A DNA stretch of 64,000 bases, from positions 9,613,375 through 9,677,374 of the forward strand of contig CAIIXF020000005.1 of the NCBI GenBank assembly GCA_903813345.2. The letters are read 5' to 3'. This stretch comes from Owenia fusiformis. Its lineage: Eukaryota > Annelida > Polychaeta > Sabellida > Oweniidae. The position numbers and the translations under genes were made by a program. Under the pieces are notes generated by a model that worked only from the letters and a program-made list of their open reading frames with translations, was not told the DNA's origin and ran no database searches. Position 1 is the first letter of the stretch; each line of letters starts with the position of its first letter. This document shows, one piece after another, positions 1 to 64,000 of this stretch.

Positions 1-19
1 ATTTCAATGAACAATATAG

Positions 20-126
20 GTGCAACACCTGCTATAAACTTGATACGATGCTGTATGGATCAGAAACAGAGTTTGCTGTTTGTGGAGAAGATGGCAATTG
101 GAACAGACCGGTACCAACCTGCCAAA
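20..126 (+). CDS. CCP C-type module, second half (exon 1 of window)
   Basis: Exon entering in phase 2 after ATATAG and leaving in phase 1 before GTATGT. It encodes the C2-to-C4 half of a sushi module (CNTCYKLDT ... GNWNRPVPTCQ). The first half must lie upstream of the window. It is nearly identical to the second half-exons at 5132-5238 and 9849-9955, so it is the end of a previous copy of the 5-kb tandem unit. Confidence 0.88.
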
Positions 127-3100
127 GTATGTTGTCTGCTTCATGCACATTATTCAAATGTATAACACTAAACTTATCATGTACGCGATGATATGATTTC
201 TTATGTGTGACATTTGGAGCGATTATTTAAGACAAGTCTAATATTCTAGTTTTGATGTGCATGTCCATGCCGCCACCGGAGTTTGGGGGAAGAAATCCAC
301 CCGATGGAAACAACAACTGTAATGATGATCCTGTCACTTTCTATTGTGATGCCGGTTATGGCGAAGAAGGACCAGGGGTGAGCAATATTAGCTGCATCCA
401 AGTGGAAGATGGAGTGGCAGACTGGGATAATGAACCTATGACATGTGGACGTTAGTTCGACTTTTTTAGAATTTAGGTCAAATCTACTCAAAGATTTCCC
501 CGTTTAACTAATTGGTGTCATAGAACATCACTATTCATTTAATTCATTATAATCGTCAAAGTTACATATTTTCTAGTACTTTGGCTGAGATCAATTATAA
601 TCTTTCTTGTCCAACATGGCGAATCTACATATATATTAAGCTAATCTTATAATTATATATTATGGACATACACACCATTGCTTCTTAAATTATTTTCAGC
701 ACGGTGTAGTGAGCGAATGCCTCCATTACATGGATCTGAACATGAAGCTTCTAGCGATGATCCGGTTAATAACCAATATAAACCAGGCCAAAAGGTTACA
801 TATGAATGTGATATATGCTACAGAATAAAAGCAAATGAGCTTGGTGAAATGGACAATGATACACTATGCACAGAATCTGGTTGGGATGCTGATGTTCCTA
901 ATTGTGAACGTGAGTGAAGAACATGTACCACAGATATATAATGCCGTCTATTAAATATGACACAACGGGTTCTGCCTGATGAAATATGATGGGCAGGGTT
1001 GATGTGAAATTCAGAAGTACAAATAAAAACTATGAAAACAATATAATTTGCCTAATATATTCATTTAGAAGGTTTTTCATAACACAATTATTCCTAACGT
1101 ATAGTGTTTGCTCATAAAAATAATATATATATTATCTGTTTCACAACAAAATTGTAAAATGTTTGATGTTATTTGAACAGTGATGCAATGCGAGAGCCCG
1201 CTTATGGGAGAGGGAGCCATGTTGATAGGGGACAACAACAGCTGTGGACAAACCCTTAGCTTTGAATGCAAGCCTGGCTACATTCAATCTGATGGAGAAC
1301 AAAGCATTACATGCCAATCCGAGGGCACCACAGTCTCATGGAGTGGCGTTCCAATGACCTGCCGGCGTAAGTAATTCTTTTACCACGTAACAAATGCTAC
1401 TAAGAGACAAATATGGAATCACGATTGTTCATTTTACAGCTGAATTTTATACTTGTAGTGCTGGAGTGTTTAGAAATGATGCCCGACAAACCACTTAACG
1501 GAGATATTGACAATACACCAGGTGCCACTGATCCTAAACCATATACGCCAGGTACATATTCTTCTTAAAGGTATATTATTCCTTGTTTATAAGTTCCCCA
1601 TTCACACCCCTCTCTGGTTACTTAATTATGTAATGACCCTCGATAGCAAGTCGCTACTAGTCTCAGCTGTAGTGGTTAGCCCTTATGGCTCATATAACGA
1701 ATATTCTTTTGTGCAGGTGACCGAATCAGCTTCATTTGCGATACATGCTATCAGATTGGACTGAATGAGAATGAAGAACGAGATGCAGATATTGTTTGTG
1801 GTATCAATGAACTCTGGGATGGTTCCATGCCAGTTTGTGAATGTAAATATGTTTAGACTCATCCATGAAATTATGTAATTGAATTTCTCTGGGCCTTATT
1901 TCTAAGTATGAAGCTTCTTATTTCTCATTATGTTAGTTGCCAAGCTAACCTGGTTAGCAATATGTTTATAATTGTCTTAGCACCATGGTGGTGTGTTTAA
2001 AGCTAAGGCATCAACATCAACAGTCAACACGAATAACATCATCATATTTTTGTGCTTTAGTGATGCAGTGTGTGTATCCTATGCTCGGAGAAGGAGTCGA
2101 AGTAATTGGTGGCAGTAATGACTGTGGAGCTTCGATTAGTTTCGGGTGTAAAGAAGGGTATATTAAAGCAGGTGGAAACGATGAAATGATGTGTCTTTCG
2201 GAGGGTACAACTTTACAGTGGAATGGTAGTCCCCTGACTTGCAAAAGTAAGTAAAACTCTGTATAACCCTATATTCCAGATTCTTGACTGCACAATGTTA
2301 TGCATGATAAACTGAATTGGACCATGTAAAACATAAAACAACTGTGTCTACCCTGTGATTAGCACAAGTTTTTGCTCGACATACAATAAAAACATTTAGA
2401 GCACAACATATTGAAAATCCTTTTACAACACTTGTTTCTTGGAATTTTCAGAAAAATGCCCATATCGAATGCCACCAGAAAATGGCACAATAGACCCAAG
2501 TAGTGACGATCCGATTGATTCAGAATACATACCTGGGGCTGTTGTACGCTTCAGGTAAAGTCAGATTTTTTAGTTTTCAACAGAAAATCACAAATATCCA
2601 ATGTACGCACCTTTTTTTATAAACAAATAAAACTTTAGTAACCGAAATGCCATGTAGTTCTGATTCATTTGTGAAGGACATACAGCTAAAACCATTACGA
2701 TAATCTGCAGTTCATACACTATAAATATATACGTCTCAATATCAATATCGTCTATATGACCGTCAACTTGATTTTGCATGTAAATTATGTTACAGATGTA
2801 ACCAATGCTTTACCATCGGTTCTGATGAATCGGGTCTTATGTCAGACACTGCCGTTTGCTTGAATGGTGATTGGAGTGATCCAGTTCCAACTTGTGAACG
2901 TAAGTAAAGGCGAAATATACAAGATGTACACGTATAACAATACAATGATAACACAAAATCAAACAAATGAAAACTGTTGCGTATGGAAAAATAACTTAAA
3001 TAACATACATCTTATTATACTGTAGTAGCAATCGACAAATTTCAAAGTAGCCATGTGTGATCTGCAATAAATGAGCAATTTTACTGCGACTATAGGTATG

Positions 3101-6100
3101 AGATGTGTACCAATATTTGCACCAGCCAATGGTGGCCGATCACCAGAAGCAGGAAACAACCTTTGCAATGATCCAACTATTCATATTAGTTGTGATGAAG
3201 GCTATGGAGAAGAAGGGTCTGGTATCGACCAAATACAATGTGTTGATATTGATGGCGATGCTGATTGGAATGGCGAACCATTAAGCTGTGGACGTATGTT
3301 ACATTTTAGGAAATTTATTATTCAGTGAATAGTTATGCTAAACATATTATGACATGCTGTTGTATGGAGATATTTGTGTTTTAGCAAGGTGTAATAAACG
3401 CATGGGGCCTGATAATGGTGCGATCGATGAAGCTAATAGCGATCAACCAGATGAAGAAAACCAATACAGCCCAGGTGATACAGTGAGATTTGTTTGTGAC
3501 AACTGCTTTGAAATAAAGCCAAATACAGACGGAATTCAAGACGACGATACAATGTGCACAACATCTGGTTGGGATGGACAAGTTCCAAGATGTAAACGTA
3601 AGGCCAAATTTGAATTCAATGTAATGAAAAACTTTCAGAAAAATCTGCAAGCTTTCCTATGTGGAGATTATTTGATGGATGGATACGTTAAAATAATGAT
3701 GTTGAAATAATAAGCAATTTGGAATTATGATTGTGATTGGTGTCAACAGTGCACATTACAAAACCACAACAAACAAATTGTAAAACCACAAACCAGTTAT
3801 GACTGCATCGATTTCATTCTGTATACCATGGGGAGACGTATCTCCTCTTTTCAATGAACCACAGTTGGCAAGGGACTAGGTTTTAGACATTTCAAAATCC
3901 AGGGCAGGGGTCAGGTGGTATTGGAAGAAGATGTGGCAGATGTGACATAAACATTTCAGTGTTAGTAGTCATACTAATGGTAAATCACATCTCAGTCCTT
4001 CACATGACAATCATTTCTTTGCTCACAAGGATGGGTTTAGCTCTCCATGTCCATGTCCATATTTTTCCAATGTCTAAATGTTGATCCCTAGCCGACTCTG
4101 GTCCACTGTGCAAATGGAATGATTGTTCAGCCATAACCACATGTTGATAAATTACATATCGGTGAAAAGAGGAAAACGTGGCTTTAAGGAACATTGAATG
4201 ATATCGATGCAGCCATCATGGGTTTTGTGTTTTATTTGTGTAGTTTTTATATGCATTCTATTCTACAAAATGTAGTGGGATATAATGAGACAAAATATAT
4301 GCATTTTAAATGAAGGACTAACATGCGACGCGCCTGAACTAAATGAAGGGGTCGAGCGAATAGGGATTAATAATAATTGTGGAACAACTGCCAGTTTTAC
4401 GTGTAAGGAAGGCTATGTCCCAGCTGATGGTACCCTTACGTGTGTGGATGATGGTTCTGGGTCTCCCGTCTGGAGTGGCACCCCATTGACTTGCAAAAGT
4501 AAGATACAGTAATACAAGCTAGCGAGACTAAAAAAAGCATTAACGAACATGCAGTTGTAGTCAAACGAAAACGCAATTTAATAATATCCAATTAGGCAAC
4601 AACATTGTCAAAATAGCACCATAAGTCGATACATCTGCTTGATCATTTGTTATCATTAATGCAAGATAGTAATATGCAACATCAAATCACCATCACTCAT
4701 GTTATTTACGTCACAACAGTATATTATCAAGAATATTATTTTACTTTCATTTATTTAATAGAGAAATGTCCTTTCCGTATGCCAACGACGAATGGTACAA
4801 TAGATCAAGAGAGAAGTGCTAACCCAGATCCAAATGATAACAAATATAATCCAGGAGATGTTGTGTATTATAGGTACGTATCGCCTCCTTTGTCGTGTTC
4901 GCTTTTTTTGATCGATTGAGTGAATCTCTTCTTATCTCGGATGATTTGCCTAAAAATATAAAAGAATATTTGTTAGACATCCCCGGAACTTTTCTTCCCA
5001 TTTGGTTATAACACCCTTGATTAATAACATGATAGAACTAAACTTCAACCATGAGTACAATGTACGATGGCATTTCATTGATATGTACTCTCATTTTATT
5101 ACATCTAGATCTGTTATTTATGTATATATAGGTGCAACACTTGTTATAAACTTGATACGATGCTGTATGGATCAGAAACAGAGTTTGCTGTTTGTGGTGA
5201 AGATGGCAATTGGAACAGACCAGTACCAACCTGCCAAAGTATGTAGTTAAACTCCATGTACATAATTCTTATACATTACACTGAAATTGTACATAGATAT
5301 ATGATCTGTTTGACATATGGAGAGACATTATAAGACACTTGATTTTGTAGTTTTGACCTGCATGTTCATGCCACCGCCGGAGTTTGGAGGAAGAAATCCA
5401 CCCAATGGAAACAACAAGTGCAATGACGATCCCGTCACTTTCTATTGCAACGCTGATTATGGCGAAGAAGGACCAGGAGTAAATAGTATAAGCTGCATCC
5501 AAGTGGAAGAGGGAGTGGCAGACTGGGATAATGAACCTATGACATGTGGACGTACGTATCACATTTGTTAAGAATCTAGGTATTTTCAAATGAAGACAAG
5601 GTCTACTTAAAGATTTTCCATTTAAAATTATATTTCTGTCCAATATTTTGACTGGGATCAGTTATAATATATTTAGAACATTTGTTTAATTGAATGAATA
5701 CGGAGATATAGATTTTGATGACGTTGCATACCAAATCAACTAGCATGAAGTGTAAACGCTAGAATTATTATTATTCATAAGTGGCAATGCAGTCGTCTCC
5801 TTCTGGCTGGGACCAGATTTTGCCTATTTTCCTGGAAATTCCTAAAAGCGATCAACGTGCATTTGTGCTGAAATTGATATCAGTGCATAGATTAAAACGG
5901 TATCACTTTATATCATATGATTTTCACGTAACTAGGCATGATAAACCACATTTCAGTCAGTCACCACACATAATAAAGAATAAAATAAATAAATACATGA
6001 CCTTTGAATTCTGACTACCGCCATCATTCCAAATTTGATACAAGGCATTCGTGGTTCAAACCATGCACACTTTTTTGAGTCCCGGGCTTAAATGCCTGCT

Positions 6101-9100
6101 TGTATACTTATCATATCATATCAATTATATATCGTACAATGCCAACTATCTCGAAACTACTTTGTAGCACGGTGTAGTGAGCGAATGCCTCCATTACATG
6201 GATCTGAACATGAAGCTTCTAGCGATGATCCGGTTAATAACCTGTATAAACCAGGCCAAAAGGTCACATATGAATGTGATATATGCTACAGAATAAAAGC
6301 AAATGAACTCGGTGAAATCGACAATGATACACTATGCACAGAATCTGGTTGGGATACTGATGTTCCTAGTTGTGAATGTGAGTATAGAAAATGTAGATAA
6401 TGATATCAATAAACGTTTTGGGTTTGGCCTGGTATAATACAATGGACAAAGTTGATGTAAGAAACGAAGATCAATTACAAATAAAAGCTATGAAAACAAT
6501 ATGAACTTATTAATTTATTCATTTACATCTTTTTTCCATAACATGAGTATTCGGATCGTATCGTATTTGTTCAAGAATAAAACATATATTTTTCACCAAA
6601 TGTAATATATTTGTTGTTATTTCAACAGTGATGCAATGCGAGAGCCCTCTTATGGGAGAAGGAGTCCTTATGGTAGGAGACGACTACAGCTGTGGACAAA
6701 CCATTAGCTTTGAATGCAAGCCTGGTTACACTCAATCTGGTGGAGAACAAAGCATAGCATGTCAATCCCAGGGCACGACAACCGCATGGAGTGGCGTTGC
6801 AATGACCTGCCGGCGTAAGTAATTCTTTAACGACGTACAAATGCAACTAAGAAAGCAAATATCGAATCAATGCAACTAAGAAAGCAAATATCGAATCATT
6901 ATTGTTAATTGTACAGGTGAATTTTACTTGTAGTGTTAGAGTGCTTGGAAATGATGCCTAGCAAACCCCTCAATGGGGACATTGACAACACAACAGGTGC
7001 AACTGATCCTAAACCATATACACCAGGTACAATTTTTCACGTATGGTTCACATCTACATCTTTATATAATGTGTATATATATATACAGGGTGGGCCATGT
7101 AGATGGACACTGTTTCATTACTTGTTTTGTATGTACACCCCTCACTCTGGTTGTTTGATTTTGTGATCGAAGAAAAGATCTTAAGATAACTCATTAAATA
7201 TTAACCATTTCAAAACTAGAAATACATGCCATTAACAAACATTCATTTGTTAAGGTGACCAAATCAGTTTCATTTGTGACACGTGCTATCAGATTGGACT
7301 GAATGAGAATGAAGAACGTGATGCAGATATTGTTTGTGGTATCAATGAACTCTGGGATGGTTCCATGCCAGTTTGTGAATGTAAATATGTTAAACTGATG
7401 TTTGTACTTTGTACTAATCTATATAATTCAATTTCTCTCGGTCTCTTCTTTTTTAATTTCTTTTTATTACATTTATAGCCTGGCTTAACTAAGTTACCAA
7501 TATATTTATAATTGTCTTTGCACCGTTGTGGTGTGATCAAAGCTTAAGTATCAACATCAGCACCAACATCATCATCATAATAATTTCCGGTGTTTTAGTG
7601 ATGCAATGTATGTATCCGATGCTTGGAGAAGGAGTCGAGGTTATTGGTGGCACCAATGACTGTGGAGCTTCGATTAGTTTTGGGTGTAAAGAAGGGTATA
7701 TTAAAGCAGGTGGAAACGATGAAATGATGTGTCTTTCCAATGGTACAACTTCACAGTGGAATGGTAGTCCACTGACTTGCAAAAGTAAGCAAATCAATAT
7801 GAATCTGTTCCTTGGCTGTTTCTTTGTGATTAGTTAAAGTTCGTATGATTCTACCATCTATTTTTGTAACATATTCCATAACCTCTATTGCATAGCATTT
7901 TTCTTTGAATTTTTAGAAAAATGTCCATATCGTATGCCACCAGAAAATGGGTCAATAGACCCAAGTAGTGACGATCCAATTGAGTCAGAATATATACCCG
8001 GGGATATTGTACGCTTCAGGTAAACACAAATCTACAAGTTTTAAACAGATAATCCCAAATATCTACTATGTGCGTACCTATTCTGGATTACGAAGAAAAT
8101 TTAAAGTTACCAAAATGACAACCGTGAAGTTCTGCTTCATATGTACAACACATTCAGATAATAATTCAATCTTTAGTTCCTATAGTGTATACATTTCTTT
8201 GAGTTGCCCATCTATTTTTGTGTTAATTATTTAATAGATGTAACGAATGCTTTACCATCGGTTCTGATGAATCAGGGCTATTGCCGAACACTGCTGTTTG
8301 CTTGGACGATGGGGAATGGAGTGCTTTGGTGCCAAATTGTGAACGTATGTAAAGACGAATTTCATAACAATAGTCAATACTATGACAATACAACACAACA
8401 CAAAACAAATGACTAAAAGCATCATTGTGTCTGGAAAAACAGATATTTTAAAGTGGAGTCAATATCAATGTACAAGTACACTTTTAATAATTTAGGTATG
8501 AGATGCGTGCCCATTTTTGCACCAGCCAATGGTGGACGATCACCCGAAACAGGAAACAACCTTTGCAATGATCCACCTATTCATATTAGTTGTGATGAAG
8601 GCTATGGAGAAGAAGGGTCTGGTATCGACCAAATACAATGTGTAGATATTGATGGTGATGCTGAATGGAATGGCGAACCGCTAAGTTGTGGACGTATGTT
8701 ACATTTTATGAGAGTTATACTTCAATGAATACTTACGATTAACATATTATGACATGCTATTGAATGGAGATATATATGTTTTAGCAAGGTGTAATAAACG
8801 CATGGGGCCTGATAACGGTGCGATCGATGAAGCCAATAGCGACCAACCAGATGAAGAAAACCAATACAGCCCAGGTGATACCGTGAGGTTCGTTTGTGAC
8901 AATTGCTTTGAAATAAAGCCAAATACAGATGGAATCCAAGACGATGACACAATGTGCACAACATCTGGTTGGGATGGACAAGTTCCAAGATGTAAACGTA
9001 AGACCAGAATTGAAGTAAATATGTTATAAAAAACGGTTCAAAAATAATATGATGAGAAAAGTATGTGTTATTAATCAAGATGGAGTTAAAATACCAAATA

Positions 9101-12100
9101 ATTAGAAATTATGACTTTGCATGTGATATATGATGACACAAAATTATTATATTTTACATGAAGGACTAACATGCGACGCGCCTGAACTAAATGAAGGGGT
9201 CGAACGAATAGGGATTAATAATAATTGTGGGACAACTGCCAGTTTTACGTGTACGGAAGGCTATGTCCCAGCTAATGGTACCCTCATGTGTGTGGATAAT
9301 GGTTCAGGGTCTCCCGTCTGGAGTGGCACCCCATTGACTTGCAAAAGTGAGTCATAATACTTTAACGAACATGAAGATGTAATCAAACGAAAATTTAATT
9401 TAATGATATCCGTTTAGACCAAAATGCATTATCAAAATACAGTCTGAATAAAATTATGAAAAAAGCACAATAGGTCGATGCATCTACTTGATTATTTACT
9501 TTATGATACAACATCAGCTCAACATCACTGACGTTCTCTATTGATAAACAATATTATTTTACTTTAATTTGTTAAATAGAAAAATGTCCTTTCCGGATGC
9601 CACCGGCAAATGGTGCAATAGATCAAGAGAGAAGTGCAAACCCAGATCCGGATGATAACAAGTACAATCCAGGCGATAGTGTGTATTATAGGTATTTATC
9701 GTTTATACAGTGCTAATTTTTTCAGAGCGAATGGAGGAATCCCAACATATTTTTCTTGGCCTGGATAATGTAAAACAATTTTCGTCTTCATATAGAACAT
9801 TTCTTTCACATTTTGCTATTACAATGTATTTCAATGAACGACATATAGGTGCAACACCTGCTATCAACTTGATACGATGCTGTATGGATCAGAAACAGAA
9901 TTTGCTGTTTGTGGAGAAGATGGCAATTGGAACAGACCGGTACCAACCTGCCAAAGTATGTTGTTTAGCTTCATGAACATGTACATTAAGTATTACACTA
10001 AACTTATCATGTAAGCGCTCATATGATTTTTTTTGTTTTATGCAACATCTGGAGAGGCTTTATAAGACAATTTATATTGTAGTTTTGACGTGCATGTCCA
10101 TGCCACCGCCGGAGTTTGGGGGAAGAAACCCAATCGATGGAAACAACAATTGCAATGATGATCCCGTTACCCTCTATTGCAACGCTGATTATGGCGAAGA
10201 AGGACCAGGAGTAAACAGTATAAGCTGCATCCAAGTGGAAGATGGAGTGGCAGACTGGGATAATGAACCTCTGACATGTGGACGTAAGTTTGAAACTTCA
10301 AGAATTGAGGTATTTTCAAATTGAGACCATATCCACTCAAAGATTTCCCCGTTTAACTAATTCTTGCCAATGATCATCACTACTATTCTAATTTATCATA
10401 TTTTTCAAGTATTTTGACTGAGATTATATTATAAACACACATATCATATCGACACTTCTTTCCAGCACGGTGTAGAGAGCGAATGCCGCCTTTACATGGA
10501 TCTGAACATGCGGCTTCTAGCGATGATCCGGTTAATAACCAGTATAAACCAGGCCAAAAGGTTACATATGAATGTGATCTATGCTATAGAATAAAAGCGA
10601 ATGAACTTGGTGAAATGGACAATGATACACTATGCACAGAGTCCGGTTGGGATGGTGATGTTCCTAATTGTGAATGTGAGTGTAGAAAATGCTATCAATT
10701 TGATAAGATACGTGGGGTTCGCCGAATATAAAACGAAGGCAAAAGTGGTGTATGAATTGAGATCAAGTACAAATAAAAACTATGAAAACAATATAAACTG
10801 ATTAATATATTCATTTGGATCTTTTTTCCATAACACAAGTACCCCTTACGTATCGTGTTTATTCATAAACATTTCTGTTCCACAACAAAATTGTAAAATG
10901 TTTAATATTATTTCAACAGTGATGCAATGCGAGAGCCCTCTTATGGGAGAGGGGGTCCTTATGGTAGGAGACGACAGTAGCTGTGGACAAACCATTAGCT
11001 TCCAATGCAAAACCGGCTACATTCAATCTGGTGGAGAACAAAGCATTACATGCCAATCTGAGGGCACCACAGCCTCATGGAGTGGCGTTCCAATGACTTG
11101 CCGGCGTAAGTAATTCTTTTACCACGTTACAAATGCAACTAAGAAACAAATATGGAATCATGATTGTTCATTTTACCGCTGAATTTTACTTGTAGTATTG
11201 GAGTGTTTAGAAATGATACCCAACAAACCACTCAATGGAGATATCGACACCTCGCCAGGAGCAACTGATCCTAAACCATATACCCCAGGTAATATATTTC
11301 ACACGTTATTCCTAACCGCAATAAATGCAATGTGATCAAATGTGATAGATACAATGTGATCTTTATTCATTTTTTGTTTCCCTTGGTTTTATATAAAATA
11401 AACAATTTATATTACGTATTTCATGTTTTTGCCGCCCTTGTATTCAACTTAAGAATGATTCCCTTACACTCGTAGTTCACTAATATGTGATCAACGATAA
11501 CAGCTTAAAATATATAGAAAATCATCAAATATTTCAAACATCCATTTGTGCAGGTAACCGAGTCAGCTTCATTTGCGATACATGCTATCAGATTGGACTG
11601 AATGAGAATGAAGAACGTGATGCAGATATTGTTTGTGGTATCAATGAACTCTGGGATGGTTCCATGCCAGTTTGTGAATGTAAATATGTTTAACTCATAT
11701 ATATGCAATTATTTCAAGTTGGATCTTAAATGGAAACCTATAAATAGTGTTATAAGGAATACTATTGCATGCAGGTGATATGCAAAACTTTGTAAAACCC
11801 TTGCTGAAGTTTCCTTTCAAAGGGTTTCCTTGCCTAAATGTATTTTGGATGATGTAATGCACTCGTGCCTCCCTAGACTTTTAATTTGGGCTGCCAACAT
11901 ACATGGTTTAAGTCACATTGAGTCCTAAGCTTATAAGTAATTTACTTATTTAGAATACATCCATTGCATTACAGTGGTCACGTGTTCTCCTGAGCCACAA
12001 GCTCCGATGAATGGCGGAGTAGTAGACCCGTCAACAACATGCGGTCAAACAACCACGTACACATGTGACATTTGCTACAGACATCAGGGGTCTGTCACAA

Positions 12101-15100
12101 GAACATGTCAATCAAACGGAAATTGGTCACCAATAAATGAGCCTACTTGTGAACGTAAGTACGAGTGGACCTTTAGTAGAGAGATTTCGCAACTCACTTA
12201 TAGCATGTTTATTATTCTTACGTATAGACGACGATTTATAAGAACGCCACACTTATGGACGTAAAGAACTGCGTAATAAATGGTGACGTTATCAAACGAT
12301 TCATAAGTTATACGTTATATACGTAAATAATAAAAATGCTATAAGTGAGTTGCGAAATGCCTCTAGTGTGAGGCTAATCATACGGTCAGATTGACAGGTC
12401 TCCACTGAGAACTTTGAACTGGAACATATATTAAAACAAATGATATAGAATTCGAGAATTAACCATAAGAAGTCAGCTAAGCTAAACAGGTGTTATCATT
12501 TAATCTTAAGATCACTTAATATTATTACAGTTCAACAATGTGCAGAACTAACCGCTCCAGCTAATGGGATGATAGTTTCCCAAAATACTGACTGTGGAGG
12601 TTCTGTGGTATTTAGTTGTGACTTTGGATACGAGCTCAAAGGAAGTGAATCCAGAGAATGTAAAGACAATGGAGAAAATGTTGAATGGACTGGCACAGAA
12701 ACGTCATGTGAAGGTAAAACAGTATTATACAATATTCATATCAAAATCGGCATTTAAATGAAAATGCATATCCCAGTTAACAAGAACTTCTTATTCATTG
12801 TTACTTCCAACTTTCTGATTTTGAACATTTCATTGCCAACGGAGGTTGACATTTTTAAAAGAACTTAAAGTGTTTTCAATTTTGGAACTGTTTGATTCTT
12901 TTATGATTATGGTTCCTGAATGATGAAGGATGGGAGTCGGACACTGAATAGAAACCATAATACCATATTTCAAAATATGGACAGGTGAACAGACAGATTT
13001 ACTGACTGGTGGATGGAGGGTTTCTCTCTATCACAACCGAACCTTGTTGGGATGAAATACAAAGCTTTATATTGTACAGATGTACTACTTACTACACATA
13101 GACGTACAAGTATGATGTGTTCAATAATACTATGATAAATTATCATAGCAAGAATTAAAATGTGTCATTTATACAGTCGTTGTGTGTCCCTTCCCGATGC
13201 TACCTCCACCACCAAATGGCGGATTCGATGATCCGCACACAGATGAGCCTCCTTACGAACCGGGAGACGTGATAACAATCAAATGCGACCCTTGCTATGA
13301 AATTGACAGGGTGGATGACAACGGTCAGAAAGATCCAGACATGTGTTGTCAGCTTGGTGGATTCTGGGACAACGCCACATTTCCTAATTGTCAACGTAAG
13401 ACTACTCTCATTTTACCTCTTGAACACCAGTGAAATCATTTTTATATTGTTCTATACCACAGACTTTGCCATATTACTATCATTGCAACCCATATGCAAT
13501 GGATGTATCATGTTCTATTGGATATACCATTTTCTATCCAGAGAAAATATGCACGCCATCTCCTAGCAACCCTGTCAATGGCGACGTGAGTTCAACTGAA
13601 GGCCTCTGCGGAGATGATGTTACATATACCTGCGATTGGTGCTACAGGATATCTGGGGGAAGCACAAGACAATGTACTGACGATTTTGGATGGGTACCAC
13701 TAGCAGAACCCGTATGTGAAGGTAGATGTATTTACAATCAGTGTATCTAATAATGTGGCAATAGTTTAAAAGCACTACAAAGGATATGTTGATAAATATA
13801 TTATATTCACAAATATCCTGCTATGCTATTATTTGTTAGAGGCAGGCTTGTAATTTGTCCATTTGAAGAAAGTTGGCGTGAAGAAATCATCAAAATACTC
13901 ATATTGATGGAAGACCACGCCTCCTGTAGATTCTTAATCTAGTCTTTATTCATTTCCAAAATCTAGCTATGTTTTCTTTGCCATAATTTTAGTTTTGAAA
14001 TGCGACAAACTAATGCCTCCTCAGAACGGAAGGATTATAAAGGATGGTACAAACTGTAAATCCACTGTGGAATTCGAATGTGAAGATGGTTTTGAGTTAT
14101 CTGGAAATGAAGTACTAACATGTATCGATAATGGTGGATCCTCTGGAGTGTGGGATGGTGCCGTCCCTACATGTGAAGGTAAAATCATCAGATAATAATA
14201 TCTATTTAATATACATCCTCAAGTACCAAAATGTGTTCGACAGGTTAACAGGTTGACTTGGCCATATTATAAGCCATGTTATTAGCCATGTCAAATAAAT
14301 GCCTTTTGTTAGATAAATTGTTTTCACCATTCCTTCTCAATGTCCACTAGGCCTAGATCGTAAGCTTGCACCCTGGAGGTCATATTTTCTAAGCTTCTCT
14401 TTGTCTGCTCAGTTGTTAAAGTAACATGTTAACTTCTTTATTTAAGCAATTGAATGCCCAGAACCAATGCCATTTGCACCGGTTAATGGCTCAAGAGACG
14501 CAAACCGAACTGATAGTCCGCCATTTAATATGGGAGAAATTATCACATACCGCTGTGATACATGTTACCAAATAAAATTGAATTCTTTCAACATTCGAGA
14601 TGATGATATTCTTTGTCAATCAGATGGAACGTGGGATTCTAATCCACCCGAATGTGAAAGTAAGTAGCATAAGAAACCCACTTCCAGGTTCAATTATTGA
14701 AAAATATTTTTCAGGGGTTTCTGGTTATATTACTTTTAAAAACTAAAAAATAAATGTGAACCCCTTAACAAGTGACAAATAAAAATAAAAGATCCACATG
14801 ATCTAACAATATGTTTAAACCTGTTTTATTCGTTTATGCAGATGGTTGCTCTTTAAATGATAAAATGTCTTGTGTGACATGTGCTTATTCCAAAGTGTAT
14901 CTGTTTTAAAGGGAAAATGTGTGATCCAGTAGAAGCTCCGGAAAACGGTTTTATCATTGATGACACTAACACTTGCAATAAAGTTGCTAAGTATGGGTGT
15001 AACATGTGCTACAAGGTCAGTGGTACAAATCCAAGACTTTGTGCAGATAATGGATGGGCCACACAAGCACCACAATGTCAAAGTAAGAACCATAAAATCA

Positions 15101-18100
15101 AAAAACCGGAGTGAATAAATGCACATGTCTCGGTCGGAGAATTGAATTAAATGATAAAATTAAAATAAAATGGGAATTGGAATGATCAGCTAGGATAGTA
15201 ATGACCTAATTGTAATTGTTATAACGCTGAATTATATTTTCAAAGTGTGTCGCTCATATATTTTCAGAATTGTTCTGTCCTGCCTTACTCGCCCCTTTAA
15301 ATGGAGAGATAGTAACTGGACAGACTGACTGTAACAGTACTATGGAATTCACATGCAATGATGGCTTCACGTTAGTGGGCAAACGGGTGCTTACATGTCT
15401 TCCTTTACCACCACTAAGTGGATTCGACGATGCTGATTGGAATGGCGACGTCCCTATATGTGAAAGTAAGTACAGGGAAACTGCAAGGAGATGGAAACTG
15501 ATTACATATCATGATGAACCTAAGTTCTTGCCCCGGGACATGATATCGGGATTTCATGGACTAGAAGAATAATGGAAAAAAACTTCAACTTGAGAAACAT
15601 ACCAAAAGATTTTTATGATTTATTTATTTAGAAAAAATGTATATACAATAATAATACATGACTAATACTGACACCAAATGGCATATAAAAGTATAATGTC
15701 AAGTATCAAAAAAAGTATCACTAGCAAATATAAAAAAAAAGATATATAGTACTATATAGTCTAACTAGTTTACAAGGGTATATAGGTATATGAGTTTCAT
15801 ATATACAAGTATTTACATGATATAACCTAGTACAATGCATACACTAAGCATGTATGTACGTTGTGTTTAAATGATGTGCCCATTACGTTTTATGGAAAAT
15901 TTGTTCGCATGTTCAAAATGGAAGTTGTCACATTGGCGGGTATTATAACTATGTGTATCGCAGTTTATTTGGAAATTTGTATCGAGTAGAGAATTTAGTA
16001 TTTGGTCACCATCTTTTACTTGGTACATGAAAATTGCTGTATTCAGCTTATTTATATCATATATATTCAGAAGATTAAGTTCTTTGAATAATGGAGCTGT
16101 ATGATCAAGGTATTTTTTTCCTAAAACAATGCGAATAAATCGTTTTTGAATCATGTGAATTTTATTAAGATAAGATTTGTAGTTGTTACCCCAAATAATA
16201 TTGCAGTAATTGAGTTGAGAGTGAATAAGGGAGTAGTATATACTGAGCAAAGCACTTTTTGTTAAAAAATTATGGACTCCATACAAGACCCCAATGCACT
16301 GAGAAATCTTTTTTTCTAAGTTTTTGATATGCTCTTTAAAAGTTAAATTGGCATCAATAGCTATTCCTAAGAAAGATATAGTGATGTCTTGCTTGAGTTT
16401 GGTGTCATTTATTTTGAGAAAGTGATTGTTAGAAGTTTTACCTGGTCCAAAGAAAATCCATTTAGTTTTGTCAATGTTTAAAGAAAGTTTATTGGCATTG
16501 ATCCAGTCACTGAGCTTTGAAAGTTCTTCATTTGCGGTGTTAAATAGAGTGGGTAAATCTTTGCGAGAGGCCAAGAGATTGGTATCATCAGCAAATAGGA
16601 TGAATTCAAAGAAATCAGAGGATGATCAATAAATATATTGTATTTGTTGATTCTTAAGGAAAATTATTCAAATATTTCAATTCTCATCACATGGGTTAAT
16701 CAATATTAATCTTTCCTAACTAGGAATAACGTGTCCCGCCCCAATGGACTCCCCACCAATAAATGGAATCATCGCAGACCAACCACCAGGTCCTCCCTAC
16801 CAAATCGGCGCTGTAATATCATACAAATGCGATGAATGTTATAGAATAGCACCGAATGCATTTGGGCAGAGAATAAACGAAATAACATGTCTTATTGATG
16901 GAACTTGGGATAAACCAACACCTACTTGTGAACGTAAGTATTTCAGAATTCCAAAGAAATGTTACAATGAGTTTCCCCGAAGGTCATGAATCCGCACACC
17001 TCTTAGAATACTATTTCGGAGGGTTCATATACAGGCTGACCTAAATAAATGAGTACATCTTTATATTATTCAAGCTCATTTTTCCTGTATAAATTGTGTA
17101 TGATAACTGATATATAATTCTAATGAAATGGTCAGATGGTACATAACATGGAAATTATAGATCTATATACGATATGTTAGATTTTATCTATTCGACCATG
17201 GCCACCTTGTGTATAACTATTGCTAAACTAGAAATATATATATATTTCAGATCTCAAGTGTGAAGAAATTTCAGACGTTCTACCTGGTGGAAATGTACTT
17301 AGTATTGATAGATATTGCAGAACTGCTTCCTCAACATCACAACAGGGTGAAGCATTATATGAATGTGATGAGTATTTCGTCCTGACACCTAATACACCAA
17401 CCCGAGTGTGTACTGATGATGGCAATCAAATTGCTACATGGAAACCACCAACTGCACCAGAGTGTGTCGAGATTACAAGTAAGACCGATACATCAAGGAA
17501 CTTTCATCTTTCTCTATTCCGTCCAGTTCCTTTTTAAGTAATCATACTAATTTACTTGTTATTTATTACTTTACGATAAACGACTTCGTTTTTGTTTTTC
17601 ATTTGTACACAGCATGTGATGAGCCATCGCCAATAGCCGATGGAACTTTTGAGAAGGAACTACCGGGTCCTGTCGAAACTGGCAAAAGTGTCACCTACTC
17701 TTGCAACGGGTGTTACAAAATGGTTGGGGAACCAACACTTACATGTGTAAAAGATGAAATAACCAGCGAACGTCGATACGACCCTATGAACCCGCCGCAG
17801 TGCGAAAGTAAGTAAACATTAAAATATAGTAATAAATTAGATGTTATGGCTGAGGGTAACATTTTGAGTCACACCATATCAATAACTAAACCGATGATAC
17901 AACGCATCAAAGAAGCAAGAAAAAATATTCAACTCTGCTTTCTGATTTTTCAAACGATCGTTGGACATTTCATAACTAACCCATAATCGTTTAGGAATTA
18001 CTTGTAACGGCATCCCAATGGCACCAGTGAATGGCAGTATAAGCAGTACCAGCAATGATTGTCTAGCATCAGTACATTACGAATGCAATGATGAGTGTCT

Positions 18101-21100
18101 AGGACTCATTGGAGTCCCAACAAGAACCTGCTTGGAAGATGGTACCTGGGATCATCCAGATGAGCCAGTTTGTGTTCGTGAGTGCCCTTTACATAAATAT
18201 CACACTACTACATAACATAATGTAATAGGAACTCTTATCTAAACTATTTTTGTAGTTGTATAGAGGAAATTCATTTTAAATACAGTTAAACTTGCATTAG
18301 TGAACACTCCGGGAGAAACGACATCAGTCGCATATCTGCATATGCGGCTGATGAATGAGTTTCTGAAAAATATCACACGGATCTCCATAATATCAGAAAG
18401 ACCAATGGTTTTTGTACATATACATGTGATATACACTTTTGAATTGTTATCATCCAGTAAAATGATTTGAACGGTTGTCATATGCTATGATTGTGCAAGT
18501 ATTTGCAGGTTTAAATGTATTTTCTACTTGTAGAGAGACAATGTATTCCACCAGCAGCAAAACCAGAGCATGGTTTAATATCTTCACAGGATAGTTCGTG
18601 TGGAGCTGTAGTAAGTTATTCGTGCGAGACCTGCTACACTTTGGTGGGACCATCATCAAGGACGTGCACTGTTAATGGATGGGACGAACCAGCCCCTACC
18701 TGCGAGAGTATGTATCTTACTCCAATTTAAAGAAAACAACATATTGCGAATGCAACTGTTCAGTGCATTACAGACATGAATAGTTATTTGAGAACAGGCA
18801 CTACAATGGTTCATGAGTCTACGAACCGCCACCATCCAAACAATGCAATGATGTAATATAATTAAGTAAATGTAGTAAAACACTACATTTTGAAATGTGT
18901 GTAACTTTTTCCCGTTTGAGAGTTGAACCATGATACTTGGCAAATCAATGTAACTTTGGACAAGCTTTAAAATGATATATGATACATACTATGGGAACAT
19001 TATTGGTGTATATCTGCCTGGGGGGTGCAAATACTTTCGGGACACCCTGTACACAAAGAAAAGTACATAGAGCACCCTCATCACCATTATCATCTATTAT
19101 CACAATCCAAGAACTAAAAGACCATGAGACATTTCATCTTTACTGCTTGTCATTCTTACATACTCAAAAGTTTAGTTTGTATTTTAAGTTTAACAACATA
19201 CATTACTAAATACTAGCTTCCATTTTGTTATAGTTACTCAATGTGAAGGCATTAGTGACCCACAAAATGGAAAAAGATATCCTTCCACGGGAAATGAGAA
19301 CTGTGGTCAGTCGATAACATTTACATGCAATGCTGGATACATACTCGATGGTGCTGAAACAATTACATGTACAGCCAGTGGCGAACCAAGTTCAACACCT
19401 TCGTGGTCTCAACAACCCCCTGTCTGCAAAAGTATGCGATAATTGAAGTCACATTGTACATAGCAAGTCAAGCCTTGTCCTCATGGCCACACATAATTGA
19501 TATTACATGATCTATATATATAATACAATAATGAATCGTAGATGTAAAAAGTGAACATTAAAATTTTTTATGAGGTAATGTGCACTAAATTATGAATCAA
19601 CTAATTTATAGAAAATTATTGTGAGCCAGCCCCACAAAACCCGCTTAATGGAAACGCAACTCCTATTACCAACACAGTTGGGACGATTGTTACTTACACA
19701 TGTGACTCATGCTATGCCCCAACGTATTCACAACGAACTTGCAATGCCAATCCTAGTGGAGACCCAACATGGTCACCTGTAGATGAGCCTACATGTGAAC
19801 GTGAGTTTATATGTATAGTAAAACACGAACGGTCAGTAGAATTATATCAAGTATGACGCGACATATACAATAAAATAGATTGAGCACCTATTGAATAGAT
19901 ACAACCGGAATTGAGCGACTCATGTCTGCAATTTTTTTAAATGTTTGAATCAAATTGTTTTTTATTTTCAAAGTTTTGTCTTGTTCTCCCGTGACAATCG
20001 CTAACGGAAATCTGTCCCCTGGGTTAGAATGTGGAGTCGAAAGGACAGTGACTTGCGATAGTGGTTATTACATTGATGGACCATCAGCAATCCGATGCAT
20101 CTTCGTAAATGGATCGGCTGTATGGAACACGTCGCCACCAGCATGCAAAGGTTGCCAGTAGTAATTTGTTTCACATACTTAGATTGTTTTTGGTAGATTG
20201 CGTACGGGTATGAATACCGTAAGTGGGAGATGCGTATGCTGCGTTCTATGTCCCATATTGATACATTAAGTTTCATTTTTCATGCAATGCAATATATTGC
20301 GAGTTATATTTTCATATGAACACGTTTTGTAATATATTGTATTAACATTTGATTGTATATAATACTTTTAAGCGAGATGTATCAATATGATGCCAACAGA
20401 TCCAAATGTTGAAAAAGATACAGAAAATAGTTCCCCGATAGATCCATCAACGAGTACATACGGACCCGGTGACACAATTATGTTCAAATGTAGAGGATGC
20501 AACAATATTATGGAAGATGATTCGGGAATCAGAGATCCTGATAGAATTTGTTTAGAAACTGGTAAATGGGACAATCCAACGCCACCAGAATGTGAACGTA
20601 AGTAACATAGTAGCTAGGAATGCTAATATACAAGTATGTTTCCAAATGCAATATGTGGTTAGTTATAACTGCTCGTATTTTATTAGAGGAGGCTAAAATA
20701 TACCTATTTGCATTTGCAGCTAAAACATGTGAAGGCACACCAAGTGCACCAGTTGGGGGAACAGTAGATTCGACAAGCAATACATGTGGCACAACTGTAA
20801 CATACAGCTGTCTGGATTCCTGCGACCAGCTATCCGGTGCAGCATCTAGAATTTGCCAACCAGATGGTACATGGACAAGTGAAGAACCAACTTGCATAAG
20901 TGAGTGTATTTTACACACCTATGTTTATTTGTCCCTTGAACATGTAAGCTTTTCGAAATAATTCTGGAACATTTGTTTTAAGGGAGAACATGTAACCCAA
21001 AGCCAACCCCACCTTTATTTGGGAGTGCATCTACCGATGAAAACACATGTGGAACGAACGTGACGTATTCTTGTGACAACTGCTATGAACTGACACCATC

Positions 21101-24100
21101 ATCATCTACAACACGTTCCTGTGGACCTAACGGACAGTGGGCACCGGAAATAATTCCAACATGCGAAGGTAAAACTACAAAGCATGAGTTAAAGATAAGT
21201 GTATATTCAAAGAATACTAATTTAAAACCAACCAATAGAATATGCAATTGATGTATGGTGTTTGGGTTTTCCAGTTATAACCTGTGTTCCGCTGCAAGTA
21301 CAGAATGGAATTGTAAGTGGGACGAACAACTGTGGTATGACTGTACAATTCGAGTGCGTGGCACCATATTTCTTGGAAGGACCTTCAAGTGCTACATGTC
21401 GTGAAGATGGTACTTGGAGTGGACCGACACCGGAATGTATTGAACGTAAGTACTATGTTATGGCATTTAACTAAATTCAGAAATTTAAATACTTTGTCAG
21501 TGACATCAAAATATTCTTTGGTTTATAATAATGTAATATATGTCAGTTTACATATGTCATTTACCGTTTGCACGATTAGCAAAATGTCCATACCGCATGC
21601 CACCTGATAACGGAGCTATTGATCCTGCAAGTCCTCCAACAGATGACAACAATGAATATGCAAGAGGAAGCGTGGTTTACTACAGGTATCTCTAAAAATA
21701 GTTGTTTGGTTTGTGTGCATCAAAAATGAAGTTTATCAACATGATAACTCGGTACAGTACTAATACAAAACATATTACCCCAAAACTAGTTAGCAATTTG
21801 TTTGAGATGTCTGGCTAATGGCCGCTATACTTTATTTCACAGTTTGTGATTACTATCTAATTACTGTCTTTCTAATTTTAATGTTTTATAAAATTTTAAT
21901 ATTAGTTGTGATGAGTGCTTTGGGCTAATGGGACAATCTGGAGATCAACTGCCTCACTACTCGTCCATATGTAGAGATAATGGAACTTGGAGTACACCAG
22001 TTCCTACATGCGAACGTAAGTAGTTTCACGATGGGAATTAAGTATGCCAAATTGCTTTGGGTGGGAACTTTAAACAGCAAAACAAAGAAATAGCAAACAC
22101 CTCCCTCAAAACGTTAATTCAACTCATACTGGACGTATATCAGTTTCAGTATTTTCGTTAATCAACCAAATAGAGAGAAACTGTTATTACCGATTACATT
22201 TTGGGCATTCCGTTTATTGATATTCTTTGGCTATGATGGTAATGCATATTTTGAGAACAGAGTACTGTCGGAATTGTGCTTTTATCATTGACAAAAACTG
22301 AATGGAAATTCCGACATGTAGTTTCACATTCTAATTGACAATACCATCGGGTTTTTCAAATTATGTAGGTTTGAGTTGTATGTCGATGTCGGCACCAGAA
22401 AATGGCATGATGACGCCATCAGAAGGCAACAACAATTGTAATGATGGGCCGTTGACGTTTAGTTGTGATGAAGGTTACGGACAAGATGGTCCTGGTTCAA
22501 CGGAAATAAGCTGTGTTCCAGTCGAAGGAGGGGCAGCTTGGAGTGACCAGCCTATCACATGCAGTGGTAAATAGTTGCTCAAAGCATACACGTAATAGAA
22601 ACATATGTAATGTTCATTTCACGTTTAATGTTAAATATGAGCCATATACTGAAATGCCGAAATAAACACTAATACACGAAATCACAATTGTTTTCCAGAA
22701 AGATGCGAAGTTCGAATGCCTCCTTTGAATGGTACTATAGCTATTTCAAGCGATGACCCTGACAGCAATGGACAACACTACCCTGGTGATAGAGTTGTAT
22801 TTGCATGTGATACTTGCTACAGAATACAAGAAAATATAGATGGCATACGTGACAACGATGCTGTGTGTACAACGTCAGGATGGGATGACCCCGTGCCTAC
22901 ATGCGAATGTAAATATCATTTAATATATGAACATGTAATATTTGTAGGCACTTTTTAAACGTGAATTCATCGTCATTCTCAAAAACACTCTCAATCGCCA
23001 TCAACCTCAATTATGTGTGATGCTTTGTGTTTCAGTACTTCAATGCATGGAGCCAATGCTTGGTGATGGAGTTGTCAAACTTGAGGGCAGTAATGATTGT
23101 CTGGCAACTGTAAGCTTTGAATGTGAAGCTGGATACATACCAGCTGGTGGTGATGAATCTATTACTTGCGTCCCAATGGGAAACACTGCTTCATGGAATG
23201 GAAGTCCATTAACTTGTAAAAGTAAGTTAAATATTTTATCATCTGATTTATCACCAGCGAGATGATCAGCTGATTAAACTGATGTGATAGGACAATCTAC
23301 GTAGCTAAGTGGTTCACTGATGACTAAATGATGGCAAAACATATCTTGTCGTTTCAGAGAAATGTCCTTATCGCATGCCACCCGACAACGGATTCATTGA
23401 TGATGATGTCAGTGCAATACCAGAAAATGATGAGTACATCCCAGGAGATGTTGTAGTCTTCGGGTACAGCATTTGATTTAAATAATACTCAACCTGTTGT
23501 ACAGGCTCTAGACTATTTGGAATCAATCAAACATACAACAAAACCAGCAGTTTTGCATATGAATACCAAAAAGGACAAATCTGAACAAATGAGCATGTTG
23601 ATGTATTGAAGTTTATCTTATAACAATTGTATTAACGAATTTGCGGTAATATTAGAATTGTGAAAAAGTCCAGACATATTTACAAACCAAATCCCATCGT
23701 TCGAATATACAATACTAAGTGATTTCAGGTTGATTTAAGTTTTACAACTTTCAGTTTTAGCGATTTTACAAAGTTATTCATTTATATATTCAGATGTGAA
23801 ACATGCTACAAGATCGGTATGGGTGAAACTGGACCAATGCTCAACACCGCTATTTGCTTGGATGACGGTACTTGGAGTGCACAGGTTCCACAGTGTCAAC
23901 GTAAGAACGTATTCGATATCAAATTAATGAGAAAACCCCTGGGAGAAATAAAAATGAAACTACATTTGCCAACCAAATTGGCAAAAGTATAGTTAACAAT
24001 GTTAAAACGGGAAAATACGTTTTAGGTATGAGCTGCATATCCATACTAGCTCCAGAACATGGAACACGGGAACCGGAAACAGGGAACAACTTGTGCGGTG

Positions 24101-27100
24101 ATCCACCTGTAGTATATGGTTGTAGTACAGGTTATGAAGAAGAAGGAACTGGCATAACTCAAATAGAATGTGTGGACATCGGAGGTGGAGGAGCTGATTG
24201 GACTGGTGACCCATTAACATGCGGGCGTATGTAATTTTTATACTATACTTTATTTGTAATATTTCATTAATAATATGATGCAAAGTGAAAATAGCTATAG
24301 GGTGTGCTTACAAGTTAGTGTGCTTACAACTATTCTCCATCCTAATTCTGTCAAGTTATTGGAACTAAAAATTATCATCTCCACATTTTGAGACAGTTGG
24401 GATAATATATTTTATCTCCCTTTTGATGACTACAATATTTGGTTCATTCATACATATTACAGCCATGTGTAATGCACGCATGGAACCAGTTAACGGTGCA
24501 ATCGATCAAGAAAACAGCGCCCAACCAGAAGGGGATTATTACAACGACGGTGACGTAGTTTACTATACTTGCAATGACTGTTTCAAGATAAAAGAAAACC
24601 AAGAAGGCGTCCAGGATAACGATGCAGTTTGTGTGTCTGGCCAGTGGGATGATCCTACTCCAACATGTGAACGTAAGCCAAACATTTTTCCATTTACGTG
24701 TTAATCATTTGATTCCATTCGTGTGTATGTCAATCTTTTAAGCCATCGGTTAGTCTAACGTACTACCAACGCCCTCCTTTGAAACGGCACGGATATAATG
24801 GATATGCAAAGTTAAATGGTTGGATACCTTGCAGCTCTCCAATGTGAGGCACTTTCCCTCGGAGATGGAGTTATTAGAGTTGGTGAAAGCAACGATTGCC
24901 AAACAACTGTAAGCTTTTATTGTAAAGCTGGGTATATTCCATCTGGTGGGAATGCAAGTATAACATGTGTAAACAACAATGACAACACTGGTGCGTTTTG
25001 GAATGGAACTCCATTAACCTGCAAAAGTAAGTAGATAAGAATACGTCTAGATGTGATTTACAGCGAGTAGTGAAGGCATTTTGGTCGTATCGAGTTAATA
25101 TGTGGAGATGAAATTGAAGAAAAATTTGGAAATGTATGGTAAATAGTACAACCAGTCATGACAAGGAAACAACCCTTAGCACCTAAGAAATGATCTTACG
25201 TACATAAATATCTAAGCACAAGTGCCAAGGTGAAAGGACCAAAAGTTGTAATGGAACTTAGCAAGAAAAAGAAAACTCTAACTGCATACCAGTCAAGAAA
25301 AACAAACCCCATATATCCCAAAACCATGATCTAACGTGATTGTCTAATACCCCCTTTCCCCAAACCATTCAAGAACCGATGTCACAATCCAAGACCAGGT
25401 AGGGAGGTTAAACTACACGATTTCAAGATAAACTATACGCGAATGTGTAATATTATGACCCCAGGGATAATTGTCCCCCTCTCAATTTTTTCTAAGGACC
25501 TAAACCCAACTATTTTCCCTTATACCTATATACTCAAGCGGGCAAATGAGTACTACATAGGGGAAAATGTAGCTTCAGATGTCCATAATTCTACGCGTTC
25601 ACGTACAGGTTCTTTTGAAATCGTGTAGCTTAACCTCCCTAATGTCTCCTCCCTTAAAAACCATTTCCATAATCCAAAGCCAAGATTCCCTGGGACAGGT
25701 TATTAAAACGTGTTTTTGTGTAACAGGCTGATTAAAACATGTAATAATTTTAGAAACATGCAGATTCCGAATGGGACCAGAAAATGGGGGAATTGATGAG
25801 GAAATAAGTGCGATCCCCAGTAATTACACTAGTACTTCATACCTGGAATATATTCAAGGAGATATTGTGTATTACAAGTATGTCGCTGAAATACATTTTT
25901 GCATTACGTCCTCTTCAACCTCTAAAAAAGTAATAAAAATAGATATACGGACAAGAACCGGAACATAGTAATCCATGGGACCGTAATCAGTCACAAACCA
26001 TCAACCCCTATGGGGTATTTCATTTATTTTAAAGTCATTACTACATATGCTGAACAGAAGTAGATAGAACATTAAAATGAATTCAAAGTTGAGAACTTGG
26101 GGATTACTTGAATTAGACCTTGATATGAATACAGTTCACATTTGTGTCATAATTAGTGTTTCAAATTCCTTCCAGATGCAATGATTGTTACAAGATCGAT
26201 AGGAGTGAATATGGCGCAGATTCAGATTCCGCTGTATGTGGTGACGATGGAAACTGGAACAGACCAGTGCCGACTTGCCAACGTATGAATTATCTTGTTT
26301 TGTTAACCTAAACTAAATTCAAAAGTACACAGTGTTTAAAACATTTGAAGTAAATATATCATGAATATATACGTAGTAAGGAAGCTATATACGTTGTATA
26401 TATATGGTTCCTTTAGTTATGAGCTGTATGGTGATGCCACCCCCAAACAATGGCACGAGACAACCAGCAACTGGTAACAACAACTGCAACGACCCAGCAG
26501 TTGTATTTAGCTGTGACCCGGGATTTGGTGAAGAAGGACCTGGAGTTAAAAGTATAAACTGTGTTCAGATAGGTGAAGACGACGCTGAATGGGATAACAT
26601 GCCGTTAACATGTGGACGTATGTATACTTATTCCATTCCGATTTAAGGAACAATAATTACAAATATCTTAGAACAAATGCACCCCAACATAGCTACATAA
26701 TAGGCAAATATAAGATAATTCAAGAACTGGCGAAGGAGAAAAGCTATTTTAATAAATAAATACAAATATATGAAGAAAGAATAAAATCGAAAGGATAGAT
26801 CATAAATGATCTCGTGTGTTAACAAATATGACAATTGTCATGAAACAACGCTATTAAACACAAATGACAAAAAAATGATCATATTTTTCAGCAAGGTGCG
26901 ATATACCGATGCCACCAACCAATGGAGGGTTTGATGCTACACTAAGTGATGATCCTGATGCTAGCAATCAACATTCTCCTGGTGACACTGTTACGTTTAC
27001 CTGTGATGAATGCTACATAATTGCAGAAAGAGAATCTGGGGAAAGAGACAATAATATAGTGTGTACCAACTCAGGATGGGATGATGATGTTCCCACTTGT

Positions 27101-30100
27101 GAAAGTAAGTATGTATGGGTTAAAAAGCTATTTAACAATGGTTACAAGAGTGACAAAGTCGAGATGCATTTGCTAATTTCTGAGGTGCTATTTTAATGCA
27201 ACCTTTTGATGACTAACCTTTTAATCGGGCTCGTGACCTGATGACAAGATCCAATCAACGAAATGTTCCCTTGTATCAAGCATATTGCAAGAGACATGTC
27301 TTTCTCATTATCACATTAATTGAGATTTGCATTTCATTTCATTCTAGTTCTACAATGTGAGGAAATGACCCTGGGAGAAGGAGTTATTCGAATAGAAGAC
27401 AGCAACAATTGCCAAAGCACTGTCAATTTCCAATGTGCGGCAGGTTATGCTCCATCCGGTGGAGACTCACAGGTCACGTGTATGCCATATGGAACATATG
27501 CAGCATGGAGCGGAACGCCACTGACATGTGACCGTACGTTTCTACTATAAGCTATATCAAACAGATGTATTGTAAAACGGAACCTTTATTGTTGTTAATT
27601 GTGTTGCCATAATACTGTGAATACGTCAAGCAATAGTTATACAAATGATAAATAGCAAAGGTTGACTCAGAACCCATTATATATCTTTATTTATTATTAA
27701 TAGTCATACAGTGTATGGAACCTATGCCATCAGCACCAGAAAATGGCTTCAAGGATGAATCATCTGACGATGTTCCGTATATCCCAGGTATGTTTAATGT
27801 TATTGAAGTCCTTCGTCTCTAAAATAAACGCATACAATGACGTATTTGTATGCATAATGCCATTTCAGGTCGTTCTACGTAAACCAGTAATAAGTTGACG
27901 GACACGAACATAAGATATTGTTAATCAGCCTGATTAAATTGGCAACTGAAGCGATTCACATTAATTTTGTAACTGTGCTTGATTTCTTGAAAATGTTAGA
28001 GCGCACGGTGGTTTTATGTATGATAGTAGAGAGCTTTCAATATAAGTTACTTGGACAACTTGTACGTACTTCTAAATGAAAATACAAGGTGTTACATAAC
28101 GAAGGCTAGTAATACAATGTATAACGTTCAAATGTAAACCATTTGTAACTTTTAAACTGTATTTATCATCACATGTCTGAGATCTCTTGGTTTTAAATGA
28201 AATAGGAATTCCTATATGACATATACATTATATGTCTATATTATCTCAAACTGACTTTGGAGATGAACATATGAAACCGTACAAATACTGGATTGGCTTG
28301 ATTAGTGAATCAAAATGATCGTCAAAGTATTTGATTGGATACTTTACAGATTCAGCTTATCAATTTAAAATTTTTATCAACTTAAACTGTATAAGAACTC
28401 TGAAATAATCCCCCAATAATTCATTCGTTGTATGATGAACCACGTTAAACGGTATTTTTTCAGAAGAAGTGAGTAGCTCCCACAATTCTTTCATATTCTA
28501 TCGTATTCGGGGATTCCCCATCACATCATCTCCCACATCATCTCCAATCAAATTGCAGGATGTGATCACAAGAACAATCATGCGCAAGTGCTCGCTCAGT
28601 GCTGCGCATGCGCAAAGTTAAATTTGAAATCATGTGGCGTTAACATCAGTTCAACATAATCATTTCAAACCTACGGTAATACTATTGAAGTTACTCGATC
28701 CATACTTGTAGAGAATACTCATACAACTACAGCGAACATTTGGAGATCCATTTCAATGGCAAATGAGGCCTGTTAATAAAATTTGTTTTCGAACGTGCCA
28801 ATACGAAAGGTCATCTTTGGGAAATCTCCCCCCCCGGTCTTTTTTGTAGAACACCGCCCCACAAGAGCTAGATATTAAGTTGATAATGTACAGATTACAA
28901 AGATACACCAGATATTTTTGGCAACTGGGTACAATTCATCAAAATCAATTTCAAATTGATTTACGTGTGACAAGACCCTTTAAAGTACAAGTTTACGTAT
29001 ACGTTTTCGAAACAACTTTTATCGAAAGCTCTCTGTCAATCCATATCAACTCTTATAAAATCTACAATGTTTGATGGCTAAATGGCCCTATCCCATTTCA
29101 GGAAACACAATCAAATATGGATGTGATGACTGTTTCAAAATTGCAAAAGATTCTCATGGAATACGCGATGATGACATTATGTGTCAGAACAATGGACAGT
29201 GGGATGGTCAACCGCCCTCTTGTGAACGTAAAATGTTTAATGTTGTCCTAATGCGTTCTAAAATTTAACTAGATTATAAGTCTAACAAAATATGAAGGTT
29301 ATGATGAATATCTGAACATACATTATACACGATTTCAATATTTGATTTCAGCATTTTATATTTCATATTCTAATGTTCAAATTATTACTTGTGTTTAAAG
29401 CAATTAATTGCATGCCGCCTCCACAAGCGCCTCTTAATGGTGGGATTGATGGCGTAGCTACTGCATGTAACGCAACAACTACATACATGTGTGATAGTTG
29501 TTACCGATTACAAGGACAACCAACTAGAACCTGTCAACAAGATGGAACTTGGTCGCCTCTAAATGAGCCAACGTGTCAATGTTAGTCTAGCAAAATACAA
29601 AAATACAAAATGTGAAATACAATTAAGACAAATTATGCAATCCGTGAAACGTATTTTAATGAGGGAGATATTAGGTGAAATCATATATCATCCATGCTGA
29701 TTAATTATCTCAGGAGGCTCACTTCAAATGAGAAACAAAACACTTCATTTAAACGTAGAAATTATCTCAATCATGATTTCAGTACAAACGTGCACGGAAC
29801 TTCAAGCACCTGTCAACGGTAGAATCGTGTTCCAAAATACAGAATGCGAGGGGATTGTTACGTTTGAATGCAATTTTGGATATGAGTTAGAAGGTAGTGA
29901 AACAAGGGTTTGCCAAGACACCGGCACAGCAATGCAGTGGTCAGGGGTACCAACGACATGCGAAGGTAAGCTCAGCACGGATCTTGGGATAATGAGCATT
30001 TGAATCAACTGTTTTAAGAATATATAGAATCGGAGAATACTATGAAATGTAAATAGCATTTTCATAATTGCACTGTTCTACACTACTTACTTATATTAAG

Positions 30101-33100
30101 TATATAACATGTACAAAGTAAAGATAATGTTCGAATTCCAGTTAAAACATGTCCAATACCTATGCCACCCCTACCACCAAATGGTGGATTTGATGACCCC
30201 AATACAGATGACCCGCCATATGAACCAGGAGAAAAAATAACATACACGTGTGATACATGTTACGAGATCACCAGAGTGGATCCCCTTGGAAACAAAGACC
30301 CAGATATAGAATGTGAACTTGGTGGAACTTGGAGTAATACTGTTCCAGATTGTCACAGTAAGTAATAGCGTGAGAATTCGGATATAAAATTAGAAAGACT
30401 GTTATTCACTTTTCTTATAATATAATGTCTAAGGAAACAGCATGTGGATTCTATACAATAAGAAGGAAATTACTCTCTATTTGTAGGGAAAATGTGTACA
30501 CCGTCACCAATAAATCCATCGAATGGATTAGTTAGCACAATAGATGACGTATTGTGTGGAGACAATGTTACCTATACCTGTAATGTATGCTACAGACTTT
30601 CTGCAAGTGATGTAAGGCAATGCACAGATTCTGGATGGTCACCAATTGACATTCCAACATGCGAAGGTATGAAATAAGTGCTTCTAATATTGACCATACC
30701 AAAGTCCACCGCTTGTTAAATTCAGAAACATAATGTAGCGGGAGCGCATTTTTCTTATTTATTTTCAAGTTTTATTTTCATGCTTTTCTGATTAAGATCA
30801 AATTATGTTTTATATATGGTTAAAAAGAACAGTCTTTTGCCAGCATTGTAGCTTTAATGTTATGCAAAAATGTCTCCTAGTTTTTGAGTAAGATTGGTTT
30901 AAATAACTAGTGTAAACGTGTGAGTTTATTTAATTCTCGGCCGCCTGGCACACATGATTTCAGTTCTTATTTACTCATGTTCTTTCTCATTAAATATAGA
31001 GAAGAGTATTTGTCCATAAATTATAATAATTATTTCTTAAATTAAGGGTGAATTGAGCTTTCAAACGGTGTATTAAACTTTGAATTTGATCTCATACTTT
31101 AGGAGATATCGTAATTTGAAAACATGCAATTTCAGTGGAGATTTATGTTTCCTACGGCATTTTGCCGTCACTTTCAAAAACTTTCTCATGTAGCAAATTG
31201 ATTGACAGCTCGCTGTAGGTTTATTAAGTCTTTGATGTGACAGATATTTTGACATTGTAGCAAGCATTCAGATTCGTTGTCATAGTAGCATTTCCTTATA
31301 TGGAAAGAGATGTTCCGAAATCTTAGCGTTCTCACGATCGTTAAGGTAATGTTCAGTCTAGTTTTGAATCGTTGAAGAGTAGGGAGCTGCGATCGCATTT
31401 TGGAATTATAACAAAATTGTATCATTTGGATTTATAACAGATTCGTAACAGATTGTGGATTTATATTGCTGTATTGAGTAACGTCAGATATTTGTGCTAT
31501 TGATGGTGTTATATTATGGATTTATAACGAACTTGAACTGGATATATTTTGCGTTACACGGAGATGCGTTGTCATACTGAAAGTCGTTCAGTGCTGTTGT
31601 GAACATGTATTCTGCATACGGTAATTATAATAAAGTCTTGTTATTTGTTCTTTAAATTCACTATTCTGTTAGATCTGTAAAGTGAAGTCAGAGTGAGAGA
31701 ATCTAGTTTACATAACCGTTTTAATTCCACTTTGCAATCCAAGAGTGATAAGGGAAATAAGTTCAAATTCATATCCTTTCCTTCATTCAATCTTTTACAT
31801 TCCACCTGCCATTTGTTATTTCTAATCCTTTATTCCCCGTGGATCTATCACTTTAACAGTTCACACATTCATTATTTTCTTATCTTTTATTCTCAGTATT
31901 TCTGTCAACTTGTCAATTATTTCAATTTCATTCACAACCATAAAGATTGGCCATATCTGTAACAAATTGCTCTTACCAAAACTGCTCCTTACGTTTTGCT
32001 CCAGAGCTGATTTCACTTGTGTGGAGCAAAGAGTTATTCCAAAGAGGCAAGGTAGTGTAAGACTATTGCTATGTGACTTAATTGGTATAACCAAGGTAGT
32101 AGTAATTCATATGCAATAGTTACTTAATTGCTCTCAAAGCTCCTGTTTTGCTTACAAGCTTGTTTAGCTACTGATTTTGGAGCATTGCACTTTGCTCTGG
32201 AGCCCGTTGAGTTGCTCCCACTTGTTCAGCTATTTATTCGGAGTCTTGCATTTTCCTCCGGAGCCTATTGAAACTTTATGCTTTGTTTAGAGACTCCCTG
32301 ATTATTGAGAGCATTACATTTTGCTCCGGAGCCCATTGAGTTGCTCCTGCTTTATATTGAGTCGTTGATAAGGAGCATTTTGACGGCTCCATTTTGTGTA
32401 TGAAGTTTTGCCAAGCTATTTGAGTATTGTATTTTCCTCCCGAGCCGAAATTGATTGGAGCTAAATGTACCGATTGCTCAATTCATTTTGCTCATGAGCC
32501 ATCACCAAAGGAGCTAGGGTGTATAAATAGATATTGGCCAGAATCTTCATCATAATTAATTTCATTTACACATCCCTCTAAATTGACTCATTCATTTCAC
32601 ATTTATTAAAGTTATTCATTTTGTATTTCCCTTGTCATTCTGTTATTTTATGCATGTTATATCAGTGGCATGACATAATAAAAATCAACACAACAAAATC
32701 CTTTCACCAACAGACGTTCCCCGCCGGCTCTCATACCACGTGAGAGTTTTTAGTGACATCGGGTTTCCGCTCGGCCCAGACGCCACGTTCCGTCACATTG
32801 GTGGCAGCGGTGGGATTATGATTATTTAGTAAGTGAATCTCGCGGTGTTAAAGGCTTGCTTGTCTTGATTTTTTTATATGTGTAAACTTTCATCACTAGA
32901 CTCACTTGTGCGGAGCAGATAGTTCATTCCAAAGAGGCAAGGTAGTGTAAGGCTATTGCTATGTGACTTAATTGGTACAACCAAGGTAGTGTAATTCATA
33001 TGCAATAGGGACTTAATTGCTCTCATTGTGGAAAGAAGTGCTCCATTGAATAGATATAGCGTGACTTTATATGAGCCACTAATTGAAGTGCTCTATTTAG

Positions 33101-36100
33101 TTGCTATATAGTGAATTTATGAACCGAGGGTAGTCCTCAGACTTTATTGTGTGAAGCGAGGGTAGACCTCACTGTATATGCTTTATGAGCCAAGGGTATT
33201 CCTCATGATTTGCTCTTTGAACCGAGGGTAGTCCTCAATCTGTATGTTTTATGAACCGAGGGTAGTCCTCATGCTATGATTAATGACCCGAGGGTAGTCC
33301 TCATGTCTCATGTGCTAGTAACTGTCTTATCTTTATAAAAGTTGACAGTGAAAGCCTGTATTGATTAATGTGATAGAACTGCTCCGGAGCCACTCAAGTT
33401 GAATATTGAGAAAAAGAACAAGTTTTGAAATTGACGTTTTTCCGTGCATTTTTTTGAGTGAGGCAGATAGATATAACACTGTTGTGAGCAATTGTTAGCC
33501 TGATCGCTCTATTTGATTCGTATTGTTCTTTGAGAGGAGTTGGCTGAAGAGCAGTTGATAGTTATACTGAGTTATATAACTAAATTTGGAACTGTAGAAT
33601 TGGCACAGTTTAAGAGTGCATTGAAGTGTAAATTCTTTTGCAAACGTGTCTTAATTGGTTTAACCAAGGTAGCATAATTCGTACGCAAAAGTGACATTTT
33701 GCTCCTGAGTTTGTAGTAACAAAAAGAGCAAAGTAGTATAATTCCTCATCGAAGGCAACTTAATTGCTCATTTTGTGTGCTTATTGATAATTGAAAGTCA
33801 GATTTGTGCATGTAAAGGGCACTATGGAGTCGAGTAAAGACTCAGATGATTTAATAGATCTGACAAAGTGCGGTACAAGTGCTCAGTCGAGCCAAGAGCC
33901 CACTGTATATTTCAAGAGGGGTTATGCTGCTATGAGCACACCCAAGACTGATTCTAGCCTTGAAATGAAGGCAAAATCCACTGGATATTGGTCTCATGTG
34001 TCTGACACTGGTTTGAGTTTTATACAAGGTACACAGAAAAGAGAGGACTGCAAACTGGCTCCTCGCTCTTCCACTGTTGTGCCAACCTCAGAGACAGACA
34101 GAACCAGTGCCATTAGTGACCAAATTAGTCATCTTTGGAGCAACATTGACTTAATTGGCAATACAGTGGATATCATGAAATCTAAGATGGGCTCCATGAA
34201 ATCAGATTTGATACAAATTGTATCTAACATGAGCTTAATTCTGAAATCTGAAGTTACACAGGCAGTTTCCTCATTGGAACAGAGTTTGTCTGCTCACAAA
34301 GCCACGATGGAAAAAGAAATTTCTCTTTGTAAGCGTGAGACACAGGAGTTGATTAATGAAAATCGCTCCTTGATAAATGAACTTGAGAAAGTCAGGTTCA
34401 GAACTCCTCAAGATGTTGTTAAAGGAGGAGATGCATGTGTTGAGAGGGAGGAGTTAGCTCCATTATTAGAGCAGACGAAAAGTCCTCCTCATAAGAAGTC
34501 ACGTGCTCTTAAAAGACAGAGAGCAATTAATCACAGTTCACCAGAGATGGGAGGTGATCCTCCGTCTTTACCTGGTATTGTTTCAGACCTGGATGAACAG
34601 GCTAGTGAAAAGAGCCAGATACCCGAAATGAAGGTGTCAAATACAGAGATGGCTCGAAATGTAACAGATATAAAATTTAGCAAAGGAGCCATGAATACTG
34701 ATCATATAAATGAGGCTCCAAACAAATTCCTCTCAGTAAGCAGGGAAGATTCACATCATCCCAGTGCTCCTCAGTATGGCGGGAATAAGAGGAATTTACT
34801 TAGTTGTTCTCCCTCACGAGATATTGTGTTAGAGCACGTACCGAATTGTGATCTGTTGAATAGTTCTCCACATAGAGAAAACATTTCACAGACACAGCAG
34901 ACAGTAAATGTGACAGGTACTACTTCACTGTCACCTGATGTTGATATGACCCCTGTATTACAGGTTGTAAGAGAAGTTATTGGATCATTGAAAAATGATA
35001 ACCAATCTAGTAACAAATCTGTGAAAATAAAACCTGATAAGTATGACGGTACAAGTCCATGGCAAGACTATAAAAGGCATTTTGAAGTGTGTGCTCGCTC
35101 AAATAACTGGAGCATAAATGATAGAAATGATTTTCTGGCATCCAGTTTGAAGGGGCAGGCCTTGGAGATTTTGAATGAATTGCAACCTGGCTATACATAT
35201 GAGCAATTAGTGAGTGCACTTGATAAACGATTTGGGCCTGAAGGCAAGGCCAAATTGTATGAAGCTCAGTTTCATAGTAGACAGCAGAGGCCAAAGGAGC
35301 CACTGCAAAAACTAGGCCAAGACATTCGACGCTTGGCAGCTCTGGCATTTCCTGAACTGTCCAGAGAAGCTCAAGACAGATTTGCTCGCACTCGCTTTCA
35401 ACAAGCATTGCTTGATGATCAGATTCGAGATGTGGTTAATACGGGAGAGCCTGATACACTAGATGTAGCTATTTCTATTGCTCTCAAACAAGAGTCTTAC
35501 CTTGAATCTGAACGAATTCGTAAGGGTCAAAAACCTACGTTATTATCAGATAACATAGGTGCAGTTGATATTGAGAGCAGTGCTAACGATGGTAATCTCG
35601 TCAGTAATGATGCACTGTACAAGCTATTTGACAGGCTGGAGGCTCTGTTAACTGTTCTGGTAAAGAAAAGGTCCTCAAGAAAGCCTAGGTCTGAGATAAC
35701 CTGTTATAATTGTGACAAATTAGGGCATTACAGTAATGAGTGTACCTTTCCCAAGACTTCACAGTCAAGGGATAGAGATAAGAAAACTACTGTTGCTCCT
35801 ATTAGTTTTGAGAATGTAGATAGTTCAAATCAAGAGAAGAGAATAATTACTACTGCTGAGATATGTGGCTACCCTATGAATTTTCTAGTAGACACAGGGG
35901 CAGTCAGAACTATGATTGACATTGCTGATTACCAGAAAATACCCTCAGAAAATCAGCCTGAATTATGTAAAGTGAATAAAATATTTAAACAGGCGGATGG
36001 CTCCCATCTTAAGATATTTGGAGCAATAGAATGCTCTGTTGATCTCTGTGGTACTACTTGTGAGGCCCAGATAATTGTTGCTCAGCTCAGTGGGTTCAAC

Positions 36101-39100
36101 ATTTTGGGTTGTGACATCTTGTCTAAACAAGGAGTCAATATTAATTACCACAATAGAGAATTGTTACTGAATTCCTCCAATGGAAATGTAAGTGGGGAAA
36201 TTTATGAGATATCAGTAGATGAGCCAAATGTGAGGAGTCACAAAGCTCCCACTCTGCTTAAGAGTCTTAATGACAAGAAATCCAGCTGTGGATTGAAAAC
36301 CTCCTCCGGGAAGCTAAACGGTGAACATAATGAGGTCCCGCAATGGACACTAAAAACTATAAGTGAGGCTCAACGTGAAGATCCTCACATCAGTCCGATA
36401 TGGCATGCCTTGAACCACTCAAGACACAGACCACATTGGAAAGAAATCAGTTGTAAGTCTGAGATAACGAAAACTTACTGGACCCAATGGAATAGGTTAA
36501 CCATTGAGAATGGTGTCTTATGTCGTTCTTGGGAGAATGATGAAGGAACTTCATGTACCCTTCAAATCATCACTCCAAGGCCTATGAAGGAGACTGTGTT
36601 AAAGTACTCCCACACCAATGTCTGCTCAGGACATTTTGGAGTAAACAAGACTTACCAGAAAACTAGAGCCAGATTTTATTGGCATAGGCAACATGCTGAT
36701 GCTCGTGCATTTTGTAGAGCCTGTAGTACTTGTGCTGCAAGGAAAAATCCTCAGCGACAGCACAATTCTAATGAGCATGTTGCAAGTAAATTATATGAAG
36801 CTGGAGATGCTGTATGGTTTAAGAATAACCAAAGTATGAAAGACAGCACTCATAAGTCCAAGAGTCGATGGACTGGGCCATGGAAAGTGGTCCATGTAAC
36901 ATCTGATTTGACATGTAAAATTGTTAATCCCAAAGGAGGTAAACCCAAGGTCATTCATGTTGACCAGTTGAGACGATATGAGGGTGAGCTCCCTTCCTCC
37001 TGGGAAATGTGTAAACTTGAAACCGAAGTATTAGCTCATGAGAAGCTCCCGGAGTTTCCTTTATTAGAGCTTTTCGGCAGAACAGAGGAGCAAATTACTG
37101 TGCCACCTTCCTTGATTAAAAAGGAAGAAGTAACAAAAGAGACAAAGTTGGACACTATTGTACCTCCTTCCACATCTGGAGGAGAAATTGATAAATGTTT
37201 GTCCAACTGTAGTAATGATTGTCCTCCGATAAATAGATTGTTAAATGCTCCTAAGTCTCATGGAGAAACATTGCATTTGCAAAGAACTCCGAGCTATGTA
37301 AATAATGTTTGTTCCATCACTGATAATAAACCAATGTGTGATGATGACTCCGGTTCAATTTTGAACAGGAGGATTTTTTCCAGGGGATCCCAAAGACCCA
37401 ACAACAAGATGAGATGTTGGCGACCATATACTCCTAGGTGAAGTCGTCATTACAAGCCACCATGACAAGAGACTTTTATACCAGTGTCCAGAGAACAATG
37501 AACAGGGACTGATATACCAGTTTAACTAGTTTATTTATAACAGTTATGGGATTATCAGAGTACACTGTTTTCAAGAACCAATAACGGATTATGGACTTAC
37601 AAGTGACCTGAGTAGGAGTAAAGCAGTTTATGAGTTCATATCCCATGCAGCAGATGGAGGACACTTGACTGTGCAACATTGTTTAGAGACACTTAATAAA
37701 TTATAGGTTAACTATTTCATTTTATCTCATGGTTTTATAAGATGTTCTCTAAACTGAGTTATTTTAGAAAAATGCTTTCCGCTTCTTCTATTTTTCTGTG
37801 TATGTACGAGGGCGTACATGTTTCTAAGTTGGGGGGTGTGTAGCGGGAGCGCATTTTTCTTATTTATTTTCAAGTTTTATTTTCATGCTTTTCTGATTAA
37901 GATCAAATTATGTTTTATATATGGTTAAAAAGAACAGTCTTTTGCCAGCATTGTAGCTTTAATGTTATGCAAAAATGTCTCCTAGTTTTTGAGTAAGATT
38001 GGTTTAAATAACTAGTGTAAACGTGTGAGTTTATTTAATTCTCGGCCGCCTGGCACACATGATTTCAGTTCTTATTTACTCATGTTCTTTCTCATTAAAT
38101 ATAGAGAAGAGTATTTGTCCATAAATTATAATAATTATTTCTTAAATTAAGGGTGAATTGAGCTTTCAAACGGTGTATTAAACTTTGAATTTGATCTCAT
38201 ACTTTAGGAGATATCGTAATTTGAAAACATGCAATTTCAGTGGAGATTTATGTTTCCTACGGCATTTTGCCGTCACTTTCAAAAACTTTCTCATGTAGCA
38301 AATTGATTGACAGCTCGCTGTAGGTTTATTAAGTCTTTGATGTGACAGATATTTTGACATTGTAGCAAGCATTCAGATTCGTTGTCATAGTAGCATTTCC
38401 TTATATGGAAAGAGATGTTCCGAAATCTTAGCGTTCTCACGATCGTTAAGGTAATGTTCAGTCTAGTTTTGAATCGTTGAAGAGTAGGGAGCTGCGATCG
38501 CATTTTGGAATTATAACAAAATTGTATCATTTGGATTTATAACAGATTCGTAACAGATTGTGGATTTATATTGCTGTATTGAGTAACGTCAGATATTTGT
38601 GCTATTGATGGTGTTATATTATGGATTTATAACGAACTTGAACTGGATATATTTTGCGTTACACGGAGATGCGTTGTCATACTGAAAGTCGTTCAGTGCT
38701 GTTGTGAACATGTATTCTGCATACGGTAATTATAATAAAGTCTTGTTATTTGTTCTTTAAATTCACTATTCTGTTAGATCTGTAAAGTGAAGTCAGAGTG
38801 AGAGAATCTAGTTTACATAACCGTTTTAATTCCACTTTGCAATCCAAGAGTGATAAGGGAAATAAGTTCAAATTCATATCCTTTCCTTCATTCAATCTTT
38901 TACATTCCACCTGCCATTTGTTATTTCTAATCCTTTATTCCCCGTGGATCTATCACTTTAACAGTTCACACATTCATTATTTTCTTATCTTTTATTCTCA
39001 GTATTTCTGTCAACTTGTCAATTATTTCAATTTCATTCACAACCATAAAGATTGGCCATATCTGTAACAAATTGCTCTTACCAAAACTGCTCCTTACGTT

Positions 39101-42100
39101 TTGCTCCAGAGCTGATTTCACTTGTGTGGAGCAAAGAGTTATTCCAAAGAGGCAAGGTAGTGTAAGACTATTGCTATGTGACTTAATTGGTATAACCAAG
39201 GTAGTAGTAATTCATATGCAATAGTTACTTAATTGCTCTCAAAGCTCCTGTTTTGCTTACAAGCTTGTTTAGCTACTGATTTTGGAGCATTGCACTTTGC
39301 TCTGGAGCCCGTTGAGTTGCTCCCACTTGTTCAGCTATTTATTCGGAGTCTTGCATTTTCCTCCGGAGCCTATTGAAACTTTATGCTTTGTTTAGAGACT
39401 CCCTGATTATTGAGAGCATTACATTTTGCTCCGGAGCCCATTGAGTTGCTCCTGCTTTATATTGAGTCGTTGATAAGGAGCATTTTGACGGCTCCATTTT
39501 GTGTATGAAGTTTTGCCAAGCTATTTGAGTATTGTATTTTCCTCCCGAGCCGAAATTGATTGGAGCTAAATGTACCGATTGCTCAATTCATTTTGCTCAT
39601 GAGCCATCACCAAAGGAGCTAGGGTGTATAAATAGATATTGGCCAGAATCTTCATCATAATTAATTTCATTTACACATCCCTCTAAATTGACTCATTCAT
39701 TTCACATTTATTAAAGTTATTCATTTTGTATTTCCCTTGTCATTCTGTTATTTTATGCATGTTATATCAGTGGCACGACATAATAAAAATCAACACAACA
39801 AAATCCTTTCACCAACAGACGTTCCCCGCCGGCTCTCATACCACGTGAGAGTTTTTAGTGACATCGGGTTTCCGCTCGGCCCAGACGCCACGTTCCGTCA
39901 CAATAAATTTCTAATTTTGACCATACCAAACTTCGCCGCTTGTTAAATTCAAAAACATAAAATTTCCAAGTCCAACTCAATAAGATTCAAAATAAAAGAG
40001 AACACACTGTATTGTTCATTTAATGAACTCATTTTATAGTTCTTACGTGTGATGCGATGGGTCCTCTTGCAAATGGTTTGATCGTCGGAGGAACAGAATG
40101 TGGATCATATATAGAACTGTCTTGTGATCCTGGTTATAAGTTGATTGGAGAAAGCATCATTTACTGTACAGACAACGGGGGCACAAATGGAGAATGGGAT
40201 GGATCTCTTCCGTTCTGTCAAAGTAGGACACATCAATGTGACATATCAATGTGACTTAATAATACCATTAGTTAGCGTTCATGACGTCCATTAACCTGTA
40301 ACAATTTGAATCACAGATTACAGTTTACTTTAATGTCTTTCTATTTTAGAAATTGAATGTCCAGAACCAATGCCAATCGCACCAGAAAATGGGTCGAGAA
40401 AGACTGACGAAACTGATTTGGCTCCATACGAACCCGGGGATATGATAACGTACCAATGTGATACATGTTATCAGATAGAGATGAATCAATTAAATATAAG
40501 AGACGACGATATTTTATGCCAATCTAATGGAACTTGGGACAGTCACGTACCCGCTTGTGAAAGTGAGTAAAAACAATACCACATTAATTTAGGGCTGGGA
40601 TTAAATTTGCATCAATGGATAGAGTAAAAGGTTTAACTAATAAATGTTCTAGTTTGTAGAATTGAGATTCAACTAGTGCTAACGTAAGGTTCTTATCGTT
40701 TCTAAAATAACACGGTATTATAGATCAATATACGTTTGGTTTAAGAAACAAATACTGATCAGATGAAGATTTTAAGAAAATCACTCCTTTCTCTTGACAA
40801 GAAAGCTTAACAATTGTAATAAGTATTAAGAAGACTCCAATTCGGAACATCAAAACATGATTCATAGAGCTTCTTCAAGACCAAAAACCACATGACTAGA
40901 CTCTGAAACGGCGCCACATTTGAAAAACTAGGGCAACTAGCATGTCTGATCGGTTTGACCTCTTACATTAACAGTGCATTGCTCGTTCATTTTAAGGAAA
41001 GATGTGTGATATGCCAACACCTCCAAACAATGGACTCCTGATCGATAGTGCTTATTATTGTGGTGAAGAGACAATTTATGGTTGTGACGAGTGCTACAAA
41101 CTCGTTGGAGAAAACCCAAGACATTGCGCCGATAGCGGATGGCTAACACAAGCACCACAGTGCCAGGGTAGGTTCAAATAAAATATTTAGCAGCATCTGC
41201 TCATTGATGAATCATTCAATCCCGTTAGGCTTTTTATCATTTATTCTATCAAAATGAAATAACATTCCATTTCCAGTGTTTTGAAAGTGACGGCAAATAA
41301 ATAAATTAAAAAAATTGCTGTTTTTTATTATACTTTAATGCGTTAAATTCCGTATAAATTCTTAAGAATAATATTCAGTCATAAATAATCCAATAGTAAC
41401 CATTAAAATACACAAGATACCAACTAATCTGGATTCAAGTTTTGCTTGAACTTGTAATCCAAGAACAATATCAAACATTGCCAATAACATGATAACCAAC
41501 ATCTTTAAACTTATTTGCATATCCCCTTGATCATTTTACACAATATATCTATAAAATCATTGAGAACAATAAAATATGTCAGTGGATAATAATCAGTAAT
41601 TTGATAATGAAATCATATATTTCTAGTGATGCATTGTCTTGGTCTGACTGCACCAGTGAATGGCTTCATATCATCTAATGAAACAGAATGCGGTGTAGCT
41701 GAAGTTCAGTTCTCATGCGAAGAGGGATTTAACTTGATCGGTGTAAGCGCATTGTCGTGTGTTGCAAACGGAAATGGATCCGCTGAATGGAATGGTGAAG
41801 TCCCGGTGTGCCAGGGTAAGTTAAACGTAAAAAAGTTGAGATCACATATTTTTCAGCAGCAATTTACTGCTAATTTACGGTTATGCTAATTAAATGAGGG
41901 ACAGATGCAACACAATTTAATTCAACATAAACAAAAAGACTGATCATCAAATTTGAATTATATAATTTTGTGAGATACACATCGTTTTTAAGTAGCATAT
42001 TGATAAAACATTTTGTTTGAAGTTTCCTGCGATGCTCCTATGAATTCTCCGCCAACCAATGGGAGTTTAGTGGAGCAGTCTAACCCAGGACCACCCTACC

Positions 42101-45100
42101 CTACTGGCACAGTACTCGTGTATAGGTGCGATGAATGTTTCCGGTTGCCATACGATTCATTTGATGAGCAGTTGAGCCGATTAACCTGTCTTGCAGATGG
42201 ATCATGGAGTAACGATGTGCCCACGTGCGAACGTATGTATAAATTTACGGAAATCGGTAATGTTTTCACTAATAAAGTTTAATACACTCGTAGAATGGCT
42301 CACGCAAACTTGGATTTTTATTTAGGAAAGCCATGTCATCCACTCGATCCTCCTCCAAATGGATTGATTGTCAGCGCAGATAATTTCTGTGGTGGGATGA
42401 CTGTATTTGCACCACAAGAAGGCTTTCAACTACTTGGGCCAAGTGCACTGATGTGCTTACCAGATGGTACTTACGACGATGAACCACCAACTTTCCCGAT
42501 GGGTACGGTATTTTAATACTGTTAACACGACAGTGACTTTTTCAGATCAATGTTTTGGTACACATGTCAGAGTAGTCACAAATCTCATGTCATTATTATG
42601 CTTAATTCAGGCTTAAAATAGTGCATTCTCTCACACATTTGATTTTTATCAGCGTTCGGAGTATGTCGAGCAAGTGGTGATCCTCATTACTGGACGTTTG
42701 ACGGGATTCCAATACATTTCCAATGCGCTTGTAAATACCTCCTGGTCGGGTCACTACCTAATCTAGGAAATCCATTCTGGCAAATCTATGTACAAAATGT
42801 ACATTGGAATGGACAAAATATCGGATCTTGGACTCGTGATGTGGAAATCGTTTATAACGGTGATGTCATTGAACTCTTACAAGGAGCACTTGCAACTCCG
42901 GGAGACATTGAAAACTCATTTGAGGGACCCACTGAAGGAGGGTTTAACGTCCAGGTTTGTGTTTCATCATTTTTTAATAAAAAAGAAATGTATCACGTTT
43001 AAACAACGGATTCCATTTTTCTGGATCACCTATGTACTGCTCTATTATGTCCACACAACTACAAGAAACAAAGATGTGAACGGTCAAACATCAAGAAAAT
43101 TGGAAATCTGGAAAGCATGTCTAAAATGTCTTAAGTTATTAATACTCGTTCCTAGCCTTTGAACAAAGTGGTAAATACACCAGAGAATGATTACTTATCC
43201 GCTTCCAGCACAAGTCAGTATAGCAAAGGATAAACAACACGATTAATTCATACGTTTCGATAAAAGAAAATGAAATTGTTGTAATTGTATCATACTGGTT
43301 TGATGATATATCCCGTAGCATTCATTTCAGGTGAATGGTGAAAACGTCACTCCTGGTACAGAAATTCAAAATGGAGATATTAAGATTTCTATGAGCGGTT
43401 TGTTTGTACTCGTCGAAATCCTGCCTCTCAAATTGACCGTTAAGTGGGATGGTTCCTCACGAGTTATTGTTATTCTAAGTGGTATGTGGTTCTGTTACAC
43501 TTTGACGATAACATGTCTAGCCGTTGCATTGTAATTGAGATTTTCTCATTGTGTACTTTTCAAGTTTTCATCCATTTAAGGGTCAACTAACAGGATATCT
43601 TGCTTGATCTCGGAGATCTCTAGTAGATCTCTAATACATAGTTGTCGCTCCTAATATAACTCTGTCCCTTCAGAAACATGGAAAAATAAAGTGGAGGGAA
43701 TATGCCAGAACTTCAACGGAAATCCATCAGATGACATGCGGCTAAGAAATGGAATGGATGTAACTGGTACAAACAACCCAGGAACGCAAATTGGAAACAG
43801 TTACCAAGTCAACAGCTTGTCAGAGTGAGTTGCCCCGATGCTCTAAATGATTTCATTTTGAACAACTGTAGCTCAAATCCAAATAATGAAATTATGATAC
43901 AAGACTTGTAAATCTCCCAAGCCTACTGCTAAAGTATTTCAAATGACATTCTAGGTGCGCATGCTCACCGCAAATGGCAGATCTGCCGACATGTGTTGAC
44001 TACGAGACTGTCAAGGAGAAATGTAGTATTCTCGGTGATTTAAATGGTGTCTTTGGACCATGTATAAGTGAACTTTCCGAAGCAGCTCGGCAGAATGTAA
44101 TCGAATCTTGTCAGGCAGACATGTGTGCGGATCAATCGAGGTATTGCGAAATTCTGGAGGATTTTGCAGCAAGTTGTGCAGTGACGTCAGGGCCTATTGT
44201 GGCATGGAGAAATGAAACAGAGTGTCGTGAGTCTAGCATTTTTAAAACTTCTTTTAGTTAAATAATTGAATACATTCTATTAAAACAATATGTTGTGATT
44301 ATTAATTAATCATATTAGTAAAGTATGGAGGTCTAGAATGCCAAAATTAGTGCACTCTCATTCTATGTCGTTGACATAAGTATAAAGATATTTTGGGACA
44401 GAGATGAGCATCAAATTCCAGTCATTTGTATTGATTTAAGATCTTCATGGCACACTAGAAAGCTCAGTATTGTGTGTAGTGTGTATATTTCTTCAACATA
44501 TCGAACCCCATTTTATTTTATTGAATCCATATACTGGCATATTTTAGCAACCCCCATGTGTCCATTTCCAAGTGAATACAATGAGATGGGATCAGCATGC
44601 CCGAACACATGTGTCGATCCAAATGCTGAAGACACATGCACAGACCCACCAGTGGAAGGCTGCTTTTGCCCTCCAAATTTCATTTTGTCAGGAACTCAGT
44701 GTGTTCCTGATCCATTTGGATGTGGCTGTGTAGATAGTAATGGATATTTTAGAACAGTAAGTTAGCTAAATCAATATTATACTTAAGTGACGAGCATTTT
44801 GCTAAAACTGCATACTAGTATATTCTTCTGAGCCTGGGCGATTAATGCCATGACATATTAAACAGAACAAAAAACAATACCCTGTATTTCTGACAAAAAT
44901 CATACATACTGATCTTTCTTACCATTTTAATACGTTGAAAGATATTTTTATTTCTCGATTCTACACCACTTATAAGTCAAGTTATGGACAATAATCATGA
45001 ATATCGTCAACGTAACAAAAACGAGGGACTAAATATGTGAATTGCGTCTTCGTTAATATACCAAACATAGAACCGCCTGCATATTCTCAAACTAGACCAT

Positions 45101-48100
45101 CTTCCTTAACTTTGAGCAAAATTATTGTCCACAACTTGACTTATAAGTGGTGTAGAATCGAGAAATAAAAATATCTTACCGACACCGAAGCCCGGAAGTT
45201 CTTCCATCTTGTTACGCTGACGTATCGTCAGCGTAACTAGGTGAGTACCAGTGGTTATAACACCCCTTTATCAATGAAGTCATTACTCAATCAGGAGTCA
45301 TACATGATACATTATATACAATAGAAATACGTATTATAACATCATTTACCTTATTAGCACCGACAATAACACAAGATGAGTCAAACTATTGCTTATGAAA
45401 AGTATAATACATGTAATCATAGTTTTTTCAAAGAGTGAATAACACTATTATATATATGAATCATGTATGTGACGTTATGAAAACATAACAGACCCCAATT
45501 AATTGTTATAAGGTAATGAGAAATGCGCGGGTTGGATAAATATAAATATTAACTATTTAGCTATTACTTTATATTGCTAATTGGCAATGCGTCTCTAGTT
45601 TTGTAATTATCAAATATTGTCGGAGTGTCTTTAATGCTTTTGCAAACTTGCGCTATCTCACAATCACATAGTGACAATGCCATCTATCTTACTCACTAAA
45701 ACAATTTCATTATTTATCAGTTATAATTATCAAATTTTCAGAGGGGATCTACATGGTTTGAGAGTGATTGTTCACTCAGGCATACGTGTGAGGGAGCAGA
45801 CATTATAACGACTGAAGAATGGGCATGTAGAAGCGACGAGATATGTGGTATAAATAATGGTGTGCGGGGATGTATGTGTCCATATGGGTTTATATTAGCC
45901 ATAAATGGAACATGCATTGGTATGTATAGTATACCATGTATAGTATTGCATGAAAATAAAATTGAAATAAAGAAAATTTGAATTTATCACAATGTTTTCT
46001 AGTGGAATATAAAAATTAAACTGTACAAATTTGTGGGGGTATTTGATAATCTGATAATTCCAACTGCTGTTGTTAAAATTGAAAAAATCTTATAAATCTC
46101 ATTACCCTTTTTGAACGTTTTTGTTTTGTTTTAATATGTCTAAACATGACTATGCATGCAAGCAGTTAATGAAGTAGAGTTTACCACTTTCACTTGGTTT
46201 AATGTGGTTTCTCGGTCATATTCACAAAGCCCTATTATAGCCACATATTCTTTTTAGCTGAGGATAAGTGTGCATCTATGCCTTGTCAAAATGGAGGAAC
46301 TTGCGTAAATATAGAGGGTGGTTATTCTTGCATATGTCCAGAAGACTCTCCAGGAGACCAGTGCGAAGGAAGTATGTTAAAATCAGAAACACTTCTGGAT
46401 ATCTGGATATAGTTTCGCTGTTTCATATTTATATACATGAAGTAATTATGACAAGGGAAAACACATTGGTTAGTGACTTGTCTATTACTGGTCTCAACAA
46501 ATAATTAACAAGATACAATACAATAATTCATTTTGCCTTTTGCCGTTATTTTAACATTTAATTGAATTTCTAGCAAACGGCGGGTGGTGTGATTGGATAC
46601 CAGCGGTATCTTGTGATCCATGTGTGGATGGATCAGAAAACATGTTTGTGAGGACTTGTACCTGCCCACAAACAGTTGCCCCAGGACTATCTTGTGTTGG
46701 AGTGGCATCGAAAAATGAACCTTGCGACATAGCATGTCAACGTAAGTGTACCTAAAAGTCATTGCGACATGTACTATTTATTTATTTGTAAAGGACGATT
46801 CTCGGTTTGGAGAACGAAGTTCATCAATCTAAATGAGCATTATCCCTGCTTCGGACAAATTTGATTTTTTTACATAATAAAGATTTGAATGTCTTCTTTT
46901 GAATAGTCATAATTTAATTTGGGTAATATTTCTAGATTTTTCGCAAAAAAATATTAGCGCAGTACACTGATGAACTTCTTTCCCCAAATCGAGACTTGTA
47001 TTTATATTGAATCGGTCTTTTTGAGCATTATCCCTGCTTCAGACCAATTTGTTATCTTTACATCTTGTAGATTTAAATGTCTTCTTTTGAATATTCATAG
47101 TTTAATTTGGGTAATATTTCTATATTTTTCATGAAAAAAATTATTAGCCCAGGAGACTGTTCTCCAAACCGAGAATCGTCCTTTGAAAGGTTTACGTTAA
47201 TATTGATGACTACAAATTCAAGAAAAAGAAACTCTCCACAATATGTGCAAATTATGTTATCCAGCATGTTTGGAAAACCCATGTCTTAATGGAGGGGTAT
47301 GTGTGCAGGATGGTACCTCATTTACATGTGACTGTTTACCTGGTTACACTGGAGTAAATTGCGAATTCGGTAAGTATTATGTATTATGTAAGGTGTTCTA
47401 TATGTATATAATCATAATCATCAAAAAGGTTTTTGTTTAAACATTAGGTGATATTAGTTGAAGAGCAAACAGGACGCATGAAACTAAATCAACAATTAAT
47501 CAACGAAAAATATTAAAACCAGATGATGAATGAGAGTTGCTGTAAATGTTCTTCAACCTTTACAGACATATCAGCATGTAGCTCGGCCCCATGCAAAAAT
47601 GATGCACAGTGTGTTGATGTTCTTGATCCGGTGACAGGTGAACCAGACTTTGTGTGTGAATGCATCTCTCCATTCTCCGGCAAAGATTGTTCAACAAGTA
47701 AGCAAGTTTAACGTTTAGTCACAGTATATCACAAAATAACTAATAAGTTAATTATTTGTCATGACACAATCTATCTAAAGTCATGTTTTGCCACAGTCTA
47801 TCATACATAAAGTTGTATTTTGGTGTATCATAAATAAAGTTATCATCACAAATAAAGTAGTGCCACAGTCTAACACAAATAAAGTAGTATCACAGTCTAA
47901 CACAAATAAAGTCTATCACAGTCTAACACAAATAAAGTCTATCACATATGAAGTTGTGTCACGTTCTATCATAAATATAGTTGTGTCAAAGAATATCACA
48001 AATAAATATGTGTCACAGTATATCTCAGATTAAATTGTGTCACAGTACATCACAGATGAAGTTTTGCCACAGTCTTTCATGTCATATACTTGTGTCACAA

Positions 48101-50191
48101 TCTATCACAAATAAATATGTGTCACGGTATATCTCAAATTAGATTGTGCCACAGTGTATCACATATGAAGTTTTGCCACAGTCTTTCATACATATAATTG
48201 TGTCACAGTCTATCACAAATAAATATGTGTCACGGTATATCTCAAATTAGATTGTGTCACAGTGTATCACAGATGAAGTTTTGCCACAGTCTTTCATACA
48301 GTCTATCACAAATAAATATGTGTCACGGTATATCTCAAATTAGATTGTGTCACAGTGTATCACAGATGAAGTTTTGCCACAGTCTTTCATACAGTCTATC
48401 ACAAATAAATATGTGTCACGGTATATCTCAAATTAGATTGTGTCACAGTGTATCACAGATGAAGTTTTGCCACAGTATTTCATACAGTCTATCACATATA
48501 AATATGTGTCACAGAATATCTCAGATTAAATTGTGTCACAATCTATCACAGATGAAGTTTTGCCACAGTATTTCATACATATATTTGTGTCACTGTCTAT
48601 CACAAATAAATATGTGTCACAGTATAAATTTAGTTTGTCACAGTCTATCACAAAGGGGTATAAGTCACAGTATATCTAAAAAACTGTGTCACAGTCTTTA
48701 ATAAATAAAGTTGTGTCACGTTATATCACATCTAAGGGATATGTCACAGTCTAGCATAATAAAGATGTCACAGCATATCACAAAGTTTTACCATCGTCAA
48801 TCACGAATAAAGCAACCATGAATAATGTTGTGCCACAGTCTTAAATAAATAAAGTTATGCCACAGTCTATCACAAGATATATTATCTTACAGTCTATCAC
48901 GGTAAAACAGCTGGTACATTTATGTTGTATTTGCAGATTTGTGTACTGATTTCGAGTGTGTCGACAACCAGGGGGTATGTGTCGTAATTGACGATACACC
49001 TATTTGTCAATGTTACCTAAATCAGTTTGGGGAACGCTTCTTTGGTGCTCAGTGTGAAAGCAGTAAGTGAAAGTATATTCAATATTTTACTTGCTTCAAT
49101 CCATTAGTTGGTATGTTGAAAAATTCAATGAAAAGTAGATTTACTCAGTAAAAATAGCAAAAACCATACGCCTGACCACTGTCATGTCCTATACCCACGT
49201 TTGCTTTACAGTTATGACTAATGTATCATGTTAGTTAAAGTATATTAGTCTAAACTGTATTTGTTTCATGGAATTTAAATCGTTCTTATAGGGTGAACGT
49301 CTAATATAATTAGTACGAAATAGCATCTTATTTGTCAACACGTTTATTGCAGTTAACGGTGGATACTGTTTACCTGAAGTTGGAACATGCACCGCTGATT
49401 GTGGAGGCGGCAATTTGACATTGACTAGACGTTGTGATTGTCCCACACCACTCGTAAATGGTGCAATATGCAGCAATGGGCTTATAGACACTGATACATT
49501 CCCATGTAATACCCAGCCATGTCCAAGTGAGTAATATGATAACATTTTACCATTTTTGTACGAAGGGCAAAATGACAGAATGCACAAAATGTGCTGAATA
49601 ATTAAGCCAAACTGTATACATGTATGTATTAGTGCCAGATTGCTATTATTATGTATTCTGGGGAATTAAGGGAATTTTGCCTCTCTGTTCCTTGACAGGT
49701 GTGCGAGATAATGAATAATGTTGTTTTATAGAATCAAAGTTTATCTGATCTGCATTTGTCAATTTAATACTACAGTACTATTCCATTTTCCGAAGCATCT
49801 CTCTCGAATCAGACCGGATACTCTTTAATGGGAACATTCAATACAAAATGCTCGTAAGAATCTTGTTAACAATATCGTAATTATTTTTCCAGTTATGCAA
49901 TGTGGAGACGAGGAAGCAGTAATGACTTGTCCAGAAGGCACCGCTATTGGCGTTGTATATGTTGCATATGGAACATCTACCGATGAATCATGCACCACAA
50001 TACAAGAAGGCTGTAGTGCGCAGGACGCATTGGTCACGCTATCTGACTATTGTGCTTTAGGCACTGGAGTGTCTACATGTACAATTCCTTCATCTGGTAG
50101 AGACGCAATATTTTATGGAGCCAGTGTACCACAGGGCTGTGAATCTGGACTTCGAAAACTAACAATAAATTTTGAATGTATAAGTATGTGA
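20..50191 (+). CDS. Giant sushi/VWD/EGF/TSP1/SUEL mosaic protein gene, 3' portion (92 exons)
   Basis: Ninety-two exons are placed by AG acceptors, GT donors and frame. Almost all introns are phase 1 on both sides, so each exon is a symmetric module. Domain order: 68 CCP modules, VWD, C8, TIL, TIL-associated piece, EGF, TSP1-like, three EGF, TSP1-like, SUEL lectin. Together they give about 15.8 kb of coding sequence, roughly 5,250 residues. All domains are extracellular types, so a secreted or cell-surface adhesion, matrix or recognition protein is likely; that role is inference. No signal peptide is present because the 5' end lies outside the window. No transmembrane segment was found. The last exon either stops at TGA 50189-50191 or splices at the donor at 50184. 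Individual modules are listed separately. I assume a single gene because no frame break or promoter-like gap interrupts the chain. Confidence 0.85.
250..909 (+). CDS. CCP dyad D1 (exons 250-450 and 700-909)
   Basis: First exon is an N-type CCP with five Cys (extra Cys in GNNNCNDD, C2 in TFYCDAGY); its donor is GTTAGT. Second exon is an unsplit C-type CCP (extra Cys in YECDICYRI) with the acidic loops EASSDDP and GEMDNDTLC. Both exons are phase 1 at both ends. D1 opens tandem unit 1 and is closely matched by D6 and D11. Confidence 0.9.
1181..1842 (+). CDS. CCP dyad D2 (exons 1181-1366, 1459-1551, 1717-1842)
   Basis: N-type CCP (MQCESP, extra Cys in NNSCGQT, C2 in FECKPGY) followed by a C-type CCP split by a phase-1 intron just after the YTPG turn. 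The second half carries CDTCYQIG and the acidic run NEERDADIVC. This split position (class Cb) recurs only in D7, D12 and D25 and marks them as descendants of one ancestral dyad. Confidence 0.9.
2061..2899 (+). CDS. CCP dyad D3 (exons 2061-2246, 2452-2554, 2796-2899)
   Basis: N-type CCP (MQCVYPM, NDCGAS, FGCKEGY) then a C-type CCP (KCPYRMPPENG) split by a phase-2 intron immediately before C2 (VRFR|CNQC). This second split class (Ca) is shared with D5, D8, D10, D19, D21 and D23. The C-type half reads GSDESGLMSDTAVC. Confidence 0.9.
3096..3597 (+). CDS. CCP dyad D4 (exons 3096-3293 and 3385-3597)
   Basis: N-type CCP (MRCVPIF, NNLCNDP, ISCDEGYGEE) and unsplit C-type CCP (RCNKRMGPDNG, VCDNCFEI, GIQDDDTMC). 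The intron between them is only 91 bp. The C-type exon encodes the same 71 residues as its paralogue at 8785-8997. Confidence 0.9.
3803..4212. mobile_element. Foldback/MITE-like insertion in the D4-D5 intron
   Basis: Imperfect terminal inverted repeats: the left end has CTGCATCGATTTCATTC and later CTCCTCTTTTCA; the right end contains TGAAAAGAGG and GAATGATATCGATGCAG. The intron is 718 bp here against 166 bp in the paralogous copy (8998-9163), so about 0.5 kb was gained in this copy only. No coding capacity was seen. Confidence 0.6.
4316..5238 (+). CDS. CCP dyad D5 (exons 4316-4498, 4762-4873, 5132-5238)
   Basis: N-type CCP (LTCDAPEL, NNNCGTT, FTCKEGY) with an unusual AAG acceptor and a poor pyrimidine tract, then a C-type CCP (KCPFRMPTTNG) split in phase 2 before C2 (YYR|CNTC). 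It closes tandem unit 1. The last exon differs from 20-126 at only a few bases. Confidence 0.88.
5351..6377 (+). CDS. CCP dyad D6 (exons 5351-5551 and 6168-6377)
   Basis: Opens tandem unit 2. N-type CCP (LTCMFMPPPEF, NNKCNDD, FYCNADY) and C-type CCP (RCSERMPPLHG, ECDICYRI, GEIDNDTLC). The intervening intron (5552-6167) is about 370 bp longer than in D1. The extra sequence, centred near 5690-6110, has no coding signal that I recognise. Confidence 0.9.
6629..7380 (+). CDS. CCP dyad D7 (exons 6629-6814, 6934-7026, 7255-7380)
   Basis: N-type CCP (MQCESPLMGEG, YSCGQT, FECKPGY) plus a Cb-split C-type CCP (phase-1 break after YTPG; CDTCYQIG, ERDADIVC). It matches D2 and D12. A direct 29-bp duplication lies in the intron at 6841-6898. 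Confidence 0.9.
6841..6898. repeat. Two-copy 29-bp tandem duplication
   Basis: The block beginning ATGCAACTAAGAAAGC is repeated head to tail at 6841 and 6870 just inside the intron. The paralogous introns after 1366 and 11105 have a single copy, so this is a private duplication of unit 2. Confidence 0.85.
7599..8344 (+). CDS. CCP dyad D8 (exons 7599-7784, 7917-8019, 8238-8344)
   Basis: N-type CCP (MQCMYPM, NDCGAS, FGCKEGY) and Ca-split C-type CCP (KCPYRMPPENG; R|CNECF). The second half is 107 bp against 104 bp in D3, a one-codon gain near LDDGEWSA. It is collinear with D21 in the older duplication. Confidence 0.9.
8496..8997 (+). CDS. CCP dyad D9 (exons 8496-8693 and 8785-8997)
   Basis: N-type CCP (MRCVPIF, NNLCNDP, ISCDEGYGEE) and C-type CCP (RCNKRMGPDNG, VCDNCFEI, GIQDDDTMC). 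The C-type protein is identical to D4 while synonymous sites differ, pointing to recent duplication with constraint, or to gene conversion. Confidence 0.9.
9164..9955 (+). CDS. CCP dyad D10 (exons 9164-9346, 9580-9691, 9849-9955)
   Basis: N-type CCP (LTCDAPEL, NNNCGTT, FTCTEGY), again with a pyrimidine-poor AAG acceptor, then a Ca-split C-type CCP (KCPFRMPPANG; YYR|CNTC). It closes tandem unit 2. The last exon matches 20-126 and 5132-5238. Confidence 0.88.
10083..10675 (+). CDS. CCP dyad D11 (exons 10083-10283 and 10466-10675)
   Basis: Start of the partial third tandem unit. N-type CCP (LTCMSMPPPEF, NNNCNDD, LYCNADY) and C-type CCP (RCRERMPPLHG, ECDLCYRI, GEMDNDTLC). It pairs with D24 in the older duplication. 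Confidence 0.9.
10920..11679 (+). CDS. CCP dyad D12 (exons 10920-11105, 11196-11288, 11554-11679)
   Basis: N-type CCP (MQCESPLMGEG, SSCGQT, FQCKTGY) and Cb-split C-type CCP (phase-1 break after YTPG; CDTCYQIG, ERDADIVC). The third tandem unit stops here; the next module belongs to the older six-Cys series. Confidence 0.9.
11975..12154 (+). CDS. Six-Cys CCP module S1
   Basis: One phase-1 exon. Cysteines follow C-C-x8-C-x2-C-C-C (STTCGQTTTYTCDICYR), so both extra cysteines flank C2 within one module and could form a third disulfide. It ends in GNWSPINEPTC and is paralogous to S8 (29401-29580). Confidence 0.9.
12184..12358. mobile_element. 175-bp MITE with near-perfect terminal inverted repeats
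   Basis: Left end ATTTCGCAACTCACTTATAG and right end CTATAAGTGAGTTGCGAAAT are reverse complements. The match continues through GCATnTTTATTATT and TACGTATA for about 40 bp. It lies in the intron after S1 and has no coding capacity. Confidence 0.8.
12531..13395 (+). CDS. CCP dyad D13 (exons 12531-12713 and 13177-13395)
   Basis: N-type CCP (QQCAELTAPANG, NTDCGGS, FSCDFGY) and C-type CCP (VVCPFPMLPPPPNGG, KCDPCYEI). The C-type module carries one more cysteine than any other (KDPDMCCQLGG), which leaves an unpaired Cys in any simple scheme. It pairs with D26. Confidence 0.9.
13542..13721 (+). CDS. Six-Cys CCP module S2
   Basis: Phase-1 exon after TTTCTATCCAG. Cysteine pattern GLCGDDVTYTCDWCYR gives both extra cysteines. 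It ends in GWVPLAEPVC and is paralogous to S9 (30487-30666). Confidence 0.9.
13993..14659 (+). CDS. CCP dyad D14 (exons 13993-14178 and 14447-14659)
   Basis: N-type CCP (LKCDKLMPPQNG, GTNCKST, FECEDGF) and C-type CCP (IECPEPMPFAPVNG, RCDTCYQI, NIRDDDILC). It pairs with D27, the first dyad after the retrotransposon. Confidence 0.9.
14912..15082 (+). CDS. Six-Cys CCP module S3
   Basis: Short 171-bp phase-1 exon with pattern NTCNKVAKYGCNMCYK and ending GWATQAPQC. It is paralogous to S10, which has the same length. Confidence 0.9.
15268..16933 (+). CDS. CCP dyad D15 (exons 15268-15465 and 16724-16933)
   Basis: N-type CCP (LFCPALLAPLNG, QTDCNST, FTCNDGF) and C-type CCP (ITCPAPMDSPPING, KCDECYRI). 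The 1,258-bp intron between them holds an antisense LINE fragment. It pairs with D28 and ends the first superblock. Confidence 0.88.
15615..16630 (-). mobile_element. 5'-truncated non-LTR retrotransposon (LINE) fragment
   Basis: The antisense frame 16625-15867 encodes the C-terminal part of a reverse transcriptase. It begins next to the catalytic FADD box (16584-16595) followed by TNLLASRK, then NKLSLNIDKTKWI and the C-terminal thumb-like region to a stop. An in-frame stop at 16626-16628 and loss of all upstream domains show 5' truncation, usual for LINEs. The 3' tail lies near 15619-15632, where ATTTATTTATTT on the + strand reads as an A-rich tail. The clade is probably Jockey/CR1-like, not certain. 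Confidence 0.8.
15867..16625 (-). pseudogene. LINE reverse transcriptase C-terminal remnant
   Basis: Open frame of about 250 codons without internal stops. It keeps the RT catalytic FADD and downstream conserved blocks (FLGIAIDANLTFKEHI, LNYCNIIWG) but lacks palm motifs upstream of FADD, the endonuclease and ORF1, so it cannot act alone. It lies antisense to the host gene inside an intron. Confidence 0.75.
17251..17807 (+). CDS. CCP dyad D16 (exons 17251-17478 and 17613-17807)
   Basis: Divergent pair. The N-type exon is long (228 bp; LKCEEISD, DRYCRTA, YECDEYF) and has Tyr where C-type modules have their extra Cys. The C-type exon (TCDEPSPIADG, YSCNGCYKM) lacks the usual acidic GxRDxD run. 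No counterpart exists in the second superblock. Confidence 0.85.
17995..18177 (+). CDS. Six-Cys CCP module S4
   Basis: Pattern SNDCLASVHYECNDECLGL: the downstream extra Cys is one residue further from C2 than in most modules. The donor is GTGAGT. S4 is followed directly by S5, one of two tandem six-Cys pairs. Confidence 0.88.
18283..18440. mobile_element. Possible Tigger/pogo-type MITE remnant
   Basis: Begins CAGTTAAACTTGCATTAGTG and contains an internal near-palindrome around GCATATCTGCATATGC. The start resembles invertebrate pogo/Tigger ends; the right end was not fixed. Confidence 0.3.
18534..18707 (+). CDS. Six-Cys CCP module S5
   Basis: Phase-1 exon with pattern SSCGAVVSYSCETCYT and ending GWDEPAPTC. 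The donor is GTATGT. Confidence 0.9.
19234..19800 (+). CDS. CCP dyad D17 (exons 19234-19431 and 19612-19800)
   Basis: N-type CCP (TQCEGISDPQNG, NENCGQS, FTCNAGY) and C-type CCP (NYCEPAPQNPLNG, YTCDSCYAP). The C-type module is compact and lacks the acidic loops, yet it still holds the paired cysteine position. The 526-bp intron before it contains a transposon end near 19040-19051 (GGGACACCCTGT). Confidence 0.88.
19974..20597 (+). CDS. CCP dyad D18 (exons 19974-20150 and 20373-20597)
   Basis: N-type CCP (LSCSPVTIANG, LECGVER, VTCDSGY) with a weak donor (AAAG|GTTGCC) and a long C-type CCP (RCINMMPTDPN, KCRGCNNI, GIRDPDRIC). Frame continuity supports the weak donor. Confidence 0.82.
20720..20899 (+). 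CDS. Six-Cys CCP module S6
   Basis: Phase-1 exon with pattern NTCGTTVTYSCLDSCDQL, again with a three-residue C2-to-extra-Cys gap as in S4. The donor is GTGAGT. Confidence 0.88.
20983..21168 (+). CDS. Six-Cys CCP module S7
   Basis: Phase-1 exon only 83 bp downstream of S6. Pattern NTCGTNVTYSCDNCYEL. With S6 it forms the second tandem six-Cys pair. Confidence 0.9.
21275..22015 (+). CDS. CCP dyad D19 (exons 21275-21445, 21580-21685, 21906-22015)
   Basis: N-type CCP (ITCVPLQVQNG, NNCGMT, FECVAPY) and Ca-split C-type CCP (KCPYRMPPDNG; YYS|CDECFG). In this copy the split codon encodes Ser rather than Arg. Confidence 0.88.
22369..22908 (+). CDS. CCP dyad D20 (exons 22369-22566 and 22699-22908)
   Basis: N-type CCP (LSCMSMSAPENG, NNNCNDG, FSCDEGY) and unsplit C-type CCP (RCEVRMPPLNG, ACDTCYRI, GIRDNDAVC). 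It resembles D1/D11. Confidence 0.9.
23036..23900 (+). CDS. CCP dyad D21 (exons 23036-23221, 23358-23463, 23794-23900)
   Basis: N-type CCP (LQCMEPMLGDG, NDCLAT, FECEAGY) and Ca-split C-type CCP (KCPYRMPPDNG; phase-2 break before CETCYKIG). The donor of the first half is GTACAG. First element of the second superblock, collinear with D8. Confidence 0.88.
24026..24672 (+). CDS. CCP dyad D22 (exons 24026-24226 and 24463-24672)
   Basis: N-type CCP (MSCISILAPEHG, NNLCGDP, YGCSTGYEEE) and C-type CCP (MCNARMEPVNG, TCNDCFKI, GVQDNDAVC). Counterpart of D9. Confidence 0.9.
24835..26282 (+). CDS. CCP dyad D23 (exons 24835-25026, 25754-25877, 26176-26282)
   Basis: N-type CCP (LQCEALSLGDG, NDCQTT, FYCKAGY) and Ca-split C-type CCP (TCRFRMGPENGG; YYK|CNDCYKID). 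The first intron (25027-25753) hosts a dispersed repeat and a TA-flanked MITE. Counterpart of D10. Confidence 0.88.
25081..25735. repeat. Dispersed repeat copy (ACGTGATTGTCTAATACCCC family)
   Basis: Segments such as AAGTGCCAAGGTGAAAGG, CATATATCCCAAAACCATGA and CTAACGTGATTGTCTAATAC recur in diverged form near 50430-50790/51850 and three times at 63229-63797. The copy here is interrupted by the MITE at 25402-25639. Confidence 0.6.
25402..25639. mobile_element. 238-bp MITE flanked by TA, Tc1/mariner-like target
   Basis: Left end GGGAGGTTAAACTACACGAT and right end ATCGTGTAGCTTAACCTCCC are inverted repeats with one mismatch. TA dinucleotides at 25400-25401 and 25640-25641 fit a TA target duplication. 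It is inserted inside a copy of the dispersed TAATACCCCCT repeat family. Confidence 0.75.
26417..27104 (+). CDS. CCP dyad D24 (exons 26417-26617 and 26892-27104)
   Basis: N-type CCP (MSCMVMPPPNNG, NNNCNDP, FSCDPGFGEE) and C-type CCP (RCDIPMPPTNGG, TCDECYII, GERDNNIVC). Counterpart of D11. Confidence 0.9.
27348..29227 (+). CDS. CCP dyad D25 (exons 27348-27533, 27704-27787, 29102-29227)
   Basis: N-type CCP (LQCEEMTLGEG, NNCQST, FQCAAGY) and Cb-split C-type CCP (QCMEPMPSAPENG, phase-1 break after IPG; GCDDCFKI, GIRDDDIMC). The intron splitting the domain is 1,314 bp. Counterpart of D12, including the same split class. Confidence 0.87.
27788..29101 (+). other. 1.3-kb intron inside a CCP module, no recognised gene
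   Basis: AT-rich sequence without exon-like ORFs or a clear transposon. The only notable site is a palindrome TGCGCATGCGCA at 28603-28614, and a short C-run at 28828-28835. Confidence 0.6.
29401..29580 (+). CDS. Six-Cys CCP module S8
   Basis: Phase-1 exon (INCMPPPQAPLNGG, TACNATTTYMCDSCYR, GTWSPLNEPTC). The donor is GTTAGT. Paralogue of S1. Confidence 0.88.
29783..30357 (+). CDS. CCP dyad D26 (exons 29783-29965 and 30142-30357)
   Basis: N-type CCP (QTCTELQAPVNG, NTECEGI, FECNFGY) and C-type CCP (TCPIPMPPLPPNGG, TCDTCYEI, GNKDPDIEC). Unlike its paralogue D13 it has no additional MCC cysteine, so that cysteine was gained in D13 or lost here. Confidence 0.9.
30487..30666 (+). CDS. Six-Cys CCP module S9
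   Basis: Phase-1 exon (KMCTPSPINPSNG, VLCGDNVTYTCNVCYRL, GWSPIDIPTC). The donor is GTATGA. It is the last exon before the LTR retrotransposon, which sits in the following intron. Paralogue of S2. Confidence 0.9.
30734..32797 (+). repeat. 5' long terminal repeat
   Basis: TG...CA ended, 2,064 bp. It contains a TATA-like TATAAATA (32522-32529), an AATAAA polyadenylation signal (32677-32682) and a region of diverged repeats around GCTCCGGAGC at about 32000-32520. One T at 32671 is C in the other LTR. Short ORFs within it are the same in both LTRs and match nothing recognised. Confidence 0.93.
32522..32529 (+). promoter_or_regulatory. LTR TATA box
   Basis: TATAAATA, 148 bp before the AATAAA signal, consistent with a U3/R boundary just downstream. 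The same motif lies at 39627-39634 in the 3' LTR, where it could drive transcripts into the downstream host exons. Confidence 0.5.
32798..32820 (+). other. Likely primer binding site
   Basis: The sequence directly after the 5' LTR, starting TTGGTGGCAGCGGTGGGATT, is where minus-strand priming normally occurs. I could not assign the tRNA with confidence. Confidence 0.5.
33121..33305 (+). repeat. Six-copy hairpin array in the retroelement leader
   Basis: Six variants of GAACCGAGGGTAGTCCTCA start at 33121, 33153, 33187, 33219, 33253 and 33285, spaced alternately 32 and 34 bp. Most copies can fold as GAGG-loop-CCTC. They lie between the primer site and the ORF, a usual place for packaging or dimerisation signals; that role is inference. 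Confidence 0.8.
33824..37441 (+). CDS. Retrotransposon Gag-protease-integrase-fragment fusion ORF
   Basis: The first ATG after the in-frame stop at 33788-33790 is 33824, giving 1,205 codons with no interruption. The N-terminal part is low-complexity and coiled-coil-like. Residues about 400-560 look like a retrotransposon Gag core (KYDGTSPWQDYKRHFE). Residues 627-640 form a CCHC zinc knuckle (CYNCDKLGHYSNEC). The protease active site LVDTGA is near residue 690. About residue 930-970 is the integrase HHCC zinc-binding module (HTNVCSGH ... CRACSTC), then RWTGPWKVVHV and VIHVDQLRRY typical of the integrase C-terminal GPY/F module. Between protease and HHCC, and again between HHCC and GPY/F, the RT, RNase H and integrase core expected in the family are absent, yet the frame is kept. 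Confidence 0.9.
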   Translation: MESSKDSDDLIDLTKCGTSAQSSQEPTVYFKRGYAAMSTPKTDSSLEMKAKSTGYWSHVSDTGLSFIQGTQKREDCKLAPRSSTVVPTSETDRTSAISDQISHLWSNIDLIGNTVDIMKSKMGSMKSDLIQIVSNMSLILKSEVTQAVSSLEQSLSAHKATMEKEISLCKRETQELINENRSLINELEKVRFRTPQDVVKGGDACVEREELAPLLEQTKSPPHKKSRALKRQRAINHSSPEMGGDPPSLPGIVSDLDEQASEKSQIPEMKVSNTEMARNVTDIKFSKGAMNTDHINEAPNKFLSVSREDSHHPSAPQYGGNKRNLLSCSPSRDIVLEHVPNCDLLNSSPHRENISQTQQTVNVTGTTSLSPDVDMTPVLQVVREVIGSLKNDNQSSNKSVKIKPDKYDGTSPWQDYKRHFEVCARSNNWSINDRNDFLASSLKGQALEILNELQPGYTYEQLVSALDKRFGPEGKAKLYEAQFHSRQQRPKEPLQKLGQDIRRLAALAFPELSREAQDRFARTRFQQALLDDQIRDVVNTGEPDTLDVAISIALKQESYLESERIRKGQKPTLLSDNIGAVDIESSANDGNLVSNDALYKLFDRLEALLTVLVKKRSSRKPRSEITCYNCDKLGHYSNECTFPKTSQSRDRDKKTTVAPISFENVDSSNQEKRIITTAEICGYPMNFLVDTGAVRTMIDIADYQKIPSENQPELCKVNKIFKQADGSHLKIFGAIECSVDLCGTTCEAQIIVAQLSGFNILGCDILSKQGVNINYHNRELLLNSSNGNVSGEIYEISVDEPNVRSHKAPTLLKSLNDKKSSCGLKTSSGKLNGEHNEVPQWTLKTISEAQREDPHISPIWHALNHSRHRPHWKEISCKSEITKTYWTQWNRLTIENGVLCRSWENDEGTSCTLQIITPRPMKETVLKYSHTNVCSGHFGVNKTYQKTRARFYWHRQHADARAFCRACSTCAARKNPQRQHNSNEHVASKLYEAGDAVWFKNNQSMKDSTHKSKSRWTGPWKVVHVTSDLTCKIVNPKGGKPKVIHVDQLRRYEGELPSSWEMCKLETEVLAHEKLPEFPLLELFGRTEEQITVPPSLIKKEEVTKETKLDTIVPPSTSGGEIDKCLSNCSNDCPPINRLLNAPKSHGETLHLQRTPSYVNNVCSITDNKPMCDDDSGSILNRRIFSRGSQRPNNKMRCWRPYTPR
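37826..37838 (+). other. Polypurine-tract-like sequence before 3' LTR
   Basis: AAGTTGGGGGGTG directly precedes the TG start of the 3' LTR and is the expected site of plus-strand priming. It is partly interrupted by T. Confidence 0.5.
37839..39902 (+). repeat. 3' long terminal repeat
   Basis: 2,064 bp, the same length as the 5' LTR. The only difference I found on reading is C at 39776 against T at 32671. It is followed by the ATAA target duplication. Confidence 0.93.
40040..40562 (+). CDS. CCP dyad D27 (exons 40040-40222 and 40350-40562)
   Basis: N-type CCP (LTCDAMGPLANG, GTECGSY, LSCDPGY; donor GTAGGA) and C-type CCP (IECPEPMPIAPENG, QCDTCYQI, NIRDDDILC). The frame continues from S9 across the retrotransposon-bearing intron. 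Paralogue of D14. Confidence 0.9.
40997..41167 (+). CDS. Six-Cys CCP module S10
   Basis: 171-bp phase-1 exon (KMCDMPTPPNNG, YYCGEETIYGCDECYKL, GWLTQAPQC). The donor is GTAGGT. Paralogue of S3. Confidence 0.9.
41627..42232 (+). CDS. CCP dyad D28 (exons 41627-41815 and 42023-42232)
   Basis: N-type CCP (MHCLGLTAPVNG, ETECGVA, FSCEEGF) and C-type CCP (VSCDAPMNSPPTNG, RCDECFRL). Last complete dyad. Paralogue of D15. Confidence 0.9.
42326..42502 (+). CDS. Degenerate final CCP module
   Basis: Phase-1 exon (KPCHPLDPPPNG ... DNFCGGMTVFAPQEGF ... LMCLPDG). It keeps C1, the N-type extra Cys and C3 but has Ala at C2 and Phe at C4, and lacks the late Trp. In canonical CCPs C2 and C4 form one disulfide, so exactly one bond has been lost. 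The frame passes cleanly into the VWD exon. Confidence 0.85.
42653..43824 (+). CDS. Von Willebrand factor D module (exons 42653-42954, 43331-43481, 43674-43824)
   Basis: The first exon opens with the VWD signature GVCRASGDPHYWTFDG and FQCACKYLLVG. The second contains LKLTVKWDGSSRVIV. The third has ICQNFNGNPSDDM, the usual CGNFNGNPxDD block with the CGLCG part reduced to GICQN. Phases are 1-0, 0-1 and 1-2. VWD modules drive multimerisation and adhesion in mucins, zonadhesin and VWF; here the classical CGLC motif is missing. Confidence 0.9.
43955..44226 (+). CDS. C8 domain exon
   Basis: Enters in phase 2 (GAG split) and leaves in phase 1. It holds the cysteine-rich pattern of C8 after VWD (EKCSILGDLNGVFGPC, ESCQADMC, RYCEILEDFAASC). 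The VWD-C8-TIL order is standard. Confidence 0.88.
44548..44756 (+). CDS. TIL (trypsin-inhibitor-like) module
   Basis: Encodes MCPFPSEYNEMGSACPNTC, then EGCFCPPNFILSGTQCV and GCGCVDSNGYFRT, the ten-Cys TIL layout with the start of the following VWC-like segment. The exon ends in phase 0. Confidence 0.88.
44939..45177. mobile_element. 239-bp MITE with 55-bp inverted repeats
   Basis: The arms 44939-44993 and 45123-45177 are reverse complements with one mismatch in 55; the outer end is AAGATATTTTTATTTCTCGA. The high arm identity suggests recent insertion. No clear target duplication was found. Confidence 0.82.
45211..45237. repeat. Perfect 12-bp-arm hairpin
   Basis: GTTACGCTGACG, a TAT loop, then CGTCAGCGTAAC. 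It is a GC-rich palindrome in an AT-rich intron. Confidence 0.85.
45742..45919 (+). CDS. TIL-associated / VWC-like exon
   Basis: Phase 0 in, phase 1 out. It encodes RGSTWFESDCSLRHTCEG ... WACRSDEICGINNGVRGCMC ... INGTCIG. The pattern fits the segment that follows TIL in zonadhesin- and FCGBP-like proteins. Confidence 0.78.
46258..46371 (+). CDS. EGF module 1
   Basis: Phase-1 exon with six Cys (DKCASMPCQNGGTCV ... YSCICPEDSPGDQC). It has no obvious calcium-binding DxDE start. Confidence 0.88.
46574..46741 (+). CDS. Thrombospondin-1-like module 1
   Basis: Phase-1 exon (NGGWCDWIPAVSCDPCVDG ... VRTCTCPQTV ... PCDIACQ). It has one Trp pair position and the RxCxCP element seen in TSP1 variants of invertebrate mosaic proteins; the CSVTCG core is replaced. 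Confidence 0.7.
46791..47183. mobile_element. Inverted-repeat element with a two-copy internal repeat
   Basis: Ends AAGGACGATTCTCGGTTTGG and CCAAACCGAGAATCGTCCTT are reverse complements. Inside, a 188-bp direct repeat starts at 46835 and 47023 (GAGCATTATCCCTGCTTC). It lies in the intron before EGF 2. Confidence 0.75.
47265..47369 (+). CDS. EGF module 2
   Basis: Phase-1 exon (PCLENPCLNGGVCVQDG ... FTCDCLPGYTGVNCE), a typical non-calcium EGF. Confidence 0.9.
47566..47697 (+). CDS. EGF module 3
   Basis: Phase-1 exon (ACSSAPCKNDAQCVDV ... FVCECISPFSGKDC) with a slightly long loop between C3 and C4. The donor at its 3' end leads into the satellite-bearing intron. Confidence 0.88.
47770..48905. 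repeat. Satellite: 23-24-bp monomers in a 93-bp higher-order repeat
   Basis: Monomers related to GTGTCACAGTCTATCACAAA fill most of the intron between EGF 3 and EGF 4. In the centre a four-monomer unit repeats with period 93 bp (GTCTATC at 48301, 48394 and 48487). Flanks are older and more diverged. No TIRs or ORF of meaning. Confidence 0.9.
48937..49062 (+). CDS. EGF module 4
   Basis: Phase-1 exon (LCTDFECVDNQGVCVV ... CQCYLNQFGERFFGAQC). The cysteine spacing is atypical between C5 and C6. Confidence 0.82.
49353..49526 (+). CDS. Thrombospondin-1-like module 2
   Basis: Phase-1 exon (NGGYCLPEVGTCTADCGGG ... LTRRCDCPTPLVNGAIC ... FPCNTQPCPS). It has the C-D-C-P-x-P and final CNTQPCP of TSP1 domains; the Trp residues are lost. 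Confidence 0.82.
49893..50191 (+). CDS. SUEL-type galactose-lectin module, possible C-terminus
   Basis: Encodes MQCGDEEAVMTCPEGTAIG, YVAYG, a central Cys run, DYCALGTGVSTC, FYGASVPQGCESGLRKLTI and NFEC, matching the Gal_Lectin (SUEL) layout. If read through, it stops at TGA 50189-50191 four codons after the last Cys. A donor-like A|GTATGT at 50184 would keep phase 1 like all other introns. An AATAAA at 50375-50380 supports termination here, but neither choice is proved. Confidence 0.85.
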
Positions 50192-50791
50192 AGTGACATA
50201 GATTGACGTTCCATTAATAATACAACATCAAGAGATTGTGTTATCTTGACAAGATGAAACATGATGTAACTGCGATGATATTCAAATGTTTCAATGACTC
50301 ATTTTTATCTGATGATGAATACAGAATATACCAGCTGATCAGTAACATATCTGTTAGTTTGTTTTGAAATGTATAATAAAATAATCTTACTGCAATATGT
50401 ATACTCAATTTGAAGTTCTGTTTCATATTTAGATACGTGAAAACAATGTCTAATACCCCCTCTCCTAATGCAAGTTAAACTTACCGCCGATTTATTAATT
50501 CTCTTGGAAAGAACATTTCATGATACCCTAACCTCATCAAATTTGAATTGTGCAGTTCTTTATATTTTTAAAAAGTAACTAATGCATCCATCCTAGTACC
50601 TTTAGCATAACAGACAAATGACTAAATCACATGAATCCCAATACTACATATAGTACTAACTAGAACATAAAGGCCAAACCTTGAATTCATAAGCGCAAAT
50701 GCCAAAGGGAAGGGTGACCAAAAACTTTAAAGAAACCAAACAAGAAAAGCAAACTATAAGGGTAAATCTGTCATAAGAAAAGTAGACCCTA
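50192..50791. other. Downstream flank with dispersed repeat copy
   Basis: Contains a possible polyadenylation signal (50375-50380), then a diverged copy of the TAATACCCCCT family (about 50430-50790) whose continuation resumes after the transposon at 51850 (TATATCCCAAAA). No coding signal. Confidence 0.6.
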
Positions 50792-51849
50792 CAGGGTGTT
50801 CCAAAAGTAACAGGACTGGTGTTGGCATTTTGTCAATTCTGAACCGAGCGTGTTCAAATTTTTACAAATTGTACTTTGAAGTAGTGCAACTAGAATTCTA
50901 AAGTTTCAGAAAAAATGATTAAACGCAGGTAGAGTTATGGTTGCTATAGTAACATGACATCACAATACCCGGGGCAACTTTTTCATGAAAATTTAATATC
51001 TATCATTTTGGTTTTACTGAAGAAAGATTTAATTCACCTATTACAATACAGCATTTCTTGTTTGTTTTATTAGTTGCTTTGTAGTAATGGTGTTGCTATA
51101 CAACTCAGATTCAAGTATGATTTCATAATAATAATATTTATTCAATTCACTGGAATAACACTATGTATGACAGACAGCACAATTCATGGTTGAGCTTTTG
51201 AAAAGACCCCATTTGAAGCCAGTTATCCACCTTGATAACGTTCTTGCCTGTAAGTCAGCATTAAACCACTGCAGCTATAGAGGAGCTAGGTCATGAGGTC
51301 TAAGACAATGTACCATATTCTTCTGATCATGCAATATCTAATTTTTACTTATATTAAGAATGGAATGTATGGAATGTTAAACAGCTCGGTAAGACCTTTA
51401 AAGATAAGAATGACCGCCTCCAAGTTGTCCAATGGACCCTGCATGACATGTCCTAAAATGGGTTCACTTATGTGTTTGAGTCATGGATACAGAGTACGTA
51501 ACTCTTGGACTGACCAAAGAGGAGCCTACTTTTCAAAGTAGAGGATACATAGGAATATCAAATGATGTATTTAGCAAATGTAATTCCCGCCAGTTGTTGG
51601 ATTTTAACTTTGATATGGGGTGTACAAAACGCTTAAAGTCTCAGTAACTCTCTGTTTGGAATGTTGCCCCGGGTATTGTGATGTCACGTTACCATAGCAA
51701 CCATAACTCTAACAGAGTTTCATAATTTTGGACGAAACTTTGCAGTTTAAGTTACCATGCATAAAAGTACATCATGTAAAATTTTGAAGATGATTGGTGC
51801 ATATTAAACAAAATACCAGCACCAGTCCTGTTACTTTTGGAACACCCTG
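50792..51849. mobile_element. 1,058-bp TA-flanked inverted-repeat DNA transposon
   Basis: Left end CAGGGTGTTCCAAAAGTAAC and right end GTTACTTTTGGAACACCCTG are perfect reverse complements. Arm similarity continues inwards for about 200 bp (GGTTGCTATAGTAACATGAC against GTCACGTTACCATAGCAACC). TA lies on both sides (50790-50791 and 51850-51851), as for Tc1/mariner elements. The interior has frames broken by stops and no transposase motif I recognise, so it is non-autonomous or decayed. Confidence 0.85.
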
Positions 51850-51851
51850 TA

Positions 51852-53080
51852 TATATCCCAAAATAGTAAGACTGCAAGCGAATGAGCGACAAAATACCAA
51901 TCCTAAAATAATACTAGGATAAAAGAGATTGATTGAACCATTTTATGACCTGGCTGACAATGACAAAAGAGAAACTGGTATTTCATGTCATCAAATCATT
52001 ATCAACAAAATATTTTTAACATCAAGGTAAATAAATAATTACATAGCATTAGAAAGTCCAAAAGGTCTATCAAAGAATCACATTTTCGACATTAAAGGAA
52101 TAAGAAGGGATACAGAGTGAAAAAAGTTTGAAGCAACATGTCAATATTTTTCTTACAAACCCCTTTAGCGATCAAATACATAAGGTATTGCCGAGCAAAA
52201 TATTGCAAAATGATTCCCTTCTAGTTCCTTTGAAGTTTGGAACCCTGTCACTAAAATGAGAAAAGGAATATCCACAAAGTCTAAAACACAACTTGATGAA
52301 AGGACTTGTGATATGTGCAATAGACACAAACAGAGACTGAACAAAAATTTATATTCTGAATGCTCAGAAATATTAAGGATTGCTATGATAGCACAAGCAA
52401 ATGCCATCAACTAAACAAACGGAAGTCAAAATGACCTGGCTGTTTCTCTCGGAACCGTAATTAGTTGATCTTTATTGATTCAAAAACTATATTTTAATGC
52501 ATAGATTTAGACAATAAAAGTCAAATGTATGAGGTACCTCATTGGTTGGGGCTGGTGTTTTTACACCTTGTGCAATTTACAAGTATACTTCTTTTTAAAT
52601 CTGCCGTGAGACGAAAATTATTGACAACTATAATATGAATCATTGTTCAAGTTTTGAGTCCACGCAGAAACTATGGGATCATTGATAAGTTCATATCAAT
52701 TCTAATTCTAAAGTTGCATGCCGGTTTATTCAGTTATTATGAATTTCTTATTTGAGCGAAAGAAAAAGATAGATGGCATTACACTGACAGTTGTACACCG
52801 ACGAGTAAATAGATATGGTAGACACAAATAGATGTCAGATGACAATCATTTTGTATTTCTTAACTGTAATGGCAAGTATTTGGTGCTGCGGGACAACAGA
52901 TCATAAAGAATATCCAGGCAATCAATGGCCAATAACCGTTAATATTGTTTTCGTTGGTCTGTTTCATTGATATATCTTATTAGAATAAGACACGCTATCG
53001 GATGAGACTTACATTGATAAAAGTATTGAGTACAATACAAAAGCCTGAGCTGAGTATAACAATTGTATGTTCACTTGTTC
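51852..53080. other. Intergenic, nothing recognised
   Basis: AT-rich; only short chance ORFs, no repeats or exon-like segments detected. Confidence 0.6.
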
Positions 53081-53299
53081 AGTGAAACCTGTATATCAAA
53101 CACCTTTCTAATCCAGACACCTCTCAATGTGAACACCTTTCCTCGGTTTATCTTCCATGGATTCATATTATGAAAAAGCCTTGAAATGTGAACACCTCCC
53201 ATATCCGGAAAACTCTCAATGTGAACACTTTTTCTCGACTTCTTATTTTCCATGTATTTAATTGCTAATCCGAACACTTTTGGAACACATGGAGGTACT
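53081..53299. mobile_element. Probable Tigger/pogo-like MITE
   Basis: Starts CAGTGAAACCTGTATATC and ends near GGAGGTACTG (reverse complement CAGTACCTCC). Inside, the phrase CTCAATGTGAACAC occurs twice, at about 53124 and 53215. No TA duplication was visible. Confidence 0.45.
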
Positions 53300-56200
53300 G
53301 TCATCCAAATACACATGAAGCCGCAACTGATCAGTGATCACACGTGTCAATATGATGCAAAATGCATATATCATTTGAGAACAATTTATCCATGTGTAAA
53401 TTCTATGACATTGTTTTCTTACTATTTACCGGATTAGGGTATTTAATTAGTTCACCTCATTACAAGCAAGTATAATATGAGATGACGTTTATTTTATCAT
53501 ACTGACGAAAGACGTATTTATTTTCCGGAAGTCTTAGCAAATAAGATCAATATAATAGATGAAATCCAATCAATTGAGCAATTTACAGAACGATTTTCAT
53601 TCAACCAAATATAGATATTCTTGATCTAATTATAGAATTGACGATGCAAAAATAGCTGAAAATCGAAGTCCCTACGTAGTTATATTGCATTCTGGGTGAT
53701 CCTAAAGCATTGGACGTTGCTGACTGACGTCAAATTGTGATCAATAATTCAGTATGAGGCACTTAACTTTTAACTTAGAAAATACACGTCTATATTAAAC
53801 AATTGAAACACAGTTTAATTATATAAGTGTAAGATGAAGTATCAAAATCATAATGACTAACAACATATATTACTGTATAATTGATCCTCTCTATTTATTG
53901 AAATAAGTAGTTAATGTCAGAAGCTGTATAACAATGTCTGTAAAGGAATCGATCAGCTACCAGCCAAGACATAAATAAGTACATTTTCTAATCCAATATA
54001 GTTGCCTGCGTATACGCTGGCTAGAAATCAATAGATATTGAGTTCCTGCAAACAGCATAAGACACTAGAAATGATCAAATGTATTATTTGATGTTATATT
54101 TTGTGAAAATACACTCTGCAATGTGTATAGGTCTGTATCACGTCATCCAAATAATTCATGGTAAAGAAACGACTTGCACACAGGATCGATGCCAAATTTG
54201 CTGAATTAAATTAATGTTACTATATTTAATCTCATTGGTAGGATAATATCATACAGAAACAATATGCAGAAAACAAGCTGTTATCAAGATTTAAGTCAAA
54301 CTTAGTTAATTTTAGTTAAATCCCAAAAGAACAAAATATTTACATTGTGTTCCGTTTGTGATGTCATTTAAACCAGATCTTGTTTGCTCCCCGGTTTGCT
54401 GTAATTTGCAATTTGGAATTAAAATCAATTAATTGTTGTCATTTGGTTATCAGAGAGATGATTAAGACATTAACAGTTTGAACATACTGACGCTTAAAAT
54501 CTGAGGCATCAAGTGGTAATTTAATAGACTCTTGTATTTCTCATAGTGTCTTGTACTTTTACAATCTATCATTTGTAATTTAAACAATTTGTAGATTAAC
54601 AATCTTATTTGCTCACAAATACGTAATATATGAACACTGTTTGTCCTATTTCTCCTTTTATCTGCCGGTGCCTTGTCTTGCTTTGTTATGTGGCAATAGC
54701 AACTGCTGTGTAGTGTGTACGGAATATTCATAACACTGACTCATTTTTTCAATGGCAATTCTCTTACGTCTTTGTTTAGTTGTATCTGTCAGTGTGTCTG
54801 ATGAATATAAATGACATATGCCAAGTAACTAGGTACATTTTCGCAGTATGACGGTAGTTTTACATCAACAGTGACATCAAGGCTGAGTAACGGTTAATGT
54901 ACTAACACACAATGCAGCTTTATGATTTCAATCACCTCCAAGCAAAGAACCTTGGACAGCCTATTACTTTCCTCTGCGTACAACTGGTTATACCTCATCT
55001 CAGTTTCTGAAAATAACAACTTAAACTGTTAAATATAACACTGCAACAATTAACTGTAATATATCACTTCACATCCGTCGGGAAGGGTGACCTAAGGACA
55101 CTACATGAACCCTTTTATTTTTTTATCATTCAATCCATTTTCTATATTATATTCTGAAGATATCATAAAACAGGTATTCATTACTATTTTTGTTAAAATA
55201 ATAAGGCAAAATATCATTTGAAACTGGAAGGCAGATTAAGCAATTAAAACTGATTAACATAGATAGATGTTTTAACTATACACTATATGGAGATTATCAT
55301 ATCACTCATACATGTATAACCACGATGCAAAAACACTCTATTATAAAGAGCATTTCAATGCACAGTAAGAAACACTTACTTTATACAAAAGGCATGTATG
55401 AGTTTAGATTTAGATAGAGATGCCACGAGCTTTTGAACGTCATCCAATATTGTCTACACTGTCACCAATGTCTTTAAGATATGACTGGAGGTACATGTAT
55501 CTGTGCTGCAACAACCTAGAATATCACCAAAAAAACACATTACTCGAGTGTATATATCGAAACACTGGCGGTTAAGCATGTGCCTTTGCCGAATGCAGTG
55601 ACCATAGTTTAGATTCTTAACGATTTTTAATTTTGGGTTCTAGAGGTTTTTTCAAAAAATCACTTTGATGTAATAATGACGTCTGGAATTAGTTCAATAA
55701 GAGTTTATGCAATATCGTATTTTAAATATTGCCTTTTGTATATTCAATTCATAATTATTTCATAATTGCAATATTTTGTCATTATTTACACAAGAATAAT
55801 TTGATTTAATTGCTATTATTGTATCATTGTTAACTTACTCATGTTTTAAACATCAGTATTGAACGATGATCTCGATTTTGATACATGGTGACACCAGTAT
55901 CCTCGTGTATCACGCCCTCAGATACGCCGCTAGTTCATCAGCCCGCATCATAAAAACTGCTTCTTACATCATAATGGCTGCTACGTACATCTGTAAAACA
56001 TATTTACTGGCAATAAATATAAGCATGAAACTACTATGTCTTGAAATACTGGCGGGCAATGCCTATCAGATTTAGACAAAATATTCAATTATATAACAGC
56101 ATAAATTTGATTTTTTTTTTCTCCAAATTATGAATATTTTGCTTACAAAATCAAGGCTAAAAAGTCCAATTGAACCTTTCAAAATCATTAACTATCAATT

Positions 56201-57265
56201 TAGACATTTGAGAGGCCCTCATCCCTATGTATTAAGAGTTCAACCTACCTACGTGAACATTACTTTATAATACATTTATAGTATTAAGTATGAGTGAAGC
56301 CAAGAGTAAAGTCCACTTGATTATACAGATAAAGAAAACATTTTGATATTTAATAAGTTGACTTATCTATGAATGTCCTTATATTTATAAAAAATAACAA
56401 TCACGAAGGTTCACCGTTGCTCATATATCTGATCAATTGTTCTAAAATGTATGTTTATTTGTCTACGCTATTTTAAGAATATTCCAAAACAGTCGATTCA
56501 TTAGTTCACTAAGAAAGGAAAATGTGTTCAAAAACAAAAGCGTTTTCCTGATCAAGCTGTTAATTAAGTTATTTGGTAAATGTTTTTTCAATAATATTTG
56601 ATAACAAAATATAATCCAAGAAACCTGTAGGATTGGAAAATATTCCATATGATGAGCAATGGTGTACTTAAGTTGGAAAGCTAACAGTTAAAATGTTCTA
56701 GTATATTCTATAAGTAAAATCGCTGTAAACGGCCAAGAGTTAAAATATTTTTTGGCAAGCTACACCAAGTCCCTTGTATTTTAGGCAAATGATTCATGCA
56801 CTTGATAAACAGTCGAATGTTCTAGATGCTAGTACAGAGGGTGTCGCTGACTGAAACACAAACAACATATCCTCCAGCAGGTACTCCTATAACAACACCA
56901 TGAAAACACCATGTAGCCGTCGTTTTAGACTATTCTAGAATGGTAAAAATAACACGGGATTGATTGTACTGTGTTACATTTCAAAGTAGCCATATCATTA
57001 ATATATTATTTATATTTATTATCATATACCAATATACAGAGATCTCAACATTGGAAAAGTTTCAACTGATTTTTCTATCTACTGTCAACACCACATTCGT
57101 CGTCATTCTTAGTTTAACACACATTCTGATACTCATCGCATCTACCTTCTCGAATTCGATATAATACTGTTCAAACTGATGAAGAGATTGTATGATGGAT
57201 AGTGCATATATTTAATGAGTAGTATTCTAATTGGACTGGTGGTCAAATCTCTAAAATACCTGAAC
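53300..57265. other. Intergenic desert
   Basis: About 4 kb of AT-rich DNA without recognisable genes, RNA genes or transposons. It may hold distal control elements of the EGR gene; the sequence alone does not show any. Confidence 0.55.
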
Positions 57266-57450
57266 ATAGGTGTAGCCAGGAGTTCAACCCCATCCCCCCA
57301 TTTAACCAATAAAACGACCATGAGATAGAAGAAGAAAAGACCTTTAAAATGCTTTTTATTTGATAAATCTTAATTTTTGGGCTTGGTTATGCCAAAATGG
57401 CACAATGGCGATAGTACCACCCCCCTGACTGAAAGCTGGCTACGCCCCTG
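57266..57450. mobile_element. 185-bp hAT-like MITE
   Basis: Ends ATAGGTGTAGCCAGGAG and AGCTGGCTACGCCCCTG are imperfect inverted repeats of the common GGCGTAGCCAG type. Flanks CTGAACA and CTGAATA could be a mutated target duplication of 7-8 bp. Confidence 0.55.
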
Positions 57451-58230
57451 CTGAATACTTTTATATATATAGACGAGTGCAATGACAATGGAACGTGACG
57501 TATATAATTCATTAACACATGAGAGTTTCATTTTCTATCTGGTAGCAACACATATTAACTGTTCACTATTTTAATGAAATTCTCATTAACACAAGAGTTG
57601 CGTACAGAAACGTTATGACTACGGAGAAGGTCAAACAAGAATAGCATCCTGATGGCCTCTGAGTTATTACTCCCTCTTTCAAATGGTCAATGCTAGAAGA
57701 GTACAACTTAAAACGAGAAAAAATTGACACTATTAAACAAGTTTAATAATTTTAATTATATCAGTTAATTTTAAATTGATAGTGCAGTATTAACATGCTT
57801 CGTGACTACTTACTTCCTGATGCCATCTGCCTAAGTTTGAGCACAAAAAATGATAGGCAATGATCAACGCTTATTCCTTAAAACTAGGTCAGTTTTGGAA
57901 GCCTCCCTTACAGCCTTATGACATTACGAACGCTATAATGCTATGATATTTGCCTTGAATATTATCCTTGTATATACAAAGTACAACACAGGAAAATTCA
58001 TTGATTTTATGCTTGCACGCTATTCCATAGACCGTCATGTTGTACATGTGTGTTTATTAACTGTCGACCTTTAAACCTGTGTTTAATTGACCACATTTGC
58101 TTTACATTATTTGATCTTATCAGATATATCAATATCGCCAAGTTAAAAATAGAAATGAACTAGTATACTCGAGCTATACAGCTGTCTATTCATGTACATA
58201 AATTATATCGATTTGATATTGACCTTTAAA

Positions 58231-58292
58231 CCGGAATTTACCGTACGATGTTCGTAAGTATTCGTTACATTCCGGTTGCCGTATAAGGAAGT
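58231..58292. promoter_or_regulatory. Distal Ets-motif cluster of the EGR promoter
   Basis: CCGGAA at 58231-58236, TTCCGG at 58270-58275 and AGGAAGT at 58286-58292 are close matches to Ets-factor cores. They lie within an inverted repeat (58248-58257 with 58304-58313). Confidence 0.45.
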
Positions 58293-58325
58293 TTCCGTAA
58301 AATTTACGAACATAGCCGAATCTGC

Positions 58326-58350
58326 CCGGAAGATCATGTCCCATATATGG
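58326..58350 (+). promoter_or_regulatory. Ets + CArG serum-response element 1
   Basis: CCGGAAG (58326-58332) followed 8 bp later by CCATATATGG (58341-58350). The Ets-CArG arrangement is the binding layout of SRF with ternary complex factors in vertebrate EGR1 and FOS promoters. Confidence 0.72.
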
Positions 58351-58414
58351 GCATGCCACTTAATGTAAACACAAAGTCAAGAGTATTGGAATGCTGAGAC
58401 CGGTAGAGCATATG

Positions 58415-58433
58415 CCATATATGGAAGTTCCGG
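58415..58433 (+). promoter_or_regulatory. CArG box 2 with inverted Ets core
   Basis: CCATATATGG (58415-58424) followed by AAGTTCCGG, an Ets core on the opposite strand (58428-58433). Same CArG core as elements 1 and 3. Confidence 0.68.
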
Positions 58434-58684
58434 GTTATAAGGTCGGACATATCGAATAAATTATGAATGCCAGTTTACTACTATGTAAATAGACTCGATA
58501 GAACAAAACTTCAAAATGCGACATATTTCGAAGATGACACTTAAAACTAACTCGATATTCGTGTAAACACAATTATTTTACACATATTCCCAAATTTTTA
58601 TTTCTAAAATCTTACGAAAATGTTGATTTTGATGCACTTTTTGGGTGGAGAATAGTAATCTTTTATTTATTGTAAACGTCAATC

Positions 58685-58692
58685 TGACGTCA
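58685..58692 (+). promoter_or_regulatory. Perfect CRE
   Basis: TGACGTCA, the full palindromic CREB/ATF site, 108 bp upstream of the TATA-like box. An inverted CCAAT (ATTGG, 58730-58734) lies between. Confidence 0.65.
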
Positions 58693-58746
58693 CTGGCAAT
58701 CGATCTCATTTGGGACTTCCAGCGCTCTGATTGGCTAGGCGTAGAG

Positions 58747-58768
58747 CCATATATGGAAAGCTGACGTA
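58747..58768 (+). promoter_or_regulatory. Proximal CArG box 3 with CRE half-site
   Basis: CCATATATGG (58747-58756) and TGACGTA (58762-58768), placed about 40 bp before the TATA-like sequence. Confidence 0.7.
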
Positions 58769-58792
58769 GAATGTTCATTCATAAAACTAAAG

Positions 58793-58799
58793 TATATAT
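58793..58799 (+). promoter_or_regulatory. TATA-like box of the EGR gene
   Basis: TATATAT, which would place transcription start near 58820-58830 and give a 5' UTR of about 160 bases before ATG 58988. Confidence 0.5.
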
Positions 58800-58987
58800 T
58801 GATGTAGTTCATTCATAGATTTTGAGAGCTTCAAGAACGGAGTATTACTGGAGTCCATGATACAACGGGATTTTAACAACGGATAGCTGTCATAGTGTTA
58901 TATAACAGCAGTAATAGCTGACAGTGGATTAATATTGGATAAGAATATCTACATAATAAACTGGAGGAAGACAGCCAAGAGCCGAAA

Positions 58988-62141
<3,154 letters not shown>

Positions 62142-63190
62142 TGCAAGAACAATCTTTATTGAACACAGTGACGAACTATAAGAGCAAAGCTCAAGAGGCA
62201 GAGTTTAATATGGCTAGCCTGATTATTTTATTTAATCTTAACAGTGGTTTTGGAAAGAATTGTGGTATTAACTATTTAATATCATAGTGTCTTTAAAAAC
62301 ACTTTTTGGTGCTTATCAAAGATAAAGTATATACCTATTTAAAATATGTTGATTATCATTATTAGTGGGGTACTACTGTCTTGTATTGTTATATGTAAAA
62401 AAGAATATATGTGTGCCATATTTCCAATATAAGTATATGATAACAGGCATACTAGTAGTAGATTGTTATCGAAAACAGAAATTCAAGCATATTTTTATTT
62501 CCTTAACAAGACTATAAACTTTATTTTGAACTTTTGAATGTTGTGGTGTTTCCATGCTTTTTTAGCACATTCTTATTTGTAATTTGCCAAATGTTATTCC
62601 TCAGGTTCCAATACTATAACACACAAAATATTGCATGGAAATCTTCTATTTTTTCATCAAAGTTATATTACAAAAATATATATATTGTTACTGTCATGTG
62701 TACGTGTATGCACTTCATATTGTGTAAGTATTGTACAGTGTACACTGATGCTTTATTTTTCTATTTTGAAAAGCTGTTATAAAACTATATTGAATGTAGT
62801 GAATGTACTTTTATTTTTATTCGTCGTTTATCATTGTTCACATTGTTATATATGTAAAATAAACTACCATGCTGAACTATGGGAGACTACTTTACATATA
62901 AAACTCTGTAAATAGTAATGCCTGGATATTCTAGACATGTGAATTCAGTAGATCTGAATTAAATGCATTAAGTGTCTTTTCTGGGGACACATTTCTTGTT
63001 ACGATTGTTATATGAATTAAGCAACATGGTGCTAGTCATCAAAAGTTGGAATATTATATGTTACACAATACTTGCATGATTAAAGCTAACAGTAATGAAA
63101 TAAGTGTATTGTAAGATGTCGTATGACCCGGTGTGTTCTCAGTGAACAGTCAAAAGTGGTGAAATATTGAAATAAAATCAAAGTGAAAAT
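62142..63190 (+). other. EGR 3' UTR with candidate polyadenylation signals
   Basis: AATAAA occurs at 62858-62863 and 63171-63176. The first 350 bases hold several ATTTA/TATTTAA motifs, in line with the unstable mRNAs of immediate-early genes. Which signal is used cannot be told from sequence. Confidence 0.6.
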
Positions 63191-63228
63191 ACAACTTTAC
63201 AATGTTTGTTAATTTATATCGATCATTT

Positions 63229-63797
63229 AACATCATAAATTACAAATATGAAAACACAAGTACCAAAGAGAAACTCCTAAAATACAATACGAATAACCTG
63301 TAATTTTTATCCAAAATAATGATCTAACGTATATCGACACGATGTCTAACACCCCCTCCTTTATCTTTAGGAACCACAAGCGTTATAAGAACACAATCGT
63401 TATTAGAAAAACACAATACCATGGGACATTTAAATCATTAAACATCATAAATTATAAATCTGTAAACACAAGTACCAAAGAGAAACTCCTAAAATACAGT
63501 AGGCCTATGAGTGATCTGTCATTTTATCCAAAATTATGACCTAACGTATAACGATACAATGTGTAACACCCCCTCTATCTTTAGGGACTAAAACACACAA
63601 CATTGTTACTAGGACACAATCATTATTAGAATAAAACAACACAATACCATGCCACGTTTAAATCATTAAACATCATAGATTATAAATATGTTAACACAAG
63701 TACCAAAGAGAAACTCCTAATATACAGTAGGCATATGAGTGATCTGTCATTTATCCAAAATTATGATCAACCGAATAACGACACGATGTCTAACACC
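63229..63797. repeat. Three tandem copies of a dispersed repeat of about 220 bp
   Basis: AACATCATAAATTA-type starts fall at 63229, 63441 and 63669 (spacing 212 and 228). Each copy carries ACAAGTACCAAAGAGAAACT and a TAACACCC(CCT) end. The last copy is cut short near 63797. Related single copies lie at about 25.1-25.7 and 50.4-50.8 kb. Confidence 0.82.
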
Positions 63798-64000
63798 CAT
63801 ATTCCACATTCCATAAAACACAATAATTCGCATTAATTCGTTTGATTTAGCTACTAAAAATCATTTAGTTAAAACTTAACTCTGCGATCTGATTAATTTG
63901 CTATTTCACATGAATCAGGTGCAAACTCTAGCTGGATTTGATCTCTGTACCTTAGTAGCCAACGACACCACCGGAATCAATGGCTTAAACTACCATTTAG
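63798..64000. other. Window end, nothing recognised
   Basis: About 200 bp without coding or repeat signals that I could identify. Confidence 0.5.

Follow-up and report, generated by a model that had tools for sequence, protein, structure and literature searches.

Paired extra cysteines suggest disulfide staples between neighbouring CCP modules in a giant Owenia fusiformis protein and its paralogues

The extra cysteines in a long CCP (sushi) array of the annelid Owenia fusiformis very probably represent the two halves of inter-module disulfides, each joining a cysteine three residues after C2 (+3) of module i to one eight residues before C2 (-8) of module i+1. The window, a stretch of 64,000 nucleotides, contains the greater part of a gene predicted to encode a very large extracellular protein. 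Its domain order, as read from the sequence, is a TSP1-like part, an odd six-cysteine module (X), 86 CCP modules, a VWD-C8-TIL-EGF part and a SUEL-lectin-like part (Table 1). We read the modules anew by profile HMM and splice sites, with exons predicted without transcripts and 14 of the 36 C modules (see below) joined by hand from two exons each. This placed the start of the CCP array 7.5 kb upstream of the window, which an earlier, sequence-only reading had overlooked. Module coordinates are window positions, negative values lying upstream.

In the proposed arrangement, the first half of the bond would come from the DE loop at the C-terminal end of module i, where the cysteine stands 3 (sometimes 4) residues beyond C2. 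The second would come from the BD loop, at the N-terminal end of module i+1, where it stands 8 (sometimes 9) residues ahead of C2. Each junction would then hold a single yes/no state, stapled where both cysteines occur and open where both are absent. C-type modules would be stapled on their C side only, N-type modules on their N side only and S-type modules, which carry both cysteines, on both sides. Arrays would read (C S* N)+, and the window gene would contain covalently joined blocks of two, three or four modules, with the stapled junctions presumably stiffer and the unstapled N-C junctions acting as the more flexible joints between blocks. The observation that every N is followed by a C then says only that staples come and go as pairs.

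Table 1 Module blocks and C-terminal domain exons along the window; block modules were read by profile HMM and splice sites, "split" marking a C module divided between two exons
Feature	Position	Strand	Details
C-N block	1..446	+	split C starts at -244, upstream of window
C-N block	705..1362	+
C(split)-N block	1467..2242	+
C(split)-N block	2457..3289	+
C-N block	3390..4494	+
C(split)-N block	4767..5547	+
C-N block	6173..6810	+
C(split)-N block	6942..7780	+
C(split)-N block	7922..8689	+
C-N block	8790..9342	+
C(split)-N block	9585..10279	+
C-N block	10471..11101	+
C(split)-S-N block	11204..12709	+	S at 11983
C-S-N block	13185..14174	+	S at 13550
C-S-N block	14455..15461	+	S at 14920
C-N' block	16732..17465	+	N' (17259) extra Cys at -16
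C-S-S-N block	17615..19427	+	S at 18003, 18542
C-N block	19620..20146	+
C-S-S-N block	20378..21438	+	S at 20728, 20991 (20991 is the module folded)
C(split)-N block	21585..22562	+
C-N block	22704..23217	+
C(split)-N block	23363..24222	+
C-N block	24468..25022	+
C(split)-N block	25759..26613	+
C-N block	26897..27529	+
C(split)-S-N block	27712..29961	+	S at 29409
C-S-N block	30150..40218	+	S at 30495, N at 40048; retroelement inside last intron
C-S-N block	40358..41811	+	S at 41005
Last C module of array	42028..42228	+
Terminal N-like module	42326..42502	+	exon phase 1-1; C1 (42334), -8 Cys and C3 kept; C2 and C4 lost
VWD domain exon, directly after array	42643..42999	+	PF00094 E 9.4e-11
C8 and TIL domain exons	43947..44762	+	PF08742 E 1.3e-10, PF01826 E 1.4e-10
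TILa and two EGF exons	45727..47437	+
SUEL-lectin-like exon	49829..50188	+	PF02140 E 1.2e-6, 29.2 bits, below cut-off 31.4

Within the window we read 67 CCP modules (29 C, 28 N and 10 S), bearing out earlier counts of 28 N and 10 S; of the 29 C modules, 12 span two exons, and one of these 12 begins upstream. All four canonical cysteines are present in each of the 85 assembled modules of the gene, the 86th (42334) being without C2 and C4. Among these 85, the extra cysteine before C2 lies at -8 in 37 modules, at -9 in 11 and at -16 in one, and that after C2 at +3 in 46 and at +4 in four. One S and one C module score 28.7 and 25.8 bits against Pfam PF00084 (cut-off 20.7), and the tryptophan is absent from two C modules (-7482 and 17615). 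Module 13185 carries one more cysteine, adjoining C3, and the C module of the block at 19620..20146 has a sequence that resembles S modules more closely than it does the other C modules.

The order of these modules is strict. Each of the 35 N modules among the 85 has a C next in line, and on re-reading it still holds that an S never falls inside an N-C pair; the blocks of the gene are 26 CN, 6 CSN and 4 CSSN. The comparison with random order that had been called for confirmed this, since none of 200,000 shuffles placed a C after every N and the maximum was 25 N-C neighbours, a contrast inflated by near-identical repeats in the array. When modules were clustered at 60% identity, the 52 clusters gave 63 distinct junctions, of which 38 carried both cysteines, 25 neither and none only one. 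The claim that an N always precedes a C stands for these 35 modules but not for the N-like module 42334, which precedes the VWD exon.

Across six loci in this one genome, the same rule holds at 224 junctions, 145 with both cysteines, 79 with neither and none with one only, many of them non-independent because blocks have been duplicated. In the window gene, the next module carries the -8 cysteine after 50/50 modules with a +3/+4 cysteine and lacks it after 35/35 modules without one. The five paralogous loci contribute 95 junctions with both and 44 with neither (139/139 following the rule). In five N modules the partner cysteine stands at -10, -14 or -16 instead of -8/-9. Locus F contains a closed C-S-S-S-S-S-N set, locus E reads plain-C-S(x9)-N-C-N-C-N-C-S-S-S-N, and the longest stapled block read, in a paralogue, would span 11 modules. 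The count covers modules other than both X modules, truncated repeats of a 172-base S exon in L012, the 14 kb separating loci B and C, and the weak rows 2981, 7462, 12515 and 23191 of locus E, 18448 and 20433 of locus F and -16815 upstream of the window gene. Paralogue modules were classed automatically, apart from the split N of locus B (several locus B N modules being joined by hand from two exons), the split C 21612/22057, N 10483 of locus C and N' 30555 of locus A, which were classed by hand; row 11544 is a C once spliced, its apparent S class arising from intron bases.

The N-C rule cannot by itself identify the bonding partner, because a bond within N-C dyads and the shifted bond proposed here yield identical strings inside an array. 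The earlier reading had given S modules a third, internal disulfide linking -8 with +3 and had the same bond shared between the two members of an N-C dyad, making N-C junctions rigid and other joints flexible. Array ends and non-conforming neighbours alone separate the two pairings, and on these sequence features we favour the shifted one. With the +3 cysteine of module i paired to the -8 cysteine of module i+1, unpaired cysteines number 0/145 and 0/144 among the counted modules, whilst dyad pairing leaves 6/84 N modules without a following C and 7/85 C modules without a preceding N, all at array ends or beside an X or plain module. All seven array starts read are C, preceded by a TSP1-like part, X, a plain module or non-CCP sequence, and all six ends read are N, before VWD, X or non-CCP sequence, so that dyad pairing, sought across the six loci, breaks down at seven starts and six ends. 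Locus D stands apart, its array ending in S as read, with no N module in the following 10 kb searched.

The window gene itself begins its array with a C and ends it with the degenerate module 42334, which scores below the Pfam Sushi cut-off (E 0.003, 18.4 bits against 20.7) and has an intact counterpart in paralogue A (L007). We propose from this arrangement that the -8 cysteine of 42334 is the partner for the C module at 42028. The two X modules (-8032 in the window gene, and one in L005 of paralogue A) carry a cysteine at +5 and are followed by a C without the -8 cysteine; they were set apart because each has a private sixth cysteine after C4, an exclusion that amounts to special pleading until shown, as both would be exceptions if counted.

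Linker lengths agree with the shifted pairing. In the window gene, the linker from C4 to the next C1 is four residues at 50/50 junctions carrying the cysteine pair, whilst only 12/35 N-C linkers have four residues and the others have 2, 3, 5 or 8, acceptor sites being chosen by rule and three N-C junctions shifting between 3 and 8 residues. In the 75 of 139 paralogue junctions measured, 49/51 pair-carrying junctions have four residues compared with 14/24 N-C junctions. Linkers are thus variable where rigidity had been assigned and fixed at the supposedly flexible joints.

Factor H offers a further view of the two positions. In passages of an NMR study, His651 of CCP11 contacts CCP10, and Arg662 of CCP11 lies in a stretch that packs on Tyr710, Tyr711 and Gly712 of CCP12 (PMC4068365). 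Placed on the module frame, His651 is at -8, Arg662 at +3 and Tyr710/Tyr711 at -9/-8. Similarly, part of a second study describes CCP13 His773, termed equivalent to His651, in the 12-13 interface (PMC2806952). As background, an excerpt of a third describes a three-residue factor H linker as rigid and a six-residue one as flexible (PMC3289644). An interface mapping of CrrY modules 3-4, seen in part (PMC3144786), was left unused because its residues had no assigned place in the module frame. The positions that gain cysteines in the window gene are thus those of the non-covalent interface in factor H 10-13. The predicted structure of S module 20991 is a canonical CCP fold (pLDDT 92.6), in which a strand at residues 25-30 lies between Cys22 (-8) and Cys33 (+3). 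Its fold matches include beta-2-glycoprotein I, CD55, CrrY and factor H at 1.3-1.7 A over 57 residues, the first of these at 1.3 A. As -8 touches the previous module and +3 the next in CCP11, the two positions occupy opposite ends of a module and should be well separated within it, and even more so across an N-C junction, which argues against a third internal bond in S. The internal bond and the N-C dyads, which account for the N-C order and the placement of S no better than the shifted pairing does, were accordingly rejected in view of the array ends, the linker lengths and the positions in factor H, and we consider them very unlikely. What survives of the earlier proposal is the idea of a bond shared between neighbours, with its partners wrongly assigned.

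A further possibility is that the order is merely inherited, multi-module units having been duplicated in register with no bond across the junctions. The window does contain near-identical blocks, and the five S modules of the locus F set are near-identical. The duplicated units differ, however, between loci, being a single S in F and E but C-N in D and C-S-N in B, and these diverged loci keep the rule at every paralogue junction counted. Without pairing, lone losses would be expected. Linker length also tracks the cysteine pair, and the terminal module retains its -8 cysteine despite the loss of a core disulfide. We regard inheritance alone as very improbable, ranking below the internal bond. 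Least probable of all is that the extra cysteines link different chains into a covalent network. VWD-C8-TIL parts like the C-terminal one found here are of a type present in covalently multimerising proteins, but such a network would require neither that both halves always fall on neighbouring modules of a single chain nor that the linker separating them be constant.

The inter-module staple would distinguish this array from the CCP proteins closest to it. The arrays of factor H, CR1 and CR2 resemble the window gene in module, C1-C4 frame and end-to-end arrangement, but complement regulators are without paired extra cysteines at both positions, their flexibility coming from linker length and packing. 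The VWD-C8-TIL-EGF-lectin surroundings here hint at none of the C3b/C4b binding, cofactor or decay activity of the RCA family. The six-cysteine consensus repeats of selectins likewise combine a CCP fold with two extra cysteines, and the E-selectin repeat is among the fold matches of the S module; in selectin repeats, however, the extra cysteines probably lie at other positions and pair within one module. In the same genome, locus H (L004) holds a long plain CCP array in one open frame of 2766 codons, with 0/49 rows carrying an extra cysteine at -8 or +3. Locus G (L019) holds arrays of five-cysteine CCPs with one extra cysteine per module, at -3 in 13/14 rows, without a +3 partner or alternation. 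Our search of open-licence PMC papers found no description of an inter-CCP disulfide or a comparable six-cysteine CCP. Two extra cysteines are mentioned for spider factor B in part of one paper (PMC4714745), and the cysteines of the selectin repeat are not described in the parts seen of a selectin review (PMC7355470).

The two pairings share one order and are told apart only by array ends, which illustrates how a correct pattern can mask a wrong partner. Work on factor H and related proteins has long asked what sets the angle between CCP modules and how flexibly they are joined. If a junction is locked by a disulfide, the window gene would offer a natural experiment, with stapled and open junctions in one chain, and would point to two positions where structural studies might lock a CCP junction in any protein. 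The protein itself is probably a long segmented spacer in secretion or matrix. We lean towards the view that, throughout the gene family, any CCP-CCP junction can be locked by a DE-loop to BD-loop disulfide and that selection maintains the arrangement of locked and open junctions as such, producing stiff stretches of 2 to 11 modules with hinges between them; if true, this would offer a natural means of programming how stiff a modular rod is.

The large CCP-array gene on the plus strand of the window, assembled with splice sites considered from predicted exons of one genome, comprised 85 complete modules, 67 of which (29 C-type, 28 N-type and 10 S-type) had their C4 inside the window. Modules were classed by extra cysteines counted from C2 of the four canonical sushi cysteines (C1–C4), N-type carrying one at −8, C-type one at +3, S-type both and plain modules neither, and automatic classing by HMM column matched these assignments except in split or unspliced rows. 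Spliced re-reading bore out both the module counts of the sequence-only reading and its rule that every N is followed by a C, with S modules found only between the resulting dyads; random shuffles produced nothing comparable, in a test inflated by near-identical blocks, and after clustering at 60% identity all 63 distinct junctions left in the gene conformed to the rule. The C module at 13185–13391 has two adjacent cysteines at C3 (DMCCQL), the extra one being an odd seventh-type cysteine with no evident partner.

This rule cannot choose which cysteines pair, because the N|C dyads with an internal bond in S modules proposed earlier, and a shifted pairing between +3 of one module and −8 of the next, permit identical neighbours (N-C, C-N, C-S, S-N and S-S) where no other module kinds occur. 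The two are distinguishable just at array ends and beside other module kinds. Both ends of the window gene are informative: its first module is a C (−7482, negative positions lying upstream of the window) directly after the odd six-Cys exon X, and its last C (42028) is followed by a module at 42334 with C1, the −8 Cys and C3 but without C2 and C4. All 50 modules of the gene with a +3 or +4 Cys precede a module with a −8 Cys, and all 35 without precede one without. Among the 233 modules pooled from the window gene and its paralogues, both cysteines were present at 145 of the 224 junctions and both absent at 79, and no junction carried just one; these counts include many duplicate modules and come from predicted exons of one genome, the X modules being exceptions if included. 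In some N modules the partner Cys lies farther out (−10, −14 or −16). Under the dyad bond, 6 of 84 N and 7 of 85 C modules lack a partner, whereas the shifted pairing strands none (0/145 and 0/144), and the dyad bond is not upheld.

Rigid N-C dyads fared no better in the C4-to-C1 linkers derived from splice sites (75 of 139 paralogue junctions measurable), as a welded N-C pair would predict linkers fixed at N|C. The opposite was found: in the window gene the linker was four residues at 50/50 pair-carrying junctions, whereas the 35 N|C junctions had linkers of 2 (n = 1), 3 (n = 18), 4 (n = 12), 5 (n = 1) or 8 (n = 3) residues. In the paralogues, four residues were found at 49/51 pair-carrying versus 14/24 N|C junctions, and using the nearest acceptor sites left the picture unchanged.

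Factor H CCP 11–12, positioned on solved chains 1haq_A 611–726 and 4b2s_A, offered a geometric comparison, and twelve residues named in PMC4068365 and PMC2806952 matched the expected letters. By NMR, His651 of CCP11, the −8 position, touches strand E of CCP10, while Pro661–Leu664 of CCP11, which includes +3 (Arg662), packs against Tyr710–Gly712 of CCP12, at −9 to −7 (PMC4068365). Thr724 and Ile726 of CCP12 (+5 and +7) lie opposite His773 of CCP13, and the D-E loop usually contributes to the interface with the following module (PMC2806952). These contacts indicate that within a module −8 faces backwards and +3 forwards, and that across a junction both belong to a single interface. In prediction, the S module at 20991 folds as an ordinary CCP (mean pLDDT 92.6; Z 9.7 and 1.3 Å over 57 residues against 7jik_A).

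Starting from one S module and one C module, genome searches uncovered five further loci, with B and C taken together, and their flanks were read; the reading of loci B and C leaves out 14 kb between them, and in locus D no N was found past the last S within the stretch read. Among comparison arrays, locus H, a single long frame of plain CCP modules, had an extra Cys at −8 or +3 in 0/49 rows, and in 13/14 rows of locus G (L019, G000:C8:37686000-37695999) the fifth Cys sat at −3 relative to C2. A shortened six-Cys exon recurs in ~17 copies in locus C (L012, G000:C5:9494000-9503999, rows 17703–20455) at 172-base spacing, which is not a multiple of 3. At L018 (G000:C12:4356000-4364999), five near-identical S exons, mostly ~1.07 kb apart, reflect the recent lengthening of a putatively stapled block, one S module at a time.

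Exons flanking the window-gene array, and paralogous arrays with the +3/−8 Cys pair
Feature	Position	Strand	Composition or basis
Further CCP-like exon after array	42326-42502	+	Holds the module at 42334
Odd six-Cys exon X, upstream of array	-8032		Reading and second copy in paralogue A
TSP1-like exon, upstream of array	-10612		Reading
Locus A	C5:9549 kb		TSP1-CNCN-X-CSSN-CN-CSSN-CN-CN-CSN-CSN-CSN-CN-CN-CN-VWD
Locus B	C5:9440-9508 kb (range shared with C)		15 blocks CN or CSN, then C8/TIL/EGF-like exons
Locus C	C5:9440-9508 kb (range shared with B)		TSP1-like-CN-CSSSN-CN-C, then SSN-CSN-CSN past repeat tract
Locus D	C5:29.6 Mb		TSP1-like-CSN-CN(x7)-CSN-CSN-CSSSS, as read
Locus E	C11		plain-CS(x9)N-CN-CN-CSSSN
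Locus F	C12		CSSSSSN

In the 498 Mb genome the window lies at C5:9613375-9677374, and plus-strand exons, each one CCP module or half, run from upstream of it to 42228, most in phase 1-1 and starting 2, 5 or 8 bases before C1. Downstream of the further CCP-like exon follow VWD, C8, TIL, TILa, EGF and SUEL-lectin-like exons. Neither X nor the TSP1-like exon matched in a Pfam search, so their names follow from reading, and for X also from the paralogue A copy. At 30734–39221 an LTR retroelement sits within one of the array's introns. Its direct repeats, with a spacing of 7105 bases (300/300 identical where reported), surround a 1216-codon frame (33791–37438) matching zinc knuckle, retroviral-type protease, integrase H2C2 and integrase C-terminal domains, with no reverse transcriptase match at E 0.001. 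By reading only, an intronic minus-strand frame at 15870–16625 resembles the final portion of a LINE-type reverse transcriptase. A tandem repeat at 47981–48698, read as SQINMCHGISQIRLCHSVSQMKFCHSLSY, is probably intronic, and a 573-codon open frame at 60420–62138, with C2H2 zinc fingers at its end (Pfam zf-C2H2), reads as EGR-like.

With the shifted pairing, every CCP junction would have a single state, stapled by a putative +3/−8 inter-module disulfide or open, and C, N and S types would be bookkeeping of the states on a module's two sides. The window gene then consists of 36 stapled runs, or blocks (26 CN, 6 CSN and 4 CSSN), 29 of them wholly or partly within the window. Two C modules directly after an N (−6060 and 19620) resemble S modules in sequence more closely than they do the remaining C modules, as though both halves of the staple at an S-S junction had been lost together. 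CCP modules are already known; among the papers listed in literature searches, none was recognised as describing a CCP-array family in which an inter-module Cys pair is strictly kept. In such a segmented rod the hinges would fall at the N|C junctions, and the domains around the array are suggestive of a secreted protein of matrix, mucus or adhesive type.
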